A stretch of DNA of 64,000 nucleotides from Arbacia lixula (Eukaryota > Echinodermata > Echinoidea > Arbacioida > Arbaciidae). Of this stretch, positions 1-64,000 are shown one piece after another. A model generated the notes under the pieces. The model saw only the letters and a program-made list of their open reading frames with translations, was not told the origin of the DNA and ran no database searches. Positions within the stretch are counted from its first letter, which is position 1, and the number at the start of each line of letters is the position of its first letter. The DNA is taken from positions 33,040,498-33,104,497 of the forward strand of contig OZ022576.1 of NCBI GenBank assembly GCA_963669155.1, given 5' to 3'. Both the position numbers and the translations under genes were made by a program.

Positions 1-237
1 ATAATTGATTTGCTATATCAGTGGAGACATGTTAAATTCCTATAACTGTTTTCCTATATCAGTGAAGAGTCATTAAATATCTATAATTGGTTTCTTACAT
101 CAGTAGAGACTTGTTGAATAACTATAAATCTTCTCCTATATCAGTGGAGAGTTGTTGAATATCTATGACTGTTCTATATCAGTAGAGACTTGTTGAATAT
201 CTATAACTGTTCTCCTCTATCAGTGGAGACTTGTTAA
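1..237. repeat. 41-bp minisatellite made of splice-acceptor/exon-like units
   Basis: Units of the type TATATCAG then TGGAGACTTGTTGAATATCT. The AG/T junctions fall after 21, 62, 103, 144, 182 and 223 (41-bp steps, one of 38). The array continues after the inserted element into the real exon 1 acceptor at 962. It probably extends left of the window. Confidence 0.9.
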
Positions 238-931
238 CTCTTTGCCCGCCACGCACACTATCTCCCCTGCGCCACATTGATTTCAAGGTGCCACACTCAG
301 GGGGGTTTTGCATGCACTGTCTTATTCCACTTCCAATAACTTTTCATTGGTTTGTCGTGATGAAAAAAAGTGTGTAGCTAAGTCTAAGAAAAACTTATAC
401 TCATGCCAATGGTATCATTTTTTTCATGTTTAATATCATAGATTCTGAGAATTATAACTTTACATTCTGTCTCCAAATTATCGTTTTGGAGGCTATTTAA
501 TACCTATTATATTCAATATTTCCTAATGAAGGTTATTCTCTAAGTTAGTTAGAAGTTAGAAGTCTAAGTTAGAAGATGTGTTCTTTAGCTTTCATTACAT
601 ACCAAACCCATGTCTTTATGGGAATAATGAGCCAAGCAATTTAGGATTTAAATGGGGCATTCAAAAAGAGTTAGCTAACAATGAACTAAACTTCTCTATT
701 GAAATTGACCCTGGGTACTTCTCAATAGACTTTCTGTCCTGGGAGACTTCCTGCCTATTGATACTTTAATCCCCTTATTGTTATATACGATGCAATATAC
801 GCGTCGCTTTTGTATGTGTGTGCGCACAATACAATTAAATTCGTTCCGTATGCATTGTGCGCGAAATGTGACTTGAGTCGAACTTGGCAGCCCGCTGTAT
901 GTGCCGAGAGTCGAACGAAGCGGGCAAAGAG
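238..931. mobile_element. TTAA-flanked MITE-like element inserted in the minisatellite
   Basis: 694 bp with perfect 12-bp ends CTCTTTGCCCGC / GCGGGCAAAGAG, flanked by TTAA at 234-237 and 932-935. A TTAA target site is typical of the piggyBac superfamily. No transposase ORF. Confidence 0.85.
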
Positions 932-962
932 TTAAATATCTATAATTGGTTTTATATATTAG

Positions 963-1144
963 TGGAGACACGTTGAGCATCTACGATGGACTTGGTGCTG
1001 ACGATGCCAATCTCTTGGGGCAGTACTGCGCTGGTGAGCCTCCGGCTTTCCTGGAGTCGAGCGGCCAGGCCATGACGGTGATGTTTGAGTCTGCAGGAGA
1101 TGCCGCGGCCCATCAACGAGGCTTTGAGCTATCCTACGAGTCAA
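963..1144 (+). CDS. Exon 1: CUB domain, C-terminal half
   Basis: Encodes GDTLSIYDG, then GQYCAGE and RGFELSYES, the second half of a CUB domain (the usual IYDG...G.FC...S.G....F.S...G..GF...Y pattern). The acceptor is TATATATTAG and the donor is GTAATT. It enters in phase 2 and leaves in phase 1. The first half of the domain must lie upstream of the window. The acceptor and first 25 nt resemble the unit of the 41-bp array to its left. Confidence 0.85.
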
Positions 1145-4100
1145 GTAATTGAACTTCTTTAATTGTCCTTAACTCTTCATCTGCCATTTTTCTTTTCAGC
1201 ACCAATCGATAGTATACACATATATTCCTTAGAAGGAGGTCCGTTGACGTGTTATGTGTTTAAATTGGAAAGAGATATTGGATTCCAAGCAGCAAAAGGA
1301 AATAATTACATTTTAGTTCTCACCAAGACCTAAAACTTTAACTTCAGATTAACTTCAAGTTAACTTCAAGTTTTGAAAGTGAGAGGTTTTCACCTGTAAT
1401 TAAGGACCATGCAAACACACTATAATGGGTGATCCACGCTCATGGTTTCAATCTCTTTCAAATTTTGTTTTTGCAAAGGGCATTTTGCGAAGACAGATGT
1501 AATCTTGAATGGTATTTTGGATACAGAATATGACTACTATATAGAACGTGTGATATATGGCGTAGTGATTTCTTCTTTCAGTTGATGAGGCGCTTGGGTC
1601 ACGAGTGATATGGAGCGAGGTCAACGCGGAGACTGGGGAGGCGCGTCTGAACAGCGTCCCATCTGACCCAACGCTCATGATGACTCCACAGGGCACCCCC
1701 TTGGACTCCATCTCCACCAGCTTCTATTACCGCGTCCCCGCTGGTAACTGGACAGCTCTGGACACTAACTATGGCAACCATGAGACGGTGTGGAGTGCGG
1801 GGGACTTGAAGACCATTATCAAAGGTAGCCATAGCGATGCAGTTAAGAGTTTGTGATACTGGAACTGTTAGTGAATTTTGCATCTTTGTCAGCATGTTTT
1901 TACCTTATCATTGCTTTTTCTTTATTTTTAGCTTTTGTAATAGTTTCTTTCAGTAGTAATTTGAAATTGGAGTGAGATAATAGAAATGGGTTCTATCGTT
2001 TGTTGAACATAAGACTTTTCAATTTTGGCTATGTTATCTACTAGTTTAAATGTGCAATAGATATGAGGTGCAATGACAGGTCAAAGATGGTTGCACACCA
2101 TTATCAGTATGACCCTCATCATCATAATGATCATCTCTGAAGATCACTAATTATAGCAAGTCATTAATCACACTCCAGGAGAAGGGAGAGGGATATATAA
2201 ATGCTTAGCTTAACCTATAGCTCCCTATATTGCAATTCTCACACATAATCTTAGGGCGTGTTTATCATCTTTTCAGAATTTGAAACGCATTACCAAAGGC
2301 CTTTACGAATGCGTTTCCAAACGCCTTTTAAAAAACTGGTGCATTTATCAACTCAATCGCCCAAGTCGAAAACTGGCCTTGTCACTGCGCAGCTCTACTG
2401 CGCCGTTACACGTGCACTGTAGTTCAATAGTGTGCGATGGATGTTGTTTTCTTGGCGTGGCGCTCGTGTTTTCAGAAATGGGAAACACGTGGTTTAAAGT
2501 CGTTTCAAAACAGCTTTGCGTTGATCTCGCTTCTCTAAACACGTTTAAGATCGCACAAATTTGCGTGTTTCAAAACAGCTTTCCAAACCCCATAATCAAA
2601 ACACCTTTGCGTTTATCAACTCCCTGAAATGCGTTTAAAAAAATGTAAACGCTTTTGGAAACCTTAATTCTACCAAAAAACGAGTTGATAAACACGCCCT
2701 TATATCTCTAACAAACATTCAAGTTTTCATCTGACATCGTAAAAACGTTAGTGGAGAAAAATGTTCAAACTGGTCTCACAAACTTGTTTTTGCTTACTAG
2801 GCACGATGGGAACCAACAGAAAGGCAAAGGCCTACTTTGCGTGGACATCATCAGGGGTGCTGGGGATTGCTGTTGATTGGTTGACAGGCAACGTCTACTG
2901 GACAGATGTGTCTTATGATTGGATCATGATGTACAATGCTGACGGCTCGAGGGGAACTGTTGTCGTTGATGAGGGATTGGACATTCCCACAGGAATTGCT
3001 GTCCATCCATCCAGCGGGTATGATAATGGTTTATTGCCCTGAGCACTGCACGTGACCAAAGATAGCTCTCCTATATCTGGAAAAACTACTATCCGCCCTC
3101 CGAACTTTCTGACGTCACATTTTGTACTGTCCGTGACGTCAGAGGGCAGATATACTTTTCAAGAGGCGTCAATGTCCACGCTTCCGTGTTGTAACAGGCA
3201 CAACATACGCGATAATTTGTTTTTAGCTGCTTTTTGCGCATTAGTGGGCAGCAGAATTGTGCGCTCAGTGAACTCTAGCAGTGTTGCAGGGTTATATCCA
3301 GGAATCCTGCATGCAATCTTTTCTATGAAAGGCTCGATAATCCCTGTCCTTTTCAATAAGTGGCCGTCAGCTGTTCTTTTTGTCCAAAAGAAGTGTGCAG
3401 TCCTTTTCCTCTGATCATGGACCCTACTAGGGTCCATACTATAATCATATAACACTATAATACGTTGTGACATAATGAAACAAAAGACTGGATGGGCTAT
3501 TATTGAAACAGTGGCCTTTCTGGTCTTTTTAACCTCCGGATGGAAGTTTAAAGGCCCATCTGGTCTTTTGTCTAAAATATGCGACAGAGACAGTCAACAT
3601 GTTTTGACAAGACGCCTAAGTGAGCTTCCAATGAGATGTTGAATCAAGTGCTAAATCTTTTCACACCTTTGGATACTCATAAAAACATATATATGGAATT
3701 GAAAAGGTGCAGAAATATTATTTTCCTTATAAATACAAACAGTGACAGTGACTGTGCTCAAATTGGCTTCATAACTGAAGAAGTGATGTTATTTGTCTTT
3801 GATTCTCTGTGTTACCCTGACTCCCCCCCCTCCCCCCTTTCTCTCTGTCTCTGTGCAGATATTTGTTCTGGACAGATTCTGGCTCTGACCCAAAAGTGGA
3901 ACGAAGCAGTCTTGCCGGCAGAAACCGGATTGCACTGGCTACAACAAATGTGGTCCGGCCTGCTGGAATAACTATTGACTATGAAACTGGGTTGTAAGTC
4001 GGTATCCTATATTTTATTTCCTTTTACTATCCTGAGCTTTCCAGTCCTTATCAAGCGACAATTAAGTAATGGACAGGTCTTATATTTCTCACAAAATAGA

Positions 4101-7100
4101 AAAATATTTGGAAAATTAACAGGGTTCACACTCTGTATTGGCGTGACAGCAAATCTTTACCAACCACTTCCAAACTGTGCTCATTGAACTATGTAGAAAA
4201 ATTTCCTGAGCCGCTTGCGGTATGTTTTTACTCCGAGTAGGCAAACACATTGCACTCAATGGTGAGAATAAAAAAAATCATAGAAAGTCAATGTTTCAAT
4301 AGGGAATATCAATGGACTAGTCTCTCCCTAACTAGTGCTTCATCCACAATTATGTTATGACCTTCTCCTCGCAGAGTCTACTGGATAGACGCTGACCCCG
4401 CCAACAATCGAATTGAGATGTGTGACCTAGAGGGAGAGAATAGGAGAGCGCTGGTTCAAACCAACACAGACCGGGAGTTCTTTGACCTAACTATTGCAGG
4501 GGTAAGCTCTGTTTCCATTAGGATTCTTTCCTTTGTGGAGGTGTCGTGGTATAGTGGTTTTAAACTGTGACTGCAAATCCTAAGGTCCCCCAGGGATAGT
4601 GCACCCTAATATTAAGTTGGTTTTAATAAAAGGAGACACGTGAAATAAACATATTAGTGAAGGTTTGATGAAAATCCGTCGAAGTGTAAGAAAGTTATGA
4701 TCATTCAGAGTTTTGCTTCTGTGACGTCACATGCGAGATGTTCTCCAATATGTTGTGTGCAATTTTTTTCAAATAGATATGCATCCTTTTACCTGTGCAT
4801 TTGATACATCATTAGAAATACATGTACGTCTCTACCCATTCACCTGTATGAAAATAATCATTCCGTTGTCAAAAACAGAAAAAGAGCAATTTATGGAATT
4901 ATTCTGTACACAACATATTGGAGAGCACCTCGCATTTGAAGTCACAAAATTGAAATTTCAAAAGATCATAACTTTTTTATCCTTTGACAGATTTTGTCAA
5001 ACCTTCACTTATATATCACTTATATATTTCTTTCATATTTCTGCTTTTATTAAAACCAACTTATCTTCAGGGTGAACTATTCCTTTAAGCAAGTCACTTG
5101 ACTCTTGATATGCGCCATTCTAGAACAAGTCATAAGCATAAATCCTATAAAGTAGTATTTTGCCCAGTACATAAATATGTACATGGTTGCCTGGTCAGGG
5201 GTGAGCAATTATATTAATGGATTTGACCCAGCACAGATATCATGCCATATGTTAGCTCTAGGAGAATGATAGGTGACAATGAACTCTTTACTCAGTAGGC
5301 CGCACACCAATCTGTGGCGCATTGATTTGGAGGGTGCAGGTTGTCTGTGGTCTGAACGCAAATTGTTGCATATTAATGGCTATAACTTTTGAATAATTTT
5401 TAGAATGTTATGCAAGAAAGTTATAGAGATAAATGCTCTTTCTGGTCTTGTTGATTTTTTTTCTTCAAATTTTGGAAAGATCAACTACAAATGTACTGTA
5501 ACGTTGATGTTGCTTATCATTACTCGCGTGGGAAACTTTTGACTTCTGACATCATCTTATCATCATCTTATCATTCTTCATTTTGAATGGTAAAACATGT
5601 CATACCTGTTCCACTTGTAACAAAGGGCAAGATGTAAGCTTTCTATTGAAACCAGAAACCCCATTCTTCTGGAGCCAAAAGGGAAGCAAACTTGAGTTTG
5701 TAAAGAGGTGGTTTCCTCAATAAATTAAAGAGCTCGCTCACAATGAGTGATCACTCTAGAGACAGTAATCGTTAATTTCAGTGGTGGCCACTTGTGTTGA
5801 TACTCTCTAATGTTCTATTATTGATTTTCTTCTACTGCTGACTCAAGCGTAAAAGACTCATGTGGGTCTGTGCAACTGTGCACGTAGGCTGATCCGCCGA
5901 TCGTGCAAATGTGCATATAAACCACATAAAAATCTCCAAATCATCTTCAATAATGATATGATTTTGAAGTTACAAAATTGCTATAAAAACAAAAAAAGAA
6001 TATAAGCATTACCACAGCAATCAAGATTAAAATGATGGTACTTCCTCTCCCTTTCAGAGCTTCATTTATGCGACTGCAAAGAAAGATAAGAAGATCCTTA
6101 TTTTCCTGAAGGAAGTGGGTGGTGATCTTATGACCCTTAACCTGGAGTATGTGCCATCCAATATTATGACATACGCCCCAGATGTGCAGCCTCCATCGTA
6201 CTGTAAGTTTGTGCTTTACCCCCCCCCCCCCCCCCTCCCACACACACACACACATATGGTCTTTATATGATTGTTGTTTAATGTTCGGTCATTGTTTGTT
6301 TCTTGTTTTTGTTGGAACATCATTAAAATTCACATCAGCCACAATAAATTGTGAATTTTACAAGCCCATTACCCACATGTATCTTCTAATTAGAATGAAA
6401 CAATTGTAGGTTCTTACTTGAATTTGCTATAGATAACGACATAAACTCAACAAACCTTGGAACATGTAACTAAGTAAAAGTGAAACAATTTCATCATATA
6501 GAGCTGCTAAAGGCTACACTATTCAAGCCCTTGTAAAAAAAATATTGACAAGCATGGTTTGGTGAGCCAACATGCTCTTTGATTTATTGGAATATTTGGC
6601 CTCGGTAGAGAAAGTCCGAGGTCAACAAACTTCTGAAGTAAAAACTAGGTGACAGAATATGTGTCAGCATGGTGTGAATGGGCAATACAAAGCAAAGACT
6701 ACTTGATCATGATCATGTGATATTTCGTTCTTGTTTGCAGCCCCTTGTAGCAGCAACCCATGCAGTTACCTGTGTGTTGGGGGTGGGCCAAATGGCTACA
6801 CATGTATGTGTGGCACGGGCAGGCTCCTCACAGCAGATGGAAGGACCTGTGAAAAAGGTAACAATAAGCTATATTAACTGGTATGGAAATTTGACATCCA
6901 AGGGTGCATTGAGGGCAAATATGATGACAAGGGAATAGTAAAACATCCAAAGAATGTCACAGTTTACCCCCCTTCTAGTATACTAGGTGGTGAAACAAAC
7001 AAACAAAATCACTCAAAGTCAAAATTTGAATGAAGCTGATATTGTAAAATAAGTCACAGGATTTCAAGTTTTGTGGCAACAGGTTTCATTTAGAATGCCT

Positions 7101-10100
7101 CTTTTTGTCAAATCAGGACCAAAACATTTGTGTGCATCAGATAAGTAATTCTGAATGTACTCGTGCCACTTGTGCATCCAAGTGCCAACACCCAGCATCT
7201 TTAATGCATTTATTATCCTGAATTACTGATTATGCTATGGTGGCAGTTACTAATGAATTGACACTTATACACTTACATACATGACTAGACTAAAAGTCAC
7301 TATTCCGTGTTCATTTCCAAGGTCTTATGTGCAATTTGAGAAAATATTGGATATGAAGGAGTATTGAGGTGCAGAGCATGGAAGCTGGTAATGATACATC
7401 TAATATGCGAAGCGTTCAAGGTGATGGTAGAGATTTATACTTCTCATTACCAAAGTTTCAGAGGCTTATGTGAATGACAAGAGAGTATGCCCATGAGACT
7501 GAGAGGGTTAAATGCCTTGTTACTGTAAAAGTGTTTTTTTTCGCGTGCAGATATTTTCGTGCTCGGCGGGGGTCCCAACATTTTTGTGTGACGTTGAATT
7601 CGCGGTCGGCAAATCTAAAGTAACTAGAACTAGTCTAGGTTAAGTAATCCATCTTTTTGTAGTTGCAATAATGTCCAATAAACTTTCAATACCAGTACTG
7701 AATTACAGTAAAGTAACATGCGACGCACAGATCAGAGAGCGTGCATGATTGAACTCTTTTGTTTTAACACACACTCTGATCATGGTCGAATTACAGCTGT
7801 GACCGTATTCATTTGACCTACATTCTGGACATTCTTCCACGCATCGCGCGTGCTGAATCGTTGTGTGTGCTATTTATAGCACTGCATAGGCAACCCTGCT
7901 CGTGGAGTTCAACACATTTTCTAGTGTGGATAAAAAATTGAGGTAATGCTCAAAACCTTTTCGTGTGATGTTAAATGCACAGTCGCTTCCCAATTCACAA
8001 AATTCGTGAAAATAAAGCCCCCGCGAAAGAAACCACTTATACAGTATATTCTTCTCTATTACAGAGGGCACTATTGACCCACCCCAATACTTCATAGCCA
8101 CCCAGACCAAGCTGTGTCGCTACCCGATCAACTTTCCGGACATTACGCTGCCTTCCACCCTGACCTTCAATGTCAGCTGCTTCCTAGGCAGTCGCAGACA
8201 TGCTGTCGCCATCGACGTTGACTTGGAAGACGGCATGATGTTCTTCAGCGATGTGGGAGTCAAGGGGATCGGCATGGCAACTCTGCGACATGGTGAAACT
8301 GTCCAGCTCATTACCGGGGGAACAAAGTCAGTGGAAGGTACTTCATCTGCTACCTACAGTAAATGTTGGAAGATAATGAAGAAAAGAACACTCAAATTTA
8401 TGATTGTCGTTGACTAGATTGAGCAGGTGCCATTCACCAAAGTTCCCATTTCTTCTTATTTTGGGCAGGCTTGGCTGTGGATTGGGCCACAAAGCATCTG
8501 TACTGGACAGACCACCTGCGCGGTACCATCGAGGTCTCCAAATACGACGGTTCCTACCGCACTACTCTCATCAAGGATGGTGTCATCAGGCCAAGGAGCA
8601 TCGTCATAGATCCAGAGAGAAAGTGAGGACAGTGGGGGATGGTATTTAGCTCTTTGTATGCTCTGTTATACATGGTGACTTTCCTTTTATAAGACATTGC
8701 TTAACCTTTTGACTCTACTGTTTAGCTGTGGTATTCAGGGTGACTTTCTTCATGTAAGACATTGTTTAACCCTTTGACTGCATTGATAGTACATTGTTTA
8801 TCTCTGCTATTCATGGTGACTTTCCTCTTGTAAGACATTGTTTAACCCTTTGCCTGCATTGATAGTACATTGTTTATCTCTGCTATTCATGGTGACTTTC
8901 TTCTTGTAAGACATTGTTTAACCCTTTGACTGCATTGATTTTCCATTGGTTAGCTCTGTTATTCATGGTGACTTTTCTCTTATAAGACATTGTTTAACCC
9001 TTTGACTCCACTGCTTAGCTGTGGTATTCAGGGTGACTTTCCTCTTGTAAGACATTGTTAAACCCTTTGACTGCTCTGTTAGTCATGGTCACTTTTCTTT
9101 TATAAGACATTGTTTAAACCTTTGACTCCACTGCTTAGCTGTGGTATTCAGGGTGACTTTCTTCTTGTAAGACATTGTTTAACCCTTTGACTGCTTTGAT
9201 AGTACATTGTTTATCTCTGCTACTCATGGTGACTTTCCTCTTGTAAGACATTGTTTAACCCTTTGCCTGCATTGATAGTACATTGTTTATCTCTGCTATT
9301 CATGGTGACTTTCTTCTTGTAAGACATTGTTTAACCCTTTGACTGCATTGATTTTCCATTGGTTAGCTCTGTTATTCATGGTGACTTTTCTCTTATAAGA
9401 CATTGTTTAACCCTTTGACTCCACTGCTTAGCTGTGGTATTCAGGGTGACTTTCCTCTTGTAAGACATTGTTAAACCCTTTGACTGCTCTGTTAGTCATG
9501 GTCACTTTTCTTTTATAAGACATTGTTTAAACCTTTGACTCCACTGCTTAGCTGTGGTATTCAGGGTGACTTTCTTCTTGTAAGACATTGTTTAACCCTT
9601 TGACTGCTTTGATAGTACATTGTTTAGCTCTGTTATTCATGGTGACCTTTCTCTTATAAGACATTGTTTAATCCTTTGACTCCACTGTTTAGATGTGGTA
9701 TTCAGGGTGACTTTTCTTTCATAAGACAGTGTTTAACCTTTTGACTCCACTGTTTAGCTCAGTTATTCATGGTGACTTTTCTCTTGTAAGACATTGTTTA
9801 ACCCTTTGACTCCACTGTCTAACTGTGCTATTCAGGGTGACTTTCCTCTTGTAAGACATTGTGTAACCCTTTGACAACATTGATAGTACATTGTTTAGCT
9901 CAGTTATTTGTGGTGACTTTTCTCTTATAAGACATTGCTTAACCCTTTGACTCCACTGTTTAGCTGTGGTATTCAGGGTGGAGGACATTGTTAAGCCCTT
10001 TGACTGCTCTGTTATTCATGGTGATTTTTCTCTTTTAAGTCATTGTTTAACCCTTTGACTCCACTGCTTAGCTCTGTTATTCATGGTGACTTTTCTCTAA

Positions 10101-13100
10101 TAAGACATTGTTTAATCCTTTGACTCCACTGTTTAGCTGTGGTATTCAGGGTGACTCTCCTCTTGTAAGACATTGTTTAACCCTTTGACTGCATTGATTT
10201 TACATTGTTTAGCTCTGTTATTCATTTAGACTTTTCTCTTATAAGACATTGTTTAACCGTTTGACTGCATTGATTTTACATTGTTAAGCTCTGCTATTCA
10301 TGGAGACTTTTCTCTAATAAGACATTGTTTAACCCTTTGACTCCACTGCTTAGCTCTGTTATTCATGGTGACTTTCCTCTTGTAAGACATTGTTTAACCC
10401 TTTGACAACATTGATAGTACATTGTTTAGCTCAGTAATTTGTGGTGACTTTTCTCTTATAAGACTTTGCTTAACCCTTTGATTCCACTGTTAAGCTGTGG
10501 TATTCAGGGTGTAGGACATTGTTAAACCCTTTGACTGCTCTGTTATTCATGGTGATTTTTCTCTTTTAAGTCATTGTTTAACCCTTTGACTCCTCTACTT
10601 AGCTCTGTTATTCATGGTGACTTTTCTCTAATAAGACATTGTTTAACCCGTTGACTCCACTGTTTAGCTCAGTTATTCATGGTGACTTTTCTCTTATAAG
10701 ACATTGTTTAATCCTTTGACTCCACTGTTTAGCTGTGGTATTCAGGGTGACTTTCTTCTTGTAAGACATTGTTTAACCCTTTGACTGCTTTGATAGTACA
10801 TTGTTTATCTCTGCTATTCATGGTGACTTTCCTCTTGTAAGACATTGTTTAACCCTTTGCCTGCATTGATAGTACATTGTTTATCTCTGCTATTCATGGT
10901 GACTTTCTTCTTGTAAGACATTGTTTAACCCTTTGACTGCATTGATTTTCCATTGGTTAGCTCTGTTATTCATGGTGACTTTTCTCTAATAAGACATTGT
11001 TTAACCCGTTGACTCCACTGTTTAGCTCAGTTATTCATGGTGACTTTTCTCTTATAAGACATTGTTTAATCCTTTGACTCCACTGTTTAGCTGTGGTATT
11101 CAGGGTGACTTTCTTCTTGTAAGACATTGTTTAACCCTTTGACTGCATTGATTTTACATTGTTTAGCTCTGTTATTCATGGTGACTTTTCTCTTATAAGA
11201 CATTGTAAACCCTTTGACTCCACTGTTAAGCTGTGGTATTCAGGGTGACTTTTCTCTTATAAGACATTGTTAAACCCTTTGACAGCTCTGTTATTCATGG
11301 TGACTTTTCTTTTATAAGACATTGCTTAACCTTTGACTCCACTGTCTAGCTGTGCTATTTAGGGTGACTTTCCTCTTGTAAGACATTGTCTAACCCTTTG
11401 ACTGCTTTGATAGTACATTGTTTAGCTCTGTTATTCATGGTGACTTTTCTAACATAAGACATTGTTTAAACCTTTGACTCAACTTTTTAGCTGTGGTATT
11501 CAGGGTGACTTTCCTCTTGTAAGACATTGTTTAACCCTTTGACTCCACTATTCAGCTGTGGTATTAATGGTGACTTTTCTTTTATAAGACATTGCTTAAC
11601 CTATGACTCCACTGTCTAGCTGTGCTATTCAGGGTGACTTTCCTCTTGTAAGACATTGTTTAACCCTTTGACTACATTGTTTAGCTCAGTTATTCATGGT
11701 GACTTTTCTCCTATAAGACATTGTTTAATCCTTTGACTCCACTGTTTAGCTGTGGTATTCAGGGTGACTTTCCTTTTGTAAGACATTGTTTAACCCTTTG
11801 ACTCCGCTACTATTCATGGTGACTTTCCAAAATGAAGTGCGCAGCACAGCTCTGCTTGTGATGAGTTCACTTACACCCAGCTGCTGCGCGTATGTGCTGT
11901 GTGTATGTGCTGTACCGGGTGCGCGCGCCTCACTGCAGCAAATTACACACGCATACAATACCCATGCACGCAATCATGTACAATGTCAATGAGAGATATA
12001 CACACGTACCCGGAGACTTATAAATCGTATTTTATCGAAAAAAATCGTAGTGTCATATTGTCATTGAAAAATTGTATGAAGTATGATAAAATCGTACTGT
12101 TTGGCAGCTCTGTAAAACCCTTTTGAACAAACTTGACACAAGGATGGATTCAGACAGACTGGTTAGATTGGAAGTCAAAGAAGGCTAAACATGGAAACCA
12201 AACATACACGTATTCTGAGAATAAATCTAAATCCAAATTGCTCTAGTTTCTTCTCTCTCTCTCTCTCTCTCTCTCTTTCGTGTATAGGGTGATGTTCTGG
12301 GGTGAGTTTGGGCCCCCAGGGCAAATAGAGCGGGCCTCTCTGGATGGTAAAGACCGCATCGTCGTGGTAACTGCTCCCTTGGGGTTACCCTACTTCCTCC
12401 CTAGTGGCATGGCCATTGACTGTGATGAGCAGAGGTAATTAAGCAACAGAATCTCAGTCAATATGAATTTGCTTTAAAGGTTTGAGAGTGTACTTTTGTT
12501 TGACTTTTTGATCCAAAGGCTTCAAACTACTGACATTTTTATGTTTTAGCTCTAGATGTGAATAAAACAAATCTGCAATATTATCTGATTAATTTGATAA
12601 CAATCAGCAATATATACGTATGAGACACAAAGCTCTTGTCTTCATTCTTGTTAAAAGTAAAGGATATTAGTTGAAAAGATTATTGGACTCGTAAGAATGG
12701 CAAAGTTGTTCTGTGTGACCACATGACGCATTCTTGTTTTATTTCAGGATCACAGAAAGGAACATCTTTATACCATGAAATTCTTCAAGTCAAATTGATA
12801 CAAACTATTCTTTGTTTCCTTTCTACCTTAAATAGTGATGATTCGGTTATTGCTGGATGCAAATTTTCAATTGTTCAAAGACAGAAAGCACTGCAAGCAT
12901 ATGAGAGTAACTATTGAAAAGTACTGTGCAGTAATTGTGACTGTAACACCATGTACCGGGTATACATATATGAGAAAGACACAATAAAGGGTATGATTTC
13001 TCAGTATGGTGGGACGTAAGGACCATGTCTTGAAGAAGAATGTACATTGCAGCTTAATCCTCTGTATGTAAAACATGACTGAAATCATCCTTCTTACTGA

Positions 13101-16100
13101 GATTATGTTTAACCCATTCCTTTTCCTTAGGTTGTATTATGCAGACATCATCATGAAAACCATCAACAGCGTTGACTATAACGGTGGAAACAAGATCCAG
13201 ATCTTACAAAAATTTGGAGCTATTTACTTTGACATTGCTCTCTACAAGGTAAGGAATTGCCTTCTGCGTATTACCTGGATACTGACCTGGACCCCGTATC
13301 ACAAAGAGTCGGCTGCTATCTATAGAAACTTTGTGATTTATTGCAAAGTTGCCATCTATTGCAACTCACCTTATCACAAATCACATCACCCCATTGTATG
13401 TTGATGTGATTTTTAATAGATGTAAGTTACTAGTATCATATTTGTGTTATTCTTTATAATGTTTAAATTATATCACATCCCTTTTAGTATTCACATTTCA
13501 CAGACTCTTTTGCACCAGAAGTATCAGGTGGCATAATTGAAAGAAACATGATGATCGTTATTATTATTCACTCACCGTGGTCTAGGACTACATCCTGTGG
13601 ACAGAGCTGGGAGGCAACAATGGTATCTATGCAGCCAATCGCCACTCAGGGGAGATGGTGCTTGCCTACCACCAGAGAGGGGAACAGGTTTACGGAATCA
13701 CCACGTACGCTGACACCAGACAGAAGATGGTGCACAGTGAGTCTAGTTTTCACATTAACCCTTTAGATGTCAAGTTATAGTGCTGCTCTATGGGACGTGT
13801 GTGTAATACTCGTAATTATAGCTTTCTTTACCATCCTATTACCACTGCGTGAAGTGACCATTGATTTATAACACAGTGAAAATGATTCCTGATTTTTCTG
13901 CTACAAAGTTGTGTAGTTCTATTGAAGTGAATGAGGGATTTCTGATTTTCTCATCAGTATTATGTTTTACTTTTAATGTTGTTTCATCAAAGAGTCTTTG
14001 TATAACTACAGAGCTCTCTTGAAAAGTAGGCCCTCGGGCTCTGAATGAGACTACCCTCTAAATGTAAATAAAACTTGAATAAAAAAATGAATTATCTTTT
14101 TTTTAAATACTGATGTTTGTTAGCAGAGTGATGATATGAAGGTAAGGAGGAGAGCAGCTCTGCAGTTGGATGATTTTAAGATTGTTTTCGCGTGTATACA
14201 TGTGTTTTCTTTTCGCAGACCCTTGCCGCTTCAGAAATGGCGGCTGTGACCAGTTGTGTGTGAGCTCTCCGTCCAGCCAGCGAGGTTACATCTGCATGTG
14301 TACTCTTGGCTTCCGTCTGGCAGACAACAACAAGACCTGCTTCTCAAGTAAGGAGACACGCCTTCTCTCTCTCTCTTTTCTCTCCCTACAATTATGGATG
14401 GCTTAGCTCTCCTCACATCAAGAGTATACTTCTAGACCCAACTCACAATCTTATCAAGTCCCCTCCCCAAAGAGACAATTGCTTTTCTATCTTCTTATTC
14501 ATTTATTACATTTCTATCTCCTCTTTTTTTGCTGCTTACTTCCATTTTCTAAGCATGACTTCACCACTTTAACCCACACAATGACAGCTGAAATAGTGCT
14601 TCTCATTGTGTTTGTATCATGGGGGCAAACATGTAACGGTGGCACCTCCAAAGTAATTACAAAAATACAGCTCAATGTAGCCCAAAAGAGCTCCTGGGTG
14701 ACACAAAGATATAACCCACTACGATCTCCCTTTCTCAGATCTGGTCCAGGACGATTTCTTCCTGGTGACTGACACGTACCGACGCGCCATCTTCCAGGTC
14801 AGCTTCACGTCGACCACGTTCACGCCAGAGGCACTCTCCCTCAGCGACATCCAGAACCCGATAGCCGTGAGCTTTGACCCTGTGACCCGCATGGTGTACT
14901 GGACGGACGTAGCTGCTGGGACGCTGAGCCGTGCTGCGCTTGATGGGAGCCAGCAGAGTGTCATAGCTTCATACGGAGTGGAACGTACGTCTTTGGCTAC
15001 TTCACTTTGCGTTCAATCTCGTCTGATTTGGTTTGTTTTGTATCTTTCACAACGTACAATGTTTGTTAAAATATCAGAGATTCAGAAAGAGAGACACTGC
15101 AGGTAGGATAGGTAGAGTAAAAACATGCAGAATAGAAAGGTAGCATATCACAGGTTTATACGGAGTGGAACATAAGTTTCTGGCTATTTCACTTTGCGTT
15201 CTGTCTCATCTGGTTTGACTCCTTCTTTTGCTTTCGCAACATACAATCTTGATAAAAATATCAGCAAAAACAGGAACACAATTATAGGAAAATGCAGTTA
15301 TAGAAAAACAAGTACTATGGAAAGCTTATAAATGTTGGTGAAATGGTGCAATTTCTTTTGGAACCCTTAAAGGAATAGTTCACCCTGAAATTATTTGGTT
15401 TTAATAAAAGGAGACACATGAAAAAAACATTGAATGTTTGAAGAAATTGGTCAAAGGAAAAGAAAGTCATTTGATTCTAAAATTGTTATTTTGTGACGTC
15501 ACATGGGAGGTGCTCTCCCATATGTTGTGTACAATTTTTGTGGAAAATTTACTAAAAAGGATATTTATCATGTCAACTGTGCGTTTGATATATCATTAGA
15601 CACATGTTTTTACACACATGTCGCTGTGAAAAGAATGTATTCCTTCATCAAAGAACACAAAAAAGGCAATTTATGGAAAAAGTAGTATACAACATATAGG
15701 AGAGCACCTCCCACGTGATGTCACAAAATCAAAACTTTCCTTTTCGTTTGACCGATTTTCATCAAACCATCACTGATCTTTCTTTCATGTGTCTCTTTTT
15801 ATTGAAAACAAAATAGTTTCAAGGTGAATTATCCCTTTAAAAACACTTTGCATTATATAATTCATCGATGACTTAACTTAACTTAACCCATTCTTTACTG
15901 AGCCAGCCCTGTGTATTGGCAGGCTGACATAATGTGCTGCACTGACAATAGATGACAGGCTATGAGAAGACTTGAAATACCTTAACCCTAATACTCCCAA
16001 GGTATTTCAAAGCTTTCACGGGTCGCCCAATTGCCTCAACATTTTGCACAAGGGTCAAGACTTATGTAATCTTGTAACCCTAAATTTACAAAAATCCTTT

Positions 16101-19100
16101 TATTTTTTTATAAATTTATTTATGCAAGAAATCATAGAATTCTGTATTTCTCACTAAATAAAGCCTCAGGAATAGCAATTTTTGGTACAAATGTCTTTCA
16201 TAACTCCCTCATCAATTCCTAAAAGAAAAAAATAGGTTGTGGTAATTATTTCTTATTTATTTTATTGTTTTCCAATTTTCTGATACTTACTCAAAAGGTA
16301 TTTACATAAAATGGAAAAGCTCTTGATTTTTTTCCATAGGTGTATACACAGTCATATAGAGAAATAGCAAAATTTCAGTGACATGTGTTCAGTAAACATA
16401 ATCTGAGACTTGCACGGTAGGTCCGATTGTCATAAATTTGGTGTCAAAATGTGCGGGAAGGAGCAGAGAAAAAAGTCGTGAAATTTCGTTCGGGAATATT
16501 GAGGCATTCGGAAGTACCTACAAAAATTCGACGGGGGGGGGGGGGGGGGGCATAATGCTTTGCTCTGGCCCTGTGAAGCAAACATGATAGCTACTATTTA
16601 GAAGACAATTTACAAGAGTATTAGGGTAAAAGAGTGCAATTAATCCACACCCCTTTGATGTAATGATGTATTAATGGTGGGAAGAGTGGCCAGAAGAAAC
16701 ATGGTTTAGTCCGTTTATATGTAACTCTACTGCTTCTCCAGATCCCGATGGGATTGCAGTCGATCCACTCTCCAGACTCCTGTACTGGACCGACACTGGT
16801 ACACAGACCATCTCCGTAGCCCACCTGGACGGTTCCGACCGGAAAGTCCTGGTGCGTGGCCTCTCCAAGCCCAGGGCCATTGTCTTGCATCCCACTGAAG
16901 GGTGAGTCTCAGGCAGAAATGCTTCCATGAATTCTAGCTCCGTACCGCATAAAAGTAAATGTTTTTGCAGGATGTACCGGCTGGTGCGTGGCCTCTCCAA
17001 GCCCAGGGCCATTGTCTTGCATCCCACCGAAGGGTGAGTCTCGGGCAGAAATGCTTCCATCAATTCTAGCTCCATACCGCATAAAAGTAAATGTTTTTGC
17101 AGGATGTACCGGGCAGCCGCATTCGGATTTGGTTTGCAGTCGTATCCGCTTCCAGTCTAGCGTACGTTGGTGAGAATGGAAGCAGACAGGACTGCAGAAC
17201 ATATCAGGATGTCGTTTCCCCCAGTGCATTGTGGGACAACTTTCCCCTATATGTTGTATGGAGAATACTGCAGCGGTGCATGATGATGATCATGATGAAA
17301 ATGTTTGTTATATTTATGATCATGATTATTTTGATGAGAAATACCGATATCATTTACAATTATAATATGATTTTAATTTATTTAATAATGTTACACCTTC
17401 TACTAATGTGTGAAAGGATTTAAAAATAATGATAACGGACCACATTCAAGAATCGTTCTGCCATCATATCACTGGGCCCGAATGTTGTTTCATTTCAACA
17501 AGTGTTATCACTTGTTAGATGACTCATTCCTGGTCCTCTGGATTTAGATAGGCACATGATTTGAAATAAAATCTTTATGTTTGTGTTGTCATGGAAACTT
17601 ATGTCAAAAACCTGTTCTTTCCACAGAGTGATGTTCTGGACTGACTGGGGCGACAATCCAGCAATTGAGCGATCATCCATGGACGGAACGACGAGATCAG
17701 TCGTTGTGTTTGGATCTCTTCGTTGGCCAAATGGCCTGACCATTGACTACCAAGGTTAGATATGAAAGGATTCTGACAAACTAATTCGGGTATTTGATAC
17801 TTCAAATGAAATTATGGTCAAAACTGTAACAGATTAAAAAAAAAAACCATAAAAAACATACTTCTCACAAATGTGTAAAGATTTTGGTCAAATGCTTTCA
17901 AAGCCTTCAAAAGTGCACAAAACGATTTAAAATGTGTCATTTTCATGAGTACTGTAAATTGTGGTCAAGATTTTTCAAAACTTCATGTTCTCTGGTGTGA
18001 TTTCTCCAATTGTCTAGCTGGGCGACTCTATTGGTGCGATGCCGGTACGGAGAAAATCGAGACCTCTGATCTCCACGGGGCACAACGTCGAGTGCTCATC
18101 GACTTTGGGCATGATGTCCACACCTTTGACGTGGCGGTGGTGGGTGGGTCGGTGTACTGGACCGACTGGGTCATGCAGAGTCTGCTGCGGGCTGATAAGG
18201 AGACTGGGGCAAGCAACATGACCATCGGCCCCACCGATTACCTCAGACCTAACGCCATGTATGCCGTCACCACGTCAGCTCTCCCTTCAGGTCTGATTCC
18301 AATCACTTTATGTTGATTTATGACTTTTATTTCAGTAACAAGTGTGTGCCCAACTTTTGTATGATTTTCCCATCAGGTCTATTCCAATCACCTTATGTTT
18401 GTTTATGCCATTTATTTCAGTAACAAGTTTGAGCCCAACTTGTGTCAAATTTTATCATTAGGTCTGATTCCAGTCACTTTGTTTTGTTAATCTTCGACAT
18501 TTAATTGTTGAACATTAAAAGAGAGAATTTAAACTTTGTATTACAATCAGTAAAAGATAAGCATGTTTTATTTCATGTGAAATGTTCATCTCTTTTTTAT
18601 TCGATGAAATAGCCTGTAGAGGGCCAAATATATTGATTTTTATTTTACCAAGTTTGACATCTAGTTTTTTTTTTAAATTTATGTACAAGATGAATACATT
18701 TGCTGCGTAAAAAATGCCTCAAATGCATGCGTCATTAACCACAGGGATGGAGCATTCATCAAGGTCAATTTTTAGTGGAGGTCGCATTTAAAGATTGCCG
18801 TCCCTTTTGCAAGCTTAAAATTTGACATCGTCTATCACGATCGTAAATTGAAGAAAGTGTGATTCAAGACCATTTCTAAAAATATAGCATGTTGAAGCTT
18901 TCTGCGTATGTAAAAATTTCAGTCGTTAAATTTCAAACCGAGTTTTTTCGTACTACGAAAAAAGTATTAGTCTTTGTTACAGTATCTATGTAGTTGTTAT
19001 GCATGTGTGAAATCCTAATTTTATGAGTAATTACCAAACTTTTATAATCTAATAAACAGATTAATTAATAAAGCAGATATTTCAACACAAACTGCTAAGA

Positions 19101-22100
19101 GCCTGAGGTAAAGACTATTAATCAGACCTTGTTTACGTGCATTATTTGAATTTTACACTACGTATCAGTTTCAAATTATGAATATACAGCTTGCTAACAC
19201 TTCTCTATATGTTTTGCCAATGTTTTGATGGTTTTGTGGTGATCTGAAAAGGGGACGGGCTGTCTTTAAACTCATCTTATTGTCACCTTTCTCGCCAGGC
19301 ATCAGCAGTTGTTCTGACAACAATGGCGGCTGTGCTGGCCTATGCCTACCTACTACTGCTGGGAGAACATGCATGTGCCCTGATGGCTTTGAGCTCAGTT
19401 CAGCAGGATCATGTATCCCAGGTATGAATCAATTAAGCCTAGTCACCACGCTGCTGGAACTCTTTAGATTGAGATCATACTTCATCTTTGTTCTTATACC
19501 ATATAATTGAGATAATACCGCTATCATTACCGATGAACGTCGGTAGGCACGTTTCTAGTGAGCCGTTAAAAACACCGCTCATGTACACCAAAAAAAAATG
19601 TAGTATTGCGGTGTTTTGGAGAGCTTGACTCTCTCCAAACGGTGGTGACATGTTCTGCTAAGCCATAAGAGCGGTGTGATTAGCGTACCACATGCCAGAG
19701 TGGGATGCACAAAGAGCATCGTTTACAGCTATTTTGCGGATGCAGTATATAAGATTTGCTTTCTGAAATATTGCGATATTATTACGAGGTATCGATCAGC
19801 AAAATAGCCCCATAATAAGGGAAAAAGGGGGGGGGGAGCAAATACCACATTATTAAAGTTATTTCTGTTCATATATGCAGCTATTGGTAGTGCATCAGCA
19901 AAATTGTCGCAAATGCTGCATTTATTTTGCGGATGGGTGATGTATATGAATGGGGTTATAGATAAAAGGATATATACCCAGATCATAAATCGATCAATAG
20001 ATAGATGGATGGACAGATATGTAGATATGTTGAAAGACAGATGAACAGATAGGTAGGTAGATAATAAATAGATATGTAGATAGGTGGATAGACAGATGAA
20101 CAATAGATGAACAGATAGGTAGGTAGATAATAAATAGATATGTAGATAGGTGGATAGACAGATGAACAATAGATGGATGGATAGATAGATGATGGATAGA
20201 TATATGGATAGAGAGATAAGTAGATGATACATATGAAAAATAGATGTTGATAGATAGACAGATAGAAAGATAGATGGACACGTAGATGTATTGATTAATT
20301 GTTCATTTCATTTTGATATGTTTTAATGCCTCCGCCACGAAGTGGCTGGACGCATTATGTTTTTGGGTTGTCCGTCCGCCCGTCCGTCCTGAATCCGTTT
20401 AGGCAATATCTTGAGAACCGTAAACCAGATTTGCTTCAAATTTGGTACATGTGTATTGCATAAAACCAATGAAGTGTATAAAATTGGGGTCAAATCTGAT
20501 TGAGGTCAAAGGTCAATGAACTTTGTGAAAAATTGCCCCAAATTGACCTTTTTCACATTAAATCCATATCCAAGGATACAATTCTCATCAAACATGGTAC
20601 AAAGATGGATCACTACTTAGGGGTAGGCTGGTGACATTTGGGGTAAAATTCCTGAATGGTCAGAGGTCAAAGGTCAATGAACTTTGTGAAAAAAATGCAA
20701 AAATTTGACCTTTTTCACAATAAATCCAAGTCCAAGGATGCAGTTCTCGTTAAACATGGTATAGAGATGGTTCACTACTTGGAGATAGACTGGTGAAATT
20801 TTTCGTAAAATTCCTGAAATGTCAGAGGTCAAAGGTCAATGAACTTTGCAAAATTGGCTAAAACTGCCCCAAACTTGATATTTTTCGCAATAAATCCAAA
20901 TCCAATAACGCATTTCCAACCAAACATGGTGCAAAGATGGATCACTACTTGGGGCTAGACTGGTAACATTTTTGGTGAAATTGCTGAAAGGTCAGAGGTC
21001 TAAAGTCAATGAACTTTACCAAGAATTACCTAAAAATTGCCCCCAAATTGATATTTTTCAAAGTAAATCCAAATCCAATGGTGCATTACCGACCAAACAC
21101 GGTGCAAAGATGGACCACTACTTGGGGTAGACTAATAACATTTTTGGTGACATTTCTCAAAGGTCAATGAACTTTGCCAAAATTGGCTATTTTTCACATT
21201 GAATTCAAATCTAATGATTCAATCCAAATAAAACATGGTACAGAGATGTGTCACTTCATGGAGGTAGACTGGTGAAAGTTTGGGTAAAATTGCTCTAGGT
21301 TAACACTTGTGAATGTTATTTGCTTATGTTTATGTTTTTTCCTTTAAGATATTGTTGCTGTCATCATTTAAAAAATACTTCTTGATATGTACAGATTGTA
21401 TGAAGTTATGAGCTTACTTTATTTATACCTAAAATATGTTTGATAGACATCAATAGTGTCAGATGACTTGTAAAAAGATACGTTCTAAAAATCATACAAG
21501 AGTGTTGATGATTCAATAATATATCTGAATGCATCCATTAAAAATGAAACAGTTTTTTGTATGTACATTGAGAAAGTTATGTCTTCATATTTCCTCATGG
21601 AATTTATAATATTGCTAGAATATGTTTTAAGTGCCTGTGGATACTTCTTTTGTTATCAAACTCGTTTTATCCATACACATGTATGCCTGTAGAATCATTT
21701 AAAACTGAATAAATGTTGAAAATGCTATTCACAGATCAACTGATACTGAGTTTTCAGAATGATCAAAGATGCCTATAATGAAAGGGCAATAATTGCCACT
21801 CAAGACAAATAAAGAAAAGAGATTGTTACCAGTTTTGAATCATCTTCATAATGATTTTTTGATGCAAAGTGAATGTAAAATGATCACTATATGGTAAAAT
21901 GGACAAGACTCATACAATTGACATGATTATTACTCCAAATTCTGTTTTTGACATTGTTTTCATTTACAGTGGTATACTTTCTATTTTGAAATTTAAAAAA
22001 AATCTCTTACTAGTGTTGCCAATTTGGAAGCCCCAAATATCAAGATATCTAGGTCAGGTTATATAATGACCGTAGATCACTTAATAGGAATACATTTGAT

Positions 22101-25100
22101 ATGACTCTGGTTTAGATCCATCAACACTGTGCCCCATGGAGTTTGACAAGGGCAGCATCGCTAAAGACTGCCTGCCTGTACCCGGGAGGAATTGTCCAGT
22201 GCAGTGCCATGCTGGCTTTGTCTCCACCGTGGATGCCGTCCGCTGCGAGGCCTCTGGGAGCTGGGATATGGACATCAACACCATCTGTATAGGTACATTT
22301 CTGTGCAGCGTTGAGTAGAAACCAGCAGATTTATTTTTATGATAATGGTGATGATGAAAATTGGCTTGAAGTAAGAAGTACTACCTTAAGCACTCCATTA
22401 TTACACTGGCTTTTAGACAAGCAGCCATATATTCACTGTGAAAAGCTAGTTGATCTCCTCAGATCAGGAGTAAATCCTGCCAGGTACTACACCTGGCTTG
22501 AGAAAGCAAGCCAAAGCAAAGCAAAGCAAAGCAAGCATGTGCAAAACACCTTGTCCAAGGGTGTTACTGGGCTGGGCTCAAACTAGAGGGGAGAAAAAGA
22601 CTATTTCTTGACGTCAGAGGGAAAAAAGGTACTATTTTGTGATGTCATTACAAAAATAGTCGCCCTTTTCCCTCTGTCTCGTTATCAGTTCATTCCGGGT
22701 AAATGCGCGACACGCAAAATCTACGTGATACATTTCTTTCCAGCTGCTTTTTTGCTTTTTAGTTGAAAATCAGTAAGCGCGCTAGGGGAACTCCCGGAGT
22801 GTTGCGGTCAAGGCGCAACTTTAATTTCCGTTGGTTTGCTTCAAGCCGCAGGAAATAACAAAACATATGAATTGGGCTCCTAACATTCAGAGCTTAGAGC
22901 GTGGACACTATCACAAGATCCATGGTAAATCCCCTGTCCCACTATTGCGTGCAAGCGTTGCCAATGACTTGCAAGGAACAATTTTCCAGCATGCAGGGTA
23001 ATTTCTGCGGGCTGACAAGAATTTTGACAAGTTTTGCATGCTTCTAACCTGCAGGACGCATGCTAATTACGTTCTACTTGCGCGTATTACGTGTGACCTG
23101 CGTGTCAGGCGCGAGAGAGCTTTGAAACTGATCCATGTTGCCTGCGAGTTACCTGCGTCACAACTGCGTGTTACATGCGTGAGAGTTGTGTGCAAGTGCG
23201 AGCCTCTCAGAACGTCATCATCTAGGCCGCACTTGACCCTGAACTAACCAGCAAAAAGGTAGTAACTGACCCTCAAAATACACGTAATTTGTTCATATAT
23301 GCCTGCACCACATCCGCAGAAATGACCAGCTATACGGATGTTGGCAGTATCTTCACCTTTCTTTGCCAGTAAAACACCCATATTATGCTAGTAGAATACC
23401 CGCAGGTGACTCACGTTTCCGGTGCATAGTCACAAATCCACGGGCAAGCTGCGTACTTCTTGCGAGTTAACTGCCTGTGACTTGCAAGTTAACTGCCTGT
23501 GACTTGCGGCCGCTGACGGGTCTCCTCTGCGGCCAATCCCCGCAACTCACCCAGAGCAAGTTTTGAACATGCTCAAAACTTGGCTGCGATTAAAACGGAT
23601 TTGCGTGCGCACCTCCGGGCAACTACCGAGATACGTGCTAGGTACTGTCACGTGCGGGCCATCTGCGGTGACCTCCGTGTAGCAAAAATTGTCCCTTCCA
23701 AGTCACACTCAACGCTTGCGCGCAGTAGTGGGACAGTGGCTTGAAGATTGTCCGTCCCTTTTGCAAGCTTAAAATTTGAAATCGTCTATCACGATCGTAA
23801 ATTGAAGAAAGTGTGATTCAAGGCCATTTCTGAGAATACAGCATGTTGAAGCTTTCTGTATATGTCAAAATTTCAGCCGTTAAATTTCAAGCCGACTTTT
23901 TTCGTACTACGAAAAAAGTATTAGTCTTTGTTACAGTATCTCTGTGGTTATTATGCATGTGTGAAATCCTAATTTTATGAGTAATTACCAAACTTTGGAG
24001 ATGATTCCTTCTATAGATCAATTTTTTTCATAATGCGTTTTATAATTCAATAAACAGATTAATCAATAAAGCAAATATTTCAACACAAACTGCTAGGAGC
24101 CTGAGGTAAAGACTATTAATCAGACGTTGTTTACGTGCATTATTTTTTTATATTTTTTATATTTTACACTACGTATCAGTTTCAAATTATGAATATACAG
24201 CTTGCTAACACTTCTCTATGTTTTGCCAATGTTTCGATGGTTTTGTGATGATCTGAAAAAGGGACGGGCTGTCTTTAAGGATTCAATTAATGAACAAAGA
24301 ATCTATCAATGAAGGATATAAAACAAATATTTCATGATTTCATCCCAGCACCTTACCAAAAGAGATTTTGGGGCAAGTAGTGTGCATGCACCACTTGTCC
24401 TCTAGGCTATTTGAAGGTGTTTGGGCTGCATATGAGCCACATGCAAAAAGTCTGTAGGGCTACGTGTTAATGGAATTAAAAATCATTCCCATTTAAAGTA
24501 TAGCCCACAAATCTATCAACAAAATTTAACATGGAGCCAAGGTAAATGTATTTCATCCGTTATCTCTTTCCTATTGTGTATATGTTGCAATTTTTTTATA
24601 CTGGAGGTAAAGTTCATCATTGGAGTGTATTTGTTGCTCGCAGCCCAAGAGTGCCCCCCACTGAATGTGCCAGACCATGCCATGACCAGAGGCCCCTGCT
24701 ACCCCCCCTTCACGGCGTCCAAGCTGTGCCAGCACCAGTGTGTGCCGGGCTACCTGCAGACTGGGGGCGACACTCGTAGGGTCTGTGACCAGCGCGGAGA
24801 GTGGATAGGACAGCCCATCCAATGCCAAGGTTGGTTGCAAATCTCGGCAAAATACTCTATGATCTGTTTTTTTTTCTTCAGGGTTTTAATTTTTGCTAGT
24901 ATTTGGGAATCACTGGAGGAGAGCAAATTTAACAACTCGTGCAAATATTGCCGCCAGATTTTGACCGCAATTCCGGCGTAAAGTATGGGCTCATACAGAA
25001 GTGTACAGAAAGGAGATTAGGAATGTGGCCTATAGAAGAAGGTGTTTTTTAAGTACTGGCTACTTTACAGAATTCCAAAAGGACCAAAATTTGGTCTACA

Positions 25101-28100
25101 TAGACAGAAGGCCCCTCTATTCAGTTAATCATTAACTCTTAACTTGCCGGGGGTAAAACCCCTCTGTGCCGGATGTTTTCTATATTACAGTTTTCTCTAT
25201 TACAGTTTGGTCGCAAATTTGCGACAGCGGTATCTTTATAATACTGGTAACAGTGATGATACCTTTATTTATATGCTTGCCCTGACAGTCTTCCAGTCTA
25301 AAATTGTATGTCCTCTGAGAATGTGTAAGCCAAATTATGAATTTCATCTCTTTGTAACACCCCTTTGCATGTCTTGATCAGAACAAGATCCTACGTCGGA
25401 GCATCTCTCATCCTGCGGCAACAATCTGGGCTTCTACGATAGACCTGTGGATCGGGAGCTCGCTGGGGGGGACTCGGTTGGGGCCAATTGCAGAGTCAGT
25501 GACCCAGAGCTCAACATCGCCTGGTACAAGGATGGCCGCAGACTGAGATCAGGTGACCCACTCTGTCCTTATTGTTGTGTCCCTGATGGTAGGGAGACAA
25601 TCACACAGAGGTTCAGGTTGGGGCGTCTTCATTAGCCAGATATGGCGAAATAGCTAGCTAGTTCTTGGGTTTTGGGTAAAATTCCTGAATGGTCAGAGGT
25701 CAAAGGCCAATGAACTTTGAAAAATTGGCTAAAATTGCCCCCAATTTGATATTTTTCACAATAAATCCCAATCCAATTATGCATTTCAAGAAAACATGGC
25801 ACATAGATGAATCACAAGGATACAAGGATGGATTTAGACAGACTGGTTAGATTGGAAGTCAAAGAAGTAAGAGGTCAAAGGTCAAATGAACATTGCCAAA
25901 GCCTGCTCACCCATGGAAAAACAGAATATGATATTTTCATTTCACATAGAAATTCACAGGAACATTCCCAACCAAACAAACAGATTTTCTGAGAATAATC
26001 TAGATAGGGCAAGCAAAGAGGCGGATGCATATTTATCGACTGTGTGGCATTCGACTTGCTCTAGTTCACAATAAATCCAAATCCAAAAGCGCATTTCCAA
26101 CCAAACATGGTGCAAAGATGGATCACTACTTGGGGCTAGACTGGTGACATTTTTGGTGAAATTGCTGAAAGGTCAGAGGTCTAAGGTCAATGAACTTTGC
26201 CAAGAATTACCTGGTACAAGGATGGCCGTAGACTGAGATCAGCTAGGTGACCCACTTTGTCCTTATTGTTGTGTCCCTGATGGTAGTGAGTCAATCACAC
26301 AGAGGTTCAGGTTGAATTAGCCTTCACAATCATGCAACAAACAGCCCACATTAGGGGCATATTCATTAGCCCGATGTGGCAAAATAGCTAGCTAGATCTG
26401 ATTGGGTTTAGCCTAGCCACATCACGAAATGGCTAGCTATTTGCGTCTTCATTAGCCAGATTAGGCGAAATAGCTAGCTATTTGGTCGAGAAAATTTCCC
26501 AAGAAATCTTGGCCTAGATAGAGCTAGCTCGCAGCGTCTTTATTAGCCTGAAAATTTCTCAATCCCAGCGTGCATCAGCGCGCACTGAGGCATTGTTTAC
26601 TTTAGATTTTTATACGTGCGTGGATGGGAGCTCACAACCGAAGCCATGCGGTCATGGCCTATTCCCGTCGCACACGGCGTATGTTTGAACAGCGAGATAA
26701 TTTATGCGTCCCAAGTTTCGAGCTAATGAAAACGCGATTGCAACTTCAGGCTAGTTCGCCAGATCAACAAACTAGCTCGCTATTTCGTCTTATCGGGCTA
26801 ATGAAGAAGCACATACAGAGAGAAAACCAGCCCCTGCAAATGAAAAATAAACATCCCATGTGAAAATAAGTTTTTCTTCTACAGTACAGGCCAAAAGTTT
26901 GGGGCCACCCTCAGAATTAACAGAAAATCCTACAAAAACAATGCATTCTGCATTCTGCATTCAAATTTATTGATACTGCATGGAATATGGAAGTTCCATG
27001 ACATCACACACGCATGTTTTCCAACAGGAATTACAGCTTAATTACTCATTTTGCAGAGATTTTTAGCTCACACTTTGGTTTCATCAAAATACCCTCCATG
27101 TGCCTGATCACTGCTTTACAAATTCTTGGCATGCGATCTACAAGTTCTACAAGATGTACAAGTATGATGCAGACGATCATTCCCATGCAGATTTTAAGCA
27201 TTCAAACATCTGCTTTTCATAGCTGGGGGAGGAGAAGAATAGTGACATCAGAAGCAGAAGACAAACATATCGTTGTTTCCAGCAAGAGGAATAGGAAGAT
27301 GACTGCTTGAGATATAAGGGCTGATGTGAATTCTACCAGGGAACAGCCCGTCTCGCTGACTACAGTGAAATGCAGGCGAAGAGCAGCTGGACTGTTTAAT
27401 GCAGTTTTTTGTAGGATTTTCTTTTAATTCTGTTGTAATGCAAAACTTAGTTTAGTGTGTTCTATTACGCTTGCAGAATACTGTGTCCTTCCGAATTGCT
27501 TTAATTCACTTATATATCTTATATCCAGCTTATTTCTACTTCCACCTCCTTTATATACTTCCAGGCAGTGTGGATGGTATCTTCATAGACTTCAACAACC
27601 AGCTGATAATTCCAGACTTTGAGCAAGTTCATCATGGTCATTATGCCTGTGTTGCCCTCTCTGGCCAACAAGAGTGCTTGAGGGCTGAAGCAAACATCAG
27701 TAAGTATCCTCACTCTCTGCTCCATGGTCAGTGTCCTCATGAGTTCAGGAGTGTTGACAGGCTTTCTTTATAGGCCATTACATGGTGCTTGCACAAATCT
27801 CCCCACCAAATGGACATATTTTGTCTATGTGCTATGCAAGGGTTGAGTCCAGTCGGACAGTCACACTTCCTAAACTATATTCTGTAGGAAGAGATGTACA
27901 CTATCTCTCTAAATGCAGCATGTTTAAACAAGTACTGAAGTCTTTACATTGCTGATCTAAAGCTTGAAATTGTCTTTTATCCCTGCAGCCTTTGATCCGC
28001 TGAGCTACTTCCTCCACGCACCTCAGACGGTGTACGTCCAAGAGGGCAGTGATCACCTGTTTCAGTGCCAGCCTAAGGTTGCCACGGACTACGTCACTTG

Positions 28101-31100
28101 GTTAAGAGTCGATGACCAATTGGAAGAAGGCATTGTAAGATTTCATCTCAAGAACTCTCCACTATCATGGCAATGTATAACATGAGTGCATCCTAGCTTG
28201 CTTGTCAGTATTGTAATGAGTTTATATTTAATATGTTATCTTTTCCATCCAATTTGAGCATAAATGTGTTGTGATATTTTTATAGCCTTTATTATATCTT
28301 GTTACTTTTGTAAGAAGTTAAAAACATGATTAGTGCATGGTCTCATCAGTGTAAAGTTTGTGAATCAATGACAGTGGATGGCTTTGATAGCATTAGTCGT
28401 AGTACATGTGAAGTTTCCACGAAGCAAGAGAGTGGAAGCTCTGAGTTTATTTCCTATTTAAAGTATTGTGTCATTATCATGAGCCAGCAGGAACCTGGGC
28501 CTTGCTGCATAAAACCTACCATTGATGGTTACTTTGCTACCATTAGCAATTTCTATGGAAACATTGGATTTCATTGGCTGTCAAGTGATGTTACCATTGT
28601 AGTTACCATTGACGGCAGAGTTACCATAGATAGTAAGTTTTACGCAACAGGGCCCTGGTGGGTGGAGATTGTGCCTGCCTGGCAAGCATTAGATACAGGC
28701 TCAAATCCCCGTCTGGGCCATGTTGCATAAAACTTACCATTGATGGTAACTTTGCTATCAATGGCAACGTATATAGGAGCATTGTTGTCGAGCCTTGTTA
28801 TCATTGATGGCAGAGTTACCACTAATGGTAAGTTTTTTGCAACAAGACCCTGGTCTTTTTTCTATATATTTATTTTTACCATGTACTAAAAAGAGTAGTT
28901 TCTTTGCCGACCTTTCAGAGAGGAAATAACCTGCATCTGCAAGATATTACGGAGGCTGATGAGGGGAGCTACACCTGCCTCATTCGTGATGAGTGGGGGC
29001 TGGTGAAAGGGAAGGCGCATGCCAGTTTGTTTCTCCTAGACCCACCACAGCTGAACATTTCAAGTGGTGAGAATCTGACCTGAATATGCCTCAGTCTTAA
29101 CCCTCTCCATGCTGTAGGGGTTCAGCCCGCCCAACGAAGAACATGATTTGATCCTAAAATTATGCATTTGAAGTAAAATCTACAGAAAATGGTGCACACA
29201 TGACTCACTGTAGTATTTCAGCTTATCGTGCACTGCAAGGTATGGCATGTGTGCACTATGTACGGACTGAATGCACAAATGAATCATGGCTCAGAGTTAC
29301 AAAAAGTAAAGTATCTCTGTAATTTTGGCTATCCTGCTATTGAAGAAAAGCATTTTCATATATATGTTTCTTCAGGTTTGGGGGTTCCAAGTAATGTAAA
29401 TTGTTGGTATATCTAATGATTTAGCCTAATCTTATCAGCTTGCAGTGATTCAGTAACAAAACTATATCTGAAATCTTCTTTAGCTATTCTCTGTCCCTCT
29501 CACCCCCCATTTTCTCCTCTGTTTATTTAATGCAGTCGAGTTAATACCCAATAAATAACAAACAAGAAACTAGCATTATGTATAGGTCTCTTCTCTTCTA
29601 TTTACTTCCCGTGGTGAAGTGGCGGGCGTGCAGTACCATGGCACCGCACGCCCTTCACTTCACCGAGGGGACCAATAGATTCCATAAAGATCCCGAATAA
29701 AGATCATGAAATATTTGTTTTATATCCTTCATTGATATATTCTTTGTTCATTAAATGAATCCTTACCATAGACCTTGTGATAGTGTCCATGCTCTAAGCT
29801 CTGAACTTTAGGAGCCCAATTCATTTGGTTTTTATTTCCTGCGGCTTGAGCAAGCCAATGGCAATTCAAGTTGCGCCTCAGCCGCAACACCGCGGGAGTT
29901 TCCCAGGCACGCCCAATGATTTTTCACTAAAACGCAAAAAAGCAGCTGGAAAGAAATGTATCGCGTAGATTTTGCGTGTCGCGCATTTACCGGGATGAAC
30001 TGATTTCGAGACAGAGAGAAAAGGGGCGACTATTTTTGTAAAGACGTCACAAAATATTACCTCTTTTCTCTGTGACGTCATGAAATGGTACCTTTTCTCC
30101 CCTCTGAGCTTCTTTCGCTCTGTTTAGTTGAACTATTTGTGGACATGAGACACACTTTTAACCAATCAATGAACTGGAAAATATTAATGAGGGATAACTC
30201 TTTGTGTGCCGTTGTTGTCCTCCTTGCAGTGTGTGGAACCATAACCTACCATCGGCAACAGCAGGGAGAGCAGCTACCTGAGCAGCCTACGGAGCAGCCT
30301 CAGGGGGAATCATCCTACTCTATGGGATTTGCCAGTGATGGCGATGAAAACGAAAACGAAAACGAAAACCAGACGCCGTACATTGTAGGTGGGTCTGATT
30401 CAGAGTACGGGACTGCACCCTACATGGTGAGGATCTGGGTCCGGGAGAGGCAGCTTTTCACGTGTGGAGCTGCCCTGCTAGACCAGAGGTGGGTCATCAC
30501 AGCCGCTCACTGCATCCGCTTCAGGGATGAGCACAATTACCAGGCCAGCGACATCTTGCTCTATCTTGGGGACCATGACACACTCGCAAACGAGCCAACT
30601 CAGTTGATTAGGGAGGCGGTTGAGATCATCATTCATGAGGACTTCAATGATCAAAACTTTGACAGCGACATTGCACTGATCCGTATGGAGCCCCCCCTTC
30701 GGAGTTTTAACCCGTACATCCGACCCATCTGCCTGCCTCCTGGCGCCTTAGCAACTCGCCTCATCAACCAAGACACGCAGGGAAGAGTAACCGGATGGGG
30801 CCAAATGTCATTCAGAGGAGCAACGCCACGATTCCTCAAAGAAGTGGAGCTACCAGTAGTGGATTGGGCAACTTGCGAAGATGCAAACATCTACAACATA
30901 ACCCAAAGAATGTTCTGCGCGGGATACGCTACCGGCGAGCGGGATGCATGCAGGGGGGACAGCGGCGGGCCTTTCGCTATCCGGCACACGGACGGCCGCT
31001 GGTATCAGTTGGGCATCGTCAGCTGGGGTGTGAGGTGTGGAGAGTCCTATGGCTTCTACACCAATGTGGCTCAGTTCCTGCACTGGATCCGGTCCAAGAA

Positions 31101-33600
31101 TGTCACGGTGACTGCATCGCCCAGCGTTCAGGAGGCCTTCTCTGGAGTGAACGATTCTGCTGGGGAGCTGGCCTTTGCCAGGAGGTCGGACAGTGAGGTG
31201 AACGTGGCCGAGGGGTCTGAAGTCAACCTGGAGTGTATCCCTAACAGGGTCAATGCAGTCGTCCAGTGGTATGCACATGGCATGGCGATTGGACCAGGTC
31301 AGTAAAGGAACTATTAAAGTAAAATCAATTATTGTTGTCACTCCCATAGGATATTAAATGGAGGTCTCATGAAATGGAGAGCCACACCCAATACAAATAG
31401 AACGAGAAATACTTGTGTATAAGTATGAGGTGGTCTGTCAATGCAAATTCATGCAAAGAGCTGACAAATGCACGGCGATACCATCTAGTCATTCAAAATC
31501 AGGGGCAACGCTGAAGAAAGCTCATGGCGCACCTACAACATACTTACTTGTCGGTACGTTTCCGGGAACAGTGCAAACCTGGCTCCCATTTCTTAGTAGG
31601 AAACTTGGGAACCGGAGTAAATATGTTAAGATAAAGAAGAGTAGTGGTAAAGAATACATATCAGGACCTGTAATCTTAGCAGAATGGTATAGGCTACATG
31701 AACTTCATTAAGGTAATTGATACTGATATCTCATTATTTTACCTTTAATTATACAACATTGAAATTATCAAATTTGCTAACTTGGTAACGATATATTGGA
31801 TACCCTTTATGATTTTAAAGTGATCAGGGCCCCGTAACATAAGGGTTTGCGATCAATCACAAATTTGAAAGACAAATTCTGATTGGTTACAGGTCAGTCT
31901 TTTGAACAAAAAGCACATGCAACAATGATGTTGATTGGCCATTACCATTTTGCAATCGATCGCAAACCTTCATGTTATGGGGCCCAGAAGGTCACAACAC
32001 AAAAGAGCAGAAGGCCACAAACCGCTGTTCGTTACTGTTTCCATTTTGATTTTGCAGGTACTTCTCTGACTGATGGAGTGCGAATCACTCCTAGCGGGCT
32101 GACCTTCCACTTCCCAAGTGTCCAGACCTCCTACGGTGGCACCTACAAGTGTGTCGTATCTCTGAGTGACGATGAAGGAGAGCAGACCATTGAAGCCAGC
32201 TTCCAGCTTGGTAAGTTTCTGAGACACCTCTTAATAAAATATGGTAGCCAACATTTCAAGCCATTCTAGAATAGTACAATGACAGGAGACAGTGATGTGA
32301 TTTGAATTCTAACAAATAGTTTGCAAATATTTCATGATCAGGAGGGATCTTTTGGAATCTATTTGCTCCCAGGGTGAAGTGGAGGGTGTGCAGTACTATT
32401 GGTACCGCACGGCCTTCACTTCACCGAGGGGACCAGTAGACTCCACAAAAATCCTGAAGAAAGATCATGAAATATTTGTTTTATAGCGTTCATTGATATA
32501 TTCGTTGTTCAATGATTAAATCCTTACCATGGACCTTGTGATAGTGTCCATGCTCTAAGCTCTGAATGTTAGGAGCCCGATTCATTTGTTTTGGATTTCC
32601 TGCGGCTTGAGCAAACCAACAGAAATTTAAGTTGCGCCTTGGCTGCAACATTGCAGGAGCTCCCGTAGCGGGCCCAATGGTTTTCTGCTAAAACGCAAAA
32701 AAAGCAGTTGGAAAGAAATGCGTGTTGTGCATTTACCCGGGATGAACTGATATCGAGACAGAGGGAAAAAGGGGACTATTTTTTTCATGATGTTACGAAA
32801 AAGCTTGTTTTTTTCTCTGACGTCACAAAATAGGCTTTTCCTTCCCTCTGAGCTTCTTTCACTCTATATAGTTGAACTATTTGTGGTCATGTGACACACT
32901 TTTAATCAGTTAATGAACTGGAATATATCAATGAGAGAAAGAATCTTTAAAGGAGCTGTGAAGTGAAAAATTATTGAAATCACAAATTCATGTGAATTTC
33001 ACATTTTATGAATCTTGAATATTTACCAAATGTCATGCAATTTCATTTACACCATGTTACCACCTCCAACCCCACTAAAAGGACATTTTTTACTTGAAAC
33101 CAAATTGCTTGGAAATCGAAAACATTACTGTACTACGTAGAGCGGAAGTGATGTAAATCTGTAGACTCGATCGTGAGCTAGCAGCCTACGTGCACTATTT
33201 TTGAACGCTACAATGCATATGAGAGCGCTGAAATTTGTACCGAAAAATGTCTTCAGGTGATGAAATCACCTTCGATCTTGACTTTAAAATTCTGGATGAA
33301 GAGAGCAGTGGTAGTGATAGTGATGAAAGCCGAAATCTGAGAATTTGACGTTGAAAATGTTGAAAAGTTGCTGTTGACATAGGGACATAGGGGCATAGGG
33401 GAGATTAAAAAAACTCAGCTCGAAACCCCCCCCCCCCCCCACACTTTCAAAAATCCTGCGTACGTGCCTGTTTACAAATAATGGAACAACTCCATTTTGC
33501 CTGCTCTGTGGGTGACATATCAGCCCCGTTGAGGAAGTTCCTGCATTACATGTTGTGTTCTCCATTTCTTTTTTCTCTCCAAGTTGTGGTACCATCCTAA
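963..33600 (+). CDS. Mosaic secreted protein, CUB-(YWTD propeller-EGF)x3-CCPx2-Igx2-trypsin-Ig (27 exons, 5' partial)
   Basis: Join of the 27 exons listed separately; 5,268 nt from the first whole codon to TAA, giving 1,755 residues. Residue ranges, numbered from position 964: CUB C-terminal half 1-60; propeller 1 61-349; EGF1 350-388; propeller 2 389-669; EGF2 670-712; propeller 3 713-981; EGF3 982-1022; CCP1 1023-1081; CCP2 1082-1143; Ig1 1144-1245; Ig2 1246-1343; Cys-containing linker 1344-1394; S1 protease about 1395-1635; Ig3 about 1665-1755. Propeller-EGF modules in LRP5/6 and LRP4 bind extracellular ligands. CCP, Ig and CUB modules also mediate binding, so a substrate-targeted extracellular protease is the natural inference. 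No transmembrane segment follows the last Ig, so secretion is likely. The upstream CUB exon(s) and signal peptide are outside the window. The model could be two transcripts rather than one (see exon 25), but all 26 introns join in frame. No standard gene name recognised. Confidence 0.85.
1582..1824 (+). CDS. Exon 2: propeller 1, blades 1-2
   Basis: Phase 1-1 exon after a TTCTTCTTTCAG acceptor. It reads [16 protein letters not shown] (blade 1) and [15 protein letters not shown] (blade 2), diverged YWTD-type blades. The same position and phases recur in exons 8 and 14, which open propellers 2 and 3. Confidence 0.8.
2254..2699. mobile_element. PIF/Harbinger-like MITE, copy 1
   Basis: 446 bp with perfect 14-bp inverted ends GGGCGTGTTTATCA and direct TTA flanks at 2251-2253 and 2700-2702, the PIF/Harbinger target pattern. 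The interior is rich in AACGCGTTT-like motifs and GGCCTTT. Confidence 0.85.
2801..3017 (+). CDS. Exon 3: propeller 1, blade 3
   Basis: Contains [15 protein letters not shown] and [12 protein letters not shown], textbook LDL-receptor class B sequence. Acceptor TTGCTTACTAG, donor GTATGA, phases 1-2. Joins exon 2 as [11 protein letters not shown]. Confidence 0.92.
3859..3993 (+). CDS. Exon 4: propeller 1, blade 4
   Basis: Reads [20 protein letters not shown] and [11 protein letters not shown]. Acceptor CTCTGTGCAG preceded by a long pyrimidine tract; donor GTAAGT; phases 2-2. Confidence 0.93.
4375..4501 (+). CDS. Exon 5: propeller 1, blade 5
   Basis: Reads [20 protein letters not shown] and FFDLTIAG. 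Acceptor CTCCTCGCAG, donor GTAAGC, phases 2-0. Confidence 0.93.
4502..6057 (+). other. Intron 5: one fold-back element, otherwise unremarkable
   Basis: Besides family A copy 1 I see only AT-rich unique sequence and no supported exon. Confidence 0.6.
4581..5089. mobile_element. Fold-back element family A, copy 1
   Basis: Ends resemble GGGATAGT-CACCCT and AGGGTGAACTATTCC; inside, GGAGACACGTGAAA and a TGACGTCA-containing core flanked by inverted GAGAGCACCTC. Diverged copy. Confidence 0.7.
6058..6202 (+). CDS. Exon 6: propeller 1, blade 6
   Basis: Reads [20 protein letters not shown], a degenerate last blade (FIYAT in place of YWTD). Acceptor CCTTTCAG, donor GTAAGT, phases 0-1. A C-rich then CA-rich tract starts 20 nt after the donor. 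Confidence 0.88.
6741..6857 (+). CDS. Exon 7: EGF-like module 1
   Basis: A symmetrical 1-1 exon with six cysteines ([13 protein letters not shown]...YTCMC...RTCEK), the LRP-type EGF module that caps a YWTD propeller. Acceptor TTGTTTGCAG, donor GTAACA. Confidence 0.94.
6858..8064 (+). other. Intron 7: AT-rich, no supported exon
   Basis: A partial repeat related to the 54387 element starts near 7530 (ACTGTAAAAGTG, TTCGCG-). Nothing else recognised. Confidence 0.5.
8065..8337 (+). CDS. Exon 8: propeller 2, blades 1-2
   Basis: Phase 1-1 exon. [14 protein letters not shown] is blade 1 and [18 protein letters not shown] is blade 2. Acceptor TTCTCTATTACAG, donor GTACTT. Structural equivalent of exons 2 and 14. 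Confidence 0.92.
8469..8622 (+). CDS. Exon 9: propeller 2, blade 3
   Basis: Reads [19 protein letters not shown] and [12 protein letters not shown]. Acceptor TTTTGGGCAG, donor GTGAGG, phases 1-2. The 3.2-kb tandem array starts about 20-50 nt beyond the donor. Confidence 0.94.
8640..11830. repeat. 3.2-kb tandem array in intron 9
   Basis: Units of about 60-85 bp built from AAGACATTGTTTAACCCTTT, GACTCCACTG-TTAGCTGTGG and TATTCAGGGTGACTTT. A higher-order copy of about 414 bp is nearly identical at 8919 and 9333. Another partial copy starts near 10785. No ORF. Confidence 0.95.
12288..12434 (+). CDS. Exon 10: propeller 2, blade 4
   Basis: Reads [20 protein letters not shown] and [12 protein letters not shown]. 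The acceptor GTGTATAG is preceded by a (CT)n run at about 12251-12278 that supplies the pyrimidine tract. Donor GTAATT, phases 2-2. Confidence 0.92.
13131..13248 (+). CDS. Exon 11: propeller 2, blade 5
   Basis: Reads [20 protein letters not shown] and YFDIALYK. Acceptor TTTTCCTTAG, donor GTAAGG, phases 2-0, as in exon 5. Confidence 0.92.
13586..13736 (+). CDS. Exon 12: propeller 2, blade 6
   Basis: Reads [19 protein letters not shown] and [12 protein letters not shown]. Acceptor CGTGGTCTAG, donor GTGAGT, phases 0-1, as in exon 6. Confidence 0.92.
14219..14347 (+). CDS. Exon 13: EGF-like module 2
   Basis: A 1-1 exon with six cysteines ([14 protein letters not shown]...YICMC...KTCFS). Acceptor TTTTCGCAG, donor GTAAGG. 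Confidence 0.94.
14739..14984 (+). CDS. Exon 14: propeller 3, blades 1-2
   Basis: Reads [17 protein letters not shown] (blade 1) and [19 protein letters not shown] (blade 2). Acceptor CCTTTCTCAG, donor GTACGT, phases 1-1. A degenerate copy of its last 14 nt plus donor flank recurs 187 bp downstream. Confidence 0.93.
14971..15270 (+). repeat. 187-bp duplication of exon 14 end and donor
   Basis: ATACGGAGTGGAAC occurs at 14971 (real, followed by GTACGT) and 15158 (followed by ATAAGT). Homology continues through GGCTA-TTCACTTTGCGTTC. Confidence 0.88.
15367..15840. mobile_element. Fold-back element family A, copy 2
   Basis: TTAA at both ends, then AGGAATAGTTCACCCTGAA and its diverged inverse. 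Interior inverted arms (GGAGACACATGAAA / TTTCATGTGTCTC; GGAGGTGCTCTCCC / GGAGAGCACCTCCC). No ORF. Confidence 0.8.
16742..16901 (+). CDS. Exon 15: propeller 3, blade 3
   Basis: Reads [19 protein letters not shown] and [12 protein letters not shown]. Acceptor TGCTTCTCCAG, donor GTGAGT, phases 1-2. Its last 53 nt and the following intron are tandemly duplicated. Confidence 0.94.
16849..17112 (+). repeat. 132-bp tandem duplication across the exon 15 donor
   Basis: Copies 16849-16980 and 16981-17112, only a few differences. Each contains the last 53 nt of exon 15, the GTGAGT donor and a TTTTTGCAG acceptor-like end. Confidence 0.95.
16971..17033 (+). CDS. Potential extra in-frame 63-nt exon created by tandem duplication
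   Basis: The 132-bp duplication places a TGTTTTTGCAG acceptor at 16970 before a second copy of the exon 15 end, which keeps its GTGAGT donor. The segment is 63 nt, enters and leaves in phase 2 and has no stop; it would add 21 residues including [16 protein letters not shown]. The intron to exon 15 would be only 69 bp. Use in transcripts is unknown, and the propeller is complete without it. Confidence 0.3.
17627..17754 (+). CDS. Exon 16: propeller 3, blade 4
   Basis: Reads [20 protein letters not shown] and [10 protein letters not shown]. Acceptor CTTTCCACAG, donor GTTAGA, phases 2-1. The equivalent exons in propellers 1 and 2 leave in phase 2, so the layout diverges here. Confidence 0.93.
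18018..18290 (+). CDS. Exon 17: propeller 3, blades 5-6
   Basis: Reads [19 protein letters not shown] (blade 5) and [17 protein letters not shown] (blade 6) in one exon; the other propellers split these blades by a phase-0 intron. Acceptor AATTGTCTAG, donor GTCTGA, phases 1-1. The donor region is repeated twice more at 85-86 bp spacing. Confidence 0.93.
18283..18480 (+). repeat. 86-bp repeat of the exon 17 donor region, three partial units
   Basis: TCAG/GTCTGATTCCAATCAC recurs with junctions at 18290, 18376 and 18461. Units share CAGTAACAAGT and CCCAACTT-TGT. Confidence 0.9.
18792..19265. mobile_element. Element family D, copy upstream of EGF3 exon
   Basis: TTAA at 18788-18791 and 19266-19269; ends GCCGTCCCTTTTG and AAAGGGGACGGGC; central palindrome TTTTTCGTACTACGAAAAA. 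The right TTAA ends 29 bp before exon 18. Confidence 0.8.
19299..19421 (+). CDS. Exon 18: EGF-like module 3
   Basis: A 1-1 exon with six cysteines ([14 protein letters not shown]...RTCMC...GSCIP). Acceptor TTTCTCGCCAG, donor GTATGA. A TTAA-flanked element ends 29 bp upstream of the exon. Confidence 0.94.
19985..20285. repeat. GATA/GACA-type microsatellite
   Basis: Imperfect GATAGATGGATAGACAGATA-like repeats, with a longer duplicated unit (ACAGATAGGTAGGTAGATAA at 20045 and 20111). Confidence 0.9.
20330..21290. repeat. Dispersed repeat with five internal about 150-bp units
   Basis: Starts GCCTCCGCCACGAAGTGGCT and CCGTCCGCCCGTCCGTCC, then repeats of GGTCAGAGGTCAAAGGTCAA, AACATGGT-CA-AGATGG and CACTACTTGGGG. 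Fragments recur at 25690-26215. Intron 18. Confidence 0.8.
22116..22292 (+). CDS. Exon 19: CCP/sushi module 1
   Basis: One CCP per 1-1 exon. Six cysteines ([26 protein letters not shown]) instead of the usual four, with the G-W signature before the last Cys. Acceptor CTGGTTTAG, donor GTACAT. Confidence 0.9.
   Translation: MHQHCAPWSLTRAASLKTACLYPGGIVQCSAMLALSPPWMPSAARPLGAGIWTSTPSV
22931..23740. mobile_element. Nested element with 30-bp inverted ends
   Basis: About 810 bp, higher GC. Ends CTGTCCCACTATTGCG and, inverted, CTGTCCCACTACTGCG, continuing GCAAGCGTTG on both sides (27 of 30 match). No coding capacity recognised. Confidence 0.75.
23741..24279. mobile_element. Element family D, nested copy
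   Basis: Inverted ends of the type GTCCGTCCCTTTT / AAAAAGGGACGGGC and a central palindrome TTTTTCGTACTACGAAAAA. Same family as 18792-19265. Confidence 0.75.
24644..24829 (+). CDS. Exon 20: CCP/sushi module 2
   Basis: Six-cysteine CCP ([36 protein letters not shown]). Phases 1-1; acceptor TTGCTCGCAG, donor GTTGGT. Confidence 0.92.
25382..25552 (+). CDS. Exon 21: Ig domain 1, N-terminal half
   Basis: Contains the B-strand Cys and C-strand Trp ([19 protein letters not shown]). Acceptor CTTGATCAG, donor GTGACC, phases 1-1. A copy of its last 32 nt plus about 65 nt of intron lies at 26211. Confidence 0.88.
26211..26315 (+). pseudogene. Duplicated exon 21 fragment with intron flank
   Basis: CTGGTACAAGGATGGCCG to the donor, then intron sequence to AGAGGTTCAGGTTG, 690 bp after the original (25521-25619). 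Four extra bases (CTAG-like) sit exactly at the former exon-intron junction. Confidence 0.88.
26350..26818. mobile_element. Fold-back element, ATTAGCC-GATGTGGC type
   Basis: Inverted arms TCATTAGCCCGATGTGGC / TATCGGGCTAATGAAG with repeated AAATAGCTAGCTA. A partial relative begins at 25624. Confidence 0.65.
26882..27436. mobile_element. Tc1-like non-autonomous element (probable)
   Basis: Left end ACAGTACAGGCCAAAAGTTT resembles Tc1-family termini. Inner inverted arms AACAGAAAATCCTACAAAAA / TTTTTTGTAGGATTTTCTT. No transposase ORF; the outer right end is not clear. Confidence 0.5.
27565..27699 (+). CDS. Exon 22: Ig domain 1, C-terminal half
   Basis: Reads [20 protein letters not shown], the E-F strands with D/H-x-G-x-Y-x-C, then [10 protein letters not shown]. 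Acceptor ATACTTCCAG, donor GTAAGT, phases 1-1. Confidence 0.92.
27989..28134 (+). CDS. Exon 23: Ig domain 2, N-terminal half
   Basis: Reads [19 protein letters not shown] and [10 protein letters not shown]. Acceptor TTATCCCTGCAG, donor GTAAGA, phases 1-0. Confidence 0.92.
28490..28855. mobile_element. Pair of short fold-back units with ACCATTGATGGTAACTTTGC motifs
   Basis: Two related units ending GGGCC(T/A)TGTTGCATAAAAC- and its inverse, CTACCATTGATGGTTACTTTGC inside. Intron 23. Confidence 0.55.
28919..29066 (+). CDS. Exon 24: Ig domain 2, C-terminal half
   Basis: Reads [20 protein letters not shown] and [14 protein letters not shown]. Classic DxGxYxC F-strand. Acceptor GACCTTTCAG, donor GTGAGA, phases 0-1. 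Confidence 0.92.
29600..30196. mobile_element. Element family C, copy next to protease exon
   Basis: Shares GGTGAAGTGG-GGGCGTGCAG, CTTCACTTCACCGAGGGGAC, a TGACGTCA-containing core and the end GAACTGGAA-ATATTAATGAG with copies at 32360 and 62745. Ends 33 bp before exon 25. Confidence 0.75.
30230..31297 (+). CDS. Exon 25: linker, complete trypsin-type serine protease, first half of Ig 3
   Basis: One 1,068-nt exon. A linker starts VCGTITYH and includes an acidic ENENENEN run. The S1 domain starts IVGG (30382), with catalytic His in TAAHC (30508), Asp in SDIAL (30667) and Ser in GDSGGP (30961). An Asp six residues before the Ser predicts cleavage after Lys/Arg. Cys pairs fit chymotrypsin-fold 42-58, 168-182 and 191-220; the ICLPP cysteine probably bonds the linker Cys, as in modular complement-type proteases; trypsin's 136-201 pair is absent. 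The residue before IVGG is Tyr, not Arg/Lys. The protease is followed by VNLECIP and VQWYAHG, the first half of Ig 3. The acceptor TCCTCCTTGCAG sets the start. The open frame extends back to 30085 and includes an ATG at 30187 followed by a hydrophobic stretch, so an alternative start is possible. Donor GTCAGT, phases 1-1. Confidence 0.93.
31827..31985. mobile_element. 159-bp MITE, GGGCCCCGTAACATAAGG type, copy 1
   Basis: Inverted ends GGGCCCCGTAACATAAGGGT and CCTTCATGTTATGGGGCCC. Lies 72 bp before exon 26. Confidence 0.8.
32058..32210 (+). CDS. Exon 26: Ig domain 3, C-terminal half
   Basis: Reads [20 protein letters not shown] and TIEASFQL. Acceptor GATTTTGCAG, donor GTAAGT, phases 1-1. Confidence 0.92.
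32360..32940. mobile_element. Element family C, second copy
   Basis: Same orientation and interior as the 29600 copy, including TGACGTCA and GTTGAACTATTTGTGG. Lies in the last intron. Confidence 0.75.
33584..33600 (+). CDS. Exon 27: terminal coding segment and stop
   Basis: After a strong TTTTTTCTCTCCAAG acceptor, phase 1 gives VVVPS then TAA, so the protein ends ASFQLVVVPS. This is a fitting Ig G-strand, which is why I chose this short exon. Only 17 nt are coding. An unseen alternative 3' exon cannot be excluded. Confidence 0.7.
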
Positions 33601-34145
33601 AGCGCATCCTTCGAGATCCCAAGGTGGTGATTGAATCTCTCATCGGAACATTTCGCTACGCCTCTCATCAGATGCTACCACAGCTATTTGCAAAGGAATA
33701 TTCGTAAAGAAATTATACAGTTGATACAATTAAACCAATAATGTGAATGGATGGTTTTAGATATGGAAGTGATGATCAAGCTTAATAAATATGACTGCAT
33801 TCTTTTATTAAACTTTGCTGGTTTTAGACAACATCATGGAGATATTTCTTGTATTAACTGTGTCAGTAGTTTATGTGCTTGCATAAAGATTTATAACGTA
33901 CATGTATAACATACAGTAATTGTTTCAGACCTGAAATCTATTTAGGTAGCAGCCACTTTAATACACCATATTGGACCACAGAATGCATAAACTAGATGGC
34001 ATACACTCATTGCTGAGGAGATGCCTCTGTCAGTGTCATTCCATGTATGCATAATTTTATAAAAATGTTGAGCAATATTCCTTTCCAATGCTCCTGAAAG
34101 TGTTAAGAGTGTACGCTAGATGGACGTGATTTAAACAAATAAAGA
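33601..34145 (+). other. Probable 3' UTR of the mosaic protease gene
   Basis: AT-rich sequence after the stop with AATAAA at 33784 and 34138; the 383-bp duplication repeats the second signal at 34521. Real ends cannot be set from sequence alone. A 40-codon open stretch here in another frame is treated as chance. Confidence 0.45.
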
Positions 34146-34828
34146 AAGTATGGTGTTTCTACCCATACAGGTTGGAGTAGGCACGTTGTCTAATTCTTGC
34201 CAGCTGAAGTTTAAAAAATTGTATAATATTTGCAAACACATTATACATCCAAATCTAGATAGAGTTGGGTTGTGCATGTGATACATGTAGCCAGTCATGT
34301 TGCTTTTAAGAGAATGTAATCATTGCTGAATCTATATGTAACGTAATTTCATATGCATTATCTTACTAACATTGGCATTATTCATTTTTGCTGTCTGATT
34401 TGTAAGCTCTTTATGTGCCACGTCTCATCTGTGGGCGTGTTTATCAAATGTTGAGCAATATTCCTTTCCAATGCTCATGAAAGTGTCAAGAGTGTATGCT
34501 AGATGGACATGATTTAAACAAATAAAGAAAGTACAGTGTTTCTACCTATACAGGTTGGAGTAGGCACGTTGTCTAATTCTTGCCAGCTGAAGTTTAAAAA
34601 ATTGTATAATATTTGCAAACACATTATACATCCAAATCTAGATAGAGTTGGGTTGTGCATGTGATACATGTAGCCAGTCATGTTGCTTTTAAGAGAATGT
34701 AATCATTGCTGAATCTATATGTAACGTAATTTCATATGCATTATCTTACTAACATTGGCATTATTCATTTTTGCTGTCTGATTTGTAAGCTCTTTATGTG
34801 CCACGTCTCATCTGTGGGCGTGTTTATC
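34063..34828. repeat. 383-bp tandem duplication downstream of the protease gene
   Basis: Copies start at 34063 and 34446 and are nearly identical. Each carries an AATAAA (34138, 34521) and ends in GGGCGTGTTTATCAA, the terminus of the adjacent MITE. Confidence 0.93.
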
Positions 34829-35302
34829 AACTCTTTTTTTTGGTAGAATTAAGGTTTCCAAACGCGTTTAAATTTTTTTAAACGCGTTTAAACGAGTTGA
34901 TAAACGCAAAGGTGTTTTGATTATGGGGTTTGGAAAGTTGTTTTGAAACACGCAAATTTGTACGATCCTAAACGCGTTTAAACCAGAAACGCGTTTAAGG
35001 AAGCGAGATAAACGCAAAGCTGTTTTGAAACGCGTTTAAACCATGTGTTTTTGGTGACAAGGCCGGTTTTCGACTTGGGCGTTTGAGTTGATAAACGCAC
35101 TGTTTTTTAAACGCGTTCGTAAAGGCCTTTGGAGTTGATAAACGTACCGTTTTTTAAACACGTTTGGAAACGCGTTCATAAAGGCCTATGGAGTTGATAA
35201 ACGCACCGTTTTTTTAAAGGTGTTAGGAAACGCGTTTGGAAACACGTTCGTAAAGGCCTTTGGAAACGCGTTTAAATTTCTGAAAAGTTGATAAACATTG
35301 CT
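34816..35302. mobile_element. PIF/Harbinger-like MITE, copy 2
   Basis: Left end GGGCGTGTTTATCAACTC; interior of repeated AAACGCGTTTAAAC and GAGTTGATAAACGC motifs; right end degenerate (GTTGATAAACATTGC). Several internal units are duplicated relative to copy 3. Confidence 0.75.
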
Positions 35303-36179
35303 TTTCATGAGGGCCCTACATTATTACCGCAGTTATTGGATCAAGCGATCCTACCTTCACCAAGCTGTTTGTAAGAACGACTCTACGCGTGACTGGTGAC
35401 CTGTTCTTGTGCTATTAAAGTCGGGTTCTCAATGATTGTGATTTCCATCAGCTTAAAGTTGAAATCTGATCTTTGTCAATTAAATATTTTGTTGTTAACA
35501 AGCTTCTGAATACAAAGTTTATGATTTGTCACATTTTATTACGATTGTTGGAAATGATCTCCCACAATGTTAAAACAGAAACAAAATTTACAAGGAAATG
35601 TTAGGCATACACCCAGTAGTAAGGATAGCGTGCTCCATCCTGTAAATTAGTCAGATTAAATGAGACTCTTTCGGTATTTGTTTCCATGTTGTCGTGTCTT
35701 GACCCGTGAACTAGAAATAGCTTCCACTTCCACTATACATGTACATGTACCATGCCACTTCCACCATATGCAGGATAGTGTAGATCAATCTGAGCGAGAC
35801 CAAGCACTAGTTATCGGCCCTCCGTGACTCCATATATCAACATGTTCATATTCTTTGTTACTTTCTCTTTTTTGTGTGTGTGTGTGTGTAAACCAAGCTT
35901 AATTTATTTTTTGTTGTAGCATAAGGCTTAATTTAGTAATGATATCTTATCTAGCTGTATTGAAAATTATGGCAATTTATACGATAAATGAATAAACAAA
36001 GTAATTCAATACTGGTATTGCAAGATATTTTATGTTCTCTTTTTATTGTGAGCTTGCCATTGGTATTTTAATTTTTATTGATATTAATCTTTAATGATTA
36101 GGTTTGTAATTGTTTTTTATTTTTTTGCCCAATATGATCCAATGTAATGTACGAACATTGAGAGGGATATCAGTGGAAT

Positions 36180-36283
36180 TCATTAACAATTTAGAAATCA
36201 TAGCTCACAAATACACACCATAATTGCACACACATGCGCACACATCATAACACATGTATAATAAAAACATACACACCATAATT

Positions 36284-36330
<47 letters not shown>

Positions 36331-36484
36331 TAATACAAACATACCCACCATAATTTCACACACACGCACACATCATAACACAAGCAGACACAAAACACAC
36401 ATAATACAAACATACACGTCATACACAGTCACATACACATCATAATACACCCATGTACACCATGACACACATATATACTGTAAT

Positions 36485-36568
<84 letters not shown>

Positions 36569-36600
36569 AATACACTGTACTGCGCGCACACACACAAACC
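36180..36600. repeat. (CA)n microsatellite region
   Basis: Pure CA runs at about 36287-36325 and 36492-36562, within imperfect ACACAT-rich sequence. Confidence 0.95.
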
Positions 36601-37111
36601 ATGAACCATATTAATGAATAGTCCTGATTAAGCCTACATGTATTCTAGATTCATTTCAGTTATGGATACATTATATTTCCTTCCATATGTATCCGATAGT
36701 ATGATCAGTAACAATTGGTTTATAGCAGGGAATTCAAAAGGTAAAATCATGCTCTATGTCAGAAGCAAATACATCACAGAGGGTCTTACTTTCTAGTAGG
36801 GGAAGAAATGAGGTAGGGTAATACCTTATACAAAAATTGTCCATCTTATGGAGGTGGAATTGCCCATCTCATAGGAGTAAAATGTGCCATCCAGGGATGA
36901 AATTATAAGGTTTTGCCCCCTGGAATGGTAAACAGATCTTTAAAAGCATTAACCCCCTCTCACAGTAATGAATGATTAATAGATGTAAAGCCTCATGAAT
37001 TTGCAAAGTTTATCTCCTTTTCTTAGCTTCACGGAAGAGTGTGCTTGATTGCCTGAATTTGTCATTGCGATGACAAGAAAGCATACTTGTTCTTCGTATG
37101 TCGTGTATCTA

Positions 37112-37397
37112 TAAAGGGATAGTTCATCCTGAAATCATTTTGTTTTCAATAAAAGGAGACACATGAAAGAAACATTAATGAAGGTTGGACGAAAATCGGT
37201 CAAAGGAAAAGAAGTTACATGTATTTGATTTTAAAACTTTGATTCTGTGACGTAGCGTGCGAGGTGCTCGCCCAATGTTGCGTAAATTTTTTTGGGGAAA
37301 ATGTCCATTTCAATTTTCGTCAAACATTCACTAAGAGATTTTTTTCATGCTTCTGCTTTCATTGAACCCAACTTATCTTCAGGGTGAACTCTCTAAT
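37112..37397. mobile_element. Fold-back element family A, copy 3 (shortened)
   Basis: Same left end (AAAGGGATAGTTCATCCTG) and right end (CAGGGTGAACT), with an internal deletion of the core. Confidence 0.7.
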
Positions 37398-37433
37398 TCT
37401 TCTATGTAAGTACCAAGGTTTCTAAACAGATCA

Positions 37434-38036
37434 TAAAGGGCCCCTGTCATCAAAATATATGTCAACTTCTGCTGATGCAACTTAATATGTAAAATCCAAT
37501 AAAAATATGTGTCCTATATTTTAAAATAATTTTTCTATATTTTTTCTTAGCACTAATAAGCCCTGCCTCCACTCAAGATTCCCCCTGTGACATTATCAAA
37601 GGTAGAAATTAGCAGGATAACAGACATAATTTATACACAAACTAAACATTGCAATGACTACCTGCAAGTGCTTATAATGGCATCACACAGCTAGCACATT
37701 TCTGACATAAGGAAACGATTATTCCCAGATGAAAGGTTGTTACATGGTATTGTGTGATGCTCTTGTGGGCAGGTGGAGGTAGTGATTGCAATGTTTAATT
37801 TGCGCATAAATTCTGCTTATTATCCTGCTAATTTCTACCTTTATAATGATGTCACAGGGGGAATCTTGAGTTGGAAGATATTTTGGTGGGGCTTATCAGT
37901 GCTGAGAAAAAAAAAATAATAAAAATCATTTGAAAATATAGGACACATATTTCTATTGAACAGTAAGTGATTTTGTTATGTTCATATTATGTTGCATCAA
38001 CATAAGTCTACATACATTTTGATGACAGGGGACCTG
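37434..38036. mobile_element. Fold-back element family B, copy 1
   Basis: Ends GGCCCCTGTCATCAAAAT and ATTTTGATGACAGGGGACC. Internal inverted arms include CCCCTGTGACATTATCAAAG and its inverse. Confidence 0.75.
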
Positions 38037-38039
38037 TAA

Positions 38040-41000
38040 GCGGATACCCTACCTGTTAAGTATATAAAAAATTGCAATTGGATTTACCTTCTACACTTGC
38101 ACAGATACTATCACACACCCCACATCGCCAACTATAAATATGGCTTGAAAAGTCTCTCTCTCTCTTTCTCATACTTCACTTCTCAACAAAATAATGACAA
38201 CTATTTCAAGACGCCAAGTGAGTTGGAAGCAAATTTAAGAAATGGCATTTATTGTCTTATAAAAAATGTTTACCAGTACCACTTATATAGGGCTATATAG
38301 TACTCTAGACTGGAGAAAGGGATTATGCTTTATGAACAGAAAGTTAAGAACCCCAAACCGCAAAGTGCTATACATAATCCAAGTAATATTCTAGTATACA
38401 TTTGATGTTATAACATTTGATTTTGTTACAGTTACATGAAAAGTAACATAGACATAAAGACTTACCATTCTTTCTCTGCAGGTATATTCAAATAGATATC
38501 ACAAATTTCTTATAAATTGTACACATTACATGACTGTAAATATATAGCATGTGTCATCGTAATTGAAGTTGCTCCCTGTACTGATTTCCATAAAGACTCC
38601 CATGTGTTTATGTATCTAAGATTTGTATTGGCACATTATTTGCTTTGAATGTGATCATTTATCATATTTTAGAGTGTATTCACATAGTTTCCACACAAGC
38701 ATAAGCCAGACGACTTTCGATCCGTATTGACCTTTCATGTGCTTTGTGACTAAATGGTATATCCCTTGATGGGTTTTGTTTCGCAAGATGCAAACTTCCT
38801 ACATTAACAACAACAACAAAAGTGATTTATTTTCGTCACTGAATCCTTCAACTTGCACAGTGTATGAAAGGAATGCGTCTTAGCTATATTTTAGTGGACA
38901 ATTTAGGATTATACAGTGTTAACTTGACAAGCTGCAATTGGGTAATAGGCACATTAACAATCATATTTACCATTAAGTACATTCATATTTCATTTGTTTA
39001 GTACTGTAGTATATGTTTTAGGCTGGAAGTGTAAATAGTTAATACTATTAAGTGCATCAGTGATATAACACATTATGAATTGACAATTTGAAAATGGTCC
39101 ACTTACTTCAATATATCAATGAGTAGTTCCCACACGGCATTTACATCAAGTAATCCTGCCCAATTTTCAAGAGGATCCTATGGTAAGTAAGATTCTCACA
39201 TCCACTTCTATTAACAGATATGCCCATCCTAAATATAATCTTATAATCACATATGTCAGTGAATCCGTCCACTAATATCAAGAAATAACTTGCAAAAATA
39301 TAATACATTTGTTTAAATATAAACATACCCATTTTCTTTGTAAAAATTTCATCCGCATAATATAAAATTTGGTCATTATTCACTGTAACTCAATATCCTA
39401 CATATATTTATTATTTTCTTCTAATAATGGACTCTCTATACCATGTTGTCAATGTAATATAAAAGATACTGTGACAAAAATATGAAAATAATTTCATATA
39501 AAATTTGCATAAAATATGGAAGTGTTTTTTGGTTGGTAAGTGACTTGGTGGCTTAGATAGGAAGGCGTGGTTGCCTGCTTATTCAAAATCATTAACCTAG
39601 CTTAGTTTCATGAGCATTACAGAAAATATATACAACTCAAATATCAGAAGAGAACAGTCAAAACTCAGGCTCATGTCAATAATCTCAATAACGTTGCTTG
39701 CTAATATGTGCAAATATCTGGTGTGAAAGAATGAAATCAGGTATACTAATCAAAACTGATGTAATTGATAAAAAAACAAGATTCAGCTCCTCGAAGTTAT
39801 ACAACAGACATTGCTAACATTGACTGACCATTATTTACATACAACATTCCCACAATTCTGCCACCAGAAAATTTCCAGGAACTATATCAATGGATCACAT
39901 AATAATGAGCTGTAGCGCAGTTGAATTCATACATACAATCATTCACATGTAACTTAACAATTTCAGATACACAATTTACAATTCCATCATGCGTGCGCAA
40001 ATTTCACTGAATAAAAGAGTCTGTTTTGTTCAACTTCTGCAGTATTTCAGGAAATTACTGGTTATCATCCAATTGATACAAAATTTCTTTGCAAAAGATG
40101 CTCATACAACATGCAAGTACATGTTTAGTATAAGGCTATATTTAGTACCTGTTTTTCATGCCATAACAATGCTTAAGATAGAAGCATACACTGCCAGACA
40201 TTATAGTTTTGGCATTTTAAAAGTCAGGTTACAAGTTATGAAGTGATAGGTGCACCATGATACATAAAAAATAATATATGTAATATAAAAAAATATATGC
40301 TGATATCCTTGGGTAATATAAAAACAGTATAAATCAGTATAAGTCAGGTCCTAAATGAATGTCTTACATTAAGACAAAATTGAGTGCATTTCAAAATCTA
40401 GTGCATAACAACCTGAATCACCATTTTAGCAATTCATTATACATGACACAATATAATTTGTGTGTAGGAGTAGAAAGTGACACAAATTAAGAATTCTATG
40501 AATGCACAGAGTAACCTGTAAAGAGGAATGTACATGAAGAGAAATACCCACATGACCCCTATTCCTGGGTGATATACAATCATTGCTGTTTATCATATTT
40601 TACAAGTCAAGTTATTGTGACACAAAGTGAAGTGGCCTACATCCCTTTTCCGTAAGAATATTTTGCCCTTTTTGTCATCAACATAATACACTTCTCTTAA
40701 GTACAAGTTAGGTAAATGAAATGAACTTTCGTGATCACATAAAGTATATACACCACCCAGGTTGCTATGCCAACCGTGTACCATCATATCATTATATCTC
40801 GGGTCTCGTCTCTCAGACCTCTGATCAGCTCCTTCAGCATCCCTTCCTCAGTACATTAAAAAAAATTAAGACACGGTGCAGACGATCTATTTCTTATCCC
40901 ACACTGGGACACATCACAATGAAAAAGCAAAGGCATCTTAATAAGGTCACATTTTTCAAAATGTGCTTGTTGTTATATATTTTGGCCATAGATTTCTTAA

Positions 41001-42015
41001 CTCTAATGTAAACAGCTATTTGATTTTGTCAAGGCTAATCCATGGCCCACTCGTTCATGATAAAGGTAATTTGGTGGGCTTGGAATTGCGCCCACTTGCA
41101 AAAATGAGTGATGAGTAGTTTATCATTGTTTTTGCACAAGAAATACACACAAATGGCATATACATCAGTTACTCTAGGGCGTAGGGTCAAAAACAAACCA
41201 GTTTGTCAAGTAAAACATTTTCATGATGTTAACAATTCAATGAGAGGTGGTGGTATTCAACTTAATTTTAAACAGGATGAGAAATAAAGAACATCATGCA
41301 TACATACCATATAGAGTAAGTAAAAAATGTTTGCCTTGCATTCTGATACTAATTCACCTAGTTAATTGGTGTAATATGCTGACATATCTTTGATCAAAAT
41401 ATGCAAAAGTGACAAAAATAAATCATGGATATGCTATATATTACTATCGTTTGCATATAGTCGTAAACTTTGAAACTGCATGTACACTCATAGGACATAA
41501 CTGACGCTATACCACATGCTATATATACAAACAAATACCTTCACCATAATAGTCAAATGCTGGATAATCATAGTTTAAGGAGTATTCCATACAGCAAGAC
41601 ACTGCAAGCACTGCAACTTGTATGCACATTGCACCGTTGCTGCTTAGAAAAACAGTGATAAAAGTAATAGCTTCAATCAATGGCACATTTACTTCTACTT
41701 TATTTGACACCTTTGTGAACCAGATACCGAGATACATTGCAACATTGCAACATGGAAGTAAAATGAAGCACAGAGTATCTGAAACTCTGACTGGGACATT
41801 AAATATGGGCAGGATTATGAAAAAGTTGTCAAAAGCTAGAACCAATTGGTTTGGAACATATGAAATTGCTCAATCCCCAAAGAGAAATCATCAAACGTAG
41901 CTGCTTGAAACCTCAAGATGCTCGTCACAGGACACTCCTGTTGAATGCAAATTGATGAGCACGGAAGGTAGGGAGAAAGGGGTGTGGCTGTTGTCATGGG
42001 AACAGAGAACCTAAT
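38040..42015 (-). other. AT-rich stretch downstream of plexin stop; possible long 3' UTR
   Basis: About 4 kb with few recognisable repeats and no supported exon on either strand. The minus strand carries AATAAA-type signals, for example near 41698. A long plexin 3' UTR is plausible but cannot be bounded here. Confidence 0.3.
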
Positions 42016-42114
42016 TCAGTCCACATTCTCATCCAGGGTGTTGCCTACCCTCTGAAACGTGGCTGAAAAGTTGGCGGCTAGGCACCGGTCGTCCTCGTCC
42101 AAGGCGCTAACCAG
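42016..42114 (-). CDS. Plexin exon j: C-terminus and stop
   Basis: Reads LVSALDEDDRCLAANFSA, TFQRVGNTLDENVD and TGA; aligns with the plexin L-ALEKDE-...-LEQV-D ending. Acceptor CGTCCCCACAG. Confidence 0.9.
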   Translation of the reverse strand: MVSALDEDDRCLAANFSATFQRVGNTLDENVD

Positions 42115-45100
42115 CTGTGGGGACGGAATGAAGGATGGAAGAATGGAAGGAACGATGGATAAGCTGGCATCGACTTTAGATCTATGAAATACCGTAATGG
42201 CCCTTAATCTCATTGACTCATTGACAGAGGGACCAGGATTACAATGAATCTGTCAAATGTTTATCCAAATGTCACATAGAATGAAAGTGCAAGATTGCTC
42301 AAAGCATACTGTATGCAGTATCAAAGTGTGACTTCATATGAGCATAAGTGTTGTCAAGACAACCACGTGGGTACAGCAAGAAGTAATCAACACTAGCCCA
42401 CTATGCAGTGTCAGACCAGTAAATTTCTCTCTTGAGGGATATTCTTTAGAACCAAAATCTTTCACGACAATGGATACGACGACACTTTGATACCATTTGC
42501 TTACCTTCTTCTCATGAGGCCTCACAAAGTCATACAGCTGCTTGAGCGTGCCAAGGCGACTGAAAAGCCCACCAAACTCCTGAAAAGTGAAAGGGTCAGA
42601 AAATTCGATCACAGACGAAATCAAAATGTGCAATACAGAGCTGCGCCCAGTCTCATAAAGAGTTGCGGTTGATCTGGATTGATCACAAATTACATCCTCT
42701 ATCTTTCATGTGGAAAAGTTACGATTGATATCAATTGCAAACCAAGTTACAATCAATCACAATTCTTTATAAGACAGGGCCCTGGTATGACATTTAAATG
42801 TGAAAAGCTGAGAAGACTGTAACACAAATTTGAAGATTGCATAACAAGTTTTCAAACACTGGTATATAAAATTTGGTTCCTTACAAATCTCTGAAGATAA
42901 AGATTGCTGAATTAATTTGATATCATCCTCTACTGTTCGATGGTACCAGGCTCAACATATGTTAATAAAATCTCCATTGTGTTAGTCATGGCTGCGTATG
43001 CACACTAATTCTGCATAGCGTATGCATATACAGGAAAGCTGTCCCATGATGCACCTCCCAGCTACGCCTGATTTTTTTTTTGCAGTCGCATCTACTAGTA
43101 CACTAGCCCGGAAGTGGATTTGACTGCAAACAAAATCCAAATGTGGATGCGCGGTGCAATGCTGGACGGCTTCCCCCTTCATATATTTGAGGTATGGAGA
43201 ATTTGAAGATGACGACACCCTACTTTATGTATAACTCAGTCATTGTGGGTTAACGCTACATGTGTGTGTCACAGAGCAAACGTTTCTCTGTATAGTGTAC
43301 ATACTGTACTCCATGGTGCTGAAACCAAAACATCAGCACACAGAGGTTAAAGGGTTACTAAATTAGAAAAATAAGTTCCCACTAATCTATGTAAAATTAT
43401 CCACTTAAAACGAATTTCACACTCGTTTGCCACATTTAGGTCTCATTTTGACGAAAATTTGAAAAAACGCACGCCTCCAGTGACGTATGAGAAGTCAAAA
43501 TTCCATAGATTGTACGGAAGTCAACAATAGACCATTTTCGTAATGTATTCACAACTTTCCCCCTAACTGCATAGTAACGCGTTATTGCATTCACCTGTAA
43601 CTTGTCATTCAGATTCAATGGATGGAATGCACTTTGAATCTATTAGTTGTTGCTACTCAGACAAACCTCGGACAAGCTTTGGGGTTCCCATTATTAACGT
43701 ATTGTTTGAATGGCGTGAATAAAATATTTTATTTACGCTGTTGGCATTTGTGGCATTTTGACTTCTCAAACGTCACTGGAGGCGTGCGTTTTTTTTAAAT
43801 TTTCGTCAAAGTCAGACTTTATTGCGGCAAACGAATGTAAAATTTGATTTTAGCGGATAATTTTACATAGATTAGTGGGTACTTATTTTTCTTATTTAGT
43901 AACCCTTTAACCCACTCAGTCCCACAGGCAAGAAACTGAGTTGTTATTCAAAGGGGTCTGTTAGTGCTTGGTACTTAGAAGGTTAGGTGGAGACCTACCA
44001 AGTCTATGCGCTGGCACTCCAGCCTGAGCTCCTCATCCTGCAGGGTAGGAGTCTCGTGGATGTAGTGGTAGTAGGACTGAATCATCTCGATGTAACGCGG
44101 TAGCTCCTTGTTGAACAGCAGGCGGCTAGGGGAGGCATTCTACGGTTATCAAAGGGACCAGTGAATAAGTGAGAGATATGGAGGGGGAGAGGGAGAGAGG
44201 GAGAGAGGGAGAGAGGGAGGGAGGGAGGGAGGGAGAGAGGGAGAGAGGGAGGGAGGGAGGGAGGGAGGGGGGAGAGAGGGAGGGAGGGGGGAGAGAGGGA
44301 GGGAGGGGGGGAGAAAGGGAGGGAGGGAGGGAGGGAGGGAGGGAGGGAGGGAGGGAGGAAGGGAGGGAGAGAGGGAGGAAGGGAGGGAGGGATGGAGAGG
44401 AGAGGAGAATGTGACAAATAGGGAGGGAGAAAAGGATACAGGGAGACGTAGGGATAGAGGGAAGGAGTAGGTGACACATAGCGGGGGGAGAGGGAGAGAG
44501 GGAGCGACAGAGAGATGGAGAGAGGGAGAGGAGAATGTGACAAATAGGGAGGGAGAAAAGGATACAGGGAGAGGTAGGGATAGAGGGGAGTATGTGATAA
44601 ACAAGGAGGAGATGGAAAGGGGAGAAGTTGACATATAGAGGGGGAGAAAGGGATAGAGGGAGACACAGGGAGAGGGGATAGAGAGGGAGAAGAAGGATGG
44701 AGGGAGTGAGGGAGAGGAGGGAGTGAGGGGAGAGGGGAGATGGGGGGAGGAGAGGGAAGAAGGGAGAGAGGGAGCAAGTAGGAGAGGGAAGGAGGGAGGG
44801 GGAGAAGCGTGAAGGAGGAAGTGGGAGGGGCAGGAGGTGGGGAGATGGAGGAGAGAGAAGGGAAGAGAGGGAAGGGAAGAGAGGAACAAAGAAATGAAGA
44901 AAGTAGAGGGGGTGATGATAGAGGGAAGGGGAGGATATTGGGAGAAGGGAAGAAAGAAAAAAGATAGGAAGAAAGTAGAGGGGGTGATGATAGAGGGAAG
45001 GGGAGGATATTGGGAGAAGGGGAGAAAGAATAACAATGCATTTCAAGGGGAGAGAGAAAGGTATAAAAAAGATGAAGATGCAAAATTATCAACATTATCA

Positions 45101-48100
45101 TAACCATCATATCATCAGCATAAATATATCTGGCTTATTTTTCAAAAAGGTTTTTAACACTGCGGTAGAAGCAGAAAAATCAAACAACATCATGAAGATA
45201 TTACTAAGTAAAGCAGTATTGGTACTAGAACATGGGGAACACATATTTCAGAGTTCTCTTAAGGCAAGTTCATAGATATTCATCTGGCATATTTCATAAT
45301 TAATGACCAACAGATACATGAATGCACTACAAAATAAAAATGTAAAATAAGGAATGACTAGTTAAATGTGTTGGGTTATCTATGTTGGTCTAGTAATTTG
45401 TTTTCCGTAAACATCTGATAGTGTTTCAATGATGCATATTTTTTCACAGATCTAAACTGTATCCAGTCTCTGTAGTTAAGTGAATGTTACTGTAGAACTG
45501 TAAAAACTGTAGTTTCAGAATGAGTTTGCATACTCAATCATTTATTGTATAATAATGAGGAGTGAGTGCACTTTCATAATGAGAAGAGAATTCCAAAGAA
45601 AAACTTCACAGCTACAAAGGAACAAAATAACAATGTTATAGAGAAGGAATGAATCTTTTCAATCCATACAGAAAAAATGTGCCCAATGCTGGCACACAAT
45701 TGCATTTTTTTTTTATCTAAGTATAAATAATATGATTGCAATGTGTGGTGAAGCTGACTCTGTGCTTGAAATTCAGATGCAGACAATAAACCAAAATAAA
45801 GCAAACAAAAGCAGAAGAGTGTGACATATTCTATGAAGATAAACTTTAAATGCAGGGACATTTACAGGTAGTGGAAAATTAATAATGGGCATAGCCCTGG
45901 CAAATCTTCTCAACATAATTACATGTGATAATGATATTTGACAGAAATCTAAGCTGACACTACAAAATGTTTAAATTAAAGAGGTTGAAATGCGTGAATT
46001 GCGACTTCTGACAGTTAAAAATGGGAAATTGATGCAAAAACAGGATCGGCTAACCTCTATGAAGGGATATTTTACCTAATTATGTAGACTTGCAAACAAT
46101 GAATACTGCTTTATTGTAGTTGCAGCCTGTACTTCAATACTGCCAACTTAAAACATACAGTGCAGATGTGAAAAACACAATGTTTTTATCAGAAAGAATT
46201 TAATTTCCTTCATTATTTTTTTCCAATATCCAACATGGGTTCATAACTTATTCCTAAAACTATACGTACATTAAAAGAGGTAGTTCTTCCTGAGTGCATA
46301 CAGGTGTATGGGACAGATAAAAACATTTTCTTTCATGTGCTTAAAAAATTAATGTCAAAAATAATTCCAACTAATTGTTATTGTAAGAGTAAGAATAATT
46401 TCAAATACCTTAAATTATTGATAATACCGCTCTTAATGTTTACAGTGTGGACAATATTTTATGCAATTGTTGTTGCACAGTTAATTTCGTGCGTATGCAG
46501 GTGCAAATACAAAGAAATGTTTAATTTTTCATGTGCTACAAGAATTGATGTCAAATATTGAACATTTAACAACACATTAATATACCTTATTTGTTGTCAA
46601 TACCATTTTTACTGTTTACAGTGTTGACAATATTTTATGCAATTGTTGTTGCACACAGTGATGCGCCACAGCGAGAACAGAAACAAGTTCTCAAACCTAA
46701 TTTTTAACACTTTTTACAGTCCATATCGGTACTTTCTCAGCTTTAATATGACAGAAAGTTCGTCACATAAAGGTTATGTAACCCGGGCTTATTACCGTTT
46801 TTCCAAAATTAATTTTGAATACTCTGAAAATGAAATCAGTAGAAAATCGCCCGAGAAGGTGTACATCCGCTTCTAAAGTTAAAGAAGCTAACCAAGTGGA
46901 CGATTAAGCGACCTGTTGCATGAATAGATTGCCTTAGTAACCTTCTTCCAAATTTCTTGAAGAAATGCATGTTAGTAAACATTAGGATTAAAAAATCTCG
47001 GAGGTGATGCACCACTTGGGTAGATTGGTAGCTTAGCACAAAGTGGTTACTAGGAGGCGGGGCTTAATTAACGATCACTAGTGCAGGTGCGGAGCCAAGA
47101 AAATCAAAATGTGCAAACCCGAAAAAACGTACTTCACAACTCTCGTGAATTTTCAAATTTCCACCAAATATTTTGTCACGAAACTTCGCCAACATGTAGA
47201 AGAAATATCAGGGAAAATATAAGCTACAGGTAATAATAATTTGTCCACATTTTTTATCCTTATTCATATCAAGAGGTTTGAGAAAATGGCTGGTTTGACC
47301 AAAGCGCATCACATATAACTCTGTGCATATGCAAGTGCGTGTGTGCACCAATTATAGGTGGACGTTGCGGAAAGGTGCTCCAACATATGACTGCCTCCCA
47401 TTATACCTTGATGACTATAGGCTGCTGTGCATATATCTGGTCTCTAGACTCATACATGAAACTTCTAGACTTCTGAGGGAGAGGAAAGGAAAGTCATGAA
47501 TATGCATGGTCGGAAATCAGACGCCCCTGTGCACATGGTATCCCGGAAACAAACTGAACTCTAGCAACCACAGAGCTCCTAGAATGGTTGGGCTGTACCC
47601 ATCTCACCCGAGTCCAGTTTGGACACATATTATTCTTGTCAGTAGTTATGCCAGCGGGGTGTTTCACCAAGCTGTTTGCTAAAAACAACTTTATGCACGA
47701 CTGGTTACCCTTTCTTGTGCTAAATGAGAAATCCCAATTTATTCCTGTTTTAACATAGTGGGAGTCTATTTCCAACAAGCCTAATCAAATTTGACAAATC
47801 ATAAACTTTGTATTCTGACACTTGTTAACAACATGAATTTTTATCAATTAACATCAGATTTCAACTTAAAATAATGGGAATCAAAATCATTGAGAATCTG
47901 AGTTAGCACAAGAAAGGGTCATCAACCAGTCATACCTAAAGTATGCAAATAAGCTAAATCCGTATTCTGAAATGCACTAAGGAAAAAATTTAGGATAAAA
48001 GATAAAACTGCTCTCCAGCAATTTTATCTCCAAACACACACACCTATGCCCACACCTTTCCATTGCATTAGTACAAAAATGATACCCAACAGCTCATTAA

Positions 48101-51100
48101 TGGTCCATGGTAATGTCACACTGTTATGGAAAAAAGGACCCGAGATTTGCTGAATTGTGACTTACCAACATTCACCAGCCCATCAGTGAAAAAAAACTTT
48201 TAACTTCAATTTGACACTGTTTGTTTGTTAGCGCAACAAACAGTCAAGTTCTCATAGAGAATATTAATATCTTGTGGCTGAAACCAGGCTCCCTACGATA
48301 TAAAAATAAATTCAAAATCATCACACATAAATAGTACACATAAAATTTCAGCCAATCAAAGACAAGGATTTCATTACTTAGTTTGATGGGATGGGAGGAA
48401 ATTTCTCAAAGACATCTTTTGATACAGAATGTACCATAAATGCCATTCCATTCTCTCCACAACCCACCTGTGAGGCTGAAAAAAAACATACTTTGGAGAT
48501 TACATTATTTACAAAATATTTTAACTTTTGGTGGCACCTCTAAATTTGATTTCATCTTAAAAAGGACTCTTCTTCTCCACACTGCATATCAGGAAAAGTG
48601 GTCTCATTATGCATGGTGCAGTCACATCCGGGTTTTGTGTGCAGTCCTTTCCGCTTCTGGTCTAGTTCACTAGTGTACATGTATGAGACCGAATCGGACA
48701 TGACTGCAAAACCAAGTCAGATGTTGTATATTATGGGATGTCTTTCTTCCTTGGGCGTGTTTATCAACTCTTTTTAGGGTAGAATTAAGGTTTCCAAAGA
48801 CATTTAAATTTTTTTAAACGCGTTTAAACGAGTTGATAAACGCAAAGGTGTTTTGATTAGGGCTGTTTTGAAACACGCAAATTTGTACGATCCTAAACGC
48901 GTTTAATTTTTAACGCGTTTAAAGAAGCGAGATAAACGCAAAGCTGTTTTGAAACGCGTTTAAACCATGTGTTTTTGGTGACAAGGCCGGTTTTCGACTT
49001 GGGCTATCAAGTTGATAAACGCACCGTATTTGAAACGCAAAGGCCTTTGGAGTTGATAAACGCACCATTTTTTTAAACGCGTTTGGAAACGCGTTCATAA
49101 AGGCCTTTGGAAACGCGTTTCAATTTCTGAAAAGTTGATAAACATGGCCCTATATGTAATTATATTTCTGTAAGAGGCGGAGAACTCCCACGTTTGCCGT
49201 CTCACCATCTTGAGTTTGGGGACGACTCCCTTGCAGGCGTGGTCCAGCATCTGGTTCAAGACGATAATGGAGGCGTCGGCCGTGCGAGACTGCCGCATGT
49301 TGAAGATGAACGATGGGTGAGCGAAGATGGTGGCCCAGAACCGAAGCGGCAAGCTGGTGGCATCAATCAAGGAAAACACACAAGGTAGCTTTGAAAATAG
49401 CTGAAGATTTGTCAGTACATACGGGGGGTGTTTCACCAAGCTGTTCGTAAGCTACGAATGACTTTACGGACGACTGGTGATCCGTTCTTGTGCTACAGCA
49501 GATTCTCAATAATTTTGATTCCTATCGGTTTATATTCAAGTTTGATCTTTATAAATTTAAAATTCTTGCTGTTAACAAGTGTCAGACACTGAATACACAG
49601 TTTATGATTTGCCAAATTTGATTGGGATTGATGGAAATTAACTCCCACTATGTTAAAACAGGAAAAAGCAGGGGGGATCTGCTTTAGCACAAGAAGGGCT
49701 CACCAGTCGTTCGTAAAGTCGTTCGTAGCTTACAAACAGCTTGGTGAAACACCCCCCGGATGTATTTAAATAACAGTACCTGCATATACATGTACATCAT
49801 ATTCAGGATATAGAAATAAATAGACAAATTCTGAACATAAAAATGATGGTAAGCTTAAGATCGCTAGCATTGACTCCCGGTCATTAACCTTCATGGGTAA
49901 AACTCCATCTGTCCGAAACGGCGTATCCTGGTACTGTATGGAATTGTCATTGTTCTTGGGTATACCACCCTACTCAAAACATCACTATACCTTCAAATCA
50001 GAGACCAAGCTCACAGGGCTTGTGATCAAGACTCAAAATAAAAAATAAAAAATCTGATATTTCTCAGCCTTTGCTGATCAGTCTGCTACCCCAAGTCTTT
50101 TGCTTTTATTCAAATCAACTTATTATAGGATTTGAATTCTTCCTATCGCGTATAGCTCTCTGAATCTGACCGCCTGTGGCACTCTAATTTTTTAACCTTT
50201 AATTCTTGGGATCTAAACTTCTGTTTCTGAACGCGCGCTTTCTTTCTGTATGTTTTCTGAACATTGAACTTCGAAGTCATACTATATATCATATCAAAAT
50301 CTAGTTATAATCTCGCAAATAATAAAAGTTTTTTGCCAATATATCATTTTTCATTTGATAAATGGGATCCTTCTTCATCAGGTCGATCCATAGTTTGCTC
50401 CTGTAAGACGTCGAGGTATCATGAGTTTTATGAGGTTTGAAATGACGAGTTCTGGGTACGTTTTGAATGTTCATATACTACGGTGCGCAAAAAACCCCAG
50501 AAGTATACGTCACAAAAGCAATCGGTCAGATATCGTTACCGCGAAGTGATATCGCTTGATATCGGATATATTGGATAGGGAGGATTCTCCTTATAGAGCT
50601 CTTACTAAGCCTTCCGTTTAACCCTTTGTGAGCCAGACAAAATGCCCCTTATGGGATATGTGCGTATTACTTGTGTGACTTAATACACATGTGGCACACG
50701 AAGCATTAAAGGTCCCCTGTCATCAAAATGTATGTAGACTTGTGTTGATGCAACATAATATGTAGGCTACATAACAAAATCACTAACTGTTCAATGGAAA
50801 TATGTGTCCTATATTTGAAAATAATTTTTCTTTATTTTTTCTTGGCACTGATAAGCCCCGCCTCTAAAATATCCTCCAACTCAAGATTCCCCCTGTGACA
50901 TCATCAAAGGTAGAAATTAGCAGGATAATAAGCAGAATTAATGCACAAATTAAACATTGCAATGACTACCCCCACATGTCTTCACACAATACCATATAAC
51001 AACCTTTCATGTGGGAATAATCGTTTCCTTATGTCAGAAATGTGCTCTAGCTGTGTGATGCGCAGGTAGTCATTGCAATATTTAGTTTGTGCATGAGTTA

Positions 51101-53633
51101 TGTCTATTATCCTGCTAATTTCTACCTTTGATGATGTCACAGGGAGAATCTTGATTTGGAGGATATTTTGGAGGCGGGGCTTATCAGTACTGATAAAAAA
51201 ATATATGTTATATACATGTGAAGTTGCATCGACAGAAGTCAACATATATTTTGATGACAGGGGCACTTTAAGGAAGGGCAGAGGAAAACCAACGTGTTGT
51301 TCTTCCAGGTGGTGCTGACAGACTTGTCGTCCTCATAACGGCTGGCCTCCTCGTCAAAGTAGTTGAAGAGGAAGCGAAGGGCGAAGGGGACATTGTTGAT
51401 GGTGTTGGCGTACAAGTCTTCCTGGATAGTGAACATGGCGCTGATCGCTCCCTCCACAAAGTTGTTGATGGATTGCTGCAAATCAAACCGGACAATCATG
51501 TGCAAACTTGACCATACCGCATATAAAGGAAAAGTTCTCATGATGCACAGCCGCATTCAGATTTTGGTTGCAGGCATTTCCGCCTCCAGTCTAATGTACA
51601 AGTGTATGTTGGGACATTTCTTTCTTCTGAGAGATTGCACTAAGTCACTCTCCTTCTTTAGTCTGGTTTCTGATCCATTGGAGTGTCTTCCTATCCTGTT
51701 GGTTATTCCTAGTATAGTGAACTCCACATGCACTTAGACCATCAAAAGTAATGATTAATTTCAAAAGCAAATATTAAATAAAGTATTCCAATATTCATGT
51801 TATAACAGAAATAGGCCCATGGAACACATAGGCCTACTTGTGGTTGTGATGGAATTTAAAGAGAGAGCACATCACTTCTGTTTGGAAGCCCACATTTCAC
51901 CTCACAGCTAATAGTAACTGTCCAAACCAAATATAAACAGTACAATCACCCATAACTAAGGTTTAGCCATGGGCTAGTGAAACTCTCAAGCTAAGGCAGA
52001 GTAGTTTTTGTAGGACTAACCTTAACAGAGACCAGCCTCTGCAGATAGATCTCCCTGATCTCACGCTTGCCATGGGAGGCTTTGAAGCACAGGACCCGCT
52101 GCAACTTGCCACAGCAGGCCTCCCCATCAGACTCTGGTTCTTCTTGGTCTAATGCCTGGGTCTAAACAACATGGGTCAGCAAAAACCTATGTTAGTCCAC
52201 TTAAACTGGGGCTGAAACTGCTTCTTAGGAACTGGCTAATGTCCGGGTCTAAGCAGCATGGGTCAGCAAAAACCTATGTTAGTCCAAATAAGAGCTGAAC
52301 CTCCTTCTTAGGATCTAGGCTAATGTTCGGGTCTAGTGAACATCATGCATCAACAAAACCTATGTTTGTCTGGTTGAACCCCCAAAACTGAGAATCAGCT
52401 AAAGCTGCGTTATAGTCCACATGCATAACCACTGACACACCTTCTTATGGTCTCGTCTAATGTCTACCTCTAAAACAGCATGGATCAAGAAAGCGGATTA
52501 GGCCATTTCCTGACCTATTTAATCTGACCTAGTCTTTCTGACCTAGTTTTTTTGCCATTCATTTTGTACACGAGGCAGTTTTCATGAGACGGCCTCTGTT
52601 ATTGGCTACTGTACTAATGAATATTCAAGACGATGGTATGGCTTGTAGAACGTCGCGCCGGCCAAAGAGGCGGCCATCGCCAGGAGCTGGTGAGCTGGAG
52701 GCGCGCTAGTCCACGCGCCGGACTGCTCCACTACAGAAAAAGGGGACGGTGCTCTCAGAAAGAAAATATAATGTAAAAAACACTGGATTTTTGTTGGACA
52801 ATAAGATAAAAGTGAATTTGTTTATCCTTGTTGTATTATTGAAGAATACATCATCTCATGAAAATGTTATTGAATGATTGAATAAGGAATATTTTTGGTA
52901 GAAATTTATTATGCACCCCTATCAAACAGTCGATGACTCCAATATTTTTTTCTCTAGCGAGATTTGGGGAAAAAGAGACGGGAGATTCCATTTTGCTCTA
53001 GGGGATTTAGAGCATCATGTCGGGAGGGACAGATAAAAAAAATAATAAATAGTCTAATAAAACCTAGCAAACATGAAATAATTATAACACAAACACATAT
53101 CTATTTACTCAACTTTTTATCACAACATGGCATTTGTGCACAGTAATAGGTTTTCTAGTGTCCTTATATCAACTCATTACCCACATACAATGGTACAAAG
53201 GAACAGCTGATATCGGCATGAGCGTGCTCTCGCAGGCTGTGGCCGATTGCAGAGAGCAAGGATTTCTCTCTCAGCTGTGAAAAGCTCTGGCGTCTATGAG
53301 CTAGCGTGTAAAAAAAAATTGCGCCTCCTGGCCGCCTCTTTGGGTGCGCCGACGCGAATGTTCGAAAAAATTGCGCCTCCTGGCAGCCTCTTTGGGCGCG
53401 CCGGCGCGAATGTTCGAAAAAATTGCGCCTCCTGGCCGCCTCTTTGGCCGCGCCGGCGCGAATGTTCGACAAACCATACCATAGTCTTGAATATTCATTA
53501 GCACAGTAGCCAATAACAGAGGTCGTACTGAGTGAATGGCAAAAAACTAGGTCAGAAAGACTAGGTCAGATTAAAAGTAGGTCAGGAAATGGCCTAACCC
53601 CAAGAAAGCCCATGGTCCACATATACAAGAGCC

Positions 53634-53666
<33 letters not shown>

Positions 53667-56600
53667 GCAAACGTATCAACTATTCAATACTATATGTTCC
53701 CCTGGATATTACCAAACTCTCAACCTGAAATGGAGTGAAAATATGTTGCACAAAGCTAGCAATTTAAAACCTACAAATATCAATACATGCATGGTGTCTT
53801 TTATGAGACAATTAATTAACATTTTCTATGTTTGTTTCAATTGAACAAATGATATCCTAGCAACAAAAAAAGAATGAGAAGTAGGCCAAACAAGCACGAG
53901 GAAGAAGGAAAATATGTAAAACAATAAAAGGAAAAGAAAGACAAAGAAGAAGAAGAAGAAGCTTAAGATACAAAGTGGACAGAAGAGAGGAGGTGGTCCA
54001 TGACAAACAGAGAGAAAGAGGGGAGAAAAGAAAGGAAATGAAATGAAAAAATCAATGGCATCTCAGCACTTCCTTGCATCAAGAAAACTGGTAAATACGT
54101 ATTATTTCACACATATTTCCACCCTTCCTGACGATGTTTCCATGACTTACCAAGTGGAAGTATCTGAGGCCTTCCCCAGATGGCCCGCCCTCCAAGTCAA
54201 CATTATGCAGATCATGGAATCCTGAGACACGACGGGACTGACGTGTGGTGTCATCTATACCCAAAAGAGAGACAATTAAAATGCATGCATTACGGTCGTT
54301 ATGGTCTGACTTAACTCTCTCAGTCCCACAGGCAATAAACTGTGTTACAATTCACATAGGACTTTCAATGGTCGGTGCTGAGAGAGTTAAACAGTACAGT
54401 AAAAGTGGAAATTTTCGCACTATCAATTTTTCTCGCTCGGCGGAGTAAAATGAATTTCGCATGTTTTTAAATTCGCGAGTTGTCCAACCCTTTGGACGAT
54501 CATTCACTCAGCTCACCACTGGCGTGCCAATGCTGGCTGGGCAGCGGCAACAGCATGAGGATGTTGTTGACGCACTGACTAAGGCTAAACCATAAACGTA
54601 AGCCTACGTACTTGAAGCGTGATGCATCAAAGCAAACGCGTATACAAAACGCGCCAATTTTGAACTTCATTTAGGCACAAATATATTTGCATGTTTTTAC
54701 TTTCACACCAAATACACGCTGCGCTAAATGCGGAAAAATTTCCACTTTTACAGTACCTTAGATTGAATGCTAAGGAAATGCTACTTCATTTCAGTTATGA
54801 GTGGCAAGTAAACTATATCATTTACAACACAAAAGCACTCCTATCAGCATCTCGATTGCTACGCTACACACCTCCAAAACTGTTTGGAAACTTAAGTTTG
54901 ATTGATGACATTTCTTTTGTTGTTGTCTTGCGATCACTATATTAGAAAGCCTGTTTACATTTCTGATTACTGTATGTTATTATGATTTCATATTTATACA
55001 TCAGAATATGGGGCATGGTCAAAAGTGAAAACTTGCAAAATATACTGTTATTGCCAAACAGTATTTCTCATTCTGCTGAAAGAAGGATCATATGAACATT
55101 ATGTATCCAGGTAGTCTATGTAGAGCATCTAAAATTTCCAGTGTGATCAAATGCATCTCTCTTCTGAATGTGCTATATTTGGTATCATTTTCATCTCTCT
55201 CTTTCAACAAAACCCTAACTTGAACAATCAAACTTACCTGATATGCAAAACAATAACTTACAACATGAGAGGTGATTTCACATGTACATTAAACACACAC
55301 AGCTGAATGGCCTATCCAGTATATGAAAAACAAATATCACTGTGCATGGACACACTTTGTAGGAATGATAAGTATCTACACACAACTCATTACAAATAAA
55401 TGATTAGATATCAATGTACTAATATAGTTAATTCACCATGTGTTGATTAGAATCATTGTGGAGAATTCCAGAGACACATTTATGAAAATAAACTAGACTA
55501 ATTTATATATTCATACAATAAACACAAGAATATGAGTACATATTAGAATACCACATACACTAAACTAATCTACCACAGACAGCTACAGAGAACTACAATA
55601 CAACACAGGTGTACTGGAGAACTATGTTTGGAGATAAACCATGTGATAAACATGCAATTAAGAACTATACTGGCTGTACAACTATTAAAGTCTCTCATCT
55701 ATTTCACCTAAATGAAAATAGAGTTATCACAACTTCTGTTATCTACACTTCAGGAGGTAGAAAAATTATGGAGTAATATTGACTTATTTTGTATATTTTT
55801 GTGGTAATAGTGGTAAAGACAACAAGACCAGTAATACCATGGAGTGTCATTCTGCTATGATCATCGGTCCCATTCTTGTTTGGGAAGCATGGGCGGAAAG
55901 GAAGGGGGGGGTCCTGCCCCCCCCCCCCCACCAATCCGAAGAGGGGGGACACAATATCAAATGTCCCCCCCCATTATTTTCAGTCCTGTACCCTTGAAAT
56001 ATGAAATGTCCCCCCACCATTTTCGGTCCTGTACACACACAATATCTAATGTCTCCCCCCCCCCCCCCCCACTATTTTCGGTCCACTTTTTTCAGCGGAA
56101 AAAAAACCCCCACCATTTTCGGTCCTGTACGCACACAATATGTAATGTCCCCCCCAATATTTTCGGTCCACTATTTCCGTCACTCACTCCCCCCCCCCCC
56201 CCCCCCCCCCCCCCACTGAGAGCACTTTCAGGTACTGGGATTAAAGAATTATGGGGGAAAAAAAACATCACTAACCCCCCCCCCCCCCCCCCCCCTCCCG
56301 CTCGGTTACTTCTTGAGGAAAAAAAATGTCCCCTCCACCTTCAGGGGAGCGATTTCCACCCTTGTTTGGAAGGAATCATCTCAAAATGATAAAATCATTG
56401 AAATCAAACTAAATCTGATGCAGGTGATGACATCAGAACGGTTCTGCATTGATTAAGGCAAAAGGGGGAGGTGGAGTGACACTATTCCAATACATTTTAC
56501 TAGTGTATGTTTGACTAAATGTTCCATACAAACCTATATAATATATCAACTGTTGGCTTTGTTGTCGTAAACATCACAAATTGTTTAAACCTCAGGGTTT

Positions 56601-59600
56601 TGCACTGCTGCTTCGGGAACAAATAAGTCCCTCGCCTTTGTTTTGTGCCTTATTTTACGTTCCCTCAGCGCAGTGCAAATCCCCTCGGTATGAACATTCT
56701 GTGAAGTTTCCTTCAGCAGCAGCTAACATCTATATAATATTGCCCATGTTTCAAAGAAACACTTTGTTTCCATCAGGTTCAAGCACTAGAGGACATGGGA
56801 CCATTTTTTGCCGTGACAATAATTATGATGTTAAGCAACTGTAGGCAAACCAAATTCTGATGTTTGATATCGTAACACAAAATTATGCAGTCATAATTCT
56901 CATCTTTGGTTGGCAAAAGGAAGTCCACACTTCGAATGATTAAAAAACATTCAAGGTAAGATTGAATAACATAAACTTGATGATGTTAATAGTCTATTAT
57001 ACAGACATCGAACAAAACATACCTGATTGATAACATTCCCATGAAATATCTTAAGAACATTTTCTGTAATGAGCCATGATTAATGTCACACACATACCAT
57101 GAAATTGTTAGTAAATAATGAACGGAGAGGTATGAATTAGTAGAGTATGAATGTTCTAGTGTTAGGATAATCAAAAATAATAAAAAGCTTTGAAACCTTT
57201 ATTTAAATGAAATTCTGGGAACAAAGCTGCAATAAATGAGAAGAAATAAAAACATGCATGCACTGTAAAACAAAAAAAATGTAATAAAACAGACATGCAT
57301 TTTAAAACATAATCATGCTTTTGTGCATACATTCCACAAAATATTCCATTCACCATATGCCAAAGCCTGCTTGCTTTCAAACCATCAATACCATTATCCT
57401 GGAAGAATGAATAAACATCATAAACGTCATATTGTTATGAAAAATTACTTTTAAATGCACAATTTAGAAATGCTGGCATTATCACTAATATCTGTTACCA
57501 TTTATGAGCCATCATTTCCCAAAGTTCCAGCTGCATACATATATATATATATCTTGGGTCTATATATCACAAAGAGCAATTTGCCATTGATTAGAACTTT
57601 GCAATCAATTGCACTGTTGTAGTCTGCTGCCATTTTCCACATCGCAGACACTGTTGCTATCTTTTGCAAATAATTGATTCTAGTAAATACAAGTTTTCGC
57701 AATCAATCATATCATTACATTAGATCCACACAAAATACAATACAACTTCCCTTACAAGTTATGATTAATTTCAATTGCGACTTATTGTGAATATTATACG
57801 ATTGATTGCAATTCTTTGTGATATAGGACCCTTTTCATTAAACAAATAATTTCAAATAATTTGTCAAGTACATTGATTGTTTTTTGATACATAAATCAAT
57901 ACAGCATCTCTAGACAGCTCTGCTACATCTCCCTTCTCCACTACAAATATAATATATTCCATTATACTTTTTAATCCATTCTCACGACTATTCAATTCAT
58001 AATCAAATCATATTTTTAAAGACATAGCTATACAACATTTCAAACAATTTCATGCATAAGGGGAGGTATATTCCTATCTCTAAATCATCATATAGCTTTA
58101 GAAAATGTCAGCGGAATTATTGGCCAAATTTAAAAAACAAACAAACATGCAAGGTTGCAGTTAGTGAAGTAACCATGGGTTACATGTAAAGTAAGCACTC
58201 ATTTCCAAGCGAATTAACTGAAAAATAATGACATGCTGCCATGTAGTTACTGCACACCAGCCCATTTTTCGTTTACATTCATATGCACACAGCTCTGCCT
58301 CAGCCTAGCAATAAATCAATGTAAGATCAATGACATCGCATGTGTACATTGCCCACAACTACTTTCTTTGTATAGTGTTTTTTTAATTCATTCTGTGCCA
58401 GGAAAATTGGGATTTGCACGTATTGCTGGTTTCAAAATATTCCAAAATACAGAACTGGCTCATACAGAGTTACCTACATGTACAAATAATCAGCGAGTTC
58501 TAGCTAGGCAGGCAGGCAGCCTCAGCGTATGCACACGCTACATCCCAGCTGCTCTTTTTCTCTCTGTGCACTACCATACGGTCAACCGTTGCTAGGCTGC
58601 GCGTCTGTCTTTCGAGGCAGAGGCAGGCATGCATGATGATGATGTATGGCATCAATGGTCGATTTATCGGGCAAACTTGGAGCATGCTTTGAAGTTACAA
58701 TCACTTACTGATGTGAAGAATGTATGCCAGCAAATCATTGAAATATGTTTGTAAGATGATTTGTTGTACATAGATCAAACCTAGCAGGGTATTTGTTGTC
58801 TTTCTACTTGTTGCCAGGTGCTAAGTTAAGAAAGGGTTATTCTGCCGGAATAACTCTCAAAAGAGCAGCTCAGAGTGGAGAGAGTCAGTGAGAATCAGAG
58901 TTTTCTTTCAGCAAAGTAGCTCTGAGAAACTTTTTGCATGATTTTATTGCTATTGTATTGCTATATTCACTTGTGAATAAATTAATTCGTCAAACACCTC
59001 AACAAACATAATGGATTGCATTCTTCTTTTTTTTTTATGGGGGGGAGAGATTAGAAGGAAGGGAGGGATGGGGAGAACCATGGTAATCACCAGGGCTCCG
59101 TAACATAAAGGTCTGCAATCAATCGCAAAATGGCGATGACCAATCAACGCCTTTGTTACATGCGCTTTTTCTTCAAAAGACTGACCAGTAACCAATCAGA
59201 ATTTGTCTTTCAAATTTGCAATTGATCGCAAACCTTTATGTTACAGAGCCCAGGAATTGAGTTGATGGGTGGCACAAAAGGTCAGAATGTCTTGCATGCA
59301 GGGAGCTGGGGAGCTTATACTCATTTGTAGCACACGCTGAGAGAGTGAAACTTGTTTGAGAACGAGGAGAGAGACAAGAGCAGACTTACAGAAGAGGTTC
59401 TCCACCTCCTCGTTGAGCGGAATGGGCATGGCGTTGGGCCTGTACTGCTTGTTGGTCAGAGACACCTGGGCTCCCGTGTTGATCTGTCGACACAAGAAAC
59501 GCAACAGCTCTCCGTTAACCCCTCCCATGCAAGATGAACTACTGCTCAATGGGACTTGCGTGCATTATTGCTGACAGAATGCAGACAAAATGTTAAAGGG

Positions 59601-62600
59601 GTAGTTCACCCTGAAATCATTTTGGTTTCAATAAAAGCAGACACATGAAAGAAACATTTTAGCAAAGATTTAATGAAAATTCATCAAAGGAAAAGAAAGT
59701 TTTAAAGTTTTGATTTGCGAGGTGCTGTCCCATATGCTGTGTCAATTTTTTTTTTAAAATATGCATTTTCTCAAAAAGATATGTATCATTTTACCTGTGC
59801 ATTTGATGCATCATTAGAAATATGTTTTAACACACATACCTGTATGAGAAAAAATTATTCTGTTGTCAAAAACAGAAAAAAAAGCAATTTATGAAATTAT
59901 TCTGTACACAACTTGCAGTGTATGGGAGAGCACCTCGAATGTCACAAAATAGAAAAATGTCAATCTATTGTTCTTTCCCTTTGACCAATTTTCGTCAAAC
60001 ATTTAATAATATATTTCTTTCATGTGTCTCCTTGTATTGAAATCAAAATAATTTCAGGGTGAACTATCCCTTTAAGCCTCCCTGTGTCTGATGAACTCAA
60101 TGGGATTGGTGCACCATTCTTGGTGTCAAAATGCACGCCAAGAACCCAAAGAGCCAAATAGAAACTGTGCATTCAAAATTCTGTACAGCACTGCAGGTAC
60201 AACATTAGCCCCATTTACACTTGCTAAAATCACGATTTTTAAAATAGCAATTTTATGTCTCACGATGTACACTTGCCAAAAAAAATGCGATCTGAAACAT
60301 TGCAATTTTTTGATAGGTACTGCGCATGTCCACCAGTTATCCAAAGGAGACCGGCGCACTGCATGATTATTACGACACTATAAGTAGAGCGCCTACATGT
60401 AACTCTGCGTGTTGTTAAATGCGCGCATAATTTTACAGAGAAAGATCAAAGTCAACCCGCCGGGACTGCTGCAAGTCACATGGCAAATAATCGCGTTATT
60501 TCTACACTCACCATTTATACTGTCAATCTTCACTATTTTTCACGCAAAGTTTAAAAAAATCACACTCCGGAGAGTACTGATTTTTCTGGCGCGGTGTTTT
60601 GGTTGTTTGGGTGAAAGTTGCCTGGCAACTTACAACCAAAGATCGCGATTTTTGCTGGTCGGTGTAAATGGGCCTATTGAGTTTGTGAAATATGCAACAT
60701 AACATTGATGTAGAATTCAGTATATTCACATATTACCGTGTACTGTGCATGTCATGGACAGCTGAATGGTTTCTTGCAAGGCTCAGCTTCAATTGTCAAC
60801 TGTGTTGATATCTACATCTCTCTACATAATGGTACCTTACCATAGAGCTGACAAGAAATGCCAATATTAATGGTAATCATCAGAGTAAATGGTCATTCAT
60901 TTTCAAAATGAAAGTGTCAGTATAAGGGTCTGTAAGTAATTTACGTATATCCAATTTATTAGATGAACAACCAATCAAAAAATCAATTGAAGTACGAATA
61001 TACCCCATTCAAAGTCTGTTTTATCTACATGTATAGTGACGAAAGTGTTATTAAAGAACTTTGTCTAGGCCCTCTTCCTTGTAGTTATACAAGTTTTTAT
61101 GGTAGACCTGCAAAATAGATGCAACAATCTCCACTATGGAATGTTATGATTATACCACTCCACTATGTTCAAGACTAGGCACATTTCTTCTTTTTCTTCT
61201 GAGGGAGATTCATTGTTATTTTTATTTATTTATTTATTTTTTTTTTTTTTTTGGGGGGGGGGGCTCTTATGCGCATTGCAGGGGCTGAATAACCCCCGAG
61301 CCCCTGTCACTGGTTCATGCCCCAGCTTACCCCGTAATGGTCCAGCGTGTTGAGTTCACACCAGCCCTCAGCATACCTAGTGGTGTTATCCACGTCACCT
61401 AGCACCAGCTGGCCTGCTCCACCACTCTTGATCACTAGGGGATCACAGGGAGAAAAGGAAGGTTGATGTTACATTACCGGTACCCTCTCAAAAATGTTAA
61501 CAGTTATCTTGTGGGCTTCCTTTGAACAGGCAGATAAGGAATGTTAATGTTACATTATCCTCTCAAAAATGGTACACAGTAATTTTGTGAGTTTCTTTTG
61601 AACAGGCACATAGGGAAGTTTAATGTTACATTTCCTTCTCATGCAGTAATCTTGTGAGTTTCCTCTGAACAGGCACACAGGGAAGTTTAATGTTACATAT
61701 ACTCTCTCAAAAATTGTAACAGTAATTTTGTGAGTTTCCTTTGAACAGGCACACAGGGAAGTTTAATGTTACATATACTCTCTCAAAAATGGTAACAGTA
61801 ATTTTGTGAGTTTCCTTTGAACAGGCACACAGGGAAGTTTAATGTTACATATACTCTCTCAAAAATGTTAACAGTAATTTTGTGAGTTTCCTTTGAACAG
61901 GCACACAGGGAAGTTTAATGTTACATATACTCTCTCAAAAATTGTAACAGTAATTTTGTGAGTTTCCTTTGAACAGGCACACAGGGAAGTTTAATGTTAC
62001 ATATACTCTCTCAAAAATGGTAACAGTAATATTGTGAGTTTCCTTTGACTACTGGTAATGATTCTAAACACCTTAAAATGAGAAAATCAATGGAATCTTG
62101 AATACAAATACAATTTTGTAGACTACATCAACTGTAATATTTTTTAGTTGCTCCGCCTTTCTTGATCCTTAAGGGGGAGAGGGAGGGGGCACGGGGGAAA
62201 GGCAGGTTAATGGCTGATGTTACACTTATCGCTGGAAGCGCTTTTCATAATGTTAATAGTATTCTTGTGAGTTTCCTTTGACTCATGTTTCCACAAAACT
62301 GAGGTAAAAATTAATGAAAATCTTGAAAACAAAAAGGGCAAACACTATACTATCACATTTTCAGGTGCTTATACGGATGGTAAAAGAGAACAATGCCACT
62401 TTTAAATCATCATAATTTGACATATCATAATCAAAATGAAGTTGAGACTTGATAACATCTCAAATTTCTGCACTGTTAGGTTCACATCTTTTCCTCATAA
62501 ATTAGAAACTCCTTAAATAGCATACCATCTCATACAATCACACTTTGCAATATACATTCTTATACCACATCGAAGCATCCATACCACACCATGCCAGCCA

Positions 62601-63460
62601 TGCCCCGTCTGGCTTCCAAGCTATTGGGCATTTCTTAACCAAAATATTTAATCGAGGGGTGTAGATGCAGCAGACCATTCATTTCTGAATTTCTTCTCCA
62701 ACTCCCTCACTGAGAGAAGAGGAAAATGATACAGTGGCTATTCTTATAATATCAGACTTTATATCCCTCATTAATATATTCCAGTTCGTTACTTAGTTGA
62801 AAGGGTGTCACATGACCACAAATAGATGAACTCAGAGGGAAGAAAAGTACTGTTTCGTGACGTCATGTAAAAAATAGTCTTTTTTTCCCCTCTGGACTGT
62901 TGATATCCGAGCTATCGGTGATCGATACAATTTTCATTGATTCATCCCAGGTAAATGCACGACAAAATTTATGCGATACATTTCTTTCCAGCTAATTTTC
63001 GGCGTTTTAGCGGAAAATCATTGGGCACCATCATTGGGCATGTGCACCATTGCAAGGTCCATGGTAAGGATTAAATTAATGAACAAAGAATATATTAATG
63101 AAGGATATAAAACAAATATTTCATGATCTTTATTCGGGATCTTTGTGGAATCTATTGGTCCCCTCGGTGAAGTGGAGGGCGTGCAAATAGATTCCTCAAG
63201 ATCCCTCATGGTCATGAAATATTTGTATACTATTTTTCAGTTTGGATCAGAAGTGTTCAACATCCTGGATGACAGGCTATGCCAGGCCATGCCAGTCTGA
63301 CTTGGTACTGACCTAGGTCCACCTCCTTGGCATTGCGCTGGTACTTGGTGTGCTTCTTGCGGTACATGGCGTCCAGAATCTTCTCCTTGACCTGCGTGAT
63401 GGTGTCCACACTCAGCACCTTGACCGGCTCAACTCCAATCTCACTCTCCACATTCAGCGT
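42016..63460 (-). CDS. Plexin, cytoplasmic C-terminal part (10 exons, 5' partial)
   Basis: Plexins are single-pass semaphorin receptors whose cytoplasmic side acts as a GAP for Rap-type small GTPases and binds Rho-family GTPases. Ten minus-strand exons join in frame to 411 residues and a TGA. Order: RhoGTPase-binding domain (about residues 8-115), a short connector, and the C-terminal half of the RasGAP domain. Diagnostic matches to the plexin family include VDTITQVKEKILDAMY, REIREIYLQRLVSVK, LRFLFNYFDEEASRY, LPLRFWATIFAHPSFIF and LLFNKELPRYIEMI. The Sema, PSI, IPT, transmembrane and first GAP-half exons lie right of the window. The C-terminus is DENVD, not the PDZ-binding VTDL-type tail of plexin-B, so plexin-A-like is more likely; subclass is not certain. 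Confidence 0.93.
42505..42579 (-). CDS. Plexin exon i
   Basis: Reads EFGGLFSRLGTLKQLYDFV, RPHEKK; corresponds to the plexin F-SM-ALHEIY-YI-KY segment. Acceptor TCACTTTTCAG, donor GTAAGC, phases 0-0. Confidence 0.9.
43347..43910. mobile_element. Fold-back element with about 60-bp inverted ends
   Basis: TTAA at both ends, then AGGGTTACTAAATTAGAAAA and its inverse; long internal arms (CACTAATCTATGTAAAATTA). Intron between plexin exons h and i. Confidence 0.8.
43999..44139 (-). CDS. Plexin exon h: GAP domain, C-terminal helices
   Basis: Reads SPSRLLFNKELPRYIEMIQS and YYHYIHETPTLQDEELRLEC; matches plexin SP(S/T)(N/R)-LLY-K-IP-Y. Acceptor ATAACCGTAG, donor GTAGGT, phases 0-0. A 900-nt pyrimidine tract (coding strand) lies directly upstream. 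Confidence 0.93.
44165..45062. repeat. 900-bp polypurine tract (GGGA/GAGA-rich)
   Basis: + strand almost only A and G, from GGGAGGGAGGGA repeats to longer duplicated units such as GTAGAGGGGGTGATGATAGA (twice near 44910-44995). Intron upstream of plexin exon h. Confidence 0.95.
45063..48590. other. Plexin intron, mostly unique AT-rich sequence
   Basis: A short local duplication (GACAATATTTTATGCAATTG at about 46450 and 46628) and a partial fold-back relative at 47656. No exon seen. Confidence 0.5.
48753..49150. mobile_element. PIF/Harbinger-like MITE, copy 3
   Basis: Starts GGGCGTGTTTATCAACTC and ends GATAAACATGGCCC, same interior motifs as copy 2. Lies 56 bp below the left end of plexin exon g, just past its donor. 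Confidence 0.8.
49206..49353 (-). CDS. Plexin exon g: GAP domain, LPLRFW motif
   Basis: Reads LPLRFWATIFAHPSFIFNM and TADASIIVLNQMLDHACKG. LPLRFW and F-F-(N/D) are near invariant in plexins. Acceptor GATGCCACCAG, donor GTGAGA, phases 2-0. Confidence 0.93.
49423..49758. mobile_element. Fold-back element, GGTGTTTCACCAAGCTGTT type
   Basis: Ends GGGGGGTGTTTCACCAAGCT and its inverse. Partial relatives at about 35345-35540, 47656-47960 and 63611-63830. Confidence 0.75.
50706..51271. mobile_element. Fold-back element family B, copy 2
   Basis: TTAA flanks (50706, 51268), ends AGGTCCCCTGTCATCAAAA and its inverse. Its right TTAA is 22 bp from plexin exon f, placing it directly after that exon's donor on the minus strand. 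Confidence 0.8.
51294..51475 (-). CDS. Plexin exon f: GAP domain
   Basis: Reads INNFVEGAISAMFTIQED, PFALRFLFNYFDEEASRY, and STTWKNN. The donor that restores TWKNN-T-LPLRFW is GTTGGT, a weak 5' splice site, at phase 2. Acceptor TGATTTGCAG. Confidence 0.9.
52021..52161 (-). CDS. Plexin exon e: GAP domain, EIYLQRL segment
   Basis: Reads QEEPESDGEACCGKLQRVL, FKASHGKREIREIYLQRLVSVK in two parts. The first 28 codons are unlike vertebrate plexins, which have a short charged loop here. Acceptor GTTGTTTAG, donor GTTAGT, phases 0-0. The acceptor is duplicated three more times nearby. Confidence 0.88.
52137..52490 (-). repeat. Degenerate repeats of the plexin exon e acceptor
   Basis: The exon start (ACCC-G-CATTAG) plus acceptor flank recurs with junctions at 52161 (real), 52248, 52332 and 52469. 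Shared flank (+ strand) CATGGGTCAGCAAAAACCTA. Confidence 0.85.
52498..53597. mobile_element. 1.1-kb fold-back element with about 130-bp inverted ends
   Basis: Begins TTAGGCCATTTCCTGACCTA and ends with the inverse. Both arms continue through ACCTAGTCTTTCTGACCTAG and TTGGCTACTGTACTAATGAA. The interior has a GC-rich array. Lies between plexin exons d and e. Confidence 0.8.
53319..53470. repeat. 52-bp GC-rich tandem repeat, three units
   Basis: Unit TTGCGCCTCCTGGCCGCCTC then TTTGG-GCGCCGGCGCGAATG, at 53319, 53371 and 53423. A related inverted unit is near 52650 in the other arm of the fold-back element. Confidence 0.85.
54151..54254 (-). CDS. Plexin exon d: connector into second GAP half
   Basis: Reads DTTRQSRRVSGFHDLHNVDL, then GLRYFHL, matching the plexin segment that ends KLWHL before the GAP C2 part. 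Acceptor TTGGGTATAG, donor GTAAGT, phases 1-0. Confidence 0.85.
54387..54761. mobile_element. Fold-back element, GTACAGTAAAAGTGG type
   Basis: Inverted ends ACAGTAAAAGTGGAAATTTT / AAAATTTCCACTTTTACAGT-like. A related left end occurs near 7530 in intron 7. Confidence 0.65.
55905..56330. repeat. Poly-C tracts with degenerate about 60-bp repeat
   Basis: Runs of 9-25 C separated by copies of CCATTTTCGGTCCTGTAC and ACACAATAT-TAATGTC. Confidence 0.9.
57556..57831. mobile_element. Short MITE with GGGTC-TATATCACAAAG ends
   Basis: Inverted ends GGGTCTATATATCACAAAGA / TCTTTGTGATATAGGACCC. Related ends occur near 13290 and 42650. Confidence 0.65.
59093..59251. mobile_element. 159-bp MITE, same family, inverted copy 2
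   Basis: Same interior in opposite orientation (TCAAAAGACTGACC-GTAACC), ends GGGCTCCGTAACATAAAGG and its inverse. Confidence 0.8.
59390..59483 (-). CDS. Plexin exon c: end of RhoGTPase-binding domain
   Basis: Reads INTGAQVSLTNKQYRPNAMP and LNEEVENLF. Acceptor TGTCGACAG, donor GTAAGT, phases 0-1. Confidence 0.88.
59593..60075. mobile_element. Fold-back element family A, copy 4
   Basis: TTAA flanks at 59593 and 60072, ends GGGTAGTTCACCCTGAAA / TTTCAGGGTGAACTATCC. It lies upstream of plexin exon c on the minus strand. Confidence 0.8.
60208..60675. mobile_element. MITE with CCCATTTACACTTGC ends
   Basis: Inverted ends CCCCATTTACACTTGCTAAA and its inverse (GGTGTAAATGGGCC). About 470 bp, no ORF. 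Confidence 0.65.
61331..61434 (-). CDS. Plexin exon b: RhoGTPase-binding domain middle
   Basis: Reads VIKSGGAGQLVLGDVDNTT and WCELNTLDHYG, the plexin LN-TL-HY segment. Acceptor ATCCCCTAG, donor GTAAGC, phases 1-0. The 76-bp tandem array begins just upstream (higher coordinates) of its acceptor. Confidence 0.9.
61440..62250. repeat. 76-bp tandem array beside the plexin exon b acceptor
   Basis: Unit GGAAGTTTAATGTTACATAT then ACTCTCTCAAAAATGGTAAC at 61681, 61757, 61833 and so on, about seven units, diverging at both ends. The last partial copy near 62148-62168 resembles exon b itself (TTGCTCCGCCTTTCTTGATC). Confidence 0.9.
62745..63205. mobile_element. Element family C, inverted copy
   Basis: Reverse orientation: starts TCATTAATATATTCCAGTTC, ends GGTCCCCTCGGTGAAGTGGA; contains GTGACGTCATG. 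Confidence 0.75.
63313..63460 (-). CDS. Plexin exon a (first in window): RhoGTPase-binding domain start
   Basis: Reads VEPVKVLSVDTITQVKEKIL, DAMYRKKHTKYQRNAKEVDL. Acceptor GTGCCCCCAG, donor GTCAGT. Starts phase 0, ends phase 1. Confidence 0.92.
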
Positions 63461-63830
63461 CTGGGGGCACAATCACACGGGAGGGTCAACGTCCAATGGG
63501 TGGTAGATCGAGGCCAGATACAGTACAGTGGAAGAGCAACTCTCCCTATGGCAAATAACTACAAGATATCATGTAACAAGCATGATACCATCCACACTCG
63601 CTGATGCTCCAGGGGGGGGGGGGGGGGGTTTCACCACATTGTTTGTAAGCTAAGAAACAACTTTATGCACAACTGGTGACCCTTTCTTGTGCTATATGAG
63701 AATTTGTTCCTGTTTTAACATAGTGAGAGCTAATTTCCAACAATCCTAATCAAATCTGACATATCACAAACTTTGTATTCAGGTGCTTCTTAACAACAAG
63801 AATTTTGATTTATATGGATCAGATTTCTAC

Positions 63831-64000
63831 TTAAAGGTCCCCTGTCATCAAAATGTTGACTTCTGGTGATGCTACATAATATGTACATAACAAAATCACT
63901 AACCGTTCAATGGAAATATGTGTGCTATATTTTCAAATAATTTTTTCTCAGCACTGATAAGCCCCGCCTCCCAAATATCCTCCAACTCAAGATTCCCCCT
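63831..64000. mobile_element. Fold-back element family B, copy 3 (cut by window end)
   Basis: Begins TTAAAGGTCCCCTGTCATCA and follows copy 2 to the window edge. Confidence 0.75.

What the first reader, a model, noticed from the sequence alone, without database searches (positions are those of the whole stretch)
963..33600. A mosaic protease: CUB, three LRP-type propeller-EGF modules, CCPs, Ig domains and an internal trypsin domain in one frame
27 exons splice in one 1,755-residue frame. The front half looks like an LRP5/6-type ectodomain, and the back half like a modular complement-type protease with Ig domains on both sides of the catalytic domain. I know of no standard family with this order. 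A catalytic domain tethered to three ligand-binding propellers would be a targeted extracellular protease, possibly in immunity, matrix or Wnt/BMP-type signalling. Function is inference.
Basis: partly seen in the sequence, partly recalled or inferred. Interest (0 to 1): 0.9.

Follow-up and report, generated by a model that had tools for sequence, protein, structure and literature searches.

The report
Sea urchin LRP-type mosaic serine protease
The stretch encodes one intact, apparently secreted sea-urchin-type protein in which a clotting-factor-like protease is joined to three receptor-type binding propellers; relatives exist across echinoderms but appear unnamed and unstudied.

Summary
Confirmed. 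The protein aligns end to end (58.8% over 1,769 columns) with Strongylocentrotus purpuratus LOC593350, across the doubtful E24-E25 junction, so it is one gene. The 5' end (signal peptide, half of the CUB) lies outside the window.

Order: CUB - 3 x (YWTD propeller-EGF) - 2 CCP - 2 Ig - trypsin - Ig. Orthologues in urchins, sea stars and sea cucumbers are labelled "uncharacterized" or "LRP-like". The C-terminal Ig was seen only in one urchin class. The constant part is an Ig-Ig-Cys-linker-protease core, shared with CUB-, SRCR- or TSP-fronted proteases of other phyla.

Correction: the catalytic domain resembles thrombin/factor IX-X more than C1s. It is intact, trypsin-like, and should stay disulfide-tethered to its binding chain. 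Here its activation site has Tyr where orthologues have Arg or Lys.

Best reading: a propeller-targeted secreted zymogen, probably in defence or clotting; function is inferred. A sister relation to vertebrate prothrombin is suggested but not established.

The parts
963..1144 (+). E1, 3' half of CUB domain (5' half and signal peptide lie upstream of the window)
   Evidence: Pfam CUB 1.8e-05; 52% to P0001 residues 74-133
1582..4501 (+). E2-E5 (1582-1824, 2801-3017, 3859-3993, 4375-4501): propeller 1, first part
   Evidence: Ldl_recept_b 2.1e-20
6058..6202 (+). E6: last blade of propeller 1, phase 0-1
   Evidence: tblastn P0001 2.6e-10; splice sites
6741..6857 (+). E7: EGF 1
8065..13736 (+). E8-E12 (8065-8337, 8469-8622, 12288-12434, 13131-13248, 13586-13736): propeller 2; same phase pattern (1-1, 1-2, 2-2, 2-0, 0-1) as propeller 1
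14219..14347 (+). E13: EGF 2
14739..18290 (+). E14-E17 (14739-14984, 16742-16901, 17627-17754, 18018-18290): propeller 3, LRP4-like, keeps the Asn equivalent to LRP6 N185 (WPNGL)
   Evidence: site named in PMC7585440 (passage)
19299..19421 (+). E18: EGF 3
22116..22292 (+). E19: CCP 1 (weak acceptor)
   Evidence: 46% to P0001 1097-1155, 2.4e-13; acceptor score -2.2
24644..24829 (+). E20: CCP 2
   Evidence: 46% to P0001, 3.4e-17
25382..27699 (+). E21-E22 (25382-25552, 27565-27699): Ig 1
27989..29066 (+). E23-E24 (27989-28134, 28919-29066): Ig 2
   Evidence: best I-set and ig stretches of the model
30230..31297 (+). E25: VCG linker cysteine, activation segment ending TPY|IVGG, whole protease domain in one exon ([29 protein letters not shown]), first half of Ig 3
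   Evidence: Pfam Trypsin 1.5e-54; P0001 1.2e-98; residues
32058..32210 (+). E26: second half of Ig 3
   Evidence: 49% to P0001 1780-1828
33584..33600 (+). E27: last residues VVVPS and stop
   Evidence: P0001 ends ...FQLQVTGA at the same place
33784..33789 (+). AATAAA polyadenylation-type signal after the stop
29639..30194 (.). dispersed repeat in intron 24 that supplies the misleading upstream ATG (MNWKILMR)
   Evidence: repeat families D2 and D3, second copy 32400-32938

Best explanation
One gene of an animal close to sea urchins (species not given; judged from its nearest relatives) encodes a secreted mosaic zymogen of about 1,830 residues, 1,755 of them in the window. Shown: the order CUB - 3 x (YWTD propeller-EGF) - CCP - CCP - Ig - Ig - protease - Ig, a complete trypsin-like active site, and conservation of the whole order in urchin orthologues. 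Inferred: CUB and propellers hold the zymogen on a ligand (matrix, microbe or cell surface); an unknown protease cuts at Tyr|Ile before IVGG; because the linker cysteine (VCG) pairs with Cys122 of the protease domain, the active chain stays tethered, as in two-chain clotting and complement proteases, and cleaves Arg/Lys substrates at the bound site. The likely setting is a defence or clotting cascade in coelomic fluid or matrix. Evolution (inferred): an ancestral CUB-Ig-Ig-protease gained an LRP4-like cassette between CUB and Ig in the echinoderm line; urchin class A later gained a third Ig and a faster-evolving protease.
For: Model. Same order in S. purpuratus P0001/P0002 and Diadema P0003/P0004; protease-last forms P0005, P0014, P0016, P0019, P0021, and P0006/P0007, whose models lack CUB and propeller 1. 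Ig-Ig-CG-linker-protease core colinear in 9 aligned members. Tree of 60 protease domains: ambulacrarian clade of 17, 98/99; WIN with P0001, 100/90; its hemichordate and crinoid members have CUBs in front. Cysteines 42-58, 168-182, 191-220 plus 122. Triad, Asp189, Ser214, Tyr225 (position names recalled). Hydrophobic leaders in P0001, P0005, P0016, P0021; no 19-residue stretch of WIN above 1.49. Propeller 3 keeps Asn/Ala at the LRP6 N185/A201 positions in WIN, P0001, P0003, P0021.
Against: No expression, binding or enzyme data; no paper seen names it. In WIN the ligand site survives only in propeller 3 (propeller 1 Ala, propeller 2 Ser), and Acanthaster P0014 has His there. The other 12 LRP-type rows all have Arg or Lys at P1, so activation here is unknown. 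Resemblance to thrombin is not very diagnostic: a hemichordate factor-C-like control also lists thrombin, beside MASP-2, at lower score, and the seven-cysteine pattern also occurs in factor-C-like, factor-B-like and one TMPRSS9-like row.
Confidence: 0.6

Rival explanations
1. Two genes: an LRP-like ectodomain gene ending before E25, and a separate protease-Ig gene starting at the ATG in the E25 frame, whose first residues look like a signal peptide.
For: The E25 frame is open upstream with [23 protein letters not shown]; a 576-residue S. purpuratus model, P0239, is only part of Ig 1, Ig 2, protease and Ig.
Against: The ATG is inside a dispersed repeat; the hydrophobic part is the pyrimidine tract and AG of an in-phase acceptor; orthologues of 1,833-1,873 residues are contiguous across the junction; P0239 starts inside Ig 1 and looks truncated.
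Confidence: 0.03
2. A complement-initiating protease in the MASP/C1r role, with propellers in place of lectin partners.
For: CUB and CCP modules; relatives P0035, P0187, P0243 are annotated MASP1-like; AU test does not reject grouping with C1s (p 0.085, 0.18).
Against: For all 9 LRP-type rows the better clotting-factor score is 176-217 bits and the best C1s score 116-155; C1s rows lack Cys42/58; module order differs from C1r/C1s/MASP (recalled). MASP sequences were not in the tree.
Confidence: 0.17
3. A Wnt/BMP or synaptic-matrix modulator: propeller 3 captures NXI-type ligands such as Dkk, agrin or nidogen and the protease processes them.
For: LRP4-like propellers; Asn at the NXI site in propeller 3 of 6 of 7 compared proteins, with Ala beside it in 4 of those 6.
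Against: No transmembrane span or signalling tail; in one species pair the class A protease diverges faster than its propellers, more like defence than signalling, though relaxed constraint would look the same. Other LRP6 contact residues (E51, D52, E73) seem not to be kept, judged against an LRP6 sequence recalled, not called.
Confidence: 0.15
4. A catalytically dead binding protein.
For: Non-basic P1 at the activation site here; fast divergence of class A protease.
Against: Triad, Asp189, GDSGGP and SWG all kept; no frame damage.
Confidence: 0.05

Closest known systems
S. purpuratus LOC593350 / LOC115919137 and Diadema proteins (orthologues without a name of their own)
   Same: Whole order including C-terminal Ig; 58.8% (P0001) and 52.8% (P0003) over the whole window protein
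   Different: Arg or Lys at the activation site; here Tyr
LRP4/LRP5/LRP6 receptors
   Same: YWTD propeller-EGF modules
   Different: Three instead of four propellers, no LDL-A repeats, no membrane span, a protease in the C-terminal part
Prothrombin and factors VII/IX/X/protein C
   Same: Protease domain: best sequence and structure matches, same cysteine pattern as prothrombin, Tyr225
   Different: No Gla, no kringle; CUB, propellers, CCP and Ig instead
C1r/C1s/MASP
   Same: CUB and CCP modules, probable tethered two-chain design
   Different: Order, Ig modules, protease subtype (C1s tested, MASP not)
CUB-Ig-Ig-protease proteins of chelicerates, hemichordates, crinoids (some annotated MASP1-like)
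   Same: Ig-Ig-CG-protease core; within the same 32-row protease clade
   Different: No propellers

Membership tests
Ig-Ig-serine protease core family (my working name) | Two Ig domains, then a CG linker, then protease, colinear | tested here: met
   alignment of 9, with C199, G200 and catalytic residues invariant
Ig-Ig-serine protease core family (my working name) | Protease domain in the same clade | tested here: met
   17-row ambulacrarian clade 98/99; 32-row clade that also holds prothrombin 95/84; amphioxus members outside, unresolved
Echinoderm LRP-Ig-Ig-protease subfamily (my working name) | CUB plus three propeller-EGF modules before the Ig-Ig-protease core | tested here: met
   single origin not rejected, p 0.65
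LRP4/5/6 | Four propeller-EGF modules (recalled for LRP5/6; four LRP4 propellers) | tested here: not met
   three, here and in P0001
LRP4/5/6 | LDL-A repeats | tested here: not met
   no PF00057 in the model nor among the precomputed domains of P0001
LRP4/5/6 | Transmembrane segment and cytoplasmic tail | tested here: not met
   highest 19-residue hydropathy 1.49, inside propeller 2; protein ends after Ig 3
C1r/C1s/MASP | CUB-EGF-CUB-CCP-CCP-protease order (recalled) | tested here: not met
   order
C1r/C1s/MASP | Protease of C1s type | tested here: inconclusive
   bits and cysteines differ; AU test p 0.085 and 0.18
Prothrombin / vitamin K-dependent proteases | Gla domain, kringles or Gla-EGF | tested here: not met
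   no PF00594 or PF00051 in the model nor among the precomputed domains of P0001
Prothrombin / vitamin K-dependent proteases | Protease domain of this type | tested here: inconclusive
   best hits thrombin; prothrombin in one clade with the Ig-proteases 95/84, but prothrombin with FVII/IX/X/PC not rejected, p 0.37
Active S1A protease | His57, Asp102, Ser195, Asp189 and IVGG start | tested here: met
Active S1A protease | Cleavable activation site | not testable with these tools
   TPY|IVGG; activating enzyme unknown

The most novel reading that the evidence does not exclude
The Ig-Ig-protease family is the invertebrate sister group of the catalytic chain of vertebrate prothrombin, and the echinoderm members are propeller-targeted 'proto-thrombins': the same catalytic chain, aimed by CUB/LRP modules instead of Gla/kringles, with repeated shifts of the activation site to Tyr/Phe giving different triggers.
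Probability: 0.25. Interest if true: 0.85.

Novelty: new variant of a known kind. Interest (0 to 1): 0.6.

Why it matters
A conserved echinoderm protease family sits in databases as 'uncharacterized' or under LRP receptor names, so studies that count urchin or sea-cucumber Wnt co-receptors by annotation may count proteases. The family joins a clotting-type catalytic chain to LRP-type ligand capture, and its core, found here in several bilaterian phyla, offers a testable outgroup for the origin of prothrombin: the one survey I looked into (PMC9643190, passages and section 13) lists as non-vertebrates two tunicates, a coral, a fly and a horseshoe crab, no echinoderm or hemichordate.

Tried and rejected
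Candidate exon 1200-1322: rejected, no usable donor. Short E8 (8188): replaced by 8065. Search for the missing exon by motif and by a probe: failed; found only with an orthologue. Two-gene model: rejected. Common origin of the echinoderm LRP-Ig-protease with the unnamed propeller-CCP-Ig-proteases P0068/P0072/P0121/P0147/P0311: AU p 0.002 against one clade, so the combination seems to have arisen twice, unless protease parts were exchanged. Prothrombin with the Ig-proteases: favoured (95/84), but the conventional grouping is not rejected (p 0.37). 'Closest to prothrombin rather than factor X': not supported by similarity, since the two scores are close and change order between rows; for Tachypleus P0035 factor IX tops the list. 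Amphioxus Ig-proteases fall outside the clade, unresolved. Left out of alignment A1: P0022 (four Ig domains) and P0005, both cut. Hemichordate P0144 has Ig-protease first and LRP modules after it: different order or a fused gene model; kept in the tree, not counted as a member. Missing from the tree: MASP, plasmin, matriptase and other S1A families.

Literature: ten searches, seen as listings, except PMC7585440, PMC10097642, PMC10714614 and PMC9382459, passages only, and PMC9643190, passages and section 13. None of what I saw names this architecture; the library lacks most subscription journals.

Full report
WHAT IS THERE. I rebuilt the gene from the sequence. Three-frame translations gave domain-like pieces; splice scoring gave acceptors and donors; a first chain was joined. 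tblastn with the S. purpuratus protein P0001 then found a missing exon at 6058-6202, and a last 17-base exon was placed at 33584-33600. The final model has 27 exons, 963-33600, AG before and GT after each as required, all phases matching, 1,755 residues and a stop. Pfam on the model before the last two exons were added finds CUB, Ldl_recept_b, EGF of the FXa_inhibition type, Ig and Trypsin. Sushi was not reported at E<=0.001; the two CCPs rest on the cysteine pattern by eye and on colinearity with P0001, which carries PF00084. P0001 matches 26 of 27 exons in order, 24 of them with E below 1e-9.

ONE GENE OR TWO. The doubt was E24-E25. The in-frame ATG upstream of the protease lies in a dispersed repeat at 29639-30194 whose second copy is at 32400-32938; what looks like a signal peptide is the end of that repeat plus the pyrimidine tract. 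The acceptor at 30230 is the best-scoring and in phase. P0001, P0002, P0003 and P0004 align over the whole model, 50.7-58.8%. The C-terminal Ig and the short tail are also in P0001. AATAAA follows at 33784. Downstream, on the other strand, lie pieces of a plexin gene. I take it as one gene.

RELATIVES. The first protein search (7,991 candidates scored, 251 hits, 120 listed) gave echinoderm orthologues named 'uncharacterized' or LRP1-, LRP2-, LRP4-, LRP5- or LRP6-like. By the sequences fetched they fall in two kinds: class A with an Ig after the protease (P0001-P0004 and the window) and those ending with the protease (P0005, P0006, P0007 of urchins; P0014, P0016 of sea stars; P0021 of a sea cucumber and the unnamed P0019 like it). 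P0006 and P0007 as modelled lack the CUB and propeller 1. Sea stars lack the CCPs and sea cucumbers have one, by reading. So 'Ig on both sides' was seen in one urchin class only. S. purpuratus P0001, P0002 and P0006 lie on contigs of the same length, as do Diadema antillarum P0003 and P0005, which suggests clusters.

THE CORE. The same search listed CUB-Ig-protease proteins of chelicerates and a sea star, Ig-proteases of amphioxus and an SRCR-Ig-protease of a nemertean. Of 11 cores cut out, nine from five phyla were aligned, from Ig 1 to the end of the protease: they are colinear at 446-488 residues, with the CG of the linker invariant. Two were left out: P0022, which has four Ig domains, and P0005. 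Further searches (117 hits, all listed; 7,967 candidates scored, 4,589 hits, 120 listed) added hemichordates, a crinoid, Lingula and Tubulanus. What changes is the front: CUBs, SRCRs, TSP1, or CUB plus propellers. The simplest history is an LRP4-like cassette placed between CUB and Ig in the echinoderm line (inference).

CATALYTIC TYPE. All 60 shown of 558 solved-structure matches for the window's protease are thrombin or prothrombin; likewise the 60 shown for Patiria P0016; for Tachypleus P0035 factor IX comes first, then thrombin. A C1s-like control listed C1s, C1r and MASP-2 first, but a factor-C-like control mixed MASP-2 and thrombin at lower scores, so the top hit alone is weak evidence. 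Pairwise scores put all 9 LRP-type rows nearer to clotting factors (176-217 bits) than to C1s (116-155), without choosing between prothrombin and factor VII/IX/X/protein C. Cysteines: the nine LRP-type rows and all five prothrombins share seven; all four C1s rows lack 42 and 58; four of five factor VII/IX/X/PC rows carry an extra pair. But the same seven also occur in the factor-C-like, factor-B-like and one TMPRSS9-like row, so the pattern excludes C1s and does not single out prothrombin. A 60-row tree puts prothrombin in one clade with the Ig-proteases (95/84), and the window with P0001 (100/90) inside an ambulacrarian clade (98/99); amphioxus Ig-proteases stay outside, unresolved. AU tests: prothrombin with the other clotting factors not rejected, p 0.37; all LRP-types (with two nested holothurian rows) one clade, p 0.65; LRP-types with the unnamed propeller-CCP-Ig-proteases rejected, p 0.002; Ig-proteases plus prothrombin plus the other clotting factors one clade, p 0.55; with C1s, p 0.085 and 0.18. 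A predicted model of P0239, not of the window, mean pLDDT 75.9, pTM 0.58, has thrombin as 49 of the 50 listed fold matches by title or by another call; the title of 3egk does not say.

ACTIVE SITE AND ACTIVATION. The window has [24 protein letters not shown] and YGFYT. Position numbers and their meaning (Asp189 for Arg/Lys, Tyr225 for the sodium-binding type) are recalled. Ser195 and Ser214 are both AGC. The segment from the linker VCG to the cut ends in TPY and holds a single Arg, 43 residues before the cut. The other 12 of 13 LRP-type rows (the partial P0239 counted) have Arg or Lys there. Across the 40 rows, seven have Tyr or Phe (window, Antedon, two amphioxus, Lingula P0253, Tubulanus, Lineus), two have Ser or Asn, and 31 are basic, counting P0069, where my pattern misplaced the site and I read it by eye. 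So aromatic sites recur. Horseshoe-crab factor C is also cut after Phe (recalled, not checked).

WHICH PART EVOLVES FAST. In S. purpuratus against Diadema, class A (P0001-P0003) gives propeller 2 67%, propeller 3 63%, protease 47%; class B (P0006-P0005) gives 61%, 57% and 75%. In this one species pair, then, the protease diverges faster than its propellers only in the class with the extra Ig. This fits shifting targets or inhibitors, but relaxed constraint is not excluded.

LIGAND SITE. PMC7585440 (passages) names LRP6 N185 and A201 in the NXI-binding region. Propeller 3 has Asn and Ala there in the window, P0001, P0003 and P0021; Asn and Gly in P0005 and P0006; His and Ala in P0014. Propellers 1 and 2 of the window do not; of the others, propeller 1 of P0021 does.

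MECHANISM. Shown: order, frame, active site, conservation. Inferred: secretion (leaders in orthologues), tethering by the linker cysteine, targeting by propellers, defence or clotting role. I put 0.6 on the whole reading, most of the doubt being about the role.

KNOWN OR NEW. Ten literature searches (listed under Tried and rejected) showed no paper naming this architecture among what I saw. A survey of clotting-protein origins (PMC9643190, section 13 read; species list in passages) reported a coral protein as the best match for the prothrombin trypsin domain, with no echinoderm or hemichordate in its list. I call it a new variant of a known kind: mosaic S1 proteases are known, this assembly is not described as far as I could see.

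Noticed in passing
window 44014-63427, minus strand: Pieces of a plexin cytoplasmic region (Plexin_RBD 1.1e-16; three Plexin_cytopl pieces, each below the Pfam cut-off), a gene tail to tail with the protease gene (coordinates worked out from residue positions).
   Followed up: partly
window 1-235, 16849-17112, 18282-18488, 26206-26241: Small duplications of exon edges of this same gene: a 41-base array that looks like the start of E1, two 132-base copies of the end of E15 with its donor, 2.4 copies of an 85-base unit starting at the last bases of E17 with its donor, and a fragment of E21 in the intron. They could act as decoy splice sites.
   Followed up: no
window 8660-11805: About 47 copies of a 65-base satellite fill most of intron 9.
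   Followed up: no
P0144, Glandiceps talaboti: Hemichordate protein with Ig-protease first, then CCP and LRP modules: reversed order, or two genes fused in the model.
   Followed up: partly
P0032, P0036, Branchiostoma: Ig-Ig-protease followed by EGFs and a Fic domain (PF02661): probably a gene-model fusion, otherwise a remarkable protein.
   Followed up: no
P0068, P0072, P0121, P0147, P0311: Proteins of unnamed sources with propeller-CCP-Ig-protease order that do not group with the echinoderm family (p 0.002): apparent second origin of the same combination.
   Followed up: partly
P0003 and P0004, Diadema: In these class A proteases the SWG motif reads TGG, which should change substrate binding.
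   Followed up: no
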